Shown: in pieces, positions 1-64,000 of the stretch
Numbering within the stretch: position 1 is the first letter of the stretch
Layout of the letters: the number at the start of each line of letters is the position of its first letter
Assembly (NCBI RefSeq): GCF_029581355.1
Contig: NZ_CP120849.1
Coordinates: 5,054,501 to 5,118,500, forward strand
From: Parabacteroides chongii
GTDB lineage: Bacteria > Bacteroidota > Bacteroidia > Bacteroidales > Tannerellaceae
DNA: 64,000 nucleotides
Reading direction: 5' to 3'
Notes under the pieces: model-generated
Seen by the model: the letters and a program-made list of their open reading frames with translations, nothing else
The model's database searches: none
What the model was told of the DNA's origin: nothing
Made by a program: the position numbers and the translations under genes

Positions 1-456
1 ACAGAGAGTAATATTATCAAGGTGCTTAGAAGAGGCATTCTATGCCTGGATTGTTCAAGGTTATTCATTCCGCTTTTGTTTAATATTTCATACTGCAATA
101 TTACAAATATCCGGCAGCTTACCCTCTATATATTATAAATGAAAAGAGAAGCGTGAGGGAACTATTCTTTCATAAAGATGTACAAAACGGAACTGTCCGC
201 CATAAACATCCAACCGCCTCTTTCCCAATTTATGGCTTTATTTCATAATAATAATGTATTATCAAAGAATAATCAAGAAGTATAGTGTTTTATCCAAATT
301 GTTTCCGTTACTTTGCATCAGAAACAATAAGAGATTTATTTCGATCTTACTCTAACATGTATCTTTCCGGTTCTCAAACACCGGGCATTTCCATCTCTGA
401 TAAAGACCTTCCTAAAGTTTTATTGTTAAATTATTAATTTTTTTATTTTTATATTT
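1..456. other. non-coding region upstream of the RRM gene
   Basis: No convincing ORF is seen on either strand in these 456 bases. The right part is very AT-rich and contains a Bacteroidetes-type -7 box (309-316) with a leader of roughly 135 bases before the ATG at 457. The left 280 bases show no hairpin or repeat that I would defend. Confidence 0.6.
309..316 (+). promoter_or_regulatory. -7 box of the RRM gene promoter
   Basis: TACTTTGC fits the Bacteroidetes TAnnTTTG -7 element. No good -33 element lies 19 bp upstream. Transcription from here would give a long AU-rich leader of about 135 nt, which is common for cold-responsive or autoregulated RNA-binding protein genes (inference). Confidence 0.5.
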
Positions 457-702
457 ATGAACATGTATATTGGTAACCTTAGCTACAATGTTAAGGAATC
501 AGATTTGAGAGATGTAATGGAAGAGTTTGGAACAGTTGATTCTGTAAAACTTATTGTAGACCGCGACACAAGAAGATCAAAAGGTTTTGCTTTTGTTGAA
601 ATGCCTGAAAACTCGGAAGCTATGAAAGCTATCAACGAATTGAACGGTGCAGAATACGAAGGACGCGCCATGGTTGTCAAAGAAGCACTTCCAAGAAATT
701 AA
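457..702 (+). CDS. RNA-binding protein with a single RRM domain
   Basis: The 81-aa protein is essentially one RNA recognition motif. RNP2 is visible as MYIGNLSY near the N-terminus (residues 3-10) and RNP1 as KGFAFVEM (about residues 42-49), both with the aromatic residues that stack on RNA bases. The tail after residue 70 is short and has no glycine-rich extension. Small single-RRM proteins of this kind are widespread in Bacteroidetes and act as global single-stranded RNA binders; the targets of this one cannot be read from the sequence. ATG at 457 is chosen, with an in-frame ATG two codons later that could also serve. The gene stands alone and ends at a strong hairpin terminator. Confidence 0.9.
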   Translation: MNMYIGNLSYNVKESDLRDVMEEFGTVDSVKLIVDRDTRRSKGFAFVEMPENSEAMKAINELNGAEYEGRAMVVKEALPRN

Positions 703-735
703 TTGACTGACATATTATTGTTAATACATCAATAG

Positions 736-766
736 AAAAAGGATATCTGTAACAGATATCCTTTTT
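736..766. terminator. bidirectional intrinsic terminator
   Basis: A 14-bp perfect stem with a 3-base loop (AAAAAGGATATCTG / CAGATATCCTTTTT) is flanked by A and T runs, so it can terminate both the RRM gene (plus) and the last permease of the array (minus, stop at 797). Confidence 0.85.
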
Positions 767-796
767 TGTTTTTATATGCGTACTTTGCAACCTGTA

Positions 797-3157
797 TCAT
801 TCTGATTTCAGGCTATCTACCGGGTTGGCATTGGAAGCACGCCAGCTCTGGAAAGTGACGGTTCCGACAGTAATAACCAGTACGATCAGCAAGGCCAACA
901 AATATACCCACCAATACATCGGTGTTTTATAGGCAAAGCTTTCCAACCACTTTTTAATGCCATAATATCCTACCGGGACAGCCAGCGCGAAACAGACCAG
1001 GACAATATAAATATACGACCGGTTCAACATCTCCAATATTTCCATATTCGTCGCACCATGCACTTTGCGGACACCGATCTCTTTCCGGCGGTATTGGGTT
1101 TCAAATACAACCAACCCAAAGACACCTACAAGCGATATAATAATAGCCAGTATACTGAACACCGTGATCAGGCTACGCAAGTTCTCTTCCTTATGATACA
1201 GTTCGTTAAATATCTCATCATAAAACTCGATATCATACGGATAAGACGGGTCTATATCTGCCATCGTATTACGGATATGGGAAACAGCACTGCGTATATC
1301 TGTTCCGGCTTTCAGGCGGATATAGGAAACAGTCATAGGAAAAGGTATATTACCTGTCACAAAAGCAATATTATTCTCTCCGCTACGGAGTGAAGTAAAC
1401 TTCACATCACCGGTCAGACCTACAATACGACCTGTTTTCCACGATGTTACTTGATCACCGGCTTCCATGTTTACTTCCATCTTAGCCGTATGGTTAAAGA
1501 TATACACAAAATCTTCCGACAGTTCATCTGCAGGCGAGAAATCACGCCCTTCCTCGACCGGAATACCCATGACACGCAGGAAATTCTGTGATACGGCTAT
1601 CATAAAGAAGTGTAATTCCTTTTCCTTTACATAACCGCCATTGGTGCTGTAACCATCCTTCGAACCTACTTTTTCCATAGCAAAAGCCACATCTTCGATA
1701 CCCGAATATTCTTTCAGACGATTCACATACGTATCGTGCGACTTATTATAGATCTCCCCGCTCAAACGGACAATAGCGATCTGATCCTTATCGAACCCCA
1801 AAGAATATCCGCGCATATAATTGTTCTGAAGGCGGACAAAGCTGGCGCCGATGATCAACAGGATGGAAACGATAAACTGAATGCTTATCAGGACCGTACG
1901 CAGCTTGCGCCCGGAAGGAGAAAGTCCGAAACTGCCTTTCAGTACCAACGCCGGCGGGAAAGAGGTCACATACCATGACGGATATAATCCGGCAACGATC
2001 CCGGTAAACAAGGCTACAACTCCAGTCAGTAATATAACAGGCAGGTTACTTACTATTGCCAGGTTTGCATCCACGAAAGGCAAGGCTTCCGTACGTCCCA
2101 ATATCCAAACAATGAATAAACTCAACAGCCAGGAAATCATGCTGATGATAGCTGCTTCCGCCAGCAGGGCACGTCGCAATACAGCATCCGGGCTACCCAA
2201 TACTTTCTGGGTATTGATACTCTTGATACGCATCGGTGTCAGTGATGTACTGAAGTTCGTAAAATTGATAGCAGCCACAATGATAATCAATAAAGCGATG
2301 AAGAACAGCAACATGGTCACTTCCTTATTTCCACTTCGGAAGATCGTTCCGTCCTGGCTCTCATTCATGTAATAGATACTTGTCAACGGAGTCAGTTTGA
2401 TACGTGTATCCTCCCCTTTATCTATCTTGGAGAAGTCAAAGTTGGCATTAAAATTATCCACTACGGTCTGTGCTGATTCAGGATTATCCAGTAACAGATA
2501 GCAAACATAATTACTAGCTCCGAAATTATCCCGTTGATAGGTTTCACCGATAGCTGTATAGATCAGGTTACGCATCTGGGTATTACCGGGAAAATCCTTA
2601 TAAACAGCTCCTACCGTATACTCGCGGTTATCTTTCGATTGTACACTTTCTTCCGCATGAAGTGCTTTTCCCACAGCCGGCTGGTCACCGAACATCTTGC
2701 GGGCTACACTCTCAGGCAGGATTACTTTTTCCGGATCATTCAGGCAATCGCGGTCCCCTTTAATGATCGGGAAATCGAACACTTTGGCTATATCCGGATG
2801 ACAAGTTTGTACCAACTCCCGGTAACCGATCTTCTGCCCGTTCTTCACAACAGAAAAATAGACAGCAGGATTGTACGGATAGATCAGGCTACCTGCTTCA
2901 ATATGGGGTGACGACTGGATAACCGACTCTACAAAAGCACGTGGCAGGATCAATCCAAAAGTACCTGCCTGTGTTAATTCAAGGCGATACACCCGATCGG
3001 CAGTCGGATGACAGCGATCAAAACTACGCTCGTAGTTCACCTGTATCAGAATAACTATAAAGGCAGCAAAAGCCACAGCCAACCCAGCCACGTTCAAAAG
3101 GGTCGCCATCTTGAAACGCCGCAATACGCTCAGAAAGTTTCTTAATATTGTTTTCAT
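797..3157 (-). CDS. FtsX/MacB-type ABC permease, type A (array member 1)
   Basis: Inner-membrane permease of 786 aa without an ATPase domain. Order of parts: TM1 (about 20-40), MacB-like periplasmic domain (about 42-275), three TMs (about 282-303, 334-354, 373-392), TM5 (about 421-441), second periplasmic domain (about 445-658), three TMs (about 662-684, 712-732, 751-772). It therefore resembles two fused MacB halves. Cytoplasmic hallmarks are SINTQKVLGS after TM2, ALVLKGSFGLSP before TM5, RRKEIGVRKVHGAT after TM6 and the tail NPVDSLKSE. It probably uses the single array ATPase at 23649-24329. It has its own sigma-54 promoter 25 bp upstream and is the terminal gene of the array. The substrate is unknown; family precedents are export of peptides or macrolides, lipoprotein release, and mechanotransmission. 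Confidence 0.88.
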   Translation of the reverse strand: MKTILRNFLSVLRRFKMATLLNVAGLAVAFAAFIVILIQVNYERSFDRCHPTADRVYRLELTQAGTFGLILPRAFVESVIQSSPHIEAGSLIYPYNPAVYFSVVKNGQKIGYRELVQTCHPDIAKVFDFPIIKGDRDCLNDPEKVILPESVARKMFGDQPAVGKALHAEESVQSKDNREYTVGAVYKDFPGNTQMRNLIYTAIGETYQRDNFGASNYVCYLLLDNPESAQTVVDNFNANFDFSKIDKGEDTRIKLTPLTSIYYMNESQDGTIFRSGNKEVTMLLFFIALLIIIVAAINFTNFSTSLTPMRIKSINTQKVLGSPDAVLRRALLAEAAIISMISWLLSLFIVWILGRTEALPFVDANLAIVSNLPVILLTGVVALFTGIVAGLYPSWYVTSFPPALVLKGSFGLSPSGRKLRTVLISIQFIVSILLIIGASFVRLQNNYMRGYSLGFDKDQIAIVRLSGEIYNKSHDTYVNRLKEYSGIEDVAFAMEKVGSKDGYSTNGGYVKEKELHFFMIAVSQNFLRVMGIPVEEGRDFSPADELSEDFVYIFNHTAKMEVNMEAGDQVTSWKTGRIVGLTGDVKFTSLRSGENNIAFVTGNIPFPMTVSYIRLKAGTDIRSAVSHIRNTMADIDPSYPYDIEFYDEIFNELYHKEENLRSLITVFSILAIIISLVGVFGLVVFETQYRRKEIGVRKVHGATNMEILEMLNRSYIYIVLVCFALAVPVGYYGIKKWLESFAYKTPMYWWVYLLALLIVLVITVGTVTFQSWRASNANPVDSLKSE

Positions 3158-3181
3158 ATTATTTGTATTTACCTTTTATCA

Positions 3182-3197
3182 TTCAAAATATATGCCA
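3182..3197 (-). promoter_or_regulatory. sigma-54 promoter of permease 1
   Basis: On the minus strand TGGCATATATTTTGAA matches the -24/-12 consensus TGGCACRNNNNTTGCW, with exact GG-to-(G) spacing and A for C in the -12 dinucleotide. The ATG is 25 bp downstream. Confidence 0.75.
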
Positions 3198-3250
3198 AAA
3201 AGTTATTTAGCTATATTTCAACTATTTATGCAAACAAGGCAAAACAACAA

Positions 3251-3288
3251 TGTCTAATAATTAGACACTTATGTATAATTATTAGACA
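3251..3288. promoter_or_regulatory. activator-site pair (UAS) for permease 1
   Basis: Two 17-bp palindromes, TGTCTAATAATTAGACA (3251-3267, perfect) and TGTATAATTATTAGACA (3272-3288), with centres 21 bp apart (two helical turns). They lie 53 bp upstream of the sigma-54 element, as expected for dimers of an NtrC-type activator. Confidence 0.8.
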
Positions 3289-3312
3289 TTGAAACAAATA
3301 AAAGAAGCAGTG

Positions 3313-5688
3313 TTATTCAGACTTTATGCTCTCAACCGGATTAGAGTTGGCTACATGCCAGTTCTGGAAAGTGACCGTAACGAAAGTAATAACAGAGATA
3401 ATAACAAAAGCCAGCAGGAATACCCACCAATACATTGGTGTACGGTAAGCGAAGTTTTCCAACCAACGGTACATTCCATAAAAAGCGACCGGAGTAGCCA
3501 GCACAAAACAAGCGGCAAGGATGATCAGGTAGCTTCTGTTGAACATGACCAGTATCTGGGAGGTAGACGATCCCAACACTTTACGGACAGCCACCTCTTT
3601 CCGGCGGTACTCACTCTCGAATACAACCAGGCCGAATACACCGACAATAGAGATAAAGATTGCAATAACGCTGAACAGGGTGATCAGGTTGCTGATCTTC
3701 AATTCCCTTTCGTATGTCTGCTGCAGGATCTCGTCATAGAATGTAGTTTTGAAAGGATAAATCGGATCTATCTTTGTTAAACAGGCTCGCACATGTTCCA
3801 TGGCAGCCCGCAGGTCGCTGCCCGCTTTCACTTTTACGTAAGCAGCAGAATAATATTTACTGTCGACTTCCTGTCCCCATCTGTATTTACCCCATACATA
3901 AAAGGTCATCGGCGACACTTCATTTCGGAAAGAAGCGAATTTGACGTTCGAAATAAAACCGACGATCTCATCGCCATCGATCTTCTCTCCCAGTTCCAGA
4001 TTATACATCTCCCGGGCTTTCTCATTAAAAATATAGCTCCCGTTCTCTTTCAAATCATCTTCGGGGCGGAAATCACGACCGTCTGTTATCTCGATTCCCA
4101 TGACACGCAGGAAAGAGGGAGAAACAGGGATACACTGGAAATTGATATCCTGGTCTTTGTACATACGCCCCCAACCCATATAAAAGTCACGGCTGGACAG
4201 CACCTGTTCCGCATAAGTGATATCTTCTATTCCGGAGAACGACTTCACCTCGCTGGTCAGGACATCCTGGTTTTTATTGACTTTACTGTTCAATTCAACC
4301 ACGATCAGTTCGTCTTTATCATATCCCAAGGGGGTATTTTGCATATACCGGTTCTGTAAATACATGAACAGAGAACTGATGATCAGGATAAATGAAGCGA
4401 CAAACTGGATACTTATCAGTGCACTTCGAAGTACCCGCCCTTTCGGAGACAAACCAAAACTGCCTTTCAACACCAACGCCGGAGGGAAAGAAGTGATATA
4501 ACAAGCCGGATAAATACCCGCTAATACACCTACCGCCACAGCTATGGCAGCTGTAGTCATAATGATACCCGACTGTGCCGAAAAAGACATGTCAGCATCT
4601 ACCAGAGATGCGACAAAAGTCTGCCCGGCAATAAATAACAAACCCAGCGAAATAAGGTAAGCCACGATACTCACAATGACAGCTTCTCCCAGCAAGCTCG
4701 TCCGGAGCACGCTATCGGGACTACCCAACACTTTCTGTGTATTGATACTCTTGATACGCATAGGTGTTAAAGCGGTACTGAAATTGGTAAAGTTAATGCC
4801 GGCAATTAATAGGATGACAAAAGCGATTGCAAACAGAACATGCATCGTCTGCCGGCTGGCTTTCGGCATGGAATCGAAAGAGACATTCGTCAGGAAATGT
4901 AACTTAGGCAGCGGTGTCATCATCAGTTCAATGCCGTCTTTCTCCCACTTGAAATCTTTTCCGAATTGCTGGGAGGCATCGAAATTCTTTTTGAAGTTTT
5001 CTTTGACAACTTCTATGTTGGAAGGATCATCCAGACGGAAGAAAAAGAAATAATTCTGGTTGCCGTACTCATTGTAATTTTCTTTATCGGACATTCGCCG
5101 GTAAATAATATTCCTGACAGACGAGTTACGGGGGAAGTCTTTAAAGACACCGCTGATCGTAGCCAATGTATTTTCGGACTCCGCACCCATCAAGCGTTTA
5201 CCTATAGCCGATTCATTTCCGAACAGGCGGTGCGCCATACTTTCAGGGATTATAGCTGTTTCCGGTTGATCGAGTGCTGTCTCATTCCCTTCTACCATAT
5301 CAAAATGGAATACACGGGTAATCCCGGCTGTCGTGTTTACAACGGGGTCCTTGAAATTCTGCCTTTCGCCGCCTTGGTCCACGCTATAAAACAACTCGGA
5401 ATTCCAGGAAGACATAATCATTCCGGCTTTTACATGCGGGGATGATTCTGTAAATCCTCTTGCAAAAGGACGGCTGATAACAGCACTCATGCTGCCTTGA
5501 AAATCCATATCCATCCGATAGATCGAATTGGCTTCCGGCTGGCAGGAGTCGAAATAATTGTCGTAATTTACCTGCATCATGATCACCATAAAAGCGGTAA
5601 AAGCGATGCTTAATCCCAACACATTCAGAAGTGTCGCCATTTTAAAACGGCGAAGCACGCTGATAAAGTTTCTAAAAAGAGTTTTCAT
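3313..5688 (-). CDS. FtsX/MacB-type ABC permease, type A (array member 2)
   Basis: This 791-aa permease has the same eight-TM, two-periplasmic-domain plan as its neighbours. It is recognised by SINTQKVLGS in the first FtsX half, KGSFGLSPKGR before TM5, YRRKEVAVRKVLGSST in the second half and the tail NPVESIKSE. The first periplasmic domain (about residues 45-275) differs strongly from that of member 1 while TM and cytoplasmic segments are nearly the same. There is no sigma-54 element in the 90 bp between its start and the stop of member 3, so it is probably the second gene of a member 3-member 2 operon. No terminator follows its stop, so read-through into member 1 is possible. Confidence 0.88.
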   Translation of the reverse strand: MKTLFRNFISVLRRFKMATLLNVLGLSIAFTAFMVIMMQVNYDNYFDSCQPEANSIYRMDMDFQGSMSAVISRPFARGFTESSPHVKAGMIMSSWNSELFYSVDQGGERQNFKDPVVNTTAGITRVFHFDMVEGNETALDQPETAIIPESMAHRLFGNESAIGKRLMGAESENTLATISGVFKDFPRNSSVRNIIYRRMSDKENYNEYGNQNYFFFFRLDDPSNIEVVKENFKKNFDASQQFGKDFKWEKDGIELMMTPLPKLHFLTNVSFDSMPKASRQTMHVLFAIAFVILLIAGINFTNFSTALTPMRIKSINTQKVLGSPDSVLRTSLLGEAVIVSIVAYLISLGLLFIAGQTFVASLVDADMSFSAQSGIIMTTAAIAVAVGVLAGIYPACYITSFPPALVLKGSFGLSPKGRVLRSALISIQFVASFILIISSLFMYLQNRYMQNTPLGYDKDELIVVELNSKVNKNQDVLTSEVKSFSGIEDITYAEQVLSSRDFYMGWGRMYKDQDINFQCIPVSPSFLRVMGIEITDGRDFRPEDDLKENGSYIFNEKAREMYNLELGEKIDGDEIVGFISNVKFASFRNEVSPMTFYVWGKYRWGQEVDSKYYSAAYVKVKAGSDLRAAMEHVRACLTKIDPIYPFKTTFYDEILQQTYERELKISNLITLFSVIAIFISIVGVFGLVVFESEYRRKEVAVRKVLGSSTSQILVMFNRSYLIILAACFVLATPVAFYGMYRWLENFAYRTPMYWWVFLLAFVIISVITFVTVTFQNWHVANSNPVESIKSE

Positions 5689-5778
5689 ATCGATTAATTA
5701 TTACTTCGATTTAAGGTTGTTCCCACAAACAACTTTATTATAATAATACGTAATAATTTTGCAGAGGTTGCATGATTC

Positions 5779-8136
5779 TCATTCTGTTTTTATACTTTCT
5801 ACCGGATTTTCGCTGGCTGTACTCCAATTTTGGAACGAAACAATCAGGATCGTGATAGCTGAAACAAAAACAAAGGCAATCGCATACACCCACCAATACA
5901 AAGGTATCTTATAGGCAAAATATGACAGCCACCGGTTCATTGCATAATAAGCAACAGGTATCGACAGGATGAAACAAATTACCAAAATACGCGCATATAC
6001 TTTATTGAACATGATCAATATCTGTGAGGTAGTTGCACCATGTACTTTTCGGAGACCTATTTCTTTTCTCTTATACTCACTTTCGAAGATCACTAAGCCC
6101 AAAACCCCTACTATCGAAATAAAAACAGCTACCAGACTGAACAGGGAGATCAGCCAACCGATACTCAACTCACGTTTATAGAGATTATTCAGGATCGTAT
6201 CATAAAACGATACCTCAACCGGAAAATCCTTGTCTACCGAAGTAAACGCTTTACCAATGGAGGCAATGGCTTCGCGGATATTGGCTCCGGCTTTTATCTT
6301 TATATAGGCATATCTCGGATGAAAATCTTTTTCATCCGGTACATAAAAAGCCATCGGTTCGACAGTGGTACGGAAAGAAGCATACTTTACATCATCTATA
6401 AAACCGGCGATCACGGCAGGAGGTACTTCAACATAAGCATTTCCTGTAATATATTCACCTGCCACCAGGTCATACTGTAACCTGGCTGTTTCATTAAAGA
6501 TATAAGCTCCTCCTGCCGATGCTGCATCTTCCTGATAAAAAGCACGACCGGATATAACCGGAATATTCATTACCTGAAGGAAATTGGGATCAACTGTGAA
6601 TAATTTGAATGTTAGATCATTGTTTCTGTAGCCCCGTCCAAAAGTAGAATATTGATCTCCTCCTGACAATAAATCTTCGGCAAAAGCCACCTCTTGTATA
6701 GACGACTCATTCTTTAACAGGCTTTCCAATGTTCCTGTATTCTTTATCAACTTCCCGTTCAACTCAACAATAGCAACCTGATCTTTATTAAAGCCCAAAG
6801 AAGAAGAAACCATATAATGATTCTGCAGATAAATAAACAAGGCAGCTATAATCAATGCAAAAGAGATGACAAACTGGAAAGAAATAAGAAGACTTCTTAA
6901 TTTTCTTCCGGCAGGAGTCAACCCGTATGAACCTTTCAACACCAATGCCGGAGAAAAAGAAGTGATACGCCAGGCAGGATATACCCCCGCTAAAACTCCC
7001 ACTGTTATGGCCAATATCCCCGTCAATGCCAACAAAGGAATATTGGAAGCCAGCGACATGTCTCCACTTATCATATCTGCAAGCCAGGTATTCGCCATTC
7101 CTCTGACAATAAACAGCGAAATAACAAAAGAAACTAGACAAATCATTACTGCCTCTACCAGCATGGCACAACGTAATATCCTATCGGAACCTCCCAGTAT
7201 TTTCTGCGTATTAATACTACGGACACGTATTGGAACTAATGCATTGCTGAAGTTTGTAAAATTGATCCCGGCAATAAACACTATCAATAGAGCCACAGTG
7301 AACAGAATCAAGACCAATGTACGATTACCTTTATCTTTCAATGAATCGAACTGGGAATCCGCTTCATAATAAATATCGGTTAATTGGGTAAGCCTTACAT
7401 CACGCGTTTCCCAATCATACTCTTGCCTGTTTAAATGTTTTTTGAAATTAGCTATTATCTGATCTTTTTGGTTAGGATCATCCAATAAAACATACAACTG
7501 ATAACCATTAGCATTCCAGTTATCCTGGTCTACTTTCCCATTGATTCCTTTATACACAGCATTCTGTATCACAGAATTTGCTGGAAAATCTTTATATACG
7601 CCACCGACTGTAAATGATGAATTATCGGTCATCAACAGTTTACCGACAGCCTGATCTTCTCCAAAAAACTTTTGGGCCTGACTCTTTGAAATCAGAACAG
7701 TACCCGGATTCTCTACACTCTCAGCATTACCCTCCAGCATTTGGAAATCAAAAATAGCGGCATATTCCGGAGTCATACCGTTCACTGTACACCAAAAGCC
7801 AGCATCGTCATTATTTCCGGTTTCAGCCTTTAAGGCCAGTCGAGCTCCCCAAGAATTAAGCAATGCTCCTTTCTCTATATGAGGAGACGATTGAATAAAA
7901 GCATTGGCAAAAGGAGGAGATACAACTACCTGATTTCCCCAATCCGGCGTATAAAGTCCTACCCTGAAGATCCGTTCCGCATTTTTCTGATACCTGTCGA
8001 ATCCCCAGTCATATTGCAGCTGGATCATTAAAATTATAAAAGCTGCAAAAGCAACACTAAGCCCCAATACATTCAACAGGGTTGCCACCTTAAACCGACG
8101 AACTACTCCCAACAGATTCCTGATAATTGTTTTCAT
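5779..8136 (-). CDS. FtsX/MacB-type ABC permease, type A (array member 3)
   Basis: A 785-aa permease and the most divergent of the type A set. The first cytoplasmic loop reads RSINTQKILGGSD (others have KSINTQKVLGS), the linker is KGSYGLTPAGRKLR, and the second loop is YKRKEIGLRKVHGAT. The tail NPVESIKTE is kept. TM1 follows the shared N-terminal basic segment (VVRRFKVATLLNVLGLSVAF, about residues 11-30). It is first gene of a two-gene unit with member 2, starting from the sigma-54 element at 8219-8234 and an 83-bp leader region. The gene looks somewhat more AT-rich than its neighbours by eye, which I did not quantify. Confidence 0.87.
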   Translation of the reverse strand: MKTIIRNLLGVVRRFKVATLLNVLGLSVAFAAFIILMIQLQYDWGFDRYQKNAERIFRVGLYTPDWGNQVVVSPPFANAFIQSSPHIEKGALLNSWGARLALKAETGNNDDAGFWCTVNGMTPEYAAIFDFQMLEGNAESVENPGTVLISKSQAQKFFGEDQAVGKLLMTDNSSFTVGGVYKDFPANSVIQNAVYKGINGKVDQDNWNANGYQLYVLLDDPNQKDQIIANFKKHLNRQEYDWETRDVRLTQLTDIYYEADSQFDSLKDKGNRTLVLILFTVALLIVFIAGINFTNFSNALVPIRVRSINTQKILGGSDRILRCAMLVEAVMICLVSFVISLFIVRGMANTWLADMISGDMSLASNIPLLALTGILAITVGVLAGVYPAWRITSFSPALVLKGSYGLTPAGRKLRSLLISFQFVISFALIIAALFIYLQNHYMVSSSLGFNKDQVAIVELNGKLIKNTGTLESLLKNESSIQEVAFAEDLLSGGDQYSTFGRGYRNNDLTFKLFTVDPNFLQVMNIPVISGRAFYQEDAASAGGAYIFNETARLQYDLVAGEYITGNAYVEVPPAVIAGFIDDVKYASFRTTVEPMAFYVPDEKDFHPRYAYIKIKAGANIREAIASIGKAFTSVDKDFPVEVSFYDTILNNLYKRELSIGWLISLFSLVAVFISIVGVLGLVIFESEYKRKEIGLRKVHGATTSQILIMFNKVYARILVICFILSIPVAYYAMNRWLSYFAYKIPLYWWVYAIAFVFVSAITILIVSFQNWSTASENPVESIKTE

Positions 8137-8218
8137 AATCGTATCGAATTAACGTTATAATCTGAATGATATATCCTCTTATGCTGCGCTATCCGTTATA
8201 TCATTTTGGCTAAATCCA

Positions 8219-8234
8219 TTCAAATAATGTGCCA
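8219..8234 (-). promoter_or_regulatory. sigma-54 promoter of permeases 3 and 2
   Basis: TGGCACATTATTTGAA on the minus strand. The -24 half is perfect (TGGCAC), with TTGAA at -12 and correct spacing. Confidence 0.8.
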
Positions 8235-8254
8235 AAGACATAAATATGTAAAAA

Positions 8255-8282
8255 ACAAGGCGTTGCTTATGCAACGCCTTGT
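8255..8282 (-). terminator. intrinsic terminator of permease 4
   Basis: A 12-bp perfect stem (ACAAGGCGTTGC / GCAACGCCTTGT) with a 4-base loop is followed on the minus strand by six T. It sits inside the gap between the activator sites and the sigma-54 element of the next unit. Confidence 0.85.
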
Positions 8283-8288
8283 CGGAAG

Positions 8289-8326
8289 TGTCCAATATTT
8301 AGACACAGGTGTATAATTATTAGACA
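8289..8326. promoter_or_regulatory. activator-site pair (UAS) for permeases 3-2
   Basis: TGTCCAATATTTAGACA (8289-8305) and TGTATAATTATTAGACA (8310-8326), centres 21 bp apart, 54 bp from the -24/-12 element. Confidence 0.8.
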
Positions 8327-8345
8327 AAACAAACCATGAATCTGT

Positions 8346-10736
8346 CTAATTATCTTTTATGCTATATACCGGATTCTCATTTGCTGTCCGCCAGTTCTGG
8401 AAAGTTACTGTCAGGATCGTGATAAAGAAAATCAGAGCGAAAGACAAGGCAAATACCCACCAGTAAACCGGAGTTTTATAAGCAAAGTTTTCCAGCCATT
8501 TATTGACAGCATAATAGGCAGCCGGAGCTGCCAGTACAAAACAAACAGCCAAAATACGTATGTACGTTTTATTGAACATGATCAGGATTTGAGAAGTAGT
8601 CGAACCCAATACCTTACGGACACCTATTTCCTTCCGGCGATACTGGCTGTCGAACACGACCAAACCGAAAACCCCGACCATCGAGATAAAGACAGCGATC
8701 AGGCTGAACAGAGTAATCAATGCACCCAGGTTTGTCTCCTTCTCATACAAATTATTCAGTACATCATCAAAGAAGCGGACATTAAAAGGATAATCCGATT
8801 GGATTTCACTCAACACCTTTTTTACATGCTCCATAGCAGCCAGCTTGTCCGTTCCGGCTCCCACACGGATGTAGCCGAAGGTAGATTGTTCGTTACGGCT
8901 GGTTCCGGGTACATAAAAGGCCATCGGCGTAATCTCCATCCGGAAAGAGGCCGCTTTAATATCCGGGCAGAAACCAACTATTTCCGCTCCGTAGATTTTA
9001 TCACCCAACTGAATATCGTAGGCTTTCCGGGCTGATTCGTTGAAAACGTAGACACCCTCTGCCGTCAAGGCATCTTCGGGACGGAAGTCACGTCCTTCAT
9101 TGACCGGAATACCTAATACCTGCAGGAAAGAGGGATCGACCGGCAGACATTGATACTGGATGTGCTTACCATTCAACTCACGTCCCCAGGTCGAATACTG
9201 GTCCTGTCCCGACAACTGAAATCCAGCTGCAGTCACATCCTCGATACCGGAGAAAGACTTCAGACGATTCTTGAAAGAATCCTTATTTTTCATAACTTTA
9301 GCAGTCAGGTCGGTCACGATAATTTCATCTTTGTCATATCCCAGGGAACTTGTCCGCATGTAGTTGTTTTGCATATACATAAACATGGCCCCGATGATCA
9401 AAGCAAACGAAGCGATGAACTGTACGCTGATCAGTACATTCCGCAGCAACCGTCCTTTAGGAGAAAGTCCGAAACTACCCTTCAACACCAGGGCTGGTGA
9501 GAAAGAGGTAATATAGTAAGCCGGATAAAGTCCTGCCAACACACCAAGCAGGATGGCAAGCACGCCGGTTACGCTAATCAATACCGGATGAGCCGTCAAC
9601 GAGAGATCAGCTCCGACCAATGCCTTGAGTGGAGTATCAGCAGCCAGATAGACAGCCACCAGTGCCAATATAAATGCGATGAAACTGATACCGACCGCTT
9701 CCATCAATAGAGAGAAACGCAAGGTACTATCGGAACTTCCCAATACTTTCTGTGTATTGATGCTCCTGATACGCATCGGCGTGAGTGCCGTACTGAAATT
9801 GGTGAAATTGATTCCTGCAATAAGTATAATCACACAGGCAATAGCGATAAGCACCAACAGCGTCTGCCGACTCGTTTTAGGAGCCATATCGAAGGCTACA
9901 TCCGTTACGTAATGCAGTTCCGGCAATGGGGTCAACTGGAAATTCGCAGTTTTGTTTCCCCACATATTTTTCTCCAGATCGTTTTTCTTGTAATAATCCA
10001 GAAACTCGCTGACCAGGTTTTCAGCCGATGCAGGATTGTCCAGAAGTAGATAGGCATTGTAACTGGAGTTTCCCCAGTCATGCAATCCTTCTTTATCATC
10101 TATTTTCAGATAGACAGCATTCTGAAGGATACCGTTCACGGGGAAATCGCGGTAAACCCCTCCTACCGTATAATCGATCTCGGCAATGGTAAACATTCCC
10201 GAAAAGCGTCCTTGTGTATCTGCAGCTTTCATGTGACGTCCGACGGCAAACTCCGTACCGAATATCTTCTGTGCCATGCTGGCCGGAATCAGTATCTTCT
10301 CGGGATCTTCCAAAGCCTTTGCCGAGCCATCCAGCATATCGAAAGTAAACACATCGGCAAATGAAGAATAGACCGGCAAATTCGGCTCCATATAGCTGAC
10401 CCGCTCTCCTGTGCCCACATCGGCCAGAAAAACCGTTTGGCTGTACATCGGATAAGTCAGCGCACCGGCAACAATATGCGGTGAGAAATTGAAAAACGCA
10501 TCCGCCAACGGCCTGGAGAGAACAGCTTGTAAGCCATCATCATCGCCCCACTTCATTTCCAGCCGGTAAATCCGGTTGGCCTCTTTATGGAATTTATCGA
10601 AATTCCTGTCATAATCGACCTGCATCATGATTACCATAAAGGCTGCAAAAGCAATGCTCAGTCCCAATACATTCAACAGTGTCGCCATTTTAAACCGGCG
10701 CAATACACTTAACAAGTTTCTAATAATAGTCTTCAT
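8346..10736 (-). CDS. FtsX/MacB-type ABC permease, type A (array member 4)
   Basis: A 796-aa permease, the longest of the set and clearly the closest paralog of member 5: both end NPVYSIKDN, share similar insertions in the first periplasmic domain around residues 165-180, and have homologous flanking DNA. Visible hallmarks are RSINTQKVLGSSD after TM2, ALVLKGSFGLSPKGR before TM5 and YRRKEIGVRKVLGSTT after TM6. It is a single-gene unit: own sigma-54 promoter 33 bp upstream of the ATG and own intrinsic terminator (8255-8282). The gene plus its promoter looks like the unit that was duplicated to give members 4 and 5 (inference from the matching intergenic regions). Confidence 0.88.
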   Translation of the reverse strand: MKTIIRNLLSVLRRFKMATLLNVLGLSIAFAAFMVIMMQVDYDRNFDKFHKEANRIYRLEMKWGDDDGLQAVLSRPLADAFFNFSPHIVAGALTYPMYSQTVFLADVGTGERVSYMEPNLPVYSSFADVFTFDMLDGSAKALEDPEKILIPASMAQKIFGTEFAVGRHMKAADTQGRFSGMFTIAEIDYTVGGVYRDFPVNGILQNAVYLKIDDKEGLHDWGNSSYNAYLLLDNPASAENLVSEFLDYYKKNDLEKNMWGNKTANFQLTPLPELHYVTDVAFDMAPKTSRQTLLVLIAIACVIILIAGINFTNFSTALTPMRIRSINTQKVLGSSDSTLRFSLLMEAVGISFIAFILALVAVYLAADTPLKALVGADLSLTAHPVLISVTGVLAILLGVLAGLYPAYYITSFSPALVLKGSFGLSPKGRLLRNVLISVQFIASFALIIGAMFMYMQNNYMRTSSLGYDKDEIIVTDLTAKVMKNKDSFKNRLKSFSGIEDVTAAGFQLSGQDQYSTWGRELNGKHIQYQCLPVDPSFLQVLGIPVNEGRDFRPEDALTAEGVYVFNESARKAYDIQLGDKIYGAEIVGFCPDIKAASFRMEITPMAFYVPGTSRNEQSTFGYIRVGAGTDKLAAMEHVKKVLSEIQSDYPFNVRFFDDVLNNLYEKETNLGALITLFSLIAVFISMVGVFGLVVFDSQYRRKEIGVRKVLGSTTSQILIMFNKTYIRILAVCFVLAAPAAYYAVNKWLENFAYKTPVYWWVFALSFALIFFITILTVTFQNWRTANENPVYSIKDN

Positions 10737-10768
10737 ATCTATAGTTCATTTCTTTCTGGTCAATATAA

Positions 10769-10784
10769 TTCAAATACTGTGCCA
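10769..10784 (-). promoter_or_regulatory. sigma-54 promoter of permease 4
   Basis: TGGCACAGTATTTGAA on the minus strand, perfect -24 half and correct spacing, 33 bp before the start codon. Confidence 0.8.
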
Positions 10785-10806
10785 AAAGAGATAAGCTAAT
10801 AATAAA

Positions 10807-10832
10807 CAAGGCGTTATAAATATAACGCCTTG
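10807..10832 (-). terminator. intrinsic terminator of permease 5 and its operon
   Basis: A 12-bp stem (CAAGGCGTTATA / TATAACGCCTTG) with a 2-base loop, followed by TTTATTATT on the minus strand. It shares the AAGGCGTT core with the terminator at 8255-8282, so the two are homologous. Confidence 0.8.
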
Positions 10833-10839
10833 CCGGGTG

Positions 10840-10877
10840 TGTCTAATATTTGGACACTGATGTATAATAATTAGACA
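10840..10877. promoter_or_regulatory. activator-site pair (UAS) for permease 4
   Basis: TGTCTAATATTTGGACA (10840-10856) and TGTATAATAATTAGACA (10861-10877), centres 21 bp apart, 55 bp from the sigma-54 element. Confidence 0.8.
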
Positions 10878-10896
10878 AAACAAACCATGAATATGC

Positions 10897-13284
10897 CTAA
10901 TTATCTTTTATGCTGTACACCGGATTTTCATTGGCTACCCGCCAGTTCTGGAAAGTCACCGTCAGAATGGTGAGGCAGAAAACCAATAAGAAAGCAAGCA
11001 TAAATACCCACCAATAAACCGGTGTTTTGAGGGCAAAGTTTTCCAGCCATTTATGGATAGCATAGTAGGCAACCGGAGCCGCCAAGGCAAAACAGATACA
11101 TAATATATATATGTAAGTCTTATTAAACATGATCAGGATCTCGGAAGTAGTCGAGCCCATTATTTTTCGTATGCCGATTTCTTTTTTGCGGTATTGGCTA
11201 TCGAATACCACCAGTCCGAATACTCCGACCATCGAAATGAACACGGCAATCAAACTGAATAGGGTTATCAGCGAACTCAGGTTCTCTTCCTTCTCATACA
11301 AAGTATTTAATACCTGATCGAAGAACTTAACGTTAAACGGATAATCCGGATGTATCTCATTTAGTACACTTTTCACATGAGCCATTGCTGCTTGCAGGTT
11401 CGAATCACCCTTTACCTTTATATAAGCATAATCCGCTCCACCGCCATACCCCTTACCACGCACATAGAAAGCCATAGGAGTAACTTCTGTACGGAAGGAC
11501 GCAAATTTTATATCCGGAATAAAGCCGACTATGTTGGCTCCATCGATCTTATCCCCCAAACTTATATCGTATAGATTTCTCGCCCGTTCATTAAATATGA
11601 AAGCCCCTTCGGCTGTCAAAGCATCTTCCTCCCGGAAATCCCGGCCCTCAGTCACAGGAATATTCATGACCTTAAGAAACGACGGATCTATCGGCATGCA
11701 CTGGAACTGTATATTCTCGCCTTTCAATTCACGCCCCCACTCCATATATTGATCCTGGCTCGATAGCATGAACTCACCATAAGTGACATCCTCTATACCT
11801 GAAAAAGTCTTCAGGCTACTCCTGAAAGCGTCCGAACTCTTCAATACAGGTGCAGTCAGGTTCGTCACAATTATTTGATCCTTATCATACCCTAACGGAC
11901 TATTTTGCATAAAGCGATTCTGCAAAGACATAAACATCGAACCGATAATCAAAGTAAAAGAAACTATAAACTGTATGCATATAAGCACATTACGCAATCT
12001 TCGTCCTGCTGGAGACAGACCGAAACTCCCTTTCAAAACCAATGCCGGAGAAAAAGAAGTCATATAATAGGAAGGATACAAACCTGCTAGTAATCCGGTC
12101 AGCAATGCGATCAAAGCCGTTGCGGAAAGTAACAACGGATGGGCAAACAAAGACATATCCGCATCTACCAACTTCGCTATCGTACTGTTGCCAGCCATAT
12201 GGACCATCCACAAAGCCAGTAAATAAGCCACCGTACTGATACAAACAGCCTCCATCAATAGCGAGAAGCGCAATACGCCATCGGAACTGCCCAACACCTT
12301 TTGTGTATTAATACTTTTCACACGCATCGGCGTCAGTGCCGTACTGAAATTGGTAAAATTTATACCTGCAATAATCAGTATGACCAATGAAATAGCGATA
12401 AGAACCAATACCGTTTGCCGACTAGACTTGGGAGTCATATCGAAAGTTACATCCATTGCATAATGTACATCCGGTAAACGAGTCAAGCGAAAATTAGGCT
12501 CACCTGAATACCACGACATATTCTTTCCCAGTTCATTCTTTTTATAATAGACTAAAAAATCACTCACCAGATCCTTTGCTGACTCAGGATGGTCAAGACG
12601 GACATAAAAGTTATAGCTTGAATTTCCCCAATTATGCAAATCTGCTTTCTCATCCATCTTCAAAAAAATAGCATTTCGGATAATACTATTAAGGGGAAGA
12701 TCCTTATAAATGCCACCTATCGTGTAATTTCCTTCCGGTGTAGTGAAAAAACCGACCAACAGTCCTTTACTCTCCTTTGCTGTAATCTGTTTACCAACAG
12801 CCGACTCTTCTCCGAATATTTTACGCGCCAAACTTTCCGGAACCAGCACCTTACCCGGTTCTTTCAGAGCATCTACCGAACCATCCAATATATCGAAGTC
12901 AAAGACATCCGTAAAAGAAGGATCAACAATCATGGTCGGTTCCATATAGGTACTTTTTTCTACTCCTTTATCGACCGAATAAAATGTTTCATTATAAAAC
13001 GGAGAGGTAACCGCCCCTGCCACAATATGCGGAGAGAAATTCATAAAAACATTAGCCATCGGACGTGACAGGACAGCCTGTGTCGACTCCTTATCCCACT
13101 GAAGCTCCACTCGGTAGATATTATCCGCATTCTTATGGAACGTATCGAAGTTCTTATCATAGTCCACTTGCATCATTATCACCATAAAAGCGGCAAAAGC
13201 CACAGATAATCCAAGGATGTTAAGAATAGTTGCCATCTTAAAACGGCGCAATACACTGATAAAATTTCGAATAATTGTTTTCAT
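10897..13284 (-). CDS. FtsX/MacB-type ABC permease, type A (array member 5)
   Basis: A 795-aa permease with KSINTQKVLGSSD in the first FtsX half, KGSFGLSPAGRRLR before TM5 and YRKKEIGIRKIMGSTT in the second half; the tail is NPVYSIKDN as in member 4. The start codon lies 28 bp after the stop of member 6 and no sigma-54 element is present in that gap, so it is the last gene of the operon 8-7-6-5 and ends at the terminator 10807-10832. This operon therefore mixes type A (8, 5) and type B (7, 6) permeases, which would be made together from one message. Confidence 0.88.
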   Translation of the reverse strand: MKTIIRNFISVLRRFKMATILNILGLSVAFAAFMVIMMQVDYDKNFDTFHKNADNIYRVELQWDKESTQAVLSRPMANVFMNFSPHIVAGAVTSPFYNETFYSVDKGVEKSTYMEPTMIVDPSFTDVFDFDILDGSVDALKEPGKVLVPESLARKIFGEESAVGKQITAKESKGLLVGFFTTPEGNYTIGGIYKDLPLNSIIRNAIFLKMDEKADLHNWGNSSYNFYVRLDHPESAKDLVSDFLVYYKKNELGKNMSWYSGEPNFRLTRLPDVHYAMDVTFDMTPKSSRQTVLVLIAISLVILIIAGINFTNFSTALTPMRVKSINTQKVLGSSDGVLRFSLLMEAVCISTVAYLLALWMVHMAGNSTIAKLVDADMSLFAHPLLLSATALIALLTGLLAGLYPSYYMTSFSPALVLKGSFGLSPAGRRLRNVLICIQFIVSFTLIIGSMFMSLQNRFMQNSPLGYDKDQIIVTNLTAPVLKSSDAFRSSLKTFSGIEDVTYGEFMLSSQDQYMEWGRELKGENIQFQCMPIDPSFLKVMNIPVTEGRDFREEDALTAEGAFIFNERARNLYDISLGDKIDGANIVGFIPDIKFASFRTEVTPMAFYVRGKGYGGGADYAYIKVKGDSNLQAAMAHVKSVLNEIHPDYPFNVKFFDQVLNTLYEKEENLSSLITLFSLIAVFISMVGVFGLVVFDSQYRKKEIGIRKIMGSTTSEILIMFNKTYIYILCICFALAAPVAYYAIHKWLENFALKTPVYWWVFMLAFLLVFCLTILTVTFQNWRVANENPVYSIKDN

Positions 13285-13312
13285 TTCTTTGTGTTGTTTA
13301 TATATGGCTAAC

Positions 13313-15655
13313 TTAATTATCTTTTATATTATTCACCGGATTGGAAGTAGCCGCCTGGTAGCTCTGTACCAATACGGTAAAGAACGAGATGAACAGACAG
13401 AATACACCCGCTGCCGCATAAATCCAGGGAGACAGCTCGATTCGATACGAATAATCCGAAAGCCACCCATTCATAAAATACCAGATTACCGGTATGGCGA
13501 TGATAAAGGCGATTGCCACATAGGTAAGGAACGCTTTTACCAGCCGGACAAGTACCTGCGCATTTGTAGAACCGAAGACTTTACGTACTGCTATCTCGGA
13601 AGAACGCTGTTGGATAAAATAGGTTGACATCGCCAGCAATCCCAGTAAAGAGATCAGGATTGCAATCATGGCAAAGATCGATACGATCTTCAAGGTCCTT
13701 TGCTGGGCGGCAAACGACCGCTCTACCTGCTCGTTAATGAACATTCCCATAAATTCCATTCCCGTATATTTCTCGTAAACAATCTCTATCTCTTTACGGG
13801 CAGCAAACGGATCCCCTTTCACCTCTACAATGATATTGCGCGGATTCATATCTTCCCGGTTCGAACAAAGTATCACAAGTCCCGGAAGTTTTTGCATCAG
13901 GATATTATTCATCTGGAAATCCTGAACGATACCGGCCAATGGCGTATCGAACGCAGCCCTGTGCTTGAACGAGGCAGCATCTTCCGGCAGTTCCAGAGCT
14001 TTCATAAACTCTTCAGAGAGATAGTATTTGACCGATCCGGCGACATGATTGTCACGCAGTATCTTAAAGCCCAGAATATCGAAATAGGTCTGATCGCCCC
14101 GAAACTCTTGTGAGCTGATACTCTTATTGTCGTAACGGCCACTGAAGTTCATACCCATAGTGAAAGGAGTTCCTTCCGCCAGTCCGACCCGGCTGACACA
14201 CGCCAGTTGTTCCAATTCGTTTGCCAGGGTATAGCTGCTTTTCTGATCAGGTAACTCTCTTGCATAGATATCGAGCACATTCACCGTATTATATCCTAAC
14301 GGAGCATTTATCAGATACCTGATCTGCAAAAACATAGTAAGTGAGGCAGCCACCAGACAGATCGTTATCAAATTTTGGAAAATGATAAAGAACTTACTGA
14401 ACACCATTTTCGTCTGCTTCCGGAACGTCCCCCGTACCACTTCGATCGGCTTCGCATTCGATATCACGATGGCAGGCAGCAACCCGGCAATAAATCCGAC
14501 CAGGACGATCAGACAAATGACGATAATACCATTCACGGGAGTGATCATCTCGGTGATCTCTATCTTTTTCTGCAACAGATCACCGGCATAGGAAGCAAAG
14601 AAAAAGGCAAGGAATAAACCGACTATAAAAGAAATAGCCGTCAGCAAGGTCGATTCCATGATCAGACGGGTAAACAGCTCCTTTCGCGAAGAACCCAGCA
14701 AGCGGCGGGTAGCCATTTCTTTTGCCCGAAATCCCGTTTGTGCCACCGTCAGGTTGATATAATTGATAACGGCAAACAGGAGGATCAGCAAGCCAACCGA
14801 AAGCAGAATGACCACGAACTTCCAGTCCCCCTTTTCTATTGTAACAGCTCCGAATGATCCCTCCGGTTCCCAGAAATACAACTTATTCAGCGGGATAAAT
14901 ACAACTTCTGTAGAAAAGCCTCTTTCATACATCCAGAAAAATGTCTTGAACCAGTCTCTTACCTCTTCTGATTTGGAAGCAATATCAGTACCTTTACGCT
15001 CCATCACAAAGACGTTCACAACACCGGCACTATTATAATCGTCAAACATATTCTGTCCTACCGCTTTGATATTCTCGACCCGGAACAGAATATCCTGATC
15101 GGGAATGACCGAATGACGAATATTTTCCATCACTCCATTGACCACCAGTGTCAACTCATCATTGATACGAATCGTTTTACCCATCGGGTCTTCTTTACCA
15201 AAGAACTTATTGGCAAAAGACTCGGAGATCACCGCATAGTTTCTGGCGGCCAATGCCTGTTCCCGGTTCCCCTGTATCAACGGAACATTGAAAAAGTCGA
15301 AGAATGTCGTATCGGCCAGCATCAGATTGGCTGTCAGCGTTTCATTTCCACGTTGAATCAAGGTATTGTCAAATATCCGGCACAAAACATGACAAACTTT
15401 CTCTATCTCCGGATAACGTTCTTCCAGACGATATCCGATCTGGTAAGCCGATCCGATATCCTCGCCATCACTTACAGCATAAATACGGGCTGCATTTTCA
15501 TTTCCGCAGTCGGTCGACAACTCGCCGACCACATAGGTTGCAATCAGGATCACAAACATCAGCGAGACGGACAGACCGAACAGGTCGATCGCCGTATACC
15601 CTTTGTTTCGTCCCAGGAAATTAAAGAAGGACTTAAAATTCAATACATTGTTCAT
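13313..15655 (-). CDS. FtsX/MacB-type ABC permease, type B (array member 6)
   Basis: A 780-aa type B permease. The N-terminus differs from type A (FKSFFNFLGRNKGYTAIDL then TM1 at about 22-42). The first cytoplasmic loop is FRAKEMATRRLLGSSRKELF, the segment before TM5 is PIEVVRGTFRKQTKMVFSKF, and the second loop is QQRSSEIAVRKVFGSTNAQV; both halves thus keep the KE/SE-(I/M)A-R-(K/R) coupling signature, whereas type A keeps it only in the second half. The tail is NPVNNIKDN. It lies 96 bp downstream of member 7 with no promoter in between. Its TM and loop regions are almost identical to member 7, pointing to a recent duplication or gene conversion. Confidence 0.87.
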   Translation of the reverse strand: MNNVLNFKSFFNFLGRNKGYTAIDLFGLSVSLMFVILIATYVVGELSTDCGNENAARIYAVSDGEDIGSAYQIGYRLEERYPEIEKVCHVLCRIFDNTLIQRGNETLTANLMLADTTFFDFFNVPLIQGNREQALAARNYAVISESFANKFFGKEDPMGKTIRINDELTLVVNGVMENIRHSVIPDQDILFRVENIKAVGQNMFDDYNSAGVVNVFVMERKGTDIASKSEEVRDWFKTFFWMYERGFSTEVVFIPLNKLYFWEPEGSFGAVTIEKGDWKFVVILLSVGLLILLFAVINYINLTVAQTGFRAKEMATRRLLGSSRKELFTRLIMESTLLTAISFIVGLFLAFFFASYAGDLLQKKIEITEMITPVNGIIVICLIVLVGFIAGLLPAIVISNAKPIEVVRGTFRKQTKMVFSKFFIIFQNLITICLVAASLTMFLQIRYLINAPLGYNTVNVLDIYARELPDQKSSYTLANELEQLACVSRVGLAEGTPFTMGMNFSGRYDNKSISSQEFRGDQTYFDILGFKILRDNHVAGSVKYYLSEEFMKALELPEDAASFKHRAAFDTPLAGIVQDFQMNNILMQKLPGLVILCSNREDMNPRNIIVEVKGDPFAARKEIEIVYEKYTGMEFMGMFINEQVERSFAAQQRTLKIVSIFAMIAILISLLGLLAMSTYFIQQRSSEIAVRKVFGSTNAQVLVRLVKAFLTYVAIAFIIAIPVIWYFMNGWLSDYSYRIELSPWIYAAAGVFCLFISFFTVLVQSYQAATSNPVNNIKDN

Positions 15656-15751
15656 TGTGGTGTTACTCTATATGTTACTACTAATTCATTAGCTATATAT
15701 AATATGGATAAGGTTTTGGTCGTTTTGGCTAAAAGATAATCAGGCAAAAGC

Positions 15752-18100
15752 CTAATTATCTTTTATATTTTCTACCGGATTGGCTATTGCCGCCTGATAA
15801 CTCTGTATGAACACAGTTACAAACGAGACGATCAGACAGAACATTCCGGCAACAACATAAATCCAGGGAGAAAGTTCGATCCGATACGAATAATCGGTCA
15901 GCCATCCGTTCATAAAATGCCAGATCAACGGTATAGCGATGATAAAAGCAATCCCCACATAGGTCAGGAAGGCTTTCACCAACCGGATCAGTACTTGTGC
16001 ATTGGTCGAACCGAATACCTTGCGCACTGCTATTTCAGACGAACGCTGCTGGATAAAGTAAGTCGACATGGCCAGCAACCCCAACAACGAGATCAGGATC
16101 GCGATACCGGCAAAGATCATAACGATTGTCAAAGTTCTTTTCTGAACCGTAAACGATTCTTCGATTTGTTCATCCATGAACTTACCAGTAAAGTCCAGAC
16201 CGGTCAATTTTTTATAAGTGGCAGCCACTTCCCGGCGGGCAGTAAACGGATCACCATTCACTTCTACGATGATATTATGAGGACGATCGAGTTCCTCTTT
16301 ACTTTCGGTGAGAATCAGAACGACCGGAGAGTTCTTTTGTATTATATTACGTAACTGGAAATCCTTTACAATACCGGCAACAGGATGTTTTCCCCAGGCG
16401 CTGAAATCAAAATCCGTAGCGTCTTCCTTCAATCCCAGAGCTTTTACCGAACTTTCGGCAAGAAAATATTTATCCGGATCGGCTACATGGTTATCACGCA
16501 GGTATTCAAATCCCAAAATATCACTATATTCTTTATTACAACGAATGATCTGGAAAGGAATCGTCTTATCATCGTAACGGGCATTATAATTCATTCCCAT
16601 ATTGAAAGGAGTACCTTGTCCTAATCCTACCCGGTTGACGCTACCCAACTGTTTCAACTCACTCACCAGAGTATTACAGGATTGATTCTCCGGCAATTCA
16701 TCTCCTTTTATATCGATAATATTGACTGAATTATATCCTAACGGAGCATTGATCAGATGCTTTACCTGCAAAAACATGGTAACAGAAGCTGCAATCAGAC
16801 AAATCGTGATCGTATTCTGAAAAACAATAAAGAACTTGCTGAATACCATCTTCGTCTGTTTACGGAACGTACCCCGCACCACTTCGATCGGTTTTGCATT
16901 CGAGATAACGATTGCCGGTAACAAACCGGCTATAAATCCGATCAGGGCGATCAGCAGTATCACAATCATACCATTCAACGGAGTGATCATTTCAACCAGA
17001 TCTACTTTCTTCTGTAACAGATCACTCACAAAAGGAGCAAAGAAGAAAGCAAGCAACAAACCGACTAAGAAAGAAATAGTTGTCAACAATGTCGATTCTA
17101 TGATCAAGCGGGAAAACAATTCTTTCCTCGAGGAACCCAGCAAACGGCGGGTGGCCATTTCTTTTGCCCTGAAACCGGTCTGTGCCACTGTCAGGTTGAT
17201 GTAATTAATGACGGCAAACAACAAAATAAGCAAACCTACCGACAAGAGGATCATCACAAACTGCCAGTTGCCTCTTTCTATCGCATAAAATCCATACGGA
17301 TTGGTCTGTTCCCAAAAATATAACTCTGTCAGCGGAATGAAGCTAAGTCCCTTTACAGATCCATTCATATATGCCGGTACAAAGGTATTGAACCAATCCA
17401 TGATATCCTTCGACCGGGAAGTAATATCTGCACCTTCCTGTTCCATCACAAAGACATTGGTCATTCCATAACTGTTGTAGTTAGCAATCCAACCTTCAGG
17501 AATTAAGGTATTGATATTTTCGATCCTGAACAGGATATCCTGATCCGGGATAACGGAGTTCCGGATATCCTTCATCACACCATTCACCATCAGCGACAGT
17601 TTATCATTGATACGGATCGTTTTCCCCATCGGGTCTTCATTTCCAAAAAACTTATTCGCAAAAGATTCGGAGATCACGGCATAGTTCTTTGCCGCCAATG
17701 CCTGCTCTTTACTTCCCTGTACCAACGGGAAATTGAAAAATTCGAAAAAAGTCGCATCGGCAAGCATCATATTTGCCGTTACATTATTCTCCCCGTTCCG
17801 GATCGGAGTATTTTCAAAGACACGGGTCATTGTATGACAGACTTTTTCAATCTCCGGATAATGTTCCTCCAGACGAGTACCCAACGGATAAGCCGCACCG
17901 CTCGTTTGACCATCCGTCAAAACGTAGATACGGTCGGCATGCTCATGGTAACGGTCGGTCGACAACTCACCGACCACATAGGTTGCGATCAAAATCACAA
18001 ACATCAGCGAGACAGACAAGCCGAATAGGTCGATGGCAGTATACCCCTTGTTGCGTCCCAGGAACTTAAAGAATGATTTGAAATTTAAAATATTACTCAT
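15752..18100 (-). CDS. FtsX/MacB-type ABC permease, type B (array member 7)
   Basis: A 782-aa permease and the nearest paralog of member 6: TM1 and flanks (about residues 8-48) differ at only one or two positions, and the loops RRLLGSSRKELF and RKVFGSTNAQVL are the same. The periplasmic domains are less alike (for example residues 60-100 and 490-560). The tail is NPVENIKDN. The start codon is 19 bp after the stop of member 8, so it is co-transcribed with it. Type B proteins have a few residues fewer in the first periplasmic domain than type A. The role is the same as for the other array permeases: a membrane module lacking an ATPase of its own. Confidence 0.87.
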   Translation of the reverse strand: MSNILNFKSFFKFLGRNKGYTAIDLFGLSVSLMFVILIATYVVGELSTDRYHEHADRIYVLTDGQTSGAAYPLGTRLEEHYPEIEKVCHTMTRVFENTPIRNGENNVTANMMLADATFFEFFNFPLVQGSKEQALAAKNYAVISESFANKFFGNEDPMGKTIRINDKLSLMVNGVMKDIRNSVIPDQDILFRIENINTLIPEGWIANYNSYGMTNVFVMEQEGADITSRSKDIMDWFNTFVPAYMNGSVKGLSFIPLTELYFWEQTNPYGFYAIERGNWQFVMILLSVGLLILLFAVINYINLTVAQTGFRAKEMATRRLLGSSRKELFSRLIIESTLLTTISFLVGLLLAFFFAPFVSDLLQKKVDLVEMITPLNGMIVILLIALIGFIAGLLPAIVISNAKPIEVVRGTFRKQTKMVFSKFFIVFQNTITICLIAASVTMFLQVKHLINAPLGYNSVNIIDIKGDELPENQSCNTLVSELKQLGSVNRVGLGQGTPFNMGMNYNARYDDKTIPFQIIRCNKEYSDILGFEYLRDNHVADPDKYFLAESSVKALGLKEDATDFDFSAWGKHPVAGIVKDFQLRNIIQKNSPVVLILTESKEELDRPHNIIVEVNGDPFTARREVAATYKKLTGLDFTGKFMDEQIEESFTVQKRTLTIVMIFAGIAILISLLGLLAMSTYFIQQRSSEIAVRKVFGSTNAQVLIRLVKAFLTYVGIAFIIAIPLIWHFMNGWLTDYSYRIELSPWIYVVAGMFCLIVSFVTVFIQSYQAAIANPVENIKDN

Positions 18101-18119
18101 AATATCGATACTAAATTAG

Positions 18120-20492
18120 TTATTCACTTTTAACACTATTCACTGGATTCTCATTCGCTGCCTTCCAGTTCTGGAAAGTAACCGTCAGCATCGTGATCGC
18201 TGCCACAACGGCAAAAGCCAAAACAAACACCCACCAAAAGACCGGTGTCTTGTCGGAAAAGTTTTCCAGCCATTTATGTACTCCGTAATAAGCAAACGGG
18301 GCTGCTATGACAAAACATATACTGACAACCTTCAGGTAGATTTTATTGAACATATTCAATATCTCCTGTACCGTCGCACCGAACACTTTCCGAACGCCGA
18401 TCTCTTTCCGTCTGTATTGTGTCTCAAAGACTACCAAACCGAATACGCCCACGATCGACAGAACGATAGCCAACAGGCTGAACAAGGTGATCATCTTTTT
18501 CAGATATTGTTCTTTATGATAGAGATTATTGAATACCGTATCGTAAAACTCGACTTCGAAAGGATAAGCCGGATCAATATCGGTAATCACCCGGTGGATA
18601 TGGGCTACCGCTTCTTCCACGTTTGTTCCGACTTTCAGACGGATATAAGAAATAGTCAAACCACTGAATCTTTTACTAACCCTGAACATCAACGGTTTGT
18701 TAGACGAACGCAGAGAAGAAACCTTTATATTGTCGATGAAGCCGGCGATACTACCTGTACCCATCCAGCTCTTTTCCAATGGATATCCCGGTTCCATATC
18801 AGGAACAACATCCAGCATCCGCTTGGTAAAGATACAAGCATAAGTAGAATCACTTTGTGCATCCGAACGGCTAAAATCACGTCCGCTGGTGACGGGAATA
18901 CCCATCACATTCAGAAAGTTCCATGAAACATCGATCACTTCGCTATTAAATTCTTTATTATTGCAACGGAAATAATTGGCAGAATAGACATCCGAAGCTC
19001 CTACTATGGTATTGGCAAATCCTCCATCCTCGATACCGGCATACTCTTTGAGCCGGTTTACCAATAGATCGCCGGACTTCGTGACTATATCCTGACTCAA
19101 TGTCACCATCGCTACCTGGTCTTTATCGAATCCCAACTTGTAAGAACGCATATAGTTATTCTGGATCTGTATAAAAGAAGAACCGATAATCAAACCGATG
19201 GAAACAACATACTGGAAACCGATCAAGGCCGTACGCAACTTCCGTCCTGAAGCAGACAGGCCGAAACTACCCTTCAATACCAGTGCCGGTTGGAAAGAGG
19301 TCATATACCATGCCGGATACAGACCGGCTACCAACCCCAATAATACAGAAATACCCAACACCATAAATAACAGCGGTATATAATGCAGTAAATTCGTATC
19401 CGCTTCGACGAATGATAAAACTTCCGTCCTGTTCAATATCCAGGTCAATAAAAAGGCCAACAGGCAGGCAAATACACAAATAGATACCGCTTCGGCTACC
19501 AAACTTGCCCGCAAACTTGCTGTCGAACTGCCCAATACCTTTTGGGTATTGATACTTTTTATCCGCATCGGAGCCAGTGAAGTGCTGAAATTCGTAAAAT
19601 TGATCCCGGCAATGACGATGACCAGTAAAGCGATCAATACCAATAACCGCATCGTATCGACATTTCCAGTCTTAATAAAATCATCCAACTGACCAGGCAT
19701 ATAATAAATGTCAGTGATAGGTATCAGTTGCAAGCGGGTTTCTTTATTGACATTATATTTAGCAAAATCGAATGTACTATTGAAGTTATCCTCTACTACT
19801 TGGCGAGACTCAGGTGAATCGAGCAATAAATATCCCATAAAGTTCTGAGAAAGCCAATCATCTTCAAAGTGTTTATTCATTCGGGCATAAATCCCGTTTT
19901 CCATCTGCGAGTTTTCCGGAAAATCTTTATAGACAGCTCCGACGGTAAAGTTCATTTCATCTATATAAAACATTCTATCTTTCGAACGAATACTTTTGCC
20001 TATAGCCGATTCCTTGCCAAACATCCGTTTAGCCATACTTTCAGATATCATTACCTTTTCCGGATCTTCCAGGCAAGTTGCCATTCCTTCCACCAAAGTC
20101 GGTTCGAATACTTTGGGAAAATCCGGATAGCAAGGGATAAATAGTTCTTTAAAACCTCTTTCATCATTTCCCTCTCCTACATTCACATAGGTTTTACTAC
20201 TAAAAGAATTCAGCAATGTATAGGCTTCAATATGCGGAGACGAAGTAAAAGCAGCATTCGCTAACGCCTGGGGAATCACTGATGCATAAATATCTCCTTC
20301 GCCGTGATTCATATCTACCCGGCAAATACGGGACGCGGTCGGATAACACCGGTCGAAAGTCCGTTCATATTGAACCTGCATCATAATCACCAGAAAAGCA
20401 GTCAAGGCGACAGTCAGCCCCACCACATTCAGAAAAGACGCCATCTTGAAGCGGCGCAGTACGTTCACAAAGTTTCGTAATATTGTTTTCAT
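18120..20492 (-). CDS. FtsX/MacB-type ABC permease, type A (array member 8)
   Basis: A 790-aa type A permease, first gene of the 8-7-6-5 operon. Marks: KSINTQKVLGSST after TM2, ALVLKGSFGLSASGRKLR before TM5, YRRKEIGVRKVFGATVQEIL after TM6 and tail NPVNSVKSE. In sequence it is closest to member 1 (both have LAPMR/LTPMR before the loop, KLGFDKDQ/SLGFDKDQ after TM5 and the YHKEQ/YHKEE stretch before TM6). The sigma-54 element at 20537-20552 lies 45 bp before the start codon, with the two activator sites at the usual distance. Confidence 0.88.
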   Translation of the reverse strand: MKTILRNFVNVLRRFKMASFLNVVGLTVALTAFLVIMMQVQYERTFDRCYPTASRICRVDMNHGEGDIYASVIPQALANAAFTSSPHIEAYTLLNSFSSKTYVNVGEGNDERGFKELFIPCYPDFPKVFEPTLVEGMATCLEDPEKVMISESMAKRMFGKESAIGKSIRSKDRMFYIDEMNFTVGAVYKDFPENSQMENGIYARMNKHFEDDWLSQNFMGYLLLDSPESRQVVEDNFNSTFDFAKYNVNKETRLQLIPITDIYYMPGQLDDFIKTGNVDTMRLLVLIALLVIVIAGINFTNFSTSLAPMRIKSINTQKVLGSSTASLRASLVAEAVSICVFACLLAFLLTWILNRTEVLSFVEADTNLLHYIPLLFMVLGISVLLGLVAGLYPAWYMTSFQPALVLKGSFGLSASGRKLRTALIGFQYVVSIGLIIGSSFIQIQNNYMRSYKLGFDKDQVAMVTLSQDIVTKSGDLLVNRLKEYAGIEDGGFANTIVGASDVYSANYFRCNNKEFNSEVIDVSWNFLNVMGIPVTSGRDFSRSDAQSDSTYACIFTKRMLDVVPDMEPGYPLEKSWMGTGSIAGFIDNIKVSSLRSSNKPLMFRVSKRFSGLTISYIRLKVGTNVEEAVAHIHRVITDIDPAYPFEVEFYDTVFNNLYHKEQYLKKMITLFSLLAIVLSIVGVFGLVVFETQYRRKEIGVRKVFGATVQEILNMFNKIYLKVVSICFVIAAPFAYYGVHKWLENFSDKTPVFWWVFVLAFAVVAAITMLTVTFQNWKAANENPVNSVKSE

Positions 20493-20536
20493 CTATACTA
20501 ATGTTTTGTCTTCTATTCTTTTTACATATTTGACTA

Positions 20537-20552
20537 TTCAAATCGTATGCCA
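20537..20552 (-). promoter_or_regulatory. sigma-54 promoter of operon permease 8-7-6-5
   Basis: TGGCATACGATTTGAA on the minus strand, with correct -24/-12 spacing. Confidence 0.75.
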
Positions 20553-20606
20553 AACTAGTAAATTACTGATAATCAAGTAAATAACCAATCATTCTTTTAA
20601 TATCTA

Positions 20607-20644
20607 TGTCAAATAATTGGACAGTTCTGTCTAGTTTTTTGACA
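20607..20644. promoter_or_regulatory. activator-site pair (UAS) for permeases 8-7-6-5
   Basis: TGTCAAATAATTGGACA (20607-20623) and the weaker TGTCTAGTTTTTTGACA (20628-20644), centres 21 bp apart, 54 bp from the sigma-54 element. Confidence 0.75.
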
Positions 20645-20748
20645 TCCGAAGGCTATCAGTCTATTTATTTACAACAGCCATACAAAGTTTTTTAAAACAA
20701 CCCTTCACCATCTATATTTTAGCCTCCAACTATTGATATTCATAACAT

Positions 20749-20783
20749 AAAAAGGTGACGCCGCCTTGAAAAACAGCGTCACC
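20749..20783 (-). terminator. intrinsic terminator of permease 9
   Basis: On the minus strand an 8-bp GC-rich stem (GGTGACGC / GCGTCACC) is followed by TTTTTATG. It lies some 420 bp after the stop of member 9, leaving a long 3' untranslated region. Confidence 0.7.
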
Positions 20784-20800
20784 CCATATTAGAAAGAAAT

Positions 20801-20825
20801 GACGCCGGAAATCACCTCCGGCGTC
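20801..20825. other. strong hairpin in the 3' region of permease 9
   Basis: A 9-bp perfect stem (GACGCCGGA / TCCGGCGTC) with a 7-base loop. It shares the GTGACGC core with the terminator hairpin next to it. Confidence 0.6.
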
Positions 20826-21022
20826 ACCCTACAATTATTGAATATCAATCTACATGCGTCACATTTTTTTTAGTGACACCGAAAACTGATCAAACTTCAA
20901 AGTGTAGTATATCTCATCTATTCCCTTTGATAGTATTCTCCGGCAACTATCTTCCTTCCGAACATCCACTAACAGCTAATTTACTATGCATTAATAGCTC
21001 CCTGCTTATTTTCTATTCTCAG

Positions 21023-21110
21023 CCTGTACAGGATAACAAAATACCCTGTACACCCTAGTCGATTACCCTGTACATCGTACCGGATTATCCTGTACACCCT
21101 AGTGTTTGCA
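21023..21110. repeat. four direct repeats of 22 bp with a TGTACA core
   Basis: CCTGTACA recurs at 21023, 21045, 21067 and 21089, i.e. with an exact 22-bp period. Units 2 and 4 also share CCCTAGT, and units 2 and 3 end GATTA(C/T). TGTACA is itself a palindrome, so this looks like phased protein-binding sites (inference). Confidence 0.7.
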
Positions 21111-21198
21111 AACAGGCAGATATGCACTAATCTTCGACATAGCATACAATAGATGCTCACCTGGTACCGGTTAGGAACTGGTTACATTCTACCTCTTG

Positions 21199-23526
21199 TT
21201 ACTTATTCGATACACTATCTATCGGGTTGGCATTAGCAGCTTTGTAACTCTGGAAAAATACCGTTACAAGTGCAATGACGAGACAGAATATACCGGAGAC
21301 AATAAAGATTAGCGGATTCAGGGAGATCCGGTATGAATAATCGGACAGCCACTGGTTCATGAAATACCAGATAATCGGTGTTGCTATAATAAAGGCCACA
21401 CCTACATAAACCAAAAACGAACCGATCAGACGGAACAAAACAGCCTGATTATCAGATCCAAACACTTTACGAATAGCCACCTCCTGCGAACGCTGATGGA
21501 TGAAATAGGTCGACATGGCCAGTAAACCCAACATAGAGATAATAACTGCAATCGAAGCAAAGAGCGAAACAATCTTTGTCATCCGGACTTCAGACTCGAA
21601 CGATTTCTGAACCTGTTCATTCAGATAGGTGGCATTGAAATCCAACCCACCGGAAGCCTCCTTATAGATCTCTTGTATTTTGTTATAAGCTGTATAAGGG
21701 TTACCTTCCACTTCGATAAGAATACTCCAGGGGAACATTTCACTCCGTTTGTCGATGCGAAGCATGGCGGGACGCATATCATTCGTAATATTTCCCAACT
21801 GAAAGTCCTGCACAATACCGGCAATCGGCGTTGCATTTTTATTCCATAGGAAACTGGGAGCGTCCTGTGGCAACTCCATATCCCGCATGGCTTTTTCAGT
21901 CACATACCAGCTCTTTTCTGCTAATTGGTTATCACGGACAATCTTATATCCCAACATATTGAACGCTGTGCTATCCATGATGAACTGCTGGAAACCGAGA
22001 AATTTGCCTTCATATTCGCTGGACATATTATTACTTCCGCTCAAAGGCATCCCGGCTGCCAGCCCTACTCGTTTGACGAACGGTTGACGCCCAAACTCAT
22101 CGATAGCTGCATTACGGTCGGAGTTGTTTGCAAAACCATTCGCAACCTCCAGTATACTATTCGTGTTATAGCCCAACGGTGCATTGATCAAGTGACGCGA
22201 TTGCAGGATCATGACGATCGATGCCGCAATCATAGCGATGGTGATTCCATTCTGGAAAGTGATAAACACCTTACTGAACACCATTTTCGTCTGCTTACGG
22301 AACGTTCCGCGCACAATATCGATCGGCTTCACGGAAGAAATCAATACAGCCGGCAACAGTCCGGCAACAACGCCAATCAGAAGAATCAAGACAATACCGG
22401 CAAGACACCAGCCAGGAGTGAAAGTCGCCATCAGATCGATCTGCGTCTGCAAAAGATCATTCACAAAAGGAACCGCCGCATGTGCCAGTAACCAGCCTAT
22501 TCCGAAAGAAATTATAGTCAGCAAAGTCGATTCTATCATCATACGTATGAATAAATCTCCGCGTGACGATCCTAACAAACGTCTTGTAGCCATCTCCTTC
22601 GCCCGCTGACCTGCCTGTGCGACCGTCAGATTAATATAATTGAATATGGCAAAGACCAGGATCAGGATACCTATAGACAAGAGAACAATGACCAAACGCT
22701 TATTCCCTGTTTGAACAGATCCGAAATCGTTCAATTCAGAGAAATAAAGTTCACTTATCGGTATCAAGTTCACTACTTTGGACATATCACGCTGGTAAAT
22801 CCAGAACGATTCCTTGAAATAACTCAGGATATCCGGTATCTTCGGACGCAGGTCGGCACCCGGCTTCATCTTTAAGAAAGCGACTGTCGAGCCGGCATTT
22901 CCGGGATGATCCATACTGATCGACCAGTTGTACTCATGAGCCCGCTCCACACGAAACATGATATCAGCATACGGGATCGTCGAGTGCTTGATATCTTCCA
23001 TAATGCCGCTCACCAGGAAAGAAAGCGAATCGCCGATAATAACGCTTTGTCCGATCGGGTCTTCCGTGCCGAACAGTTTATTGGCAAAAGTCTTTGAGAG
23101 AACGACATTGCTTCTGTTTTCCAATACCCGGTTCTTATCTCCTGCCAGGAGTTTAAAAGAGAAAAAGTTAAAGAAGCAAGAATCGACGGGGACTGTTCTG
23201 GCAGTTAATTTTTTATCATTATTTTTTACGATCTGATTACCCACATTGGTTGTAATAACCGGGCAGACCTGCTCGATCTCAGGATAGCGTTCCTGCAGGC
23301 GGTAGGCGATCGGCAACGCCGTGCTCGGTCCTCTGTCGTTAGCCAACACATAAATGCGGTCTACATCCTTATGGAACTTGTCGACCGACAATTCCTGTAC
23401 GGTATAAACGGCAATCAGGATTACAAACATCAATGAAACGGACAGTCCGAATACATCGATCGCTGTATATGCTTTATTCCTGCTTAAAAATTTGAGGAAT
23501 GATTTTATATTTAATAAGTTATTCAT
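21199..23526 (-). CDS. FtsX/MacB-type ABC permease, type B (array member 9)
   Basis: A 775-aa type B permease. The reading frame is open 12 codons further upstream, but the start is placed at 23526 because the protein then begins MNNLLNIKSFLKFLSRNK, aligned with the other type B N-termini. Loops are QRAKEMATRRLLGSSRGDLF and HQRSQEVAIRKVFGSDNQAV; the tail is NPIDSVSNK, the most divergent C-terminus of the array. It lies 122 bp downstream of the ATPase gene with a strong hairpin (23559-23588) between them and no promoter of its own, so it is the only permease directly co-transcribed with the ATPase. Confidence 0.87.
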   Translation of the reverse strand: MNNLLNIKSFLKFLSRNKAYTAIDVFGLSVSLMFVILIAVYTVQELSVDKFHKDVDRIYVLANDRGPSTALPIAYRLQERYPEIEQVCPVITTNVGNQIVKNNDKKLTARTVPVDSCFFNFFSFKLLAGDKNRVLENRSNVVLSKTFANKLFGTEDPIGQSVIIGDSLSFLVSGIMEDIKHSTIPYADIMFRVERAHEYNWSISMDHPGNAGSTVAFLKMKPGADLRPKIPDILSYFKESFWIYQRDMSKVVNLIPISELYFSELNDFGSVQTGNKRLVIVLLSIGILILVFAIFNYINLTVAQAGQRAKEMATRRLLGSSRGDLFIRMMIESTLLTIISFGIGWLLAHAAVPFVNDLLQTQIDLMATFTPGWCLAGIVLILLIGVVAGLLPAVLISSVKPIDIVRGTFRKQTKMVFSKVFITFQNGITIAMIAASIVMILQSRHLINAPLGYNTNSILEVANGFANNSDRNAAIDEFGRQPFVKRVGLAAGMPLSGSNNMSSEYEGKFLGFQQFIMDSTAFNMLGYKIVRDNQLAEKSWYVTEKAMRDMELPQDAPSFLWNKNATPIAGIVQDFQLGNITNDMRPAMLRIDKRSEMFPWSILIEVEGNPYTAYNKIQEIYKEASGGLDFNATYLNEQVQKSFESEVRMTKIVSLFASIAVIISMLGLLAMSTYFIHQRSQEVAIRKVFGSDNQAVLFRLIGSFLVYVGVAFIIATPIIWYFMNQWLSDYSYRISLNPLIFIVSGIFCLVIALVTVFFQSYKAANANPIDSVSNK

Positions 23527-23558
23527 CTTCTTACTGATTTCATTTAGGCGAGAGAATA

Positions 23559-23588
23559 ACATATCCTACCTTCACAGGTAGGATATGT
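23559..23588. other. intercistronic hairpin between ATPase and permease 9
   Basis: A 12-bp perfect stem (ACATATCCTACC / GGTAGGATATGT) with a 6-base loop. On the minus strand no T run follows, so it is more likely an RNA processing or stability element, or a weak attenuator, than a full terminator. Confidence 0.6.
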
Positions 23589-23648
23589 CGGTTTTTCTTT
23601 TAAACTTATAAATTTAGCTATATGCTTTGTTATGTATAGAAAATACAA

Positions 23649-24329
23649 TCAGATAAATTCGCTGACTGAAGATACGATGCTACCGTCGAACAGGTTGATG
23701 ATGCGGTGTGCAAAACTGGCATCATGTTTGGAGTGAGTTACCATGACGATGGTAGTTCCTTCCTTGTTCAGTTCGGTCAGCAGCTGCATCACTTCGGCAC
23801 CGTTCTTAGAGTCCAGATTACCGGTCGGCTCATCCGCAAGGATGATTTTCGGGTTGGAAACGACTGCACGGGCAATGGCAACACGTTGTTGCTGACCACC
23901 GGATAACTGCTGCGGGAAGTGAGTGGCACGATGGCTGATATTCATTCGTTTCAGGATATCTGTTACCATCTGTTTACGTTCGGCAGCTTTTACCTTCAGG
24001 TAAGTCAAAGGTAATTCCACATTTTCATACACATTCAGTTCGTCGATCAGGTTGAAGCTCTGGAATACGAAACCGATATTCCCTTTACGCACCTGGGTAC
24101 GTTCTTTTTCTTTCAGGTGGCCCACTTCTTTATCTGCCAGGTAATAATCACCTGAAGTAGGGTTATCCAACAAGCCCAGGATATTTAATAATGTTGATTT
24201 ACCGCAACCGGAAGGTCCCATGATGGCAACAAATTCTCCATCCTTCACTTCCAATGATACATTGTTCAATGCAATAGTTTCTACCTCCTCTGTGCGGAAA
24301 TGCTTACTTAATCCTTCAATCTTAATCAT
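23649..24329 (-). CDS. ABC transporter ATP-binding protein, MacB/LolD type (sole ATPase of the array)
   Basis: A 226-aa cytoplasmic ATPase with all ABC signatures in order: Walker A GPSGCGKST (38-46), Q-loop Gln90 in FVFQSF, signature LSGGQ (142-146), Walker B IILADE (162-167), D-loop NLDS and H-loop His199. This is the LolD/MacB/FtsE branch that works with FtsX-fold permeases. It is the only ATPase of this branch in the window, amid twelve permeases that lack one, so it most likely energises all or many of them. It starts the ATPase-permease 9 unit, transcribed from the sigma-54 element 73 bp upstream. Other LolD-type ATPases elsewhere in the genome could also serve the permeases; this cannot be judged here. 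Confidence 0.92.
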   Translation of the reverse strand: MIKIEGLSKHFRTEEVETIALNNVSLEVKDGEFVAIMGPSGCGKSTLLNILGLLDNPTSGDYYLADKEVGHLKEKERTQVRKGNIGFVFQSFNLIDELNVYENVELPLTYLKVKAAERKQMVTDILKRMNISHRATHFPQQLSGGQQQRVAIARAVVSNPKIILADEPTGNLDSKNGAEVMQLLTELNKEGTTIVMVTHSKHDASFAHRIINLFDGSIVSSVSEFI

Positions 24330-24401
24330 AATGTTATTTATTTAATTCTACATTTATACTTTGATATTCCCTTAAAAAAACACTCTGTTTTCTATATTTA
24401 A

Positions 24402-24417
24402 TTCAAATTGCGTGCCA
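24402..24417 (-). promoter_or_regulatory. sigma-54 promoter of the ATPase-permease 9 unit
   Basis: TGGCACGCAATTTGAA on the minus strand: perfect -24 half with R at position 7, and correct spacing. Confidence 0.82.
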
Positions 24418-24472
24418 AACTTAATAAATTATTGATATTCAAAACTATATACTTTATCCTATTCCGGAAGAG

Positions 24473-24510
24473 TGTCTAATATTTAGACACTCCTGTCTAG
24501 TTTTTTTACA
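24473..24510. promoter_or_regulatory. activator-site pair (UAS) for ATPase-permease 9
   Basis: TGTCTAATATTTAGACA (24473-24489, near-perfect palindrome) and a half-conserved TGTCTAGTTTTTTACAC (24494-24510), again 21 bp centre to centre and 55 bp from the promoter. The pair sits 17 bp behind the stop of permease 10. Confidence 0.75.
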
Positions 24511-24526
24511 CTCTGCAGGCAACCCG

Positions 24527-26857
24527 TCATTTATTCTTTATACTTTCCACCGGATTGAGATTGGCAGCCTGGTAACTCTGGATAAATATCGTAACGAACG
24601 ATACGAATAAACAAAACAGACCGGCTGCTATAAAAATAAGCGGGCTCAATTCGATCCGGTAAGAATAATCGGACAACCATTGCTGCATGAATCGCCAGAT
24701 GATCGGTGTAGCGATCACAAAAGCAATCAATACATAGACAAGGAAAGTACGGATCAGCCGGTATAATATCTGGGAATTAGTCGAGCCGAATACTTTACGC
24801 ACCGCCACTTCCGATGAACGCTGCTGGATAAAGTAGGTCGACATAGCCAGCAACCCCAGCAACGAGATCAGGATGGCGACGAAAGCAAAGATCGAAACGA
24901 TCCGGGAAGTCCTTTCCTGTGCGGCAAATGATTCCTGTATCTGCGTATCTATATATTTCCCTTCAAAGCCGACATGGCCGATACGTTCATATATTTCCTG
25001 TATATCTTTATAGGATTCCACAGGATCGCCTTCTACTTCCAGCAGTACATTATACGGGGTCCATTCTTTTATATCATTCCTAATCTGAAGGCTGACCGGC
25101 TTCTTCTGATACATGATATTCGATAACTGAAAATCTTTCACAACACCGGCAATAGGATATTCCTGCCCCCACACTTTGATGGAAGGAGAATCTTCCGGCA
25201 ATTCCATTTCACGCATAGCCTGCTGGTTCAGATAGGTCTTTTTAGGACCGGCCAGATGATTATCACGTATTATCTCAATACCTAATATACTCAGAAAAGC
25301 CGTATCGGCCCTGAATACCTGGAAACTGACCTGCTTGCCATTGATCTCTTCCGTAGAATTATTCCCCCGGTTAAAAGGAGTGCCCTGTGAAAAAGCGATC
25401 CGCTTAACAGAAGCCAGTTGGCTCACCTCATTAGCGAATGTCTCTATATCTTTCTTACTTTTATAAGATTCGACCGGAACATCCATCACATTCGTCGTTT
25501 TATATCCCAACGGAGCATGTATGAGATGATTCACCTGTGCTACCATCGTAATGGAAGCTGCCACCAAGGCAATCGTGATCCCGTTCTGAAAAGTAATGAA
25601 GAACTTACTGAACACCATCTTGGTTTGCCGACGGAAAGTACCCCGCACCACTTCAATCGGCTTGGCATTGGAAATCACAATGGCAGGCAACAATCCTGCA
25701 AGTATACCGATCAACAGAATGACGGCTACAGCCAGCAATACATAACCGGGGGTAACAAAGTCCGACAGATTTATACGGGCATTCAACAACTGAGAGGCAT
25801 AAGGAGAGAAAAATATTGCCATAAAGATACCCAACAGGAAAGAAATGAAAGTCATCAGGGTAGACTCCATGATCAGTCGCAGGAGCAGGTCTCCTCTCGA
25901 CGAGCCCAATAATCTGCGGGTAGCCATTTCTTTTGCCCGGAAAGCCGTCTGCGCCACTGTCAGATTAATATAGTTGATGATGGCAAACAGCAGGATAAGT
26001 ATCCCCACCGAAAGCAGGATCATTACAAATTGCCAGTCCCCTTTAGCCAGCGTATAGGTACCCATATCCGAGAAATAGAAATCCTCCAGAGGATTCAGAA
26101 GCACTTTGCTGTAAATTCCTCTTTGATACATCCAAAATACTTCTTTGAAATAAGCGACGATATCATCCGTTTTGGCAAGCAGGTCTGCTCCTTCCTTTAC
26201 CATAATGAAATTGTTGACGGCTCCGGTATTATAGAACTGGTCGCTGTCTATTCCCTCTTCCATATATTTGAGCTGTTTGATTCCCATCAGGATATCGCAA
26301 TACGGAATCGTAGAGTTTTGAATATCTTTCATAATCCCGTTCACTTGGATACGGATGGAATCGTTCACCTGAACGACCTGCCCTATCGGATCGCTGTCGC
26401 TAAATACTTTGCGGGCAAAACTTTCGGAGATCACACCATAGTCATCGGCATCCATCACATGATTGCGGTCGCCAACCAACAGCGGGAAAGAGAAGAAATC
26501 GAAGAAAGTCGTATCGGCGAACATTAATTCGGCGTTGAAGTTTTTATCGGCCACCGTAACAGATGTATGATAGAATCCCCAGGGAGCGACCGGACATACT
26601 TTTTCTATTTCCGGATACCGTTCCTGCAAACGGTAGGCCAGCTTATAGGCCGATCCGGTATTGGCTTCGCTGCTTAACACGTAGATACGGTCGCCTTTCT
26701 CATGGTATTTGTCGGTAGACAATTCCTGTACCGAATAAACGGCTATCAATATAACGAACATCAACGATACGGATAACCCGAAGATATCGATTGCCGTATA
26801 GGTTTTGTTTCGGCTTAGAAATTTGAAAAATGACTTAAAGTTTACCAGGTTATTCAT
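24527..26857 (-). CDS. FtsX/MacB-type ABC permease, type B (array member 10)
   Basis: A 776-aa type B permease: N-terminus VNFKSFFKFLSRNKTYTAID, first loop FRAKEMATRRLLGSSRGDLL, PIEVVRGTFRRQTKMVFSKF before TM5, second loop QQRSSEVAVRKVFGSTNSQI, tail NPVESIKNK. It follows member 11 after 104 bp that contain a hairpin (26895-26932) but no sigma-54 element, so it is probably the last gene of the TolC-adaptor-12-11-10 transcript. The hairpin could lower its expression relative to the upstream genes. No terminator is visible between its stop and the promoter region of the ATPase. Confidence 0.87.
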   Translation of the reverse strand: MNNLVNFKSFFKFLSRNKTYTAIDIFGLSVSLMFVILIAVYSVQELSTDKYHEKGDRIYVLSSEANTGSAYKLAYRLQERYPEIEKVCPVAPWGFYHTSVTVADKNFNAELMFADTTFFDFFSFPLLVGDRNHVMDADDYGVISESFARKVFSDSDPIGQVVQVNDSIRIQVNGIMKDIQNSTIPYCDILMGIKQLKYMEEGIDSDQFYNTGAVNNFIMVKEGADLLAKTDDIVAYFKEVFWMYQRGIYSKVLLNPLEDFYFSDMGTYTLAKGDWQFVMILLSVGILILLFAIINYINLTVAQTAFRAKEMATRRLLGSSRGDLLLRLIMESTLMTFISFLLGIFMAIFFSPYASQLLNARINLSDFVTPGYVLLAVAVILLIGILAGLLPAIVISNAKPIEVVRGTFRRQTKMVFSKFFITFQNGITIALVAASITMVAQVNHLIHAPLGYKTTNVMDVPVESYKSKKDIETFANEVSQLASVKRIAFSQGTPFNRGNNSTEEINGKQVSFQVFRADTAFLSILGIEIIRDNHLAGPKKTYLNQQAMREMELPEDSPSIKVWGQEYPIAGVVKDFQLSNIMYQKKPVSLQIRNDIKEWTPYNVLLEVEGDPVESYKDIQEIYERIGHVGFEGKYIDTQIQESFAAQERTSRIVSIFAFVAILISLLGLLAMSTYFIQQRSSEVAVRKVFGSTNSQILYRLIRTFLVYVLIAFVIATPIIWRFMQQWLSDYSYRIELSPLIFIAAGLFCLFVSFVTIFIQSYQAANLNPVESIKNK

Positions 26858-26894
26858 TTAATTCGTGTTTTTAATATTTCATACTAGGACATAA

Positions 26895-26932
26895 GGAAAG
26901 CATACCCTCCTCATATGAGAGGGATGCTTTCC
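26895..26932. other. intercistronic hairpin between permeases 11 and 10
   Basis: Stem GGAAAGCAT-CCCTC / GAGGG-ATGCTTTCC with a single bulged A and a 9-base loop. No T run follows on the minus strand. It is similar in design to 23559-23588. Confidence 0.6.
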
Positions 26933-26961
26933 GGTTAAAAAGTAAATGATATAAATATATG

Positions 26962-29343
26962 TTATTCCGCTTTCAGACTGTCGATCGGATTCTCATTGGC
27001 CGTCGCCCAGGCACGATACAATACGCAACCAATGATGACGAGGTAAACGAAGAAAGCCGCGATGATAAACAGGAAGGCATTCAGATGGATACGTTCCGAG
27101 AATTTCTCCAGCCAGTCGGAGGCACTGATATAGGCAATCACTACACCGATCGTAAGAGCAGGAACGGCTATATAGGAGATGTCGCGCGAGATCATCCGGA
27201 GGATGCTGGCGGCAGTCGCACCGTTGACCTTGCGGATCGCTATCTCACGTCCGCGGCGGTTGGTTTCGTCGGCAGTATATCCCAGCAGTCCGATCAGTGC
27301 AATGATCAGGCAGACGATGCCGCTGATGAAGATGGAGTCGCGGAACTCACGGTCGCCTTGGTATTGCTGAGCCAGACTCATTTTATAGACAGAAGCTTCC
27401 ACCACTTTATCCGGCATTGCATCTGTCAGGATCTGGTTGACCTGTGCTATATTGTCCGATGTCATATCATGCATCTTTATCAAGATATTTTCCGTAGGAG
27501 CAATTCCACCCGGCTTCATGTCGTAGAAGAAAACCGAGGCACGGGTGTCGGGACCTTTGATGGAGCCGATACGGAAGTCCTCATAGACACCGCAAATGGT
27601 GTATACCTGATTTCCATTACTATGTTCGGATATCATCACACCTTTACCAATAGCACTTCCTGTCCAGCCCGCCACCTTCTCCATCTGTTCGACAAAACGA
27701 CGGCTAACCATTATTTTATCGCCGTTAGCCTCACCCTGGCGGAAAGCGTGGCCCTCCAGAATAGGTATCTCCATCAGTTCAAAATAATTATCACCGACAC
27801 TGTACATATCGGCAATGTTAAACAGTTCGCGGTTATCACCCGGCAAACCGACATTATTACCCGAAGGATATTTGAAAGGCAACTCGCAACTGGCCGACAC
27901 CAGGTCTACCTGCGGCAAACGACGCAGTTCGTCCATCGCCCGCTCACGCTCCAGGGCACTTACACCGCGGGTATTACAAAAGATCAGATTCTCGTAGGCA
28001 TAGCCGGGATCACTCGAAATCATAGCACTATACTGGCGATTGATCGTGATCAATAATGCCACCAGATAGGCCGTAGCGACAAACTGTACAAAAAGCAGGC
28101 ACAGTTTCCAGTAACGCTTCGATTCTTTTACGCTACGGAAAGCCGATGCCACCGGAATACGGAGGAAGAGCCAAGTCGGCACCAGGCAGGTTACGGCGAA
28201 TACAACGATACAAATACCCGACAAAATCATCAAAGTAGGTACCGTAAACAAAGCAGACAGCGAAGCCGACAACAATTCCTCCACCTTCCCTTTACAAAGG
28301 ATCAACAGGAAAGCTCCCAGCAAGAGTGCCAGTAACAGATGCAGCAAGGATTCGGAAAAGATCATTCCGAATATATTTTTACCCGAAGCTCCGTAACATT
28401 TATGTACCGCCACTTCTTTCGTACGTCCGATCAGTGTAGAGATAACGACCAGCACATAATTCAGCACGGCTATAAGAATCAGGATCGTAGCCAGGAAGAG
28501 AAGCATGGCATTCATGTCTTTCACCTCCTTATCATTATTATGGATATCCTGCAAAGGCGAGATGGTATAGAACAAATCGACACCGGCCTGTTTCAGCGCT
28601 TCCATATCCTGGTTGCGTTCCTGCATACGGCGGATAGCCGGGGCAAGCCCTTCCGGATCAGTACCCGGAACCAGTTTTACATAGGCGATGTAACGGTCGT
28701 TACCCAGCCAGTTGGTCGTACTCCATTCCGGCATGCTTGCCAGCGATCCCAGCACATCATAACGCAGATGGCTGTTTTCGGGTATATCTTCAAATACGCC
28801 ACCGATGGTTTGCGGAGCGTTCCGGTTTGCGTCACGAACGAAGGTCTTGCCGACCACGTTCCCTACTCCGCCCATTTTCTCGGCCAACGAGCGCGAGATC
28901 ATCGCATAACCGGGACGGGACAGAACATCTTTCGGATCTCCCACCAGAATCGGACGGGGGAATATATCGAAAAAGCTGGTATCGGCAAGCAGGATGGTCG
29001 CTTTATAAAATTGTTTCTCCGGCGACATGATCAGTTCATTGGCCGGTCCTATGCGGGTATAGCGCGTAGCGACTTCCACCTCCGGAACCTCCGCTTTCAA
29101 ACCCGGAGCGACGGCACCGCTCACCTGTCCCCAGGTATCTTTCTTCCCGTCTTTGTTCAAGCCGGACTTGACCAGATAAATACGGTCGTTGTCGGGATAA
29201 AAGTTATCATACGAACGTTCGAAACATACTTTTGCAACCAACACCAGACCCATTGCCAGTCCAACGGCAAGCGCCAGTATCTTAATCCCATTGTTCCTTC
29301 CCTTCTTAAACAGGGAGCGGAATGCCATACTAAAATTCCTCAT
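26962..29343 (-). CDS. FtsX/MacB-type ABC permease, type C (array member 11)
   Basis: A 793-aa type C permease. Type C starts AFRSLFKKGRNNGIKILALA and its TM1 (about 20-40) continues into CFERSYDNFYPDNDRIY. Loops are RTKEVAVHKCYGASGKNIF (a His-Lys-Cys-Tyr variant of the coupling signature) and RGREIAIRKVNGATAASILR; before TM5 it has VASAFRSVKESKRYWK instead of the KGSFGLSP or RGTFRKQ segments of types A and B. The tail is NPIDSLKAE. The start is 11 bp after the stop of member 12, so the two type C genes are tightly co-transcribed and may form a functional pair, though each already has two FtsX halves. Confidence 0.88.
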   Translation of the reverse strand: MRNFSMAFRSLFKKGRNNGIKILALAVGLAMGLVLVAKVCFERSYDNFYPDNDRIYLVKSGLNKDGKKDTWGQVSGAVAPGLKAEVPEVEVATRYTRIGPANELIMSPEKQFYKATILLADTSFFDIFPRPILVGDPKDVLSRPGYAMISRSLAEKMGGVGNVVGKTFVRDANRNAPQTIGGVFEDIPENSHLRYDVLGSLASMPEWSTTNWLGNDRYIAYVKLVPGTDPEGLAPAIRRMQERNQDMEALKQAGVDLFYTISPLQDIHNNDKEVKDMNAMLLFLATILILIAVLNYVLVVISTLIGRTKEVAVHKCYGASGKNIFGMIFSESLLHLLLALLLGAFLLILCKGKVEELLSASLSALFTVPTLMILSGICIVVFAVTCLVPTWLFLRIPVASAFRSVKESKRYWKLCLLFVQFVATAYLVALLITINRQYSAMISSDPGYAYENLIFCNTRGVSALERERAMDELRRLPQVDLVSASCELPFKYPSGNNVGLPGDNRELFNIADMYSVGDNYFELMEIPILEGHAFRQGEANGDKIMVSRRFVEQMEKVAGWTGSAIGKGVMISEHSNGNQVYTICGVYEDFRIGSIKGPDTRASVFFYDMKPGGIAPTENILIKMHDMTSDNIAQVNQILTDAMPDKVVEASVYKMSLAQQYQGDREFRDSIFISGIVCLIIALIGLLGYTADETNRRGREIAIRKVNGATAASILRMISRDISYIAVPALTIGVVIAYISASDWLEKFSERIHLNAFLFIIAAFFVYLVIIGCVLYRAWATANENPIDSLKAE

Positions 29344-29354
29344 ATTTATATCAT

Positions 29355-31730
29355 TTATTCTGATTTCAAACTTTCCACCGGATTGGATACGGCAACCATC
29401 CAGCTACGATAGACAACGGTACCTAAAATGAGCAACAGTACCCCTGCCACACTCAACGTGAACACACCGACATTCATCGATATCTTTTCGGCAAATTGCT
29501 GTAACCACTTCTCGCCTGCATAATAAGAGGCACCGGCTCCCAGCAACAAAGCGGGAAAAGCCATCCAGGTCACATCGGAAGCGATCAGCGAAAGGATATC
29601 CTTTTCCGTTGCCCCGTTGATCTTACGAACGGCTATTTCTTTTCCGCGCCGGTTGGTTTCATCATTGATATACCCGATCAGCCCGATCAGAGTGATGATC
29701 AGCGTTACGATACCGCCCAGCATCACCGCGTTGCGGAAAAGGCGCGAAGAGTTATACATATTCGCCATGCTGACACTGTAAGAAGATACAGGCATCTCCT
29801 TATCCGGTAAAGTGGCCTTGATGGTTTCGTCCAGCCGTGCCATGTTCTCCTGCGACATTTTATTCAGTTTAATGACCAGCGTATTCTGCGGACGACCGCT
29901 ATAAAACAGCGCCGAAGGTCCCATCAATTCGCTTCCGATAGCCCCGACACGAACATCGTCGTACACGCCTGCTATCTCGAAATCGTTAGGCGTACCATGA
30001 CCGCTCACATATATTTTCTTTCCTATCACACCGTCTTTCCAGTCGAGTGCCAAAGCCAGTTTGTCGGCCATCATCCGGCTGATCATTACCACGCGGGAAG
30101 AATCGGAATAAGAATGATCGAATCCTTTTCCCTGGATAACGGACATTTCCATCAAAGAGGTATAATTGGCATTCGCCCCGTAAAGGTCGGCGAAATGAAT
30201 AATGGTTTCCTTTGTTCCCGGACGATAAACCATATCCCCTGAACCGCTGAAAGCAGGTAAGCTACTGCAAGTAGATACGTCCTCCACCTCCGGAAGTTTT
30301 TTAAGTTCATCCATCAAGGCGCGACGGGAAGAACCCGGCACACCGTCCATCCTGCAATAAGCCAGCCGTTCGTATTTATATCCCGGATTATCGTTCACCA
30401 TTCTATTATACTGCAAACCGATAACCACCAGCAGGCATACTAGAAAACCGACGGCCACAAACTGGATAAACAACAGCACTTTCTTCCATGAACGGCGTGA
30501 TTCTTTATAGGAGCGAAATACCGATGCTACCGGTATTTTCGAAAATAGTTGCGAAGGCAGTAATCCCGCCACTAAAAATACAATTACACAAACAGCTACC
30601 AGCATCAGAACGGTATCGACCGTAAACAGCGATAACAACGACGCACTGAGCAATTCTTCCACCATCTCACGGAGTGCCAGTATCAACAAAGCAGATATCC
30701 CCAGCGAGACAAGCAGGTTAAGAAAGGTTTCCGAAAAGATCATGTCCGAGATATTCCATCCGGATGCACCGTAACATTTATGTACGGCAATATCTTTCGA
30801 ACGGGTTACCAGTGACGAGATCACCAGTAAAACGTAATTCATCAAGGCTGCAAAAAGGATAGCAAATGCAATAGCCACGAGCATGACAGCCATCCGTTTC
30901 GTTGCCGGCGACTTGGCATAAAGTTCCTCCAGCGGACACAACATCAGAGCGTAATCGATTCCCCGCTCTTTCAATTGGGCAGAGTCGACATGGCGGTCGA
31001 GCATCTCGGCCATCGGCTGCAACAGGTTTTCGGCAACGATACCGGGCTCCAGGCGAACATACCCATTATAACTATCTCCCCCAAACCATTGATCGAGGTT
31101 CGACCACCCCATTACTGTCTCGAAAGAGGCCAGTGAAACCAGCATGTTATATTTCAGATGGGTATTATCCGGTACTTCTTCAAACACTCCGCCGATCGTA
31201 AAAAGATGTCCGGGAAAAGAGGCGATTTCAAAAGTCTGTCCTACCACATCTTTTCCACTGCCTATCTTAGCAGCTATCTTTTCGGATACAAGGGCATACA
31301 ATGGACGCGAAAGAGTCTCCTTCGCATTACCGGCCAACACTTTACGGGGAAGGACATCAAAGAAGTACTGGTCTGCCATTACAAAGTTACCGGTGTATTT
31401 TTTCTTATCGGAAGTAGTAAAAAGATACTCCCCTATTACATTGGCACAGGTAGCCGATTCCACACCGGGTATTTCAGCTTTCATCCCCGACGGAACACCT
31501 GCACTTACATGCGGATAGCCTTCTATTTTCTTCTCTCCTACGGATACATTTTCCTGTATGGCAAAAACACGATCCGACTCAGGATAGAAGTTATCATAAG
31601 ATAGTTCGAAACATACTTTAGCAATCAGTACCAAGCCCATGGCCAGACCAACGCCCAATGAAATTATTTTAATTCCATTATGTCTTCCTTTCTTAAAAAG
31701 GGAACGGAAAGCGATATGTACATTCTTCAT
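29355..31730 (-). CDS. FtsX/MacB-type ABC permease, type C (array member 12)
   Basis: A 791-aa type C permease with loops RSKDIAVHKCYGASGWNI and RRGKEIAVRKINGATEKDIL and tail NPVESLKSE. It is the permease nearest to the adaptor and channel genes, separated from the adaptor by 280 bp that carry a repeat-rich element (31785-31991). Only a degenerate -24-like TGGCAT with 1-bp-short spacing is seen before its start (about 31770-31784) and there are no activator sites, so it probably depends on read-through from the TolC promoter. It may be the primary partner of the adaptor and channel (inference from position). Confidence 0.88.
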   Translation of the reverse strand: MKNVHIAFRSLFKKGRHNGIKIISLGVGLAMGLVLIAKVCFELSYDNFYPESDRVFAIQENVSVGEKKIEGYPHVSAGVPSGMKAEIPGVESATCANVIGEYLFTTSDKKKYTGNFVMADQYFFDVLPRKVLAGNAKETLSRPLYALVSEKIAAKIGSGKDVVGQTFEIASFPGHLFTIGGVFEEVPDNTHLKYNMLVSLASFETVMGWSNLDQWFGGDSYNGYVRLEPGIVAENLLQPMAEMLDRHVDSAQLKERGIDYALMLCPLEELYAKSPATKRMAVMLVAIAFAILFAALMNYVLLVISSLVTRSKDIAVHKCYGASGWNISDMIFSETFLNLLVSLGISALLILALREMVEELLSASLLSLFTVDTVLMLVAVCVIVFLVAGLLPSQLFSKIPVASVFRSYKESRRSWKKVLLFIQFVAVGFLVCLLVVIGLQYNRMVNDNPGYKYERLAYCRMDGVPGSSRRALMDELKKLPEVEDVSTCSSLPAFSGSGDMVYRPGTKETIIHFADLYGANANYTSLMEMSVIQGKGFDHSYSDSSRVVMISRMMADKLALALDWKDGVIGKKIYVSGHGTPNDFEIAGVYDDVRVGAIGSELMGPSALFYSGRPQNTLVIKLNKMSQENMARLDETIKATLPDKEMPVSSYSVSMANMYNSSRLFRNAVMLGGIVTLIITLIGLIGYINDETNRRGKEIAVRKINGATEKDILSLIASDVTWMAFPALLLGAGASYYAGEKWLQQFAEKISMNVGVFTLSVAGVLLLILGTVVYRSWMVAVSNPVESLKSE

Positions 31731-32010
31731 TGTGGTTATCTTTTACAGGTTGTTTATTTCAGTAAAATAATGCGCAAATATGCCAATGTGCCAATGGAGA
31801 TAGCAATAAGTTCAGATCTTGTCAGAATTGAACCTATTCAGATCGTATTAGGGGACGCAGATGACGCAGAATACGCAGACGCTCGCTGACTTTTTATTTT
31901 CTTTAAAAACAATATATTATCTGCGTTTATCTGCGCTCGTCTGCGTCATCTGCGTTCCTTAATGCAAATGGATATTCTATATTGGCACATTATTTCCTAT
32001 TCTTGAAATA
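31731..32010. other. 280-bp gap between adaptor and permease 12
   Basis: Contains an 11-bp inverted repeat at its edges (31785-31795 and 31981-31991) and, inside, a long imperfect hairpin made of ACGCAGA units. No gene is present. Confidence 0.6.
31785..31991. repeat. small inverted-repeat element with ACGCAGA arrays (REP or MITE-like)
   Basis: The ends are AATGTGCCAAT (31785-31795) and its exact reverse complement ATTGGCACATT (31981-31991). Inside, ACGCAGATGACGCAGA (from 31855) faces its reverse complement TCTGCGTCATCTGCGT (to 31955), each arm made of about 9-bp tandem units. The total length is 207 bp with no ORF. No obvious target-site duplication. Confidence 0.5.
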
Positions 32011-33261
32011 TCATTCCAACACCAGGACTTCATTATCCTTATAGCTTTCGTAGCTTGATACGATCACTTTTTCACCGGCTTCCAAACCTTCGGTCACTTC
32101 ATAATACTGCGGGTTCTGACGACCGATCTTAATCTTGCGGCGATAAGCCTTTTTGCCATCTTTATCCAAAACGAATATCCAGCTGCCTCCTGTACTCTGG
32201 AAGAACGTTCCGCGCGGGATGATGATACTTTCCGTCGGCTGTCCTAATTCCAGGTTGATATAATACGTTTGTCCGCTGCGGATATTGTCAGGACGTTCGC
32301 CGGTAAAGACAAAGTCGGTACGGAACTTACCTTCACGAACTTCCGGATATACTTTACGTACAGCCAGTGCGAAACTTGTACCCTGACGGTCGAAGGCTGC
32401 ACCCAATCCCGGTTTAACGCGGTCGATATAGTGTTCGTCGATCATGGCTTCTATCTTATAATCGGAAAGGTCGTTGATCTGACCGATCTTCATACCGGCT
32501 GATACATTCTGTCCGAGGACTACATCCAGCAAACCCAGTTCGCCGTTGATCTGTGAACGGACATTCAGATGTTCTTTCCGTTCGTGCACCAATTGGATGT
32601 TACGGCGCATATTAGCCAAACTCGTTTCCATTTCGTCCATCTGGATCGTACGGGAAATTGAATCCTGACGCAAACGTTCAACGACAAGAGCATATTTCTT
32701 GGTTGCCAGTTCATAATCTTCCTTCGCTTTCAGAAATTCTTCCTTGGCGATCAGGTTTTCATCATAGAGCTTCTTTTGTTGCGTATAAGCACGGCGTGAA
32801 CGGGCGATGTCGACATCGAGCTGAGCTTTCTCCAACTGGTTATTCAGCTTGTCCTGTTCCATCGCTACCTGGGTATTACGCAGGAAGTTCTGTTTTTCAG
32901 CCAACTGAGCTTCCGCATCCAGAATCTGCAAATCGAGACCGGAGTTGGAAAGACGGACAATGACATCGCCTTTTTTCACCTGGGCACCTTCTTCAACTAC
33001 CTTCTCCTGTACGATACCGCCTTCTTCCGGGCTCAACTGCACGACAGTGATAGGCTGTACCTGTCCGTCTACGCGGACGAAATCATTGAATTGTTCCTTA
33101 GTCACATTACCGATACTGATTCCGCGAGCATCGACTTTCAGGGTCGATGCATGATCGCCGAAAATGATCCATCCCACCAGTACCAGGAATAAAACACCAC
33201 CACCTACATAAGGTAAATGTTTCTTTTGAATGCCTTTTTTCTTTTCTAACTGTATATCCAT
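32011..33261 (-). CDS. periplasmic adaptor (HlyD/MacA-type membrane fusion protein)
   Basis: A 416-aa protein: short cytoplasmic N-terminus, one membrane anchor (about residues 18-36), a lipoyl/barrel-sandwich half (about 50-95, with GGIVQEKVVEEGAQVKKGDV), a long alpha-helical hairpin (about 100-235), the second lipoyl half and beta-barrel domains. This is the class that bridges an inner-membrane permease and a TolC-like channel. It has no biotin-type lysine requirement and no lipobox cysteine. It lies 53 bp after the TolC gene in the same transcript and is the only classical adaptor in the window, so it presumably serves the array permeases, at least members 12-10. Confidence 0.9.
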   Translation of the reverse strand: MDIQLEKKKGIQKKHLPYVGGGVLFLVLVGWIIFGDHASTLKVDARGISIGNVTKEQFNDFVRVDGQVQPITVVQLSPEEGGIVQEKVVEEGAQVKKGDVIVRLSNSGLDLQILDAEAQLAEKQNFLRNTQVAMEQDKLNNQLEKAQLDVDIARSRRAYTQQKKLYDENLIAKEEFLKAKEDYELATKKYALVVERLRQDSISRTIQMDEMETSLANMRRNIQLVHERKEHLNVRSQINGELGLLDVVLGQNVSAGMKIGQINDLSDYKIEAMIDEHYIDRVKPGLGAAFDRQGTSFALAVRKVYPEVREGKFRTDFVFTGERPDNIRSGQTYYINLELGQPTESIIIPRGTFFQSTGGSWIFVLDKDGKKAYRRKIKIGRQNPQYYEVTEGLEAGEKVIVSSYESYKDNEVLVLE

Positions 33262-33314
33262 TGTTGTATGTTTTTATTTCTTTATTGTTTGTTTCCTAGT
33301 TATTCGCGTTATTC

Positions 33315-34655
33315 TCAATGAATGCCTTCAATCAAAGGTTTCCCTTTATAATAATCGACCAGCTTGCATTTCATCAGATACATCAGCTTCCGCTGCAGCA
33401 GGTCGGCTTTTGACAGAAGTAATGTATTTGCACTGGTTTGCAGATCGATCGGGCTCATCAGACCTTCTTCAAATTTACGTAAAGTTACCTGATAAGCAAT
33501 TTCATCCGCTTTTGCTTTTTTATCCATCTGAATAGTTTCTTTGGCATAGCCCTCACGGTCGAGAATAGCTTGTTCGATGGCTGTCTCCAACTGACGGAGC
33601 ACTTCTGTCTGTTGTTCCTGGGCGATACGCATATTATTGCGTGCCTTACGCAGGTTGGTCAGACGACTCAATCCGTCAAATAAAGGGAAACTCAGGTTGA
33701 AAGAGATATATTCACCACGGTTATTTTTAAACTGATTGCTAAAAGAAGCGGGAGCCTTATCTGCTTTCAGATTCTCATAATAATTCGTAGAAACCCCTGC
33801 TGAGAAAGAAATGGATGGTAACAAACGTCCTTTTGCCATCATGTATTGCATTTTATAGGATTTCAACTGAAGTTTCGCCTGCAAGGCTGTCGGATTATTT
33901 TCTGATGCGTAATCATATATTTCATTAACCGACTCCATCATTGTTGCATACGATTTATCCAAAAGCATCGTATCTACATCCAGTTCCATGTCGGAAGGGT
34001 AATTCATATTCTGCTTCAGTGTCAACAAAGCCGTATTAAGCAAATTCTGCTGGTGGGTCAGATTGTAATCGTTGGCTGCTACCTGCGCTTCTATCTGTGC
34101 CACATCTGCTTTACCTTTCAATCCCAGCTCCTCCTGACGGCGTGTTTTATACAAGATACGGCTATTTTCTTCTAATTGTTCAGCAGCTAGTTTAACTGTT
34201 CCCTGGTAATATACCACATCCATAAAAGCCTGCATCGTATTGATTGCCAGGTCGTCTTTTTCCTTTTGGATATCATTCATACCTAACTGACGGTTTGCTT
34301 TTGCCATACGCCACTGGTTGACTAACTGCCCTCCGTTAAATATAGGAATAGAAACATTCAGACCATATCCGTTATTGAAAGTAGATGTATTATTATACAC
34401 GTTAGTCTCCGGGTCAATCGAACGTCCGAAACTGTATTGCGCTCCTACACTTGCACTCATAGACGGGAAGAAAGAGGCTACAGAGGAATTTAACTCTGCT
34501 TTATAAGAATCACTGGTATAAGTTTGTTTCTTCACTTTCGGACTGTTTTCAACGGCATAATGCATGCATTCATCCATTGTCCAGAGCTTTTCCTGGGCCA
34601 CGGCGGCTGTTGCCAGGCTAAACGAAAGAATCGATGTAAATATTATCTGTTTCAT
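33315..34655 (-). CDS. TolC-family outer-membrane efflux protein
   Basis: A 446-aa protein with a signal peptide (MKQIIFTSILSFSLATAAVA, cut before QEK) and the two OEP repeats rich in long helices (about residues 25-215 and 225-435) that form the TolC trimer channel. An in-frame ATG lies seven codons upstream (34676), but the signal peptide begins cleanly at 34655, and the longer form would run almost into the sigma-54 element at 34683-34698, so 34655 is chosen. It is first gene of the operon continuing with the adaptor and permeases 12, 11 and 10. It provides the outer-membrane exit of the export system. Confidence 0.9.
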   Translation of the reverse strand: MKQIIFTSILSFSLATAAVAQEKLWTMDECMHYAVENSPKVKKQTYTSDSYKAELNSSVASFFPSMSASVGAQYSFGRSIDPETNVYNNTSTFNNGYGLNVSIPIFNGGQLVNQWRMAKANRQLGMNDIQKEKDDLAINTMQAFMDVVYYQGTVKLAAEQLEENSRILYKTRRQEELGLKGKADVAQIEAQVAANDYNLTHQQNLLNTALLTLKQNMNYPSDMELDVDTMLLDKSYATMMESVNEIYDYASENNPTALQAKLQLKSYKMQYMMAKGRLLPSISFSAGVSTNYYENLKADKAPASFSNQFKNNRGEYISFNLSFPLFDGLSRLTNLRKARNNMRIAQEQQTEVLRQLETAIEQAILDREGYAKETIQMDKKAKADEIAYQVTLRKFEEGLMSPIDLQTSANTLLLSKADLLQRKLMYLMKCKLVDYYKGKPLIEGIH

Positions 34656-34682
34656 TTTTGTGTTATTTTCTGCCAATAGAAA

Positions 34683-34698
34683 GGCAAAGACTGTGCCA
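34683..34698 (-). promoter_or_regulatory. sigma-54 promoter of the TolC-adaptor-permease operon
   Basis: TGGCACAGTCTTTGCC on the minus strand, the best match in region 1 with intact TGGCAC and TTGC and correct spacing, 28 bp before the chosen start. Confidence 0.88.
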
Positions 34699-34753
34699 AA
34701 CCATTTAAGACATTGCTTATCAACCTATTGACAAAACAGATATTTTTCCAATG

Positions 34754-34791
34754 TGTAAAAAAATTAGACAATGGTGTATAAATATTAGACA
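34754..34791. promoter_or_regulatory. activator-site pair (UAS) for the TolC operon
   Basis: TGTAAAAAAATTAGACA (34754-34770, left half weak) and TGTATAAATATTAGACA (34775-34791), centres 21 bp apart, 55 bp from the sigma-54 element. Confidence 0.78.
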
Positions 34792-34826
34792 GCCGGTATT
34801 TCTTCGTTTCCTCCTCCTATTTTATC

Positions 34827-34843
34827 TGTCTAAATATTAGACA
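34827..34843. promoter_or_regulatory. third activator site next to the regulator promoter
   Basis: TGTCTAAATATTAGACA, an almost perfect palindrome of the same family, lies just upstream of where the -33 element of the divergent regulator gene would fall. It may mediate autoregulation or help load activator for the TolC promoter. Confidence 0.65.
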
Positions 34844-34871
34844 CTGGTTAGGAAGTATAAAACCGAACCTG

Positions 34872-34880
34872 TATCTTTGC
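34872..34880 (+). promoter_or_regulatory. -7 box of the response regulator promoter
   Basis: TATCTTTGC matches TAnnTTTG, about 26 bp before the ATG at 34906, implying a short leader of about 20 nt and ordinary housekeeping-sigma transcription of the regulator operon. Confidence 0.6.
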
Positions 34881-34905
34881 ACTAAATATATACATATTAT
34901 CATAT

Positions 34906-36258
34906 ATGGCTAAACAAGGCACCATACTGGTCGTAGACGACAATAAGGGGATTCTTACCGCAGTACAGATGCTGTTAGGCACCTGTTTTGAGAAAGTGAT
35001 AACTATCTCTACCCCAAACAAAATCAAAACAACCCTGCATAATGAAAACGTAGACGTTGTTTTACTCGATATGAACTTCAGTGCCGGTATCAATACCGGA
35101 AATGAAGGGCTTTTCTGGCTTTCCGAAATAAAGAAGGAAGACCCGTCGGTACAGGTTGTTCTCTTCACCGCTTATGCTGATATAGACCTGGCGGTAAGGG
35201 GAATCAAGGAAGGCGCTACCGACTTCGTTGTCAAACCCTGGAATAACGCCAAGTTACTGGAAACGTTGAAAACGGCTTATGATATCCGGACAGCCAACAA
35301 GAAAGGTATTCCTCACGAAAACAGCAAACTGGTTGTCTCGAAGGAAAGCGGTATGTTTTGGGGCGAAAGCAATGCGATGCAGCAACTCCGCAACCTGATC
35401 GAGAAGGTGGCAAAAACAGATGCCAACATCCTGATCACCGGAGAGAACGGAACCGGTAAGGAAATGCTGGCAAGAGAAATACATATGTTGTCGAACCGTA
35501 AAAAAGAAGCCATGGTTCCAGTAGACATGGGCGCCATCACCGAAACGCTGTTCGAAAGCGAACTGTTCGGCCATATGAAAGGTGCTTTTACCGATGCCCG
35601 CGCCGACCGTCCGGGAAAGTTTGAAGCAGCCAACAACGGGACCCTTTTCCTGGATGAGATAGGGAACCTCTCCTACCATCTGCAAGCCAAATTACTGACT
35701 GCCCTACAACGCCGCAGCGTAGTACGAGTGGGAAGCAACACGCCTATTCCGGTCAATATCCGCCTGATCTGTGCGACAAACCGCGACCTGCAGGATATGG
35801 TACAGAAAGAACAATTCCGCGAAGACCTTTTATACCGTATCAATACGATACATGTGGAAATACCGTCCCTCCGCGACCGCCCCGAAGATATCGTGCCGCT
35901 GACAGAGATATTCCTCGCTAAATATTGCTCTATTTACGGAAAATCATCCATGCGCCTGAATGCGGACGCAAAGGAAAAACTGAAACAACAACCCTGGTTC
36001 GGTAATATCCGCGAATTGGAGCATACCATCGAAAAGGCAGTGATCATTTCCGAAGGAGAAACGCTCGACAGCTCGGATTTCGATTTTCCCCGTAAGAAAG
36101 AATCTCCTCTGAAAGAAGCTACCACATTGGAAGAAATGGAATACAACATGATCAAAAATGCCATGGATAAATACAATGGCAATCTTTCGCTCGTTGCCAG
36201 CCAGCTGGGTATTTCACGTCAGACACTGTACAACAAAATCAAACGTTACGAGCTGTAA
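34906..36258 (+). CDS. NtrC-family sigma-54-dependent response regulator
   Basis: A 450-aa activator with receiver domain (1-125: acidic pocket Asp11/Asp12, phospho-acceptor Asp55 in VVLLDMNF, Thr88, Lys110), AAA+ domain (about 145-385: Walker A GENGTGKE at 179-186, sigma-54 contact loop GAFTDA at 226-231, Walker B GTLFLDEIG at 245-253) and a Fis-type HTH (LVASQLGISRQTLYNKIKRY near the C-terminus). The contact loop is GAFTDA instead of the classical GAFTGA. It is divergent from the TolC operon, whose regulatory region contains three sites of the palindrome found before every array operon, so it is the obvious candidate activator of the whole array and of the orphan promoter at 44152. It is followed 2 bp later by its kinase. 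Confidence 0.93.
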   Translation: MAKQGTILVVDDNKGILTAVQMLLGTCFEKVITISTPNKIKTTLHNENVDVVLLDMNFSAGINTGNEGLFWLSEIKKEDPSVQVVLFTAYADIDLAVRGIKEGATDFVVKPWNNAKLLETLKTAYDIRTANKKGIPHENSKLVVSKESGMFWGESNAMQQLRNLIEKVAKTDANILITGENGTGKEMLAREIHMLSNRKKEAMVPVDMGAITETLFESELFGHMKGAFTDARADRPGKFEAANNGTLFLDEIGNLSYHLQAKLLTALQRRSVVRVGSNTPIPVNIRLICATNRDLQDMVQKEQFREDLLYRINTIHVEIPSLRDRPEDIVPLTEIFLAKYCSIYGKSSMRLNADAKEKLKQQPWFGNIRELEHTIEKAVIISEGETLDSSDFDFPRKKESPLKEATTLEEMEYNMIKNAMDKYNGNLSLVASQLGISRQTLYNKIKRYEL

Positions 36259-36260
36259 TA

Positions 36261-37577
36261 ATGTTAAAAGGTATCTATCATAGCCTGACTTTCCGGCTGG
36301 GTCTGTTCGGTATATTTACCGGCTGCGGGACCTACTTCGCCATGACCCGGCAATGGGAATGGCTCATTCTCATTCTTATCGGCTGGCTCTATTCCATGCG
36401 GATGATGAGCGAGTTATTCAAACGTAATGCCCAGAAAGTTGCCTTTATGTTCGATGCGATCGACAACAGCGACTATGCATTCCAATACGCCACCCGCGGA
36501 CGTTCATCCAACGACAAGCTAGTCAGCGAATCACTGAACCGTATCACCCAGATTCTGTTCCAGGCAAAAGCAGATGCCGTCCAAAAAGAGAAATATTATG
36601 AGTTGATCATGAATTCGGTCAATACCGGCATCATCGTACTGGACGATACCGGCAATATCTTTCAGACCAACAATGAAGCACTCCGCCTGCTGGGGCTTTC
36701 CGTCTTTACCCATGTCAAACAGCTGGCACGCATCGACGACAAACTACAAGCCACAATCGCCAATATTCTCCCGGGGGATAAACATCAGATATCATTCGTA
36801 AACGAACGCGGCACGGTCAACCTGTCTATCCGCGTCTCCGAAATGACCCTGCAGGAAAAACACGTACGTATCCTGGCAATCAACGATATCAACAGCGAAC
36901 TGGATGACAAGGAAATCGATTCATGGATACGCCTGACTCGTGTACTGACTCACGAGATCATGAATTCCGTCACTCCTATTACTTCGCTGAGTGACACCTT
37001 ATTATCCATCCATGAGGATGCCGACAGCGATATACGGAACGGACTGGAAGTGATCAGTACGACCGGCAAGAGCCTGATATCGTTCGTTGAATCGTATCGC
37101 AAGTTTACCCATATCCCAACCCCTGAACCGTCGTTGTTCTATGTGCAGAAATTCGCGGAACGGATGATAAATCTGGCCCGCCATCACAACAAATTCCCCA
37201 ATATAACGATTAATATACATATAGAGCCGGCCGACCTGATCGTTTACGCTGATGAGAAACTGATCACGCAGGTTGTACTGAACCTGCTAAAGAACGCCAT
37301 GCAGGCCATCGGCAGCGAACAACCGGACGGACGAATTGAACTGAACGCATCTTGCAATCCGGATGAATCCGTGATCATCGAGGTCAGCAACAACGGTCCC
37401 TGCATCCCGCCGGAAGAAGCGGAACATATCTTTGTCCCGTTCTTCACCACCAAAGAAGGCGGCAGCGGTATCGGGTTATCTATCTCGCGACAGATCATGC
37501 GACTGTCGGGTGGCAGTATCGCGTTGAAGAGCAATCCGGCTATAAACAAAACGTCGTTTATTCTGACGTTCCCATAA
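36261..37577 (+). CDS. sensor histidine kinase, two TMs with almost no periplasmic loop
   Basis: A 438-aa kinase. The membrane part is only two TMs (about residues 11-28 and 33-48) separated by TRQWEW, so no extracytoplasmic sensor domain exists. Then comes a linker, a PAS-like domain (about 110-212), the dimerisation helix with the phospho-acceptor His231 in LTHEIMNSVTP, and the HATPase domain with the N box NLLKNAMQAIG and G boxes GGSGIGLS. The architecture is that of intramembrane-sensing kinases, which usually rely on another membrane protein for input; in Firmicutes that partner is an FtsX-fold ABC permease (BceB type). Given the twelve FtsX permeases nearby the same logic is tempting but unproven. 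It is co-transcribed with the regulator. Confidence 0.9.
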   Translation: MLKGIYHSLTFRLGLFGIFTGCGTYFAMTRQWEWLILILIGWLYSMRMMSELFKRNAQKVAFMFDAIDNSDYAFQYATRGRSSNDKLVSESLNRITQILFQAKADAVQKEKYYELIMNSVNTGIIVLDDTGNIFQTNNEALRLLGLSVFTHVKQLARIDDKLQATIANILPGDKHQISFVNERGTVNLSIRVSEMTLQEKHVRILAINDINSELDDKEIDSWIRLTRVLTHEIMNSVTPITSLSDTLLSIHEDADSDIRNGLEVISTTGKSLISFVESYRKFTHIPTPEPSLFYVQKFAERMINLARHHNKFPNITINIHIEPADLIVYADEKLITQVVLNLLKNAMQAIGSEQPDGRIELNASCNPDESVIIEVSNNGPCIPPEEAEHIFVPFFTTKEGGSGIGLSISRQIMRLSGGSIALKSNPAINKTSFILTFP

Positions 37578-37586
37578 AAGGAAGTT

Positions 37587-37603
37587 GCTCATGAAGCATG
37601 AGC
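37587..37603. other. small hairpin behind the kinase gene
   Basis: GCTCATG-aag-CATGAGC, a 7-bp stem. No T run follows, so its role is unclear. Imperfect copies of ATGAGCCGA occur at about 37598 and 37620. Confidence 0.4.
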
Positions 37604-37699
37604 CGACTGGTGCAGGTCTTATGAGCCGAGGCGCTCACGTTGCATGAAAAGATTAAACAAGACACTGTAAGTATTAAAAACAAAAAGATAAGACAAGAC

Positions 37700-38953
37700 A
37701 TGAAACTTTTAGACAAACTCAAAATCAATCACAAACCTCGTTCCGGAGGATTAGACCTTTTGAAATATATTGGTCCCGGTTTATTAGTCACTGTCGGATT
37801 CATCGACCCGGGAAACTGGGCAACCAACCTTGCCGCCGGATCCGAATTCGGTTATGCCCTGTTATGGGTCGTTACCTTTTCATCCATTATGCTGATCATC
37901 ATCCAGCACAACGTTGCCCATCTGGGGATCGTCACCGGACTTTGCTTATCGGAAGCGACCAACAAATATATGCCCCGTGCACTCAGCCGGCCTATTCTAG
38001 GATCGGCAATGCTTGCCAGTATATCTACCTCACTTGCGGAGATACTGGGTGGAGCCATTGCTTTACGAATGCTGTTCAGCATACCGATAAAGGTCGGTGC
38101 CGTGATCGTTACGGTGGCCTGTCTGATCATGCTGCTCAGTAATACATACAGCAAGATCGAACGCTGGATCATCATGTTCGTTTCCATCATCGGATTGTCT
38201 TTCTTATACGAGCTAGCCCTGGTCGATGTAAACTGGGGACAGGCTGTCGTGGGATGGGTAAAACCTTCTTTCCCCGAAAATTCAATGCTGATCATCATGA
38301 GTGTGCTCGGTGCCGTTGTCATGCCGCATAACCTGTTCCTGCACTCGGAAGTGATTCAGAGTCGCGAATGGAACCTGGAAGATGAATCCGTTATCAAGAA
38401 ACAATTGAAATATGAATTTTACGATACGCTCCTGTCGATGGTGATCGGCTGGGCAATCAATTCGGCGATGATCATCCTGGCAGCAGCCACTTTCTTCAAG
38501 GAAAAGATTACCGTGGACGAACTGGACCAGGCACAGCAATTGCTGGTTCCGCTGGTCGGAAACAATGCAGGCGTTATCTTTGCCGCCGCCTTATTGCTTG
38601 CCGGTATTTCCTCGACGATCACATCCGGAATTGCCGGAGCATCCATCTTTGCCGGTTTTTACGGGGAGGCATACAATCACAAAGACTTACACTCCAAACT
38701 GGGGGTTATTCTTTCGTTCGTTCCGGCATTGCTTATCATCTTCCTGATCGGCGACCCGTTCAAAGGATTGATTCTTTCGCAGATGTTACTCAGCGTACAG
38801 CTTCCCATCACCGTCTTTTCGCAGGTATATCTTACCTCCAGTAGAAAAGTGATGGGGCAATATGTCAATTCACGTTCGACCACCATCCTGTTGCTGTTGC
38901 TGGGAACCATGGTGACCGTATTGAATATCGCCTTGCTGATCAGCTTGTTTTAA
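37700..38953 (+). CDS. Nramp-family divalent metal transporter (MntH-like)
   Basis: A 417-aa membrane protein with about 11 TMs. The TM1 motif DPGNWATN and the TM6 motif MPHNLFLHS are present with the canonical metal-binding Asp, Asn, Met and His residues, so proton-coupled uptake of Mn2+/Fe2+ is expected. An in-frame ATG 20 codons upstream (37640) exists, but the extra segment is very basic and polar and looks like leader sequence; 37700 gives the usual family length. The gene is downstream of the kinase with a 120-bp gap and no clear terminator, so partial co-transcription is possible. Its 3' end overlaps that of the convergent DedA gene by 14 bp. Confidence 0.87.
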
Positions 38954-39593
38954 CAAAATATTTATTCCGGACTATTTCAATCACTCCCGGCAGGATGGAG
39001 ATAAAAATGATGAGGACAATCAGCAGTTCCAGATTCTTTTGAACGATCTCCATTCCGCCGAAGAAATAGCCGGCATATGAAAACAGGGCCACCCAGACAA
39101 TCCCTCCAACGATATTATACGAAGCGAAATGACGGTAATTCATATGCCCCATCCCCGCCACGAACGGTGCGAACGTACGCACAATGGGAACGAAACGGGC
39201 TAGGATAATGGTTTTCCCTCCGTGCTTTTCATAAAATTTATGCGTTTTCTCCAGATAACTCTGTTTAAATATTCTCGAATCCGGTTTACTGAACAGCCTT
39301 TCACCGAAGAACCTGCCTATTATATAGTTAGAGGCATCTCCCAGTACGGCCGCGGCAATCAGCACCAGTACGATCAGATGCACATTCATCGGGTTACCCG
39401 GCAAAGCCGCCAGCGCTCCCGCCACAAATAACAACGAATCACCCGGAAGAAAGGGTGTTACTACCAATCCTGTTTCACAAAAAATGATCAGGAACAAAAT
39501 GGCATATATCCAAATGCCGTAGGCTGACACAAGCGCTGCCAGATGGGTGTCGATATGCAGCACGAAATCAATCAGGAGATTGAAGTATTCCAT
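38940..39593 (-). CDS. DedA-family membrane protein
   Basis: A 217-aa integral membrane protein. DedA hallmarks: the re-entrant N-terminal segment with [19 protein letters not shown] (about residues 39-57) and [18 protein letters not shown] (about 130-147) with the conserved Arg residues. Members of this family (UptA and others) translocate undecaprenyl phosphate or other phospholipid head groups across the inner membrane to recycle the carrier for wall and glycan assembly (established for some members; inferred here). It is transcribed alone, divergent from glutaminyl-tRNA synthetase and convergent with the Nramp gene. Confidence 0.88.
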
Positions 39594-39679
39594 ACAAATG
39601 TATTATAATCTGTTCGATAAAATTAAGCCACAAATATAGGAAAAAACTTGTATTGCTATGCAGCGAATAAAGAAATCGC

Positions 39680-39687
39680 TACCTTTG
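39680..39687 (+). promoter_or_regulatory. -7 box of the glnS operon promoter
   Basis: TACCTTTG, matching TAnnTTTG, 36 bp before the glnS ATG. The -33 element is poor. Confidence 0.5.
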
Positions 39688-39723
39688 TTCCGTTAATAAG
39701 GAAATAACATATTTATAACAGAT

Positions 39724-41472
39724 ATGAGCGATATCAAAACGAACGAAGAAGAAGGCAAAAAGAGCCTGAATTTTATTGAAGCAAATGTTGAAAAAGACCT
39801 GGCAGAAGGAAAGAACGGCGGACGTATACAAACTCGTTTCCCACCTGAACCAAACGGTTATCTGCATATAGGACACGCCAAAGCTATCTGCCTGGATTTC
39901 GGTATTGCAGAACGTTACAACGGAGTTTGTAACCTTCGTTTCGACGACACGAACCCTGTAAAAGAAGATACAGAATATGTCGATGCAATCAAGGAAGATA
40001 TAGAATGGCTTGGATTCCATTGGGGTAACATCTATTACGCATCCGACTATTTCCAGCAATTGTGGGATTTTGCCATCCGTCTGATCAAGGAAGGAAAAGC
40101 CTATATCGACGAGCAGAGTTCGGAAGTTATCGCCCAGCAAAAAGGAACACCGACACAGCCGGGTATCAATAGTCCCTACCGTGACCGTCCTATCGAGGAA
40201 AACCTGGCTTTGTTCCAGAAAATGACTGACGGAGAGATAGAAGACGGAGCCATGGTGTTGCGTGCCAAAATAGATATGGCCAATCCGAATATGCACTTCC
40301 GCGATCCGATTATCTATCGCGTATTGAGGACTGCACATCACCATCGCACGGGCGACAAATGGAAAGTATATCCGATGTACGACTTTGCACACGGACAGAG
40401 CGACTTCTTCGAAGGCGTTACGCATTCACTTTGTACCCTGGAATTTGTGGTACACCGCCCGTTATACGACCTGTTCATCGACTGGCTGAAAGAAGGTAAA
40501 GACCTGGACGACAACCGTCCCCGTCAGACCGAGTTCAACAAGTTGAATCTGAGCTATACATTAATGAGTAAACGTAACCTGCTTACGCTGGTAAAAGAAA
40601 AGCTGGTAGACGGTTGGGACGATCCCCGTATGCCGACTATCTGTGCATTCCGTCGTCGTGGTTATTCCCCCGAATCTATCCGCAAATTCGTCGATAAGAT
40701 CGGATATACCACCTACGATGCCCTGAATGAATTTGCCTTGCTGGAAAGCGCCGTTCGTGAAGACCTGAACGCCCGTGCCACACGTGTATCCGCTGTGCTC
40801 GATCCGGTGAAGCTGATTGTTACCAACTATCCGGAAGGACAGGTGGAAGAGATGGAAGCCATCAACAATCCGGAAGATCCGGAAGCAGGCAGCCATATCA
40901 TTGAATTTAGCCGCGAACTGTGGATGGAAAGAGACGACTTCATGGAAGATGCTCCGAAGAAATTCTTCCGTATGACTCCCGGACAGGAAGTGCGCCTGAA
41001 GAATGCCTACATCGTAAAATGTACAGGCTGCAAGAAAAACGAAGCAGGTGAAGTAGTAGAAGTTTATTGCGAATACGACCCGAACACCAAGAGCGGCATG
41101 CCAGACAGCAACCGTAAGGTGAAAGGTACTCTTCACTGGTTGAGCTGTGCACACAGCCTGCCGGCAGAAGTCCGTCTGTACGACCGTCTGTGGAAAGTCG
41201 AAAATCCGCGCGATGAACTGGCTGCTATCCGCGAAGTAAAAGATTGCTCCGTACTGGATGCCATGAAGGAAATCATCAATCCGGACTCTCTGAACATATT
41301 GACAAACTGCTACGTTGAAAAATATCTGGCAAATGCCAAACCATTAGATTATTTACAATTCCAGCGTATCGGTTATTTTAATGTAGACAAAGACTCTACG
41401 CCGGAAAAGCTCGTCTTCAACCGTACCGTATCTCTAAAAGATACCTGGAGCAAAGTGAAAGACAAGGCTTAA
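39724..41472 (+). CDS. glnS: glutaminyl-tRNA synthetase
   Basis: A 582-aa class I synthetase that charges tRNA-Gln. The catalytic fold shows PPEPNGYLHIGHAK (HIGH at 48-51), the dinucleotide-fold segment with FDDTNP, and LMSKR as the KMSKS-equivalent (about 280-284). The C-terminal anticodon-binding beta barrels carry the GlnRS pattern (for example LHWLSCAHSLPAEVRLYDRL near residues 463-482), separating it from bacterial GluRS. The length is typical for Bacteroidetes GlnRS, slightly longer than the E. coli enzyme. It heads an apparent operon with the TPR and DUF368 genes. Confidence 0.96.
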   Translation: MSDIKTNEEEGKKSLNFIEANVEKDLAEGKNGGRIQTRFPPEPNGYLHIGHAKAICLDFGIAERYNGVCNLRFDDTNPVKEDTEYVDAIKEDIEWLGFHWGNIYYASDYFQQLWDFAIRLIKEGKAYIDEQSSEVIAQQKGTPTQPGINSPYRDRPIEENLALFQKMTDGEIEDGAMVLRAKIDMANPNMHFRDPIIYRVLRTAHHHRTGDKWKVYPMYDFAHGQSDFFEGVTHSLCTLEFVVHRPLYDLFIDWLKEGKDLDDNRPRQTEFNKLNLSYTLMSKRNLLTLVKEKLVDGWDDPRMPTICAFRRRGYSPESIRKFVDKIGYTTYDALNEFALLESAVREDLNARATRVSAVLDPVKLIVTNYPEGQVEEMEAINNPEDPEAGSHIIEFSRELWMERDDFMEDAPKKFFRMTPGQEVRLKNAYIVKCTGCKKNEAGEVVEVYCEYDPNTKSGMPDSNRKVKGTLHWLSCAHSLPAEVRLYDRLWKVENPRDELAAIREVKDCSVLDAMKEIINPDSLNILTNCYVEKYLANAKPLDYLQFQRIGYFNVDKDSTPEKLVFNRTVSLKDTWSKVKDKA

Positions 41473-41497
41473 CAATGTGCCAATTAAATTATTCCCT

Positions 41498-42940
41498 ATG
41501 AAAAAAGATGATATCTCACGCTTGTTACAACGTTATCTGTCTGCCCGCGAAATGGGAAAAGAACCCTATTTCGATGCAGATGAAATTGATGAACTGTTGG
41601 GCAGCTTTGAAGAATCGGACAATTATGAATACTTCGATGAAGTTTTAACCTTAGGGTTAAAGCTTCATCCCGGTAATACGGATTTACAGATCAGACAGTG
41701 CAAGCTTTATGTCTATAATGAAGATTATGAAAGTGCACTGGTTTTGATCGACTCCATTGCCGAAACAGATAACCAGGACCTCGACTTATTACGGTTGGAA
41801 TGTTACTGCATGCTCGACCAGTACGACAAGCTCATTGAATACACGGAAAGACTGATCGAAGAAAAATGCGATTATCTAGAAACCGTATTCGAATGTACCG
41901 CTCCCCTTTTAAGTGATATGGAAATGAACGATGAAGCACGAGATTTCATACGCCGCGGCATTGTTTTATTCCCCGACAATCTAGTCTTAAAGGATGAGTT
42001 ATGCTACAACATGGAACTGGAAGGAGACATCGACGGAGCGATCGACCTGTGCAACGAACTGATCGATAAGGACCCCTACTCTCACGAATACTGGTTCACA
42101 CTCGGACGATTGTACTCCATCAAATCGGAATTTGACAAAGCGATTGAAGCATTCGACTTTGCGCTGACTTGTGACGATTCGGATCCGGAACTGAAAATAC
42201 TGAAAGCTTACTGCCTCTACATGAATGAGAATTATGAAAAAGCACTCGAAGTATATCAGGATATCGATGCCACCTCCGAAATGGCAGAGCGCATCAAACC
42301 TCTGATGGCAGAATGTTATATCAAGCTGGAAGATTTCGAAGGAGCATATAACCTACTGAAAGACATTATCGGTAAAAAAGCGACTGCCAATGAACCGGCA
42401 GCCTACATCAATTTCATCCGGTGTTGTGCAGAGACGGAACGCGACCGGGAAGCATCGAAAACGCTCAACAAAGCGGTCGAACTATTTCCCAACAATGTCC
42501 GGATACTCTCTTTACTGGCTCTGACTTACGTGGAAAACGGCAAAGACAAGCAGGCTATAGAGACAACCGAACGTCTGTTCGATATCCTGGATAAAGGGGA
42601 AAACTATCTGCCCGAAGATTATGAAAGTCTTTTCCATGCAGGTCAATACCTGTATATGAAAGGTGACATCGATAAAGCACTCAAATACTATAAAAAAGTA
42701 TATGCCGTCAATCCGGACCTGCCTTACATGCACCTTCATATGGCTATGGCTTACCTGGCAAAAGGCGACATGAAGCATTTCGGCGAACACTTCAGTCAGA
42801 CCTCTCCGAAAGAACTGGTGAAATACCTGGAAGACTCCGGTATCGATTTCAGTGACGTCGAGCAGCAACTGCTGGGAAAACATATCCCGCCGGAAGATCT
42901 GACGAAGGAATTCCTCAATAACAAAGACAATAACAACTAA
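41498..42940 (+). CDS. tetratricopeptide-repeat protein
   Basis: A 480-aa cytoplasmic protein made almost wholly of TPR-like helical repeats (for example YWFTLGRLYSIKSEFDKAIE, and DKALKYYKKVYAVNPDLPYM near residues 387-406). It is strongly acidic. No signal peptide or TM. A GTG seven codons upstream is in frame, but ATG at 41498 is better. The function is unknown; TPRs mediate protein-protein contacts. It starts 25 bp after glnS and its stop codon overlaps the DUF368 start by one base (TAATG), so the two are translationally coupled and may act together. Confidence 0.85.
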   Translation: MKKDDISRLLQRYLSAREMGKEPYFDADEIDELLGSFEESDNYEYFDEVLTLGLKLHPGNTDLQIRQCKLYVYNEDYESALVLIDSIAETDNQDLDLLRLECYCMLDQYDKLIEYTERLIEEKCDYLETVFECTAPLLSDMEMNDEARDFIRRGIVLFPDNLVLKDELCYNMELEGDIDGAIDLCNELIDKDPYSHEYWFTLGRLYSIKSEFDKAIEAFDFALTCDDSDPELKILKAYCLYMNENYEKALEVYQDIDATSEMAERIKPLMAECYIKLEDFEGAYNLLKDIIGKKATANEPAAYINFIRCCAETERDREASKTLNKAVELFPNNVRILSLLALTYVENGKDKQAIETTERLFDILDKGENYLPEDYESLFHAGQYLYMKGDIDKALKYYKKVYAVNPDLPYMHLHMAMAYLAKGDMKHFGEHFSQTSPKELVKYLEDSGIDFSDVEQQLLGKHIPPEDLTKEFLNNKDNNN

Positions 42941-43851
42941 TGGACAGAAATCTAAAAGACTACGGTCTCCTACTTTTGAAAGGCATGGGAATGGGCGCAG
43001 CCGATGTCGTGCCCGGCGTATCAGGCGGTACGATTGCCTTTATTGTTGGTATTTATGAAGAACTGATCGATTCGATCAAGAGTATTAACGGAGCAAGCCT
43101 GAAGTTACTCTTCACCGGTAAGATCGCCTCATTCTGGAAAGCTATAAATGCCAATTTCCTGCTGGCTATCGTTGCCGGCATCGGTATCAGTATCTTTTCG
43201 CTGGCAAAGATCATCACCTGGTTACTGGTTACACACCCGATCCTCGTGTGGGCTTTCTTCTTCGGACTGGTACTAGCTTCCACCTGGTTTGTTTCGAAAG
43301 ATATCAAGCAATGGAACTGGAAAACAATACTGAGCTTTATTATCGGAGCCGTCATCGCTTACTATATAACAGTGGCTACTCCGGCAGAAACTCCGACTAA
43401 TCTATTCTTTATATTCCTTTGCGGAGCCATAGCCATCTGTGCCATGATCCTGCCCGGCATTTCCGGCAGTTTCATCCTGGTATTACTGGGTAAATACTTC
43501 TATATTATGGAAGCGGTAAAGACTTTCAATATACCGGTCATGCTCGTATTTATCTGTGGGGCAGCCATAGGTATTACCTCTTTCTCGCGTGTATTGTCTT
43601 TCGCCCTGCGCAGATTTCATGATACGACCATCTCTGTACTGGCAGGTTTTATGCTGGGTTCGCTAAACAAAGTATGGCCGTGGAAAGAGACGATTGAAAC
43701 CTACACCGACAGCCACGGAGTGATCAAACCCCTGGTTGAAGCGAATATCCTGCCCAACCAACTGGTATGGGAAGCCGTAGGATTAATGATTTTGGGATTC
43801 GCCATCGTATATTTCCTTGAAAAGCTATCTATGAAAGGAGCTAAGGCTTAA
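42940..43851 (+). CDS. DUF368-family membrane protein (polyprenyl-phosphate transporter family)
   Basis: A 303-aa integral membrane protein with about 8-9 TMs. The family repeats GVSGGTIAFIVGIYEELI (about residues 27-44) and MILPGISGSFILVLLGKY (about 165-182) are both present, giving the inverted-repeat signature with conserved Gly-Ser-Gly. DUF368 proteins (PopT) have been shown in some bacteria to return undecaprenyl phosphate to the cytoplasmic leaflet, a task also performed by DedA proteins; one of those lies 4 kb away. Last gene of the glnS-TPR-DUF368 operon; its stop codon abuts a terminator that acts on the opposite strand. Confidence 0.9.
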   Translation: MDRNLKDYGLLLLKGMGMGAADVVPGVSGGTIAFIVGIYEELIDSIKSINGASLKLLFTGKIASFWKAINANFLLAIVAGIGISIFSLAKIITWLLVTHPILVWAFFFGLVLASTWFVSKDIKQWNWKTILSFIIGAVIAYYITVATPAETPTNLFFIFLCGAIAICAMILPGISGSFILVLLGKYFYIMEAVKTFNIPVMLVFICGAAIGITSFSRVLSFALRRFHDTTISVLAGFMLGSLNKVWPWKETIETYTDSHGVIKPLVEANILPNQLVWEAVGLMILGFAIVYFLEKLSMKGAKA

Positions 43852-44021
43852 AAAATAATCTCTTCCCTATGCTCACGCACGAGGAAGAGCTTGTTCTCTC
43901 GCCAAAGAGAACCTCATCAATTATGTTAACCTTATTCAAGGTCATGGAAGGGAGCAGTTCGCCAGAGTTGCTCCCTTCATGTTGAAAACACACATATTCT
44001 TAGTATTGTTTATCTTTTTAC
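43852..44021 (-). ncRNA. candidate sigma-54-dependent structured small RNA, about 170 nt
   Basis: Predicted to start about 11 bp beyond the -12 element at 44032-44047 and to end in a T run at 43851-43856. Four hairpins in order: 10-bp perfect stem GAAGGGAGCA / TGCTCCCTTC (43947-43978), ACCTT / AAGGT (43929-43942), GTTCTCT / AGAGAAC (43893-43912), and CTCTTCC / GGAAGAG (43860-43889) followed by ATTATTTTTT as intrinsic terminator. The loops of the first and third hairpins both expose UGGCGA. The only ORF is 12 codons. It could instead be the 3' end of the ABC-2 operon transcript; the promoters argue against that being the whole story. Confidence 0.5.
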
Positions 44022-44031
44022 CTTCTTTATT

Positions 44032-44047
44032 AGCAAATAGCATGCCA
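44032..44047 (-). promoter_or_regulatory. sigma-54 promoter for the candidate small RNA
   Basis: TGGCATGCTATTTGCT on the minus strand: intact TTGCT at -12, TGGCAT at -24, correct spacing. No activator pair at the usual 53-55 bp distance, but the pair at 44223-44260 lies about 175 bp upstream, within reach for NtrC-type activators. Confidence 0.65.
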
Positions 44048-44082
44048 AAAATGTATCTATCTGATAATTAAGCCCATTAAAT

Positions 44083-44124
44083 AAACCGGGCATGTCCGAT
44101 TATGGACATCTGCCCGGTTTTACT
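44083..44124 (-). terminator. GC-rich hairpin terminator
   Basis: AACCGGGCA-TGTCC / GGACA-TC-TGCCCGGTT, a long stem with a 2-base bulge and a 6-base loop, followed on the minus strand by TTTATTTAAT. It may end the ABC-2 operon or a roughly 60-nt RNA from the promoter just upstream. Confidence 0.6.
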
Positions 44125-44151
44125 TACTGTATCCGGCATCGCCGCTTATAA

Positions 44152-44167
44152 TGCAAACAGCGTGCCA
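44152..44167 (-). promoter_or_regulatory. orphan sigma-54 promoter of the array type
   Basis: TGGCACGCTGTTTGCA on the minus strand matches the full consensus, including TTGCA. The predicted start is near 44141 but no gene follows in the sense direction before 43852. Confidence 0.8.
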
Positions 44168-44222
44168 AAACATACAAACAACTATCTATCAAGCTTATAA
44201 ATATTATTCACTAATTCCATTC

Positions 44223-44260
44223 TGTCCAATTATTAGACACTGATGTATAAAATTTAGACA
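44223..44260. promoter_or_regulatory. activator-site pair (UAS) of the orphan promoter
   Basis: TGTCCAATTATTAGACA (44223-44239) and TGTATAAAATTTAGACA (44244-44260), centres 21 bp apart, 55 bp from the orphan -24/-12 element: the same geometry as in the permease array. The distal site ends 3 bp from the stop codon region of the ABC-2 permease gene. Confidence 0.8.
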
Positions 44261-44263
44261 GTA

Positions 44264-45658
44264 TTACCTTACATCATAGCGTGTAAAGAAATAAAAACAA
44301 GCCATGAACAGAACAGCGATCGTGATTATCATAGCGACCAGGTAACCGCTGATAAATTCGAAGCGCTGGCCGAAGGAGGCGATCTGTTCCTGATACTGCG
44401 GAATCTGGTCGACGGCTACAGCCTTTTTACTGGTAGAATATTCTTCATACGGATTATACCAGTGAGGACTGCCGGAGTCTTTGGCATCTATATCCTTAAA
44501 CCATTGCAGGAACCGTTCCTGGAAAATATGCAGGTCATTCCAGTTCTTCTGGAAACGCAGGTAACCACCTCCGAGGAATGCCTCATTCATATAATCGAAC
44601 TGGGCAATCGGTGAGAGCAAAGTGAAATTGCGGGTTTGTTCGAACTGGCGGAACTGTTGCAGATAATAAGCATCATTGAACATCTTATCATTATTCATCA
44701 GATTGGTCATATTCTTCGCACGAAGTTCATGCCTTGGGAAGAAAGCATCGCCACCGTTGGACGACCAACTGCCCGGAGGCGCATTGCGGTTAATATCATC
44801 ACGCGCTTCCATACGTTTACGGTCTACCTCTTCCGATGCCGGAATACCGAATAACTTTTTCGCCCAAAACACAGACGTATTAGGAATAATCACCGCAGCA
44901 AACAACCAAAAGCAAAGAGATATAAGCAGGCTGATATTCGAGTAACGCGTTACAACCGACGATAGCAAGCCGAATACAGCAAAAGTTGTAATAAACAACA
45001 GACTGATCAGCACAAAACCGCCCGTCTCCATCAAAAAGCTCCCGTTCAGCTGCACCTGTCCCGAAACAGCCAGGATAAGCAGACTGATTATAATGCCGAC
45101 CAACTCCATCATACCTACCACCGTGACGATGCTAAGCAGTTTACTGCACAGGAAAGTACGCCTCGGTACAGCATTCGAAAAGACCAGAGCAAGCGTCCTC
45201 TCTTCCTTCTCACCCGATATCGCATCAAAAGCAAAAAGCAGCGTGATAAAACTCAGGAACATAGAGACAATGAACGACCAGCTCAGACTGTCTCCGCGAC
45301 TTAACAAAGGGTTGTTGCTATCGTGCCGCACCGAGTAACCGAACACGTTGTAGGCACTATATTCGATACGATTAGGTAAATAGCTTTCTTTACAATCAGC
45401 AATCACACTGTTTTCACGCGGAGAAGTCACAAAACTGCTCCGTTGAGTCGCCACCTTCGACAAACTCTCGGCACGTTTAGCCAATGTCTCCTGCTGAGCC
45501 TGGTTGTACTTGGCGTAATTATCATGCATACCTTTAAAAGAAGAAACAAACGAAATGCTTCCCAGGCTAAAGACCAGCACAACAATGACGAAAGAAACCT
45601 GAAAACGCAGACTATACAAGTAGTTCTGCAATTCCCGTATATATAAAGTTGTAAACAT
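44264..45658 (-). CDS. ABC-2-type permease, second subunit
   Basis: A 464-aa membrane protein. TM1 (about residues 20-40) is followed by an extracytoplasmic segment of about 90 aa, then TMs around 128-150, 175-200, 210-232 and 237-258, a second large extracytoplasmic domain (about 270-430), and a final TM (about 435-457). This layout is that of ABC2_membrane_2/DUF3526-like permeases (NosY and Gld-type relatives). It follows the other permease by 15 bp and shares its N- and C-terminal patterns (both end in KYDVR or RYDVR), so the two probably form a heterodimer with the ATPase at 47240. The substrate is unknown. Last gene of the operon. Confidence 0.85.
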   Translation of the reverse strand: MFTTLYIRELQNYLYSLRFQVSFVIVVLVFSLGSISFVSSFKGMHDNYAKYNQAQQETLAKRAESLSKVATQRSSFVTSPRENSVIADCKESYLPNRIEYSAYNVFGYSVRHDSNNPLLSRGDSLSWSFIVSMFLSFITLLFAFDAISGEKEERTLALVFSNAVPRRTFLCSKLLSIVTVVGMMELVGIIISLLILAVSGQVQLNGSFLMETGGFVLISLLFITTFAVFGLLSSVVTRYSNISLLISLCFWLFAAVIIPNTSVFWAKKLFGIPASEEVDRKRMEARDDINRNAPPGSWSSNGGDAFFPRHELRAKNMTNLMNNDKMFNDAYYLQQFRQFEQTRNFTLLSPIAQFDYMNEAFLGGGYLRFQKNWNDLHIFQERFLQWFKDIDAKDSGSPHWYNPYEEYSTSKKAVAVDQIPQYQEQIASFGQRFEFISGYLVAMIITIAVLFMACFYFFTRYDVR

Positions 45659-45673
45659 AACTGTAATTATTTA

Positions 45674-47209
45674 TTATCTGACATCATATTTCATAAACGA
45701 CACGATTGTTCCGACCAACAATACGATCGCCAACCCCAGCAAGGCACATAAGCGTCCCAGTGCATCGCCCAAAGCAGCGGAAAGTGTTACCGGCTGAGGA
45801 ATATAACGAGGTACACTACCGGTATCCAAATATGGAAATTCACTGTTTCCTCTTTCATATCTCCTTTGTGCCTCTTGGTCTCCTGTATCCAATTCGGCAC
45901 GGGTAGGAAATTCCTCCAGCTTTTGTCCCGTAAAGTAAGAGATGGATTCAAACAACTTATGATCTTTGAAATAAGTAATAAGGCTCTCCCGGTAATTCCG
46001 GATACTCTCCATATATTTCAGAAAACAATTCGCATTGGTATGACACAAAGCATCCGTCGTCTGGCTAAACAATTCGGAGGGAGACAACCAGGCGATCACC
46101 TGTTGCAGGTGTTGCTGCCGCATCAACCCATCCAGGTAATCGCGTTGCAAAGCCCATTTCTTATCCGCATTATTCAACATGACCGGAGTAGCCCAAATCT
46201 GCATCTGTTGATGAAACAGGGGCGTTTCCCGCGGCCCTCCGGCCAGTTCCAGATATTCCAGACCATCCCCATTACAATTATTGTAACTTAGGGATTTCAT
46301 ATTCACCCGTTGAGCAGCGCGCGGCCATTCTTCCTGATACTCCTTCATATAGGTATCGTCATAATCACTCATCGCAGCCTGAACATTGTCATATAGAGGT
46401 GCTTTCGAGATACCCTGCGACAGATAAGTGGCAATATTGGGCATCAGGAAAAGGAACCAAATCCAGCACAATAAGCTAATGATGATGGATGAAGACGAAT
46501 GCGTAACCCTGCTGGAGATAAACATACCCAACAAAAGGAACACCATCATATAAATGACAGAAGTCAGGAACAGTAATGTCACCCCTCCCCAGTCGGAAGC
46601 AGAAAAGGAGATTCCCGGATTGACCACGATAATCAGACAGGCAAGCAGATAACAGAACAACAATATAGGAAGCAATATCAGCAACAGTCCGAGCAACTTA
46701 CCTATCAGAAAGGAGATACGGCTCACCTGCCCGGTAAATGTCAGCTTCATCGTTCCGTCTTCCCGTTCACGGGTGATGGCATCGTATGAGAATACGAGTG
46801 CCAGCAACGAAATAAGGATAGCGATAACCTTTGAAAAGTCTATCGAGAAAAAGGCATTCAATGACGGGTTATCACGCGTAATCGTATGACCCGAAGGAAA
46901 CAACGGATATTCCCAAAAAGCGATCTTTACCTTGTTTCCCACATTCGTCATTATGCCCGTACTAAAAATACTCAGAGGTTCAGGCTCCTGAACGATGGTA
47001 GGACGTACCGCCGACCACACCCGGCTCTCTTTCAATTCCCTGTCCGCCTGCGCCTGTTCGATCTTATAGACGCGAACCTGGTTCTCGTAATTGTCCACAC
47101 TGACAATGATCGTGAACGGAATTACCAGGAGGCAGAGCACAAACCCTATAATAAACCTGACTGACAACAAGTTCAGCAGGAAATCTTTCTTTGCTATTAA
47201 CCAAATCAT
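45674..47209 (-). CDS. ABC-2-type permease, first subunit
   Basis: A 511-aa membrane protein with TM1 at about residues 14-34, an extracytoplasmic stretch with YEN...EQAQADRELKE that looks helical, a TM cluster at about 130-255, a large extracytoplasmic domain (about 265-470), a last TM (about 480-502) and a KYDVR tail. The AITREREDGTMKLTFTGQVS segment (about residues 153-172) corresponds to the GEKEERTLALVFSNAVPR segment of the partner and is the cytoplasmic coupling region typical for this ABC-2 class. It sits 30 bp after the ATPase gene. Confidence 0.85.
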   Translation of the reverse strand: MIWLIAKKDFLLNLLSVRFIIGFVLCLLVIPFTIIVSVDNYENQVRVYKIEQAQADRELKESRVWSAVRPTIVQEPEPLSIFSTGIMTNVGNKVKIAFWEYPLFPSGHTITRDNPSLNAFFSIDFSKVIAILISLLALVFSYDAITREREDGTMKLTFTGQVSRISFLIGKLLGLLLILLPILLFCYLLACLIIVVNPGISFSASDWGGVTLLFLTSVIYMMVFLLLGMFISSRVTHSSSSIIISLLCWIWFLFLMPNIATYLSQGISKAPLYDNVQAAMSDYDDTYMKEYQEEWPRAAQRVNMKSLSYNNCNGDGLEYLELAGGPRETPLFHQQMQIWATPVMLNNADKKWALQRDYLDGLMRQQHLQQVIAWLSPSELFSQTTDALCHTNANCFLKYMESIRNYRESLITYFKDHKLFESISYFTGQKLEEFPTRAELDTGDQEAQRRYERGNSEFPYLDTGSVPRYIPQPVTLSAALGDALGRLCALLGLAIVLLVGTIVSFMKYDVR

Positions 47210-47239
47210 AGTATGTATCGTATTAGACAGTTTGTACTC

Positions 47240-47959
47240 TTATTCTAAAATAGCTTCCTGCATATAGTCCAGATAGATCCGTTCCAGGTCGTCCTGCAGG
47301 AACTCTTCGCGGCTACGGAGCATGACCAGGCGCCCTTCTTTCATGATACCGACACGATCGGCTACCGCCTTGGCACGGAAGAGGTCGTGGGTACACATCA
47401 GGATACTTTTACCGGCATTGCGCAGGTTGATCAGTATCTGCATCAGTTCGGCTGCACTCTTGGGATCGAGTCCGGTAGTCGGTTCGTCCATGACGATGTT
47501 GTTGGCATCCTTGATGATGGCGATGGCAAGACCTACTTTCTGACGCATACCTTTGGAGAATGTCTTCAGCTTGCGTTCGAAGGCTTCTTCCTGAAGGCCG
47601 ACACGGCGCATGACGTTATAATAATCGTCTTTCGTCAGATTGGTCTTCCCTCCCAGGCGGGCAAAGAAGTCGAGGTTCTGACGGGCGGTGAAGTTACCGT
47701 AGAGCATTACGTTTTCAGAAACGAAAGCGACATGGTTCTTAGTTTCCAGCGGTTTTTCCATAACGTCGATACCGTCGATCAGGGCATGACCCGAAGTCGG
47801 TTCGATAAAGTTCAGGAAGATATTGATGGAAGTGGTTTTTCCGGCGCCGTTAGCACCCAGCAGGAAGAATATTTCTCCCGGTTTGATTTCCAGATTCAAG
47901 GCATCCAAAGCCAGGTTGCCGTCTTCGTATCTCTTTGTTAAATCGATAGCTTGTAACAT
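47240..47959 (-). CDS. ABC transporter ATP-binding protein (ABC-2 type)
   Basis: A 239-aa ATPase: Walker A GANGAGKT (35-42), signature in the variant form FSKGMRQKV (134-142), Walker B NIVMDE (154-159), D-loop GLDP, H-loop His191. The Q-loop position reads VSEN, as often in NosF/CcmA-like exporters. It powers the two permeases encoded directly downstream. It is not of the LolD/MacB branch, so it is unlikely to serve the FtsX permease array. It follows the hairpin/Ig-domain protein by 30 bp in the same operon. Confidence 0.92.
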   Translation of the reverse strand: MLQAIDLTKRYEDGNLALDALNLEIKPGEIFFLLGANGAGKTTSINIFLNFIEPTSGHALIDGIDVMEKPLETKNHVAFVSENVMLYGNFTARQNLDFFARLGGKTNLTKDDYYNVMRRVGLQEEAFERKLKTFSKGMRQKVGLAIAIIKDANNIVMDEPTTGLDPKSAAELMQILINLRNAGKSILMCTHDLFRAKAVADRVGIMKEGRLVMLRSREEFLQDDLERIYLDYMQEAILE

Positions 47960-47989
47960 AGTGTTCTTATTTTAATTATTATTATTATC

Positions 47990-49417
47990 TTACCGCTTAC
48001 TAAGTTTCATCCCGAACCAGACGATTCCGCCCACAAAGCCCACCAGCAACAGGATCAAAAAGATTGTCCCGAAGATAGATGTGGCGGCATTCACCTGTAT
48101 GCGGACCGTCTTGTCTTCCGTATCCACCTTGCGGTTATCTGCCATGGCTTCCGTCTTGATCTTTACTTCCTGGGCACCTACTCCACCATCTTTCGGCGGG
48201 ATGATGGTGACCTGTACGGTCATTTCCTTTTCCGGATCCAGGCTGCTGATCACATCCGGTTCGATACGGGTATCCCAGCCCAACGGCTTCTCGGTAGTCA
48301 GCTTGATGTTGTCCAGGCGACGGCTACCGCCGTTACGCACGGTCACATCCATTGTTACTTCTTTTCCTACGGTTGTTTCGTGGTAGAGGTTGTTTGCACG
48401 CACTTCGATCTTTCCTTTCCCGCGAGGGATGATCTCAAGATTTTCGCTACCCGCCTTCTCGCCGTTAGAAGCAGAAACAGTCTGAACCTGGAACTTGATC
48501 GGCTGATCGATCACTACTTGCTGGTCATCGCGGTCGGGTAAATATACCTGCAAAGATAACTTCTTTATGTTTACGCCCTGCGCAAATTTGATCTGGGTTA
48601 CCTTACTTTCTCCGTCCATAAAGTCGTAAGTGATCTGACGCGGCAGGTCGAGCACTTCCAGACGATATACATCATCCGAGGTAGAGAAACGTTCGAGTGT
48701 CAAGTCATACGTCGCCTTGCTGCTCAGGTCCGCTTCCTGACTGAACTGCATGGAGGAGATATCGATCACGTTCACACTGGCATCTTTCTTCAGATAGATG
48801 TTCTTCTCATCCTTGCGGTTATTGTAGTTCAATGACACCGTAAGGTTTTCCGCATCTTTCAGCAATTCAAAATCGGCAGTCGCCACCTTTCCCAGTTCGA
48901 TAGACGGCACACGGTACTCATACGGCGAACCGATAATCGTCTTCGATTCGTTATCCACCAGCGATACATATATATTATATATCTTACCGGAACGCATCTC
49001 GGGTGTAAAAACATCGAAATGTTCCTTGAACTGGCTCAGATACTCTTCATTCCCTTCCAGCGCACTTTTCAGGGTGATCTTTACCTTGCGTTCGCCACGC
49101 TGGTCCTGATATTTCACGGCACGCTCTACCGTGATGTAACTCTGCTGCGAGATCAGTTTCAGGATCAGCTTCTGATAATCCACCTCCTTACTCAGCAACT
49201 CATTCTTCGAACGGTTGAAATCGTTGGCTGAGATGGCTTTCTCATTATACAACTTCGTATCGTTCTGATACTTCTGTTTCGCTACTTCATAATCCGCACG
49301 CGTCTTCTTCAGGTCGAGCAGCAAGGAAGCCTCATCGTCCCCTTGTGCACGAACGCTGCAAACCAGCAGTAATGCCGCCAGTATAAGCGGAATCTTTCTA
49401 ATCATCTGTGTCATCAT
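47990..49417 (-). CDS. membrane-anchored periplasmic protein with adaptor-like hairpin and Ig-like domains
   Basis: A 475-aa protein: signal peptide (cleaved after about residue 24, VRAQ), a helical pair (about 30-95, with LKKTRADYEVAKQKYQ and FNRSKNELLSKEVDYQ) that resembles the alpha-hairpin of membrane-fusion adaptors, several beta-rich domains, a NEW3/CARDB-like Ig domain near the C-terminus (about 345-440, with VRNGGSRRLDNIKLTTEKP), and a single C-terminal TM (about 450-470). It stands in the operon position where an adaptor would be expected, between the TolC-like channel and the ABC-2 genes, and no other adaptor is present in this operon. A role as an atypical adaptor is inferred; no lipoyl domain was recognised. 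Confidence 0.7.
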   Translation of the reverse strand: MMTQMIRKIPLILAALLLVCSVRAQGDDEASLLLDLKKTRADYEVAKQKYQNDTKLYNEKAISANDFNRSKNELLSKEVDYQKLILKLISQQSYITVERAVKYQDQRGERKVKITLKSALEGNEEYLSQFKEHFDVFTPEMRSGKIYNIYVSLVDNESKTIIGSPYEYRVPSIELGKVATADFELLKDAENLTVSLNYNNRKDEKNIYLKKDASVNVIDISSMQFSQEADLSSKATYDLTLERFSTSDDVYRLEVLDLPRQITYDFMDGESKVTQIKFAQGVNIKKLSLQVYLPDRDDQQVVIDQPIKFQVQTVSASNGEKAGSENLEIIPRGKGKIEVRANNLYHETTVGKEVTMDVTVRNGGSRRLDNIKLTTEKPLGWDTRIEPDVISSLDPEKEMTVQVTIIPPKDGGVGAQEVKIKTEAMADNRKVDTEDKTVRIQVNAATSIFGTIFLILLLVGFVGGIVWFGMKLSKR

Positions 49418-49521
49418 TTGTCTGTTATCTTATTAATAATTACTCTTTAGCACTGTGACTTTTAATCTTCAGGTCACGTATTTTTACTATTTAAATGCTA
49501 TACTTTTATTCTTTTGAGCTA

Positions 49522-49573
49522 GCTAAAAATTGATTTTTAGCATGCTGGTAATTAAATTTGAGCATGCTAAAAA
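49522..49573 (-). promoter_or_regulatory. two mutually exclusive hairpins between TolC-like gene and the Ig-domain gene
   Basis: Hairpin 1 pairs TTTTTAGCATGCT (49535-49547) with AGCATGCTAAAAA (49561-49573). Hairpin 2 pairs GCTAAAAAT (49522-49530) with ATTTTTAGC (49533-49541). They share bases 49535-49541, so only one can form, as in an attenuator. Function not shown. Confidence 0.45.
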
Positions 49574-49652
49574 TTAAATTCACGCTTGCCAAAAAGATTA
49601 AAATGTCCTATGAAAAGAACCAATGAGTACCTATATAATCATTAGTATCTCC

Positions 49653-51185
49653 TTACTTTGCAACTAATTCCCTGTCTTCCGGCAGGAAGCTACGGTTATG
49701 TTCGAAGTCATACATCGTCTTACGGTTCAGATCCGCCACAGAAAGACGGTACGTGATATAGCTGTCGATGTAGGCGAGCTGTACCTGCGAAAGGCGTTCC
49801 TGCTCGATGGAAAGTTCCTGGCTCGTCATATCGCCGTTCTCAAAACGCATCTGGCTGATCCGGTAACTCTGTATCGCCACTTCCTGGTTCCGGCGGTTGA
49901 TGCGGTAACGCTTCTCGGCCTCATACACGCTGCGGACGATCTCGCGTATCTCCTGTTCGATGGTACGTTCGGTATTGTCGAGGTTCAGCTTGCGCTGCTT
50001 CAGGCGGACCTCTTCACGGCGGACCTGATTCCTGGCGCGTCCCCAGTCCAGAAGCGGATAAGAGACCGTCAGGGCTATTCCCCGGTTAGACGGACGGTCG
50101 CGCATGTTGTCAAACGAAGAACCGACCAGCTGACCGACCGTGCCGCCGTCGCGCGTACTTAATCCGGTAAAATCATAGTAAGCGGAAATGTTGCCTTTAA
50201 ACTCCCGTTCGCGTTTGGCACGCTTCACTTCGATCGCCTGCAGCTCGATGTCGAGATTGTTTTCCTTGATCTCCATTCGGTTGCGCAATGCTTCGTCGAT
50301 CGCCTGCTGCATATCGACAATAAAGGCCTCGAACTCCATGTCCGCCTTCAGGTCGATCTCTTCGTTCAGAGGCAAGCCTATCAGCAATTTGAACTGGTCC
50401 TTTGCCGTAGACAGCTTACCTTCGCTTTCCATCACGCGCGCCTCATCCTGCGCTACGGTGATCTCGGCAATCAGCATTTCCCCTTCGGGAAGATTACCCG
50501 TTTCCTGTTTCAGCTTGGTGATGCGATAAGCCTCACGGGAGTTGACCAGACGGTCCTGGTTGATCTTGTGCTCGTACGCCAGTTTATATACATTATAAAA
50601 AGCATCCGTTACATTATATACGATATCCATTTGGACACGGGTGAAATAACAGGTACTTTTCTTATAATCCAGTTCAGCCACCTTCATGTTCTCTTTCAGT
50701 TTATTCGCCGTAAAGATGGGCTGGTTGAAAGAGAGGGCGAAACGACTGTACACCTGGTCGCGTTTCAGCTCCGCATAATCCTGTTGTGAAAGCGTAGTCC
50801 GGTAATTCTCCCAATACATTTTAGAACTGAGGGCAAAATTACCGCCGGTCGGCAATACGTAGGTAAAATTCAGATTGCCTCCCACCTGCAGGGAACCGGT
50901 GGAGTTATACACCGGCAGGCCGTCCGCCTGCGAAATCTCCGTCAGCTCTTCCGTCCATGAAGGAGTAAAGAAATCGAAGTTAAGCAACGGCTTGAACTGC
51001 GCCTTGGTGTACAGATAAGAATAACGGGTGGCATCCATATCTTCCTTATAATATTTCACCGTATAACTCTCGCCCAAAGCGATCCGTATCGCTTCATCGT
51101 AAGAAATTGTACGGGGTGTTTCCGTTTCAGCATGCCCTGCCAAAGCAAATCCCATTAACAGAGATACCAGTAATTTTCTTTTCAT
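49653..51185 (-). CDS. TolC-family outer-membrane protein (second system)
   Basis: A 510-aa protein with a signal peptide (MKRKLLVSLLMGFALAGHA) and two OEP helical repeats. It is longer than the array TolC (446 aa), with an extended first half. It is the first gene of the operon TolC - Ig-domain protein - ATPase - permease - permease, transcribed from the sigma-54 element at 51262-51277. The 235-bp gap to the next gene carries possible attenuator hairpins. It is probably the outer-membrane exit for the ABC-2 system, though pairing of ABC-2 permeases with TolC channels without a classical adaptor would be unusual. Confidence 0.88.
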   Translation of the reverse strand: MKRKLLVSLLMGFALAGHAETETPRTISYDEAIRIALGESYTVKYYKEDMDATRYSYLYTKAQFKPLLNFDFFTPSWTEELTEISQADGLPVYNSTGSLQVGGNLNFTYVLPTGGNFALSSKMYWENYRTTLSQQDYAELKRDQVYSRFALSFNQPIFTANKLKENMKVAELDYKKSTCYFTRVQMDIVYNVTDAFYNVYKLAYEHKINQDRLVNSREAYRITKLKQETGNLPEGEMLIAEITVAQDEARVMESEGKLSTAKDQFKLLIGLPLNEEIDLKADMEFEAFIVDMQQAIDEALRNRMEIKENNLDIELQAIEVKRAKREREFKGNISAYYDFTGLSTRDGGTVGQLVGSSFDNMRDRPSNRGIALTVSYPLLDWGRARNQVRREEVRLKQRKLNLDNTERTIEQEIREIVRSVYEAEKRYRINRRNQEVAIQSYRISQMRFENGDMTSQELSIEQERLSQVQLAYIDSYITYRLSVADLNRKTMYDFEHNRSFLPEDRELVAK

Positions 51186-51208
51186 ACTATATCGAATTAA
51201 GTCTTTCC

Positions 51209-51224
51209 GGGTAATGTGTTACCC
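51209..51224. promoter_or_regulatory. GGGTAA palindrome downstream of the sigma-54 promoter
   Basis: GGGTAATGTGTTACCC, a perfect inverted repeat of GGGTAA around 4 bases, located between the promoter and the TolC start codon. It may act as a repressing or autoregulatory site of the same regulator that uses the upstream sites. Confidence 0.6.
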
Positions 51225-51261
51225 AATTATCTTCTTTTGTTTATTCACACGTATATAGCAA

Positions 51262-51277
51262 GGCAAACGGCGTGCCA
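51262..51277 (-). promoter_or_regulatory. sigma-54 promoter of the second export operon
   Basis: TGGCACGCCGTTTGCC on the minus strand, a full match to TGGCACRNNNNTTGC, 77 bp before the TolC start. Confidence 0.88.
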
Positions 51278-51315
51278 AAATCGTAACAGGCTGATTATAC
51301 GTGCCTCGCTGAAAT

Positions 51316-51378
51316 GGGTCACTTTTTACTCGTGGGTAATAGCCTTTACCCTTACCCAAATTGGGTAATTTCTTACCC
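51316..51378. promoter_or_regulatory. cluster of GGGTAA/TTACCC activator sites
   Basis: Three inverted repeats lie upstream of the sigma-54 element: degenerate GGGTCACTTTTTACTC (51316-51331), GGGTAATAGCCTTTACCC (51334-51351) and GGGTAATTTCTTACCC (51363-51378); an overlapping TTACCCAAATTGGGTAA palindrome spans 51352-51368. The middle site starts 57 bp from the promoter, close to the 54-56 bp spacing of the first system, but the sequence is quite different, so a different activator is expected. Confidence 0.7.
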
Positions 51379-51449
51379 ATTCGCTCTATTTCAGAAGATA
51401 ATACAACCGATTCAGCAGAAAGTTCTAATTCCAAACAAGAGAAAACACA

Positions 51450-51457
51450 TACCTTTG
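51450..51457 (+). promoter_or_regulatory. -7 box of the GH92 gene promoter
   Basis: TACCTTTG (TAnnTTTG), 27 bp before the chosen ATG. The GGGTAA cluster lies directly upstream, so the divergent regulator could influence this promoter too. Confidence 0.5.
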
Positions 51458-51483
51458 TCTATCGAAAACAAACAAGTAATACC

Positions 51484-53778
51484 ATGAATATAAGACAAGT
51501 AATACGTAATACGTTTTTATCTTTTATGTTCCTTGCCACGCTGGCTTCTGCGACGGTCAAAGAGCCTGTCGATTACGTGGATATGTTTATCGGAACTTCC
51601 AATTCCCGATGGATGCTGGGACCTTATGCCCAGGAGCCGTTCGGGATGGTACAGCTCGGACCGGACAACCAGGGGAATGTCTGGATGGGCGGATACGAAT
51701 ACGCTATCAACAGTGTTTCCGGTTTCAGCCACCTGCATGCCTGGACGATGGGCGGACTGATGATCATGCCGACAACAGCCGATCTCGCATTGTCGAATCC
51801 ATCCTCCGACTCTCCGTATAAAGGGGCAAACGCCGGCTATCATTCCCGTATCCTGAAAGAAACGGAAAAGGCTTCGCCGGGATATTATTCCGTCTATCTA
51901 TACGATCATGAAGTGAAAGCCGAATTGTCCGCCACTACCCGTTGCGGTATCCACCGGTACACCTTCCCTGAGAGAAAAGAGTCGAGGATATTGATAGACC
52001 TCCTGTTTCCTACCGAATGGGATTACGGATTCAGCGTTAAGGATGCCTGCATCACCAAAGTAAGCGACACGGAGCTGGAAGGTTATGCCGACTGCCAGTC
52101 CGGTCCCTGGAGCGGATGGAATGATTACAAGCTGCATTTCATCGTCCGATTCAGCAAACCGTTTTCTCAACTGAACGGATGGAATGAAGGAAAGGAAGCC
52201 GATGACATACAATCCATCGCCGGCAAAAACGATATCGGAGTCTATGCTCTTTACTCCACGAAAGAAGGGGAAAGCATCACCGTCTCTACCGGTCTGTCGC
52301 TGGTCAGCATCGAGCAGGCGCGCTTAAATATGGAAGCGGAACTGGCTCCCTTGCAATACGACTTCGACCGCGTAGTGGCACAAACCCGTGCTAAATGGAA
52401 CGAACTGCTCGGAAAAATAGAGATAGAAGGACAGGACGAAGTGGATAAGACCAAGTTCTATACCAACCTGTATCGCGCTTATGCCGGAAAACAAACCTGG
52501 AACGATGTGAACGGCAAATACCGGGATGCCTGCGAAAACATACAGCAACTGGATCACGGCAATATGTATGGCGGAGATGCTTTCTGGAACAGTTTCTGGA
52601 ACCTGAACGGTCTTTGGTCGATCATCTCCCCTCGCATCGTAGACGATTGGGTAACGACACAACTGGAGATGTTCAAACATACGGGATGGACAAGCAAAGG
52701 TCCGGCAGGACTGGAATATTCGGGGATCATGGAAGGCTCGCACGAAACCGCGCTGATGGTGGCGGCTTACCAGAAAGGAATACGCAAAGACGGCGAGGAC
52801 ATTTACAAAGCCGTCCGAAAGAATGTAACGGAAACAGGTATCAAGCATCCCTGTGGCGGTTATTGCGGCAATCCTTTACTGGATGTCTACATTCAATATG
52901 GCTATATGCCGATGGAAAGGGGCGTTGTATCCAAAACACTCGATTATGCTTACGACGACTGGTGCGTCGCCCAGCTTGCCTTTGCCCTCGGAAAGAAAAA
53001 AGAGGGAAAAGCCTTGCAGGCACGTTCCATGAACTATAAGAATGTATTCCATCCGGAAAAGAAGTTTGTCATGCAGCGGGACAGTCTCGGCAACTGGGAC
53101 CCTGACTTCAACGTATTCTCCAACAAAGGGTTCATCGAAGGGAACAGCTGGCAATACTCCTGGTATGTGCCGCATGATATTCCGGGATTGGTCGACCTGT
53201 TGGGAAAAGACCTCTTCAACAGCCGGCTGGAAGAAGGTTTCATCAAATCGGAAAAGCATAAGTTCGCTGCCCATGTCTTCGACCGTACGATGGGACAGGC
53301 TGCCGAATTTTATATCAACCAGGGGAATGAGGTGAATATGTGTACGCCGTTTCTGTTCAACTACTCCGGCAAGCCGTGGCTGGCACAGAAATGGTCGCGT
53401 GCCATACTGGACAGTTTCTACGGTTCGACGCCCTATCATGGCTGGGAAGGCGATGAAGACGAAGGACAGATGGGCGGCTGGTATGTGATGAGTGCCCTCG
53501 GCCTGTTCGAAATGAACGGTGGTGCTTCCCTCCGGCCGGAATTGGAACTGACCAGTCCGCTCTTCAACAAAGTAACCATCCATTTGGATCCTGATTACTA
53601 TAAAGGGAAGACGTTCACGATCGAAGCCCGCAACAACTCAAAAGAAAATATCTATATTCAGAAAGCATATCTGAACGGCAAGGAGTTAAAACAGCCGCGA
53701 ATACCTTTTACTGCCATTACCGCCGGCGGAGTGCTTTTACTCGAAATGGGCGATAAACCAGGGTATACGTGCTTCTGA
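51484..53778 (+). CDS. GH92-family alpha-mannosidase, secreted
   Basis: A 764-aa protein. An open frame extends upstream to 51361, but that part overlaps regulatory DNA and the signal peptide starts at 51484 (MNIRQVIRNTFLSFMFLATL), so this ATG is chosen. GH92 features: N-terminal beta domain with VDMFIGT, the (alpha/alpha)6 domain with GGDAFWNSFWNLNGLWS and SGIMEGSHETALM, and the C-terminal GDEDEGQMGGWYVMSALGLF. Family enzymes are Ca2+-dependent exo-alpha-mannosidases acting on host or fungal mannans in the periplasm or on the surface. Many members read GNDDxGQ where this one has GDEDEGQ, so activity or linkage preference may differ. Not in a recognisable polysaccharide-utilisation locus: no SusC/D genes are near. 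Confidence 0.87.
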   Translation: MNIRQVIRNTFLSFMFLATLASATVKEPVDYVDMFIGTSNSRWMLGPYAQEPFGMVQLGPDNQGNVWMGGYEYAINSVSGFSHLHAWTMGGLMIMPTTADLALSNPSSDSPYKGANAGYHSRILKETEKASPGYYSVYLYDHEVKAELSATTRCGIHRYTFPERKESRILIDLLFPTEWDYGFSVKDACITKVSDTELEGYADCQSGPWSGWNDYKLHFIVRFSKPFSQLNGWNEGKEADDIQSIAGKNDIGVYALYSTKEGESITVSTGLSLVSIEQARLNMEAELAPLQYDFDRVVAQTRAKWNELLGKIEIEGQDEVDKTKFYTNLYRAYAGKQTWNDVNGKYRDACENIQQLDHGNMYGGDAFWNSFWNLNGLWSIISPRIVDDWVTTQLEMFKHTGWTSKGPAGLEYSGIMEGSHETALMVAAYQKGIRKDGEDIYKAVRKNVTETGIKHPCGGYCGNPLLDVYIQYGYMPMERGVVSKTLDYAYDDWCVAQLAFALGKKKEGKALQARSMNYKNVFHPEKKFVMQRDSLGNWDPDFNVFSNKGFIEGNSWQYSWYVPHDIPGLVDLLGKDLFNSRLEEGFIKSEKHKFAAHVFDRTMGQAAEFYINQGNEVNMCTPFLFNYSGKPWLAQKWSRAILDSFYGSTPYHGWEGDEDEGQMGGWYVMSALGLFEMNGGASLRPELELTSPLFNKVTIHLDPDYYKGKTFTIEARNNSKENIYIQKAYLNGKELKQPRIPFTAITAGGVLLLEMGDKPGYTCF

Positions 53779-53846
53779 GACAGGCTTGCATTGCCGGACG
53801 AAATCATTATTCTATGTAACCGTCCGGCAAATTCATCTGTTTTTTA

Positions 53847-53854
53847 TACTTTTG
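53847..53854 (+). promoter_or_regulatory. -7 box of the GAF kinase operon
   Basis: TACTTTTG, a TAnnTTTG match 20 bp before the ATG at 53874. Confidence 0.45.
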
Positions 53855-53873
53855 TACAAAGATCAGAAACAAC

Positions 53874-55118
53874 ATGCCACTATTCAGAAAGAACGAACAG
53901 CCCAAGCAACCGAATCTGGAACAACTGCTTTCGGAGTTCAATCAGTCGCTTACGCTGATTGTCGACAAGCAATTACTTATCGGCAACATCGCCGCCAAAG
54001 TAAAACAAATATGTCCTGTCGAAAGTATTTATATTTTCCTGCTGGATGAGAACACGGGGAATTACAAACAGCAGAACGAAACCCGAAACAAACCGGTGAC
54101 GCTGATCAAACGGAGCCGCCTGATCAGCTGGCTGTCGGTAAACGAAAAGCATCTGACGGTATCCGAACATCCGGATATCATCGCTTACTTTCCTCCGGAA
54201 GAACAGGAAACATTACGGCAACTGGATGCGGAACTGATCTTCCCGCTAAAGGTGATGAACCAGATAAACGGAACGATCTTTATCGGAAAGAAAACCGACG
54301 GAACCGCTTTCACTCCGCAGGAACTGAAACTGCTCTCCATCCTGATCAACCAGGCTACTTTTGCCATCGAACATGCTTCGCTCTACGAGATACAGACCGA
54401 ACGTCTGAAGAAGATGTACCGCACAGACCGCCTGGCTACGTTGGGTGAGCTGGCAGCCGGTGCCGCCCACGAGATACGGAATCCGCTGACTGCCATTCGC
54501 AGTACGATCCAGTATCTGAGCAAAGACTTCAATGCCGATCCGACAAAAAAGGAGATGATGGAGGAACTGATCTCGGAAGTGGAACGTATCAATAAGATCG
54601 TACAGGGCTTGCTGTCGTTCGCCCGCCCCTCGGAGCTGAATACGTCGGAGGTAAACATCGAGCAACTGATCAACCAGACGCTCCTGCTGGTGACAAACAC
54701 GCTACGCAAACAGAATGTCGAAGTGGAGTTCGAATACTTCACCGACAATACAACGATACAGGCCGATACGGAGCAACTGAAGCAGGTCTTCCTGAACATT
54801 ATTCTAAATGCCGTCGAAGCCATGGGTAAAAATACTCCCGATCGCTCGCGTACATTAATAATAAGTATAGAAAAGGGAGCTGCCATCAATACGCATTCCC
54901 GTTATCTGATCGTCTCATTCGAAGATTCCGGAAAAGGGATCGACCAGAAAGACATCGAGAATGTATTCAATCCTTTCTTCACGACAAAAGAGGAAGGTAC
55001 CGGATTGGGATTAGCCATTTGCTACGGTATCGTGAAACGCCATGAAGGCGAGATCGAGGTGAAAAGTACACCAGGCAAAGGCACTTGCATAAACATAAAA
55101 CTACCGCAACGTATATGA
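53874..55118 (+). CDS. soluble GAF-domain histidine kinase (NtrB-like)
   Basis: A 414-aa kinase without TM segments or signal peptide. A GAF domain (about residues 20-172) is followed by the HisKA helix with phospho-acceptor His199 in AGAAHEIRNPLTAIRSTI and by a HATPase domain (N box NIILNAVEAMG, G1 DSGKGI, G2 GTGLGLAI). It should therefore sense a cytoplasmic ligand or state. Its stop overlaps the start of the NtrC-type regulator by four bases (ATGA), a sign of translational coupling and a cognate pair. Together they are the likely controllers of the sigma-54 export operon at 44.3-51.2 kb. Confidence 0.92.
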   Translation: MPLFRKNEQPKQPNLEQLLSEFNQSLTLIVDKQLLIGNIAAKVKQICPVESIYIFLLDENTGNYKQQNETRNKPVTLIKRSRLISWLSVNEKHLTVSEHPDIIAYFPPEEQETLRQLDAELIFPLKVMNQINGTIFIGKKTDGTAFTPQELKLLSILINQATFAIEHASLYEIQTERLKKMYRTDRLATLGELAAGAAHEIRNPLTAIRSTIQYLSKDFNADPTKKEMMEELISEVERINKIVQGLLSFARPSELNTSEVNIEQLINQTLLLVTNTLRKQNVEVEFEYFTDNTTIQADTEQLKQVFLNIILNAVEAMGKNTPDRSRTLIISIEKGAAINTHSRYLIVSFEDSGKGIDQKDIENVFNPFFTTKEEGTGLGLAICYGIVKRHEGEIEVKSTPGKGTCINIKLPQRI

Positions 55119-56488
55119 AAGCAAAAATAGTAGTAGCCGACGATGAGCCGCGCATCCGCAAGATGATTGCCCGCCTGCTGACAGATGAGGGATACGACGT
55201 TATGCCTGTCGAAAACGGACGGGAAGCGGTAGAGGCACTCCTCTCCTTCCATCCCGATGTGATCCTGCTGGACCAGCAGATGCCGGTACTGACAGGCGTG
55301 GAAGCATTGGAAGAGATCAAACGTATTTCCCCGAATCAGGTCGTCCTGTTCGTCACGGCTTTCGGTTCCATCTCCCTGGCGGTAGACGCAGTAAAAAAAG
55401 GAGCGTACGATTTTATCGAAAAACCGTTCGATAACGACAAGCTGGTGCTCACCGTGGGCCGTGCCGTTGAACACAGCCGGATGAAAGGTGAACTGTCGAC
55501 GCTGAAGAAGACACTCGGCGAGAAACAAAGCTCCGTTATCGGAGAAAATACCGGACTCAGGCAAACGATGATACAGGTGCGACGGGTAGCAGAAACGAAT
55601 GCCACCGTCCTGATCCACGGCGAAAGCGGTACGGGAAAGGAACTGATCGCCCGTGCCATTCATTCCAACAGCCTGCGTGCCAACGGTCCGTTCGTTGCCA
55701 TCAACTGCGGAGCCATTCCGCTGACATTGATGGAAAGCGAACTGTTCGGCCATGAACGGGGTGCCTTTACGGATGCCAAAGAGGCAAAGGCCGGTACTTT
55801 CGAGCAGGCAGACGGCGGAACTCTTTTTCTGGACGAAATAGGTGAACTGCCTTTGGATGCCCAGGTGAAACTGCTCCGCGTACTGGAAGAGCGGAAGATC
55901 ACCCGCATCGGAGGGAAAAAGGCAATCCCGGTTGATGTCCGTATCGTAGCAGCTACCAACCGTAATCTGGACGATGAGGTGAAAGAGGGCCGTTTCCGCC
56001 TCGACCTTCTCTATCGCCTGAATGTCTTTACCCTTATCCTCCCGCCACTTCGCGAACGGAAAGAGGATATCCCCCTGCTGACCAATTTCTTCATCCGCAA
56101 ATACAACCGGACATTGAGTCTCGACGTACAATCCATTACGCCCGAAGCCGTGAAGCTGCTTGGTTCCTACGACTGGCCCGGAAACGTCCGCGACCTGGAG
56201 AATGCCGTACAAAGTGCCATGATACTTTGTACCGACGGCACGATCCGCCCAGAACATCTGCCCGACCGGGTGAAAGGATACGAACTGGCGGAAGAGCAAC
56301 CCGTAGCAGGGAGCGGCGGAAACAGTATCCGGGAGATTAATGCGCAAATGGAAAAAGAACTGATACTCGAAACGCTCCGGAAGCATAATTTCAACCGGAC
56401 ACTGACAGCCGAAGCTCTTAATATCAGCCGGAAAACATTGTTCAATAAAATGAAGCGGTACGGACTGGATTCGGCTACAGACAAGTGA
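55115..56488 (+). CDS. NtrC-family sigma-54-dependent response regulator (second system)
   Basis: A 457-aa protein starting MKAKIVVADDEPRIRKM at 55115; the frame is open ten codons earlier but that would lie inside the kinase gene. Receiver domain with Asp9/Asp10 and phospho-acceptor Asp53 (VILLDQQMP), AAA+ domain with Walker A GESGTGKE, contact loop GAFTDA, Walker B GTLFLDEIG, arginine-rich sensor segments (RFRLDLLYRLNVF), and a Fis HTH (LTAEALNISRKTLFNKMKRY). As in the first regulator, GAFTGA is replaced by GAFTDA. The GGGTAA palindromes before the divergent TolC operon are its probable targets. Confidence 0.93.
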   Translation: MKAKIVVADDEPRIRKMIARLLTDEGYDVMPVENGREAVEALLSFHPDVILLDQQMPVLTGVEALEEIKRISPNQVVLFVTAFGSISLAVDAVKKGAYDFIEKPFDNDKLVLTVGRAVEHSRMKGELSTLKKTLGEKQSSVIGENTGLRQTMIQVRRVAETNATVLIHGESGTGKELIARAIHSNSLRANGPFVAINCGAIPLTLMESELFGHERGAFTDAKEAKAGTFEQADGGTLFLDEIGELPLDAQVKLLRVLEERKITRIGGKKAIPVDVRIVAATNRNLDDEVKEGRFRLDLLYRLNVFTLILPPLRERKEDIPLLTNFFIRKYNRTLSLDVQSITPEAVKLLGSYDWPGNVRDLENAVQSAMILCTDGTIRPEHLPDRVKGYELAEEQPVAGSGGNSIREINAQMEKELILETLRKHNFNRTLTAEALNISRKTLFNKMKRYGLDSATDK

Positions 56489-56536
56489 TAACAGGATAAT
56501 TAACAAGCGATAACCGACGGCTGAAGATCGGCAAGC

Positions 56537-56574
56537 GACAGTTTAAAAATCAATGTGTAAATTATTAAACTGTC
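56537..56574. other. 10-bp inverted repeat upstream of the oxidoreductase operon
   Basis: GACAGTTTAA (56537-56546) and TTAAACTGTC (56565-56574) with an 18-base spacer. It could be a terminator stem without a T run for the regulator gene, or an operator. Confidence 0.4.
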
Positions 56575-56616
56575 ACCTCCCGACGACCATCCGTCAACTA
56601 AAAAACAAAACAACCC

Positions 56617-56646
56617 TTGTTTTTATAACATTAGTTCTTAACTTTG
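56617..56646 (+). promoter_or_regulatory. Bacteroidetes-type promoter of the 2-oxoacid oxidoreductase operon
   Basis: TTG at 56617-56619 (-33) and TAACTTTG at 56639-56646 (-7), with a 19-bp spacer, the classical arrangement for the Bacteroidetes primary sigma factor. The start codon follows at 56684. Confidence 0.7.
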
Positions 56647-56683
56647 TAGGTCTTACACGACATAAAACATAATTAGTTATACT

Positions 56684-56911
56684 ATGGCAAAGATAAAAGG
56701 AGCGGTCGTTGTTAACCAGGAACGCTGCAAAGGGTGCAACTTATGCGTAGTTGCCTGCCCCAGCGATGTACTGGAATTACACCCGCGTGAAGTGAACAAC
56801 AAAGGGTACCATTATGTGTACATGAAAAACCCTGATGCTTGCATCGGTTGCGCCAGTTGCGGATTGGTTTGTCCCGACGGCTGTTTAACCATCTACAAAG
56901 TAAAAATATAA
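56684..56911 (+). CDS. 2-oxoacid:ferredoxin oxidoreductase, ferredoxin-like delta subunit
   Basis: A 75-aa protein with two 4Fe-4S clusters: CKGCNLCVVACP (about residues 17-28) and CIGCASCGLVCP (about 51-62), both complete CxxCxxCxxxCP. It transfers electrons from the thiamine enzyme core to ferredoxin. First gene of a five-gene operon (delta, alpha, small membrane protein, beta, gamma), 7 bp before the alpha subunit. Confidence 0.93.
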   Translation: MAKIKGAVVVNQERCKGCNLCVVACPSDVLELHPREVNNKGYHYVYMKNPDACIGCASCGLVCPDGCLTIYKVKI

Positions 56912-56918
56912 AACAAAT

Positions 56919-57998
56919 ATGGCAGAAGAGATCAAATTAATGAAGGGAAACGAAGTCGTCGCCCATGCAGCTATACGCTACGGTGTAGACGGATACTTCG
57001 GATATCCTATCACTCCGCAGTCGGAGATCCTGGAAACCCTGATGGCCGAAATGCCGTGGGAAACAACCGGAATGGTAGTACTGCAAGCCGAAAGTGAAGT
57101 AGCAGCTATCAACATGGTGTATGGTGGTGCCGGTACAGGCAAACGTGTAATGACTTCATCTTCCAGTCCTGGTGTCAGCTTGAAACAGGAAGGTATTTCT
57201 TATATCGCAGGTGCTGAACTGCCTTGTTTAATTGTAAACGTCATGCGTGGCGGTCCCGGTTTGGGAACGATCCAGCCGAGCCAGGCAGACTATTTCCAGA
57301 CAGTGAAAGGTGGCGGACACGGCGACTATCGCCTGATCACCCTTGCTCCTTCTTCCGTACAGGAGATGGCAGACTTTGTCGGATTAGGATTCGACCTCGC
57401 TTTCAAATATTGCAATCCGGCTATTATCCTTGCCGACGGTATCATCGGCCAGATGATGGAAAAAGTGGTTATGCCTCCTTTCCGTCCGCGTAAGACAGAA
57501 GAAGAGATCATCGCCGAATGTCCGTGGGCTGTACAAGGCAAAACGAAAAATCGTAAAGCCAATGTGATCACTTCACTGGAACTCGATCCGGCGAAGATGG
57601 AAGAAAACAACCTTCGCTTCCAGGCTAAATACCGTAAGATTGAAGAAAATGAAGTACGCTACGAAGAGTTCCAGTGCGACGACGCGGAATATCTGCTGGT
57701 TGCTTTCGGTTCTTCTGCCCGTATCTGCCAAAAAGTGGTAGAGATCGCACGCGGAGAAGGTATCAAACTCGGCTTGTTGCGCCCGATCACGTTGTGGCCG
57801 TTCCCGACAAAAGCAATTGCCGCCTATGCCGACAAGGTGAAAGGTATGCTTTCTGTCGAATTGAATGCCGGCCAGATGGTGGAAGATATCCGCCTGGCTG
57901 TTAACGGAAAAGTAAAGGTTGAACACTTCGGCCGCCTGGGTGGTATCGTGTTTACTCCGGATGAAGTACTGAACGCGTTAAAAGAAAAGTTATTCTAA
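56919..57998 (+). CDS. 2-oxoacid:ferredoxin oxidoreductase, alpha subunit (VorB/KorA type)
   Basis: A 359-aa protein with the pyrimidine-binding domain of thiamine-diphosphate ferredoxin oxidoreductases (GYPITPQSEILETLM near residues 28-42, QAESEVAAINMVYGGAGTGK near 67-86) and a C-terminal transketolase-like domain II (GLLRPITLWPFP). With the beta and gamma subunits it oxidatively decarboxylates a 2-oxoacid with CoA to acyl-CoA, or runs in reverse. Bacteroidales homologues are usually annotated as 2-oxoglutarate (Kor) or branched-chain 2-oxoacid (Vor) enzymes; the sequence alone does not settle the substrate. Confidence 0.9.
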   Translation: MAEEIKLMKGNEVVAHAAIRYGVDGYFGYPITPQSEILETLMAEMPWETTGMVVLQAESEVAAINMVYGGAGTGKRVMTSSSSPGVSLKQEGISYIAGAELPCLIVNVMRGGPGLGTIQPSQADYFQTVKGGGHGDYRLITLAPSSVQEMADFVGLGFDLAFKYCNPAIILADGIIGQMMEKVVMPPFRPRKTEEEIIAECPWAVQGKTKNRKANVITSLELDPAKMEENNLRFQAKYRKIEENEVRYEEFQCDDAEYLLVAFGSSARICQKVVEIARGEGIKLGLLRPITLWPFPTKAIAAYADKVKGMLSVELNAGQMVEDIRLAVNGKVKVEHFGRLGGIVFTPDEVLNALKEKLF

Positions 57999-58003
57999 TT
58001 TCT

Positions 58004-58174
58004 ATGATACGCGGAAGTAAAACAGACAGCATATTGACAATCCTGTTCATGGTATTGGCAGCAGCAGCGATCGTTTGCTATTTTGCAGTCGACGACCGTC
58101 ATGTATTCCTCTATTGCGGAGGGGCTGCCGTATGCTTCAGACTTGTTCAATATCTACTGAGATTTATTAGTTAA
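58004..58174 (+). CDS. small two-TM membrane protein inside the oxidoreductase operon
   Basis: A 56-aa ORF (MIRGSKTDSILTILFMVL...RFIS) located 5 bp after the alpha-subunit stop and 13 bp before the beta-subunit start. It has two hydrophobic segments (about residues 10-28 and 34-50) joined by a short charged loop VDDRH. The tight spacing with an otherwise soluble enzyme operon suggests it is translated and may anchor or regulate the complex (inference). I do not recognise a family. Confidence 0.75.
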   Translation: MIRGSKTDSILTILFMVLAAAAIVCYFAVDDRHVFLYCGGAAVCFRLVQYLLRFIS

Positions 58175-58187
58175 TTAAGCAACAATT

Positions 58188-58952
58188 ATGGAACTCAACG
58201 AAATAATTAAACCGGAGAATCTGGTCTATACAAAGCCGGAATTGATGAACGACAATCCCATGCACTACTGTCCCGGTTGCAGCCACGGTGTGATACACAA
58301 GCTGATCGCTGAAGTGATCGCCGAAATGGGAATGGAAGAAAAAACAATCGGTGTCTCCCCGGTAGGTTGCGCCGTATTCGCATATAACTACCTGGATATC
58401 GACTGGGAAGAAGCTGCTCACGGACGTGCACCTGCCATCGCAACAGCGATCAAACGCCTGAATCCGGAAAAGATGGTCTTCACTTACCAGGGCGACGGCG
58501 ACCTCGCCGCTATCGGTACAGCCGAAACTATCCATGCTGCCAACCGCGGTGAAAACATCGTAATCGTATTCGTGAACAATGCGATCTATGGTATGACCGG
58601 CGGTCAGATGGCTCCTACTACACTGGAAGGCATGCCGACAGCGACTTGCCCTTACGGACGTAACATCGCCCTGAACGGCTATCCGCTGAAGATCGGCGAT
58701 CTGCTGGCACAGCTGGAAGGTACCTGCCTGGTTACGCGCCAGAGTGTACAGACTGCTGCAGCCGTGCGTAAAGCGAAAAAGATGCTTCGCAAAGCTTTTG
58801 AAAACTCGATGGCCGGCAAAGGAACTTCAGTTGTCGAATTCGTTTCCACCTGTTCATCCGGCTGGAAGATGACTCCTGAAAAAGCAAACAAATGGATGGA
58901 AGAGAACATGTTCCCGTTCTATCCGCTGGGAGACTTGAAGAACAAAGAATAA
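58188..58952 (+). CDS. 2-oxoacid:ferredoxin oxidoreductase, beta subunit (KorB type, TPP-binding)
   Basis: A 254-aa protein with the thiamine-diphosphate/Mg2+ motif starting GDGDLAAIGTAETIHAANRG (about residues 104-123) and ending in NN (VFVNNAIYGMTGGQ, about 131-144). CPGCSHGV (about 28-35) is the usual Cys-containing N-terminal motif of the beta subunits. It holds the cofactor where decarboxylation occurs. It is 17 bp from the gamma-subunit gene. Confidence 0.93.
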   Translation: MELNEIIKPENLVYTKPELMNDNPMHYCPGCSHGVIHKLIAEVIAEMGMEEKTIGVSPVGCAVFAYNYLDIDWEEAAHGRAPAIATAIKRLNPEKMVFTYQGDGDLAAIGTAETIHAANRGENIVIVFVNNAIYGMTGGQMAPTTLEGMPTATCPYGRNIALNGYPLKIGDLLAQLEGTCLVTRQSVQTAAAVRKAKKMLRKAFENSMAGKGTSVVEFVSTCSSGWKMTPEKANKWMEENMFPFYPLGDLKNKE

Positions 58953-58969
58953 GTAAATACAAAAACGAC

Positions 58970-59512
58970 ATGAAACAAGAAATAATTATAGCAGGCTTTG
59001 GTGGACAAGGTGTTCTGTCGATGGGTAAGATACTTGCTTATTCAGGCTTGATGGAAGGCAAGGAAGTGACCTGGATGCCTTCATACGGACCGGAACAACG
59101 TGGCGGTACAGCCAACGTGACAGTGATCTTGAGCGATGATCCTATCAGCTCTCCGATCTTGAATGAATATGATATCGCCATCGTACTGAACCAGCCATCT
59201 ATGGATAAGTTCGAAAGCAAGGTAAAGCCGGGTGGTATCCTGATCTATGACGGCTATGGTATTCATACGCCGGTTAAACGCTCCGACATCAACATCTATC
59301 GGGTAGATGCCATGGATGCAGCTACGGAAATGAAGAATGAAAAAGCATTCAACATGCTTATTTTAGGCGGTTTGCTGAAGATCGTTCCGATGGTGAAACT
59401 GGAAAACGTCCTGCTGGGCCTGAAGAAGTCCCTGCCCGAACGTCATCACAAGTTGATCCCGATGAACGAAGCTGCCATAAAGAAAGGCATGGAGATCATA
59501 CAGAAAATGTAA
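58970..59512 (+). CDS. 2-oxoacid:ferredoxin oxidoreductase, gamma subunit (KorC type)
   Basis: A 180-aa protein starting MKQEIIIAGFGGQGVLSMGK, the typical gamma-domain opening with the glycine-rich CoA-binding-type loop. Further family motifs are SYGPEQRGGTANVTVILSDD (about residues 39-58). The open frame extends upstream into the beta gene, but ATG at 58970 matches the family start. Last gene of the operon, followed by a strong terminator. Confidence 0.92.
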   Translation: MKQEIIIAGFGGQGVLSMGKILAYSGLMEGKEVTWMPSYGPEQRGGTANVTVILSDDPISSPILNEYDIAIVLNQPSMDKFESKVKPGGILIYDGYGIHTPVKRSDINIYRVDAMDAATEMKNEKAFNMLILGGLLKIVPMVKLENVLLGLKKSLPERHHKLIPMNEAAIKKGMEIIQKM

Positions 59513-59532
59513 TCTTGCAAAAAGAATATAAA

Positions 59533-59566
59533 GAGGGGCGTTTCTTTCGTAGAAATGCCCTTTTGT
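59533..59566 (+). terminator. intrinsic terminator of the oxidoreductase operon
   Basis: GGGGCGTTTCT and AGAAATGCCCT pair around TTCGT (one G-U type mismatch), followed by TTTTGTTTT. The promoter box of the porin gene begins right behind it. Confidence 0.75.
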
Positions 59567-59568
59567 TT

Positions 59569-59576
59569 TATCTTTG
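59569..59576 (+). promoter_or_regulatory. -7 box of the porin gene, directly before the start codon
   Basis: TATCTTTG ends only 6 bp before the ATG at 59583, so a transcript from this box would be leaderless or nearly so. Confidence 0.5.
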
Positions 59577-59582
59577 CAACCC

Positions 59583-61718
59583 ATGAAGCATTGCTTATAC
59601 ATATTATTGTTGCTGATAGTATCTGCCGTAACCGTTCAGGCACAGCGCGAAGGTGGCCGGGCAGATCAGAGAGGTGGAGGAAGACGTGGGGGCTTCTCCC
59701 TGTCGAACCTGACATCATCACAGAAAGAGATACCGGACAGCCTGTTGGTCGCAGACAGCGCCGCTTTAAATTCCAAACGTATCACGGCTTATCGGCTCAC
59801 TCCTTTTTTAGGTGAACCGTATGTAGCGCCACTGGATACAAACAAACTGAATTTCAGTAATTCGACATTGGTTGAAAGCAAATCGCTTGCCATCGGTTAT
59901 CTGGCAAACCTGGGTTCTCCGGCACAAACCAAAATATTCTCCGAACGGCAAGAGGCACGTGATTTCATCTTTGCGGATGCCTATGACTATTATATCACAA
60001 CACCCGAAAATGCCTATTTCTACAACACTAAAATCCCTTACACCAACATTATGTATACTACCGCAGGTGGTAGTACCAACAAGGAGGAGCAGTTGAAAGG
60101 GACTATGACAATGAACTTCGGCAAGAAGATCAATGTGGGTGGCGATATCGATTATATTTATGGTCGCGGGCATTATAAAAACAACGGTAACAAACTATTA
60201 AGCTACCGTTTCTTCGGCAGTTACCAGACCGATCGTTACGAATTGCATGCTTCATTAAGCAACTTCAACTTTGTCAATTACGAGAACGGAGGATTGGATA
60301 ATGACTCTACCATCAACCATCCTGACGAATATTTTCCGGAGGGACGTCCGTCCGATACCAAGTCATATGATATCCGTTATCTGACAAATGCGTGGAACCG
60401 TGTACGCGGAAAACGATATTTCCTGACCCAGCGATATAACCTCGGCTTCACTCGTGAACTGGAAGAAACAGATGAAGAAGGGAATCCGAAAGAAATGTTC
60501 GTCCCGGTATCCAGCATCATCCATACGATCGATTACGAAGATAACCGCCGCCGTTTCATTGCAGACAATACCGCCCTGATGGATTCGTCTTACATAGTCG
60601 ATGACAATGGTTTGCGTTTTCCACGCATCTATGGATTGGGGGCTACACTCGATGATCAGACATCTTCCTGGAATCTGAAGAATACGATCGGTCTTTCGTT
60701 GCGGGAAGGTTTCCAGGACTGGGTAAAATTCGGTCTGACAGCTTTCGTCCGACTGGAAAAGCGCCGGTTCAAACTGGAGCCTAAAATTGAGGGAATCGAT
60801 TATGGCGAATACGGACGAGGCCCCTACTTCTCTGTCGATAATGTCGATCTGAAAAATCTACCGACAGCGGATATCTATGATGAATTTTCCACCTATGTCG
60901 GAGCGGAACTCTCCAAACGCCAGGGTAGTATCCTGACTTATAATGCGCGGGGTGAACTGTGTATGGTCGGTAGCGATGTCGGTGAATTTCGTGTGACCGG
61001 AGATTTGCAGACGCGCTTCAAATTGTTCAAGAAAGATGCCGTCATCAAAGCGGATGCTTACATCAAGAATACAACGCCGGCTTTTTACCTGCGTCACAAT
61101 CATTCCCGTTACTTTTGGTGGGATAATCCGAACTTTAACATGACACAGCAAATCTATGCGGGAGGTGAAGTCTATCTGGAATCTTCAAAGACGACATTAA
61201 AAGCGGGTGTGGAAAGTATTCAGAACTATATTTATTTCAATAAAGAAGGATTCCCTGTACAGCACGGAAGCAACCTGCAGGTTGTCAGTGCACGTATCAA
61301 ACAGGATTTCCGTTTCCGTGCTTTCGGATGGGAAAATGAAGCCTGCTGGCAATTGAGCAGCGACAAAAGCGTACTTCCGCTTCCATCGTTAAGCGCCTAT
61401 TCGAACATGTATCTGGCCGTTAAGCTGGCAAAAGTACTGACAGTTCAACTGGGAGCCAACGTGTATTACAACACGGCTTATTATGCACCGTATTACGAAC
61501 CGGCAACCCAGCAGTTCCAGGTTCAGAACGAAGTAAAAGTAGGCAACTATCCGTTGATCAACGCTTACGTGAACTTCCACCTGAAACAGGCTCGTTTCTT
61601 CGTTATGGCATATAACCTGAGCAGTAAGTTTGCAGAGCCTAATTATTTCTCTCTAGCACACTATCCGTTGAATCCGATGGTGCTGAAAATGGGTATTGCT
61701 GTTACATTTAATAACTAA
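59583..61718 (+). CDS. putative porin (Porin_10-like outer-membrane beta barrel)
   Basis: A 711-aa protein with a signal peptide (MKHCLYILLLLIVSAVTVQA, cut before QREGG), a short Gly/Arg-rich linker (about residues 22-40), then alternating beta strands rich in aromatic residues up to a C-terminal MVLKMGIAVTFNN, typical of an outer-membrane barrel. Matches the Bacteroidetes putative porin family in size and pattern. A TTG three codons upstream is in frame but ATG is preferred. It is followed 5 bp later by the solute-binding protein, so both are probably co-transcribed; the pair may take part in uptake or sensing of the same solute (inference). Confidence 0.8.
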   Translation: MKHCLYILLLLIVSAVTVQAQREGGRADQRGGGRRGGFSLSNLTSSQKEIPDSLLVADSAALNSKRITAYRLTPFLGEPYVAPLDTNKLNFSNSTLVESKSLAIGYLANLGSPAQTKIFSERQEARDFIFADAYDYYITTPENAYFYNTKIPYTNIMYTTAGGSTNKEEQLKGTMTMNFGKKINVGGDIDYIYGRGHYKNNGNKLLSYRFFGSYQTDRYELHASLSNFNFVNYENGGLDNDSTINHPDEYFPEGRPSDTKSYDIRYLTNAWNRVRGKRYFLTQRYNLGFTRELEETDEEGNPKEMFVPVSSIIHTIDYEDNRRRFIADNTALMDSSYIVDDNGLRFPRIYGLGATLDDQTSSWNLKNTIGLSLREGFQDWVKFGLTAFVRLEKRRFKLEPKIEGIDYGEYGRGPYFSVDNVDLKNLPTADIYDEFSTYVGAELSKRQGSILTYNARGELCMVGSDVGEFRVTGDLQTRFKLFKKDAVIKADAYIKNTTPAFYLRHNHSRYFWWDNPNFNMTQQIYAGGEVYLESSKTTLKAGVESIQNYIYFNKEGFPVQHGSNLQVVSARIKQDFRFRAFGWENEACWQLSSDKSVLPLPSLSAYSNMYLAVKLAKVLTVQLGANVYYNTAYYAPYYEPATQQFQVQNEVKVGNYPLINAYVNFHLKQARFFVMAYNLSSKFAEPNYFSLAHYPLNPMVLKMGIAVTFNN

Positions 61719-61723
61719 GTCGT

Positions 61724-62548
61724 ATGAAATCCCGGAAGTTGCTGGTTGTTTATATCATCCTGTTGGTATGTATACTGATAGTCATGTTCCGTTTATGGCC
61801 GTACAAAAAAGAACCTGTCGCTCCGAGGGATTATCCGGAAATCAAGGAGGAGGGTATCCTCCGAATGGTAACCGAATATAATCAATCCGGTTACTATATA
61901 GCCGGCGATACTATTGAGGGTTTCCAATACGAACTGAGCCAAGCGATTGCCGCCCTCTCGGGACTGGAAGTACAGACCCAGCTGGAAATGAGCCTTGCCG
62001 AAAGTTTCAGGGAGCTATCGGATAACCAATGCGACGTTATAGCCCGCAACATTCCTATTACCAGTGAAATAAAAGAGAATTATCTGTTTACCGAACCGAT
62101 CGTTTTCAACAAACAGGTATTGGTACAACGTACGAAAGAAGCCAACAACGGTATCCAACCGATTCGTAATCAGCTCGATCTGGCACAAAAGACCTTGTAT
62201 ATACCTAAAAACTCTCCCGCTTTGTTGCGCCTGCAAAACCTGGCACATGAAATCGGCGATACCATTTATGTAAAGGAAGACGAACTATATTCCAGTGAAC
62301 AATTGGCTATCATGGTAGCCAAAGGGGATATCAATTATGCCGTATGTGACCAGCAAATAGCCCGCCTGTCCAAAGAAAATCTGCCCGAAATAGATATCGA
62401 TACAGATATCAGTTTCACCCAACTTCAATCATGGGCTGTACGCAAAGACTCCCCTATCCTGCTCGACAGCCTGAACAGCTGGCTGTCGCAAATCAAGAAA
62501 AGCGGTCTGTATGACCAGATATACAAACGCTACTACGGAAAGAAGTAA
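61724..62548 (+). CDS. membrane-anchored solute-binding protein (SBP_bac_3 / MltF-N type)
   Basis: A 274-aa protein with an N-terminal TM or uncleaved signal (about residues 6-25), then a periplasmic type II binding fold: EEGILRMVTEYNQSGYYI, IEGFQYELSQAIAALSGLEV, RNIPITSEIKENYLFTEPI. This is the domain of amino-acid-binding proteins and of the N-terminal half of MltF lytic transglycosylases, but the C-terminal transglycosylase domain is absent. No lipobox cysteine is present. No ABC permease partner is nearby. It is convergent with a PAS histidine kinase 16 bp away. Confidence 0.8.
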   Translation: MKSRKLLVVYIILLVCILIVMFRLWPYKKEPVAPRDYPEIKEEGILRMVTEYNQSGYYIAGDTIEGFQYELSQAIAALSGLEVQTQLEMSLAESFRELSDNQCDVIARNIPITSEIKENYLFTEPIVFNKQVLVQRTKEANNGIQPIRNQLDLAQKTLYIPKNSPALLRLQNLAHEIGDTIYVKEDELYSSEQLAIMVAKGDINYAVCDQQIARLSKENLPEIDIDTDISFTQLQSWAVRKDSPILLDSLNSWLSQIKKSGLYDQIYKRYYGKK

Positions 62549-62564
62549 TTACTTTAAAACAACA

Positions 62565-63737
62565 TCACCAGGCATGTGAAGGCAAAATGAACGAAAAGGT
62601 AGACCCTTCGCCCAGCTTCGATTCAACCTGGATAGTGCCGCCCATCTTCGTAACAAGTCCTTTACAAATAGCCAACCCCAAACCTATACCTTCCACATAG
62701 TCATTTACTTTGACAAAACGGTTGAACAGATTCTGTAACTGTGCCTCTGCTATTCCTTGTCCGGTATCTTTTACATAAAAGTTCAGCTTACCATCGCCTA
62801 AGGATTTATACCCCATTGTGATACTGCCCTTTTTCGTATTCTTGATCGCATTATTGACCAGATTATTGATCAACTGGAGTAAACGGACATAGTCGGCACC
62901 AAAAGTACATCTGTCCAATCCCTTTTCGAGGATCAGTTTCACATCTTTCGGCATACGGGGTTTTATAGAAGCATACGTCGTGTCCATCATTTCATTCAGG
63001 TCGATCGGAGCATAACTGATCTTTATCGCATCAGCTTCAATCTTTGAGAGGTCGAGGATATCGTTGATCAGCTGCATGAGTAACTGATTATTCGCTTTGA
63101 TAATCTCATAATAAGACATACGCTCTTCGTCTGTATCCGCAAACGCCATCATCTCCGAAAAGCCGGTTATTGCGTTCAAAGGTGTGCGGATCTCATGACT
63201 CATGTCTGCCAGATATTTTGATTTCAACTTATCAGCCAGTTCAGCTTTATCGCGCTCACTTTCCAGGCGTTTTTCTATTGCCCGCTTTACTGTGGCATCA
63301 CTCCACAAGGCGAGCAACAGAGGTTTTCCGTTACTTAAAGAAATCGGGTACTTGGCCACTTCAATATATTTGGTATCACCGGAAGCTGTCTTGAGCCAAC
63401 CATGAAATTCAGCCACTTTACCCGAACTGATAACATTTTTATCTACCTCCAACCGCTCTTCTATCGACATTAACGCATTATAATGTACTTCAGAGTCATC
63501 ATGCCCCTCGATCTGAGAAGTATCAATCCCTGTAATCTCTTCCATAAATCTGTTCCAGTAGAGATAATTGTAATGATTCTCCGGATCTTTTACAAACACT
63601 CCCAAAGGCAAATGATCTAATATCGTGTTAAGCAACTCATGAACAGTATCTAATTCATTTAAGGTTGCCTTCTTCTGAAAGCCGTCAAAGCTATCATTTG
63701 TTCCCATAATAACTTGCAATTTTTCCAATATGGGCAT
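62565..63737 (-). CDS. PAS-domain sensor histidine kinase
   Basis: A 390-aa kinase without TM. PAS domain (about residues 30-150, with LGVFVKDPENHYNYLYWNRF), a coiled linker (about 152-175), HisKA with phospho-acceptor His181 in DMSHEIRTPLNAITGFSEM, and HATPase with NLVNNAIKNT and GIGLGLAICK. No receiver domain is fused and no response regulator lies next to it. Another ATG ten codons into the frame (63707) is possible. A perfect 17-bp palindrome (63754-63770) lies just upstream. Confidence 0.88.
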   Translation of the reverse strand: MPILEKLQVIMGTNDSFDGFQKKATLNELDTVHELLNTILDHLPLGVFVKDPENHYNYLYWNRFMEEITGIDTSQIEGHDDSEVHYNALMSIEERLEVDKNVISSGKVAEFHGWLKTASGDTKYIEVAKYPISLSNGKPLLLALWSDATVKRAIEKRLESERDKAELADKLKSKYLADMSHEIRTPLNAITGFSEMMAFADTDEERMSYYEIIKANNQLLMQLINDILDLSKIEADAIKISYAPIDLNEMMDTTYASIKPRMPKDVKLILEKGLDRCTFGADYVRLLQLINNLVNNAIKNTKKGSITMGYKSLGDGKLNFYVKDTGQGIAEAQLQNLFNRFVKVNDYVEGIGLGLAICKGLVTKMGGTIQVESKLGEGSTFSFILPSHAW

Positions 63738-63753
63738 AAAGATATTAATTTTT

Positions 63754-63770
63754 TATGGTACAGTACCATA
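63754..63770. promoter_or_regulatory. perfect 17-bp palindrome upstream of the PAS kinase
   Basis: TATGGTACAGTACCATA, centred about 25 bp before the start codon on the minus strand. It is a candidate repressor operator or mRNA hairpin; the binding factor is unknown. Confidence 0.5.
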
Positions 63771-63890
63771 GATAGATATGAATTTTCAAAGCTTATAGAA
63801 AAATACAAGACATTTATTACAAGAGCCAACATTACTAGTATAGAATTTGACAAATATTATTTACCTTTACGGTGAATTTAATGATAGAAG

Positions 63891-64000
63891 ATGAGATTTG
63901 ACGAATTGGATTTGGAAGAGGCCGTATTAGACGGTCTCGATGCTATGAATTTTCTGGAAACAACTCCTGTACAGGAATTAACGATTCCAGTAATATTAGA
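63891..64000 (+). CDS. DEAD-box RNA helicase, N-terminal fragment (runs off the window)
   Basis: The first 36 codons are visible: MRFDELDLEEAVLDGLDAMN followed by FLETTPVQELTIPVIL. The pattern F-x(n)-TPVQ-x-x-x-IP is the Q motif that binds ATP adenine in DEAD-box helicases (RhlE/DeaD group). The rest lies beyond the window. A weak -7-like TTACCTTTA lies at 63861-63869. Confidence 0.75.
   Translation, partial: MRFDELDLEEAVLDGLDAMNFLETTPVQELTIPVIL

Follow-up and report, generated by a model that had tools for sequence, protein, structure and literature searches.

Tripartite exporters of the MacB type are usually described as one permease working with its own ATPase, which MacB carries as a fused N-terminal domain. 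YbbA, the ATPase of YbbAP, is a separate protein beside a single permease of double length, and we know of no adaptor or TolC partner for this system. The Bce modules (BceAB-RS) of Gram-positive bacteria combine an FtsX-fold permease, with ten transmembrane (TM) helices in the BceB type, with a kinase that has no extracellular sensor and a regulator that is not of the sigma-54 type. Shared ATPases are familiar from importers, including MsiK/MsmK and the ECF modules. MceG is described as the one ATPase of both Mce1 and Mce4 (PMC9947336). Sigma-54 promoters have been linked computationally to the FtsX/COG0577 family in Bacteroidia (PMC12316311), and the sections of that paper concerned with this prediction mention neither a dedicated regulator nor an arrangement of enhancers, a shared core or permeases at scattered loci.

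Here we describe an array from a gut Parabacteroides in which, on the minus strand from 797 to 34676 of a 64-kb window (the whole stretch of DNA analysed), the open reading frame (ORF) list and a profile scan identify 12 permeases together with a single copy each of an ATPase, a HlyD-type adaptor and a TolC-type channel. The array resembles MacAB-TolC in its MacB_PCD and FtsX domains, HlyD/RND-type adaptor and TolC-family channel, but differs in having a separate ATPase gene, fused double-length permeases, many permeases per ATPase and a sigma-54 regulon. It shares the double-length permease chain with YbbAP, although YbbAP has one permease and the array many. As with MceG, MsiK/MsmK and the ECF modules, a single ATPase would serve several permease systems whose genes lie elsewhere, but those earlier cases are importers without tripartite exporter parts. 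A search of open-access literature, which does not extend to subscription journals or to work available only as preprints, yielded no account of an array of this kind, of its shared ATPase or of its regulator. We consider it quite probable that the array belongs to a single tripartite ABC system, organised as a regulon, whose permeases are interchangeable.

Anatomy of the array

The 12 FtsX/MacB-type permease ORFs, all uninterrupted, lie within 797–31730 (minus strand, as are all genes of the array) and encode 776–796 aa, which bears out an initial annotation of twelve intact ORFs of 775–796 aa. They form three classes, with identities of 43–70% inside a class and 19–24% across classes. Class A comprises P1A (797–3157, 786 aa), P2A (3313–5688, 791 aa), P3A (5779–8136, 785 aa), P4A (8346–10736, 796 aa), P5A (10897–13284, 795 aa) and P8A (18120–20492, 790 aa). 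Class B comprises P6B (13313–15655, 780 aa), P7B (15752–18100, 782 aa), P9B (21199–23562, listed as 787 aa, with a likelier in-frame start that would give 775 aa) and P10B (24527–26857, 776 aa); class C consists of P11C (26962–29343, 793 aa) and P12C (29355–31730, 791 aa). The core genes encode an ABC ATPase of 226 aa (23649–24329), a periplasmic adaptor of 416 aa (32011–33261) and an outer-membrane channel (33315–34655, with a likely ATG start at 34655). As listed, with a TTG start, the channel ORF extends to 34676 and runs into the promoter region.

PF12704 and PF02687 both exceed their cut-offs in every permease. PF02687 gives two matching stretches in all twelve, as expected from the two FtsX membrane halves first proposed; the two MacB-like domains proposed with them appear as two PF12704 stretches in seven of the twelve, but as a single stretch in P6–P10, although an AlphaFold model of P10B predicts the second periplasmic domain where the profile gives one. 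The earlier reading was also right that the permeases have no ATPase domain (zero ABC_tran matches in 12 of 12) and that a single, separately encoded ATPase lies among them, the only one in the array. Its description as LolD-type is loose: the protein is LolD-like (220 bits, cut-off 308), but its best NCBIfam model is DarD, the darobactin exporter ATPase (285 bits, cut-off 375), both scores lying below the cut-offs, and we describe it as DarD/MacB/LolD-like. The DarBCD models (NF038007/8/10) are the best for the ATPase and the adaptor and rank second for the permeases scanned, three of the 12, but DarB reaches 67–85 bits against 700 and DarC 210 against 450, and no darobactin-type biosynthesis gene was found among the window genes scanned. 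For the same three permeases the duplicated-permease model ADOP (TIGR03434) is the best in NCBIfam, with P1A at 220.5, P6B at 178.7 and P11C at 173.7 bits against a cut-off of 622. The adaptor belongs to the HlyD/RND membrane-fusion family (TIGR01730, 136 bits, cut-off 94.9) and the channel to the TolC family (PF02321, 174 bits, cut-off 22), its score with the narrower TolC model TIGR01844 being 142.5 bits, below the cut-off of 225.

Models of P10B (pLDDT 83.4) and P5A (pLDDT 82.9) predict 4+4 TM helices in one chain, and E. coli YbbAP is the best Foldseek match of both; the FtsX half also matches MacB chains by sequence. The YbbAP layout of one chain with two periplasmic domains, two FtsX-type TM sets and a separate ATPase is thus found here, and, judging from the models, every permease joins two MacB/FtsX halves into a fused 4+4 pseudo-dimer, as in YbbP. 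A fused pseudo-dimer would make interchangeable pumps with a single permease likelier than mixed dimers, and the draft genome of one relative (G005) shows one permease only, so that the ‘combinatorial’ complexes first envisaged are retained as interchangeable but not as mixed ones. Obligate A/B/C heterodimers are disfavoured by the fused chains and, weakly given that the genomes are drafts, by the absence of class B from G005 and G013 and of class C from G005 and G010. Diversity is concentrated in the periplasmic domains, as had been supposed: within-class identity is 35–45% there against 59–89% in the coupling-helix segments, and the same contrast appears when 25 proteins of class B and 30 of class A are aligned.

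Promoters, regulator and RNA-like locus

The initial annotation missed the regulon. The array is not one block but six sigma-54 transcription units, all preceded by paired palindromes whose spacing is constant, and it diverges from the genes for a kinase and for a response regulator of the sigma-54 type; the six promoters, with terminator-like hairpins between several units, rule out a single operon. P1A is a unit of its own, with a promoter (3182–3288) comprising a −24/−12 site at 3182–3198 and palindromes at 3251–3267 and 3272–3288. P2A forms one unit with P3A, and the P3A promoter (8219–8326) has its site at 8219–8235, palindromes at 8289–8305 and 8310–8326, and a terminator-like hairpin inside it at 8254–8283. 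The P4A promoter (10769–10877) is built likewise, with the site at 10769–10785, the hairpin at 10805–10834 and palindromes at 10840–10856 and 10861–10877. P8A leads the unit 8A-7B-6B-5A from a promoter at 20537–20644 (site 20537–20553, palindromes 20607–20623 and 20628–20644), and two terminator-like hairpins (20752–20829) occupy the gap between P9B and this promoter. The ATPase promoter (24402–24510) has its site at 24402–24418 and palindromes at 24473–24489 and 24494–24510, while the channel-gene promoter, in the channel/regulator intergenic region (34683–34843), has its site at 34683–34699 and three palindromes (34754, 34775, 34827). All are on the minus strand, and −24/−12 promoters with upstream candidate enhancer sites are the arrangement of a sigma-54/NtrC-type regulon. 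An initial consensus scan allowing three mismatches found 30 sites against 26 expected, overall not above chance, and the promoter assignment therefore depends on where the sites lie, on their palindromes and on the combined pattern.

The regulator is an NtrC-type, sigma-54-dependent response regulator of 450 aa (34906–36258, plus strand), matching PF00158 (Sigma54_activat) at 233 bits and PF02954 (Fis-type HTH) at 53.6 bits; the histidine kinase (36261–37577, plus strand) has 438 aa with PAS and HATPase domains. An orthologue of the regulator occurs in all 17 relatives, and linkage and co-occurrence suggest that it acts on these palindromes and promoters. A seventh promoter, on the minus strand, has palindromes at 44223 and 44244 and sigma-54 sites at 44152–44168 and 44032–44048. 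Downstream of it, within the same region of 43845–44260, lies a conserved, structured, RNA-like locus (~44036–43850, minus strand), whose transcript is probably a noncoding RNA; no Rfam family reached the gathering threshold in the 64-kb window.

Gene counts and promoters in relatives

Among the matches listed, 17 relatives hold 92 permeases, 20 cognate ATPases and 17 adaptors. No relative has more than two cognate ATPases, and the three with two have near-identical copies. Twelve permeases is not a kept number, since genomes have 1–12, counts that shift slightly with length and score limits; the assemblies of several relatives are drafts interrupted by contig ends. A class A gene that is truncated in G006 is among the 92, and two broken genes of this class are not counted (fragments in G003:C79; a stop in G004:C3). 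The 92 also include G007:C2:1781941, a 480-bit class A match that is intact and stand-alone, with a promoter in the looser scan described below; the tallies of 92, 26, 24 and eight clusters all count it. The adaptor and the ATPase lie in separate gene clusters in 12 of 17 relatives, and 26 of the 92 permeases sit in clusters without the ATPase. As with MceG, one ATPase is found apart from several permeases in the 17 relatives with no other close cognate ATPase, and none dedicated to a single permease, among the matches listed. Gene counts and cluster layout thus agree with the fixed ATPase, adaptor and channel and variable permeases of the initial annotation, and on this genomic evidence it is well supported that one such core serves many permeases.

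A strict genome-wide search for the promoter pattern found 49 sites in 16 of the 17 relatives. With targets assigned by hand, 45 precede channel-adaptor, ATPase or permease genes of the system, two lie at the conserved RNA-like locus and two precede other genes. A looser scan of 20 stretches picked around known genes gave 18 matches (14 before system genes, two at the RNA locus, two elsewhere). G011 had no match to the strict pattern and no paired one in its loosely scanned stretch, and the stand-alone permease G016:C5 had no match; both count against a single regulon-level system.

Slower evolution of the shared ATPase was considered as proof of sharing. In 15 of 17 genomes (without G008, where a contig end cuts the ATPase, and G009; adaptor values for G001 were also omitted, as the stretch cut the gene) its mean identity is 87.5%, against 86.1% and 83.2% for dedicated ATPases; out of 105 pairs, the shared ATPase is the more identical in 69 and 90, respectively. 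It is only marginally more conserved, so that extra constraint from sharing is not supported and the margin is too small to serve as proof by itself. A megablast search of 18000–36000 for plasmid carriage returned partial matches only, at 74–77% identity, to two Parabacteroides distasonis records.

Proposed mechanism and alternatives

In the system that we favour, an 8-TM permease would use its conserved coupling helices to recruit the one shared ATPase in two copies and would dock on the single adaptor and the single TolC-type channel. Swapping the permease would alter capture by the periplasmic domains and leave motor, adaptor and channel unchanged. The dedicated response regulator, governed by the kinase, would switch on the core, the permeases and the RNA-like locus via the paired-palindrome enhancers, and the likeliest task would be clearing amphiphiles or peptides of various kinds that act on the envelope. 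The sequences establish the anatomy, the promoter layout, the conservation and, among the matches listed for the relatives, the lack of further cognate ATPases; we infer that the core is physically shared, that the regulator acts at these enhancers, that the system exports and what its substrates are. The genomics argues for an exporter whose permeases are exchangeable units plugged into a shared motor and conduit and tied together, even at distant loci, by one promoter code, which would let gut Bacteroidales widen or change their envelope defence cheaply, by one gene gained or lost. The single ATPase, adaptor and regulator are predicted to be single points of failure for the whole pump family, and the promoter pattern allows further members to be sought from sequence alone.

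It is possible, if unlikely, that the array is chiefly sensory, the permeases being mainly receptors whose ATPase-driven cycling is read by the kinase, with the regulon amplifying the matching pumps in a Bce-like manner. As in Bce modules, an FtsX-fold permease accompanies a kinase that, read by eye, has two N-terminal hydrophobic TM helices, a loop of few residues between them and no periplasmic sensor domain. However, this hairpin shows little conservation (mean top-residue frequency of 0.37, compared with 0.73 in the ATPase domain), the cytoplasmic PAS domain could be the sensor, and the regulator lies apart from the channel gene in six relatives. The array permeases are also 4+4 TM fused double chains, and the TolC-type channel and adaptor, which Bce modules do not have, imply export. 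A related proposal, offered tentatively and as rather unlikely, is that about a dozen fast-diverging permeases are both pumps and the sensory periphery of one sensor-less kinase, their cycling on the shared ATPase firing the sigma-54 regulon and so raising the repertoire and a regulatory RNA; if true, it would represent a Gram-negative equivalent of Bce modules, with many receptors and built on a tripartite exporter.

We hold it improbable that stand-alone or distant-class permeases use other ATPases, leaving this one to the ATPase-linked permeases alone, and that co-regulation stems from a shared stress instead of a shared machine. Each relative has at least 32–58 ABC ATPase matches, some 56–78% identical to the shared ATPase, which might power stand-alone permeases and to that extent weigh against a common core; coupling motifs and loops also differ among classes A, B and C, so partners could differ. 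Yet the strict search placed the promoter before no other ATPase in the 17 relatives, and several close ATPases adjoin permeases of their own (e.g. G001:C1:2055980, G003:C98:20708, G014:C1:2547906). Moreover, 24 of the 26 ATPase-less permeases have no other ATPase within 10 kb among the matches listed, a test that took in most matches down to ~39–41% identity, so that weaker ATPases may have escaped it, and gave the same result when the full listing was read by eye; the two exceptions are G016:C2 and G012:C15, the latter with a further ATPase ORF of 33% identity 3 kb off.

Signalling complexes in which permeases regulate periplasmic enzymes are very unlikely: the FtsX fold does include the non-transporting FtsEX (PMC8277102), FtsEX chains are among our structural matches and a beta-lactamase-family lipoprotein joins the regulon in one relative, but the co-regulated TolC-type channel and HlyD-type adaptor and the MacB/YbbP-like layout speak for transport. 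An ordinary, mostly redundant tandem family sharing no more than a neighbourhood is most improbable, for although other FtsX systems in these genomes also form multi-permease clusters and the two broken copies noted above are both of class A, the paralogues are strongly diverged and under purifying selection, and dispersed members keep their promoters. Selection on every copy, once argued from the intact reading frames, is borne out by orthologue dN/dS of 0.04–0.11 where measurable, most synonymous distances being high, but not for P12C, which is saturated, or for P3A, P4A and P10B, which were left out. In the four paralogue pairs that we tested, synonymous divergence has come close to saturation or reached it, conserved segments included, which rules out recent tandem amplification or gene conversion in these pairs and shows that the array is neither a recent amplification nor an assembly duplicate.

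Organization of the array

The minus strand holds twelve intact permeases of the FtsX/MacB type (P1A to P12C, numbered in order, the final letter giving the class) with a single ATPase (23649–24329), one HlyD/RND_mfp adaptor (32011–33261) and one TolC-type channel (33315–34655); ORF and domain evidence thus bears out the inventory of the initial annotation. The permeases comprise class A (P1–P5 and P8), class B (P6, P7, P9 and P10) and class C (P11 and P12), with identities of 43–70% inside classes and 19–24% across them. The adaptor is 100% identical to that of Parabacteroides faecis JCM 18682 (locus L001), and the three permeases available for comparison from that strain show 97–99% identity to those of the window, which places the window in P. 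faecis or a very close strain. A small gene for an RRM-type RNA-binding protein (457–702, plus strand) adjoins the array.

P1A, P3A, P4A, P8A, the ATPase gene and the channel gene each have a sigma-54 -24/-12 site 40–98 bases 5' of the start codon. All six sites are accompanied by paired palindromes (consensus TGTCTAANNNTTAGACA, 21 bases apart), the nearer of which stands 53–55 bases from the sigma-54 site. With 3 mismatches permitted, the window contains 15 palindromes against 2.8 expected, a count attained in none of 100 shuffles. Strong terminator-like hairpins occur 3' of P4A, P5A and P9B. Promoters and inter-unit hairpins together rule out a single operon and suggest six minus-strand transcription units: channel-adaptor-P12C-P11C-P10B, ATPase-P9B, P8A-P7B-P6B-P5A, P4A, P3A-P2A and P1A.

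Genes for an NtrC-type sigma-54 response regulator (34906–36258) and a histidine kinase (36261–37577), both on the plus strand, are oriented divergently from the channel gene. The kinase has a PAS domain and two hydrophobic helices joined by a loop of few residues, with no periplasmic domain between them; this helix-loop-helix layout is visible, judged by eye, in 35 of 38 aligned sequences, across which the hairpin sequence is poorly conserved. Such a layout would be compatible with Bce-like sensing through the permeases.

Proposed sharing of the ATPase and adaptor, with evidence from relatives

Each of 17 relatives' genomes has one adaptor orthologue (71–94% identity; next best 48%), one regulator orthologue (61–95%, with paralogues at 55–57% in four genomes) and one or two orthologues of the shared ATPase (20 in total, 81–98%), the duplicates being two pairs 95–96% identical and one identical pair. 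The same genomes encode 92 permeases (45 A, 24 B and 23 C). When genes no more than 5 kb apart are linked into clusters, adaptor and ATPase fall in separate clusters in 12/17 genomes; in two genomes they share a near-genome-length contig, on which they are about 276 kb apart in G015 and, assuming a circular contig, more than 1.3 Mb apart in G014. Clusters lacking the ATPase contain 26 permeases, 16 adjoining the adaptor and 10 standing alone; for 24 of these permeases, no further ATPase lies within 10 kb among the matches listed. Such permeases, if they work, would most likely use the shared ATPase in trans. Four genomes also carry a paralogous system (G001:C1:2053542-2064786 and contigs G002:C16, G003:C101 and G004:C3), with a regulator (55–57%), an adaptor (47–48%) and either one or two permeases. 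Three of these loci also include an ATPase (71–73%), and the system looks like a dedicated sister.

Distribution of the promoter pattern

A search of the 17 relatives for the palindrome followed after 52–57 bases by the sigma-54 core gave 49 matches in 16 genomes, G011 having none, and the reversed pattern gave 0. By manual assignment, 13 matches precede channel-adaptor genes, 12 the ATPase, 20 A/B/C permeases, two the conserved RNA-like locus described below, and two other genes, both in G003. These two regulon-type promoters, at G003:C83:43913 and G003:C102:24085, stand before genes for a lipoprotein of the PF00144 beta-lactamase family and for a secreted DUF3836 protein. Eight clusters consist of permeases with neither ATPase nor adaptor; the strict pattern is present in four and a looser one in seven, with neither found in the cluster on G016:C5.

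The window has one more enhancer pair of this type at 44260–43845 on the minus strand, where it stands with two sigma-54 sites 5' of a structured stretch (structure z of -5.1 for 44036–43845 and -4.2 for 44156–44076) whose largest same-strand ORF is at most 50 aa; this is probably a sigma-54-driven noncoding RNA locus. It is kept in P. gordonii and P. goldsteinii, each with one promoter, and 11 other relatives searched gave a single 28-base match (G006). Inserted 5' of the RNA in P. faecis are an additional promoter and a short stretch resembling a terminator. A second exporter operon (44264–51278, minus strand) encodes a TolC-type OEP, an NPCBM-associated protein, an ABC ATPase and two ABC-2 membrane proteins; none of the palindromes lies near its sigma-54 site at 51278. 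A further sigma-54 response regulator/kinase pair (53874–56488, plus strand) is located near this operon.

By NCBIfam models, parts of the array resemble both DarBCD and ADOP, and only the general adaptor model TIGR01730 exceeded its cut-off among the models listed for permeases, ATPase, adaptor and channel (three of the twelve permeases scanned; for the ATPase, the best 25 models). PMC12316311 already predicts computationally that sigma-54 controls FtsX-like permeases in members of the Bacteroidia, and PMC9947336 describes shared ATPases serving Mce importers. The open-access literature searched yielded no description of a tripartite exporter combining one core, many dispersed permeases and one enhancer code, as proposed here.

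Divergence of permeases and core

Across 105 pairs from 15 genomes, mean identity was 48% for permeases paired as reciprocal best matches, 87.5% for the ATPase and 77% for the adaptor. The median ratio of permease to ATPase divergence was 3.7–3.9; two systems whose ATPases are dedicated gave 1.3 and 2.3. Since those ATPases average 86.1% and 83.2% identity, the shared ATPase is hardly more conserved, and the ratio is therefore a sign of rapid permease divergence, not of exceptional constraint on the motor. The TolC-type channel (33315–34655) also diverges much faster between genomes than the adaptor (mean identity 57% versus 77%).

That permease diversity resides in the periplasmic domains, as first proposed, is upheld by within-class identities of 35–45% there versus 59–89% in the coupling-helix segments, with segment borders placed by hand on P5A; the same contrast is seen when 25 proteins of class B and 30 of class A are aligned. 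Selection on each copy, which had been argued from the intact state of all twelve, is supported for the seven permeases with finite dS against P. goldsteinii (dN/dS 0.04–0.11; dS 0.42–1.7, the upper end poorly determined); P12C was saturated, P6B was compared with P. gordonii only, and P3A, P4A and P10B lay outside the comparison. The corresponding dN/dS of the ATPase was 0.02. P1A and P2A (797–5688) have dS values to P. goldsteinii of 0.42 and 0.57, the other permeases compared ranging from 0.84 to saturated, and this closeness suggests exchange between species or a locally different history.
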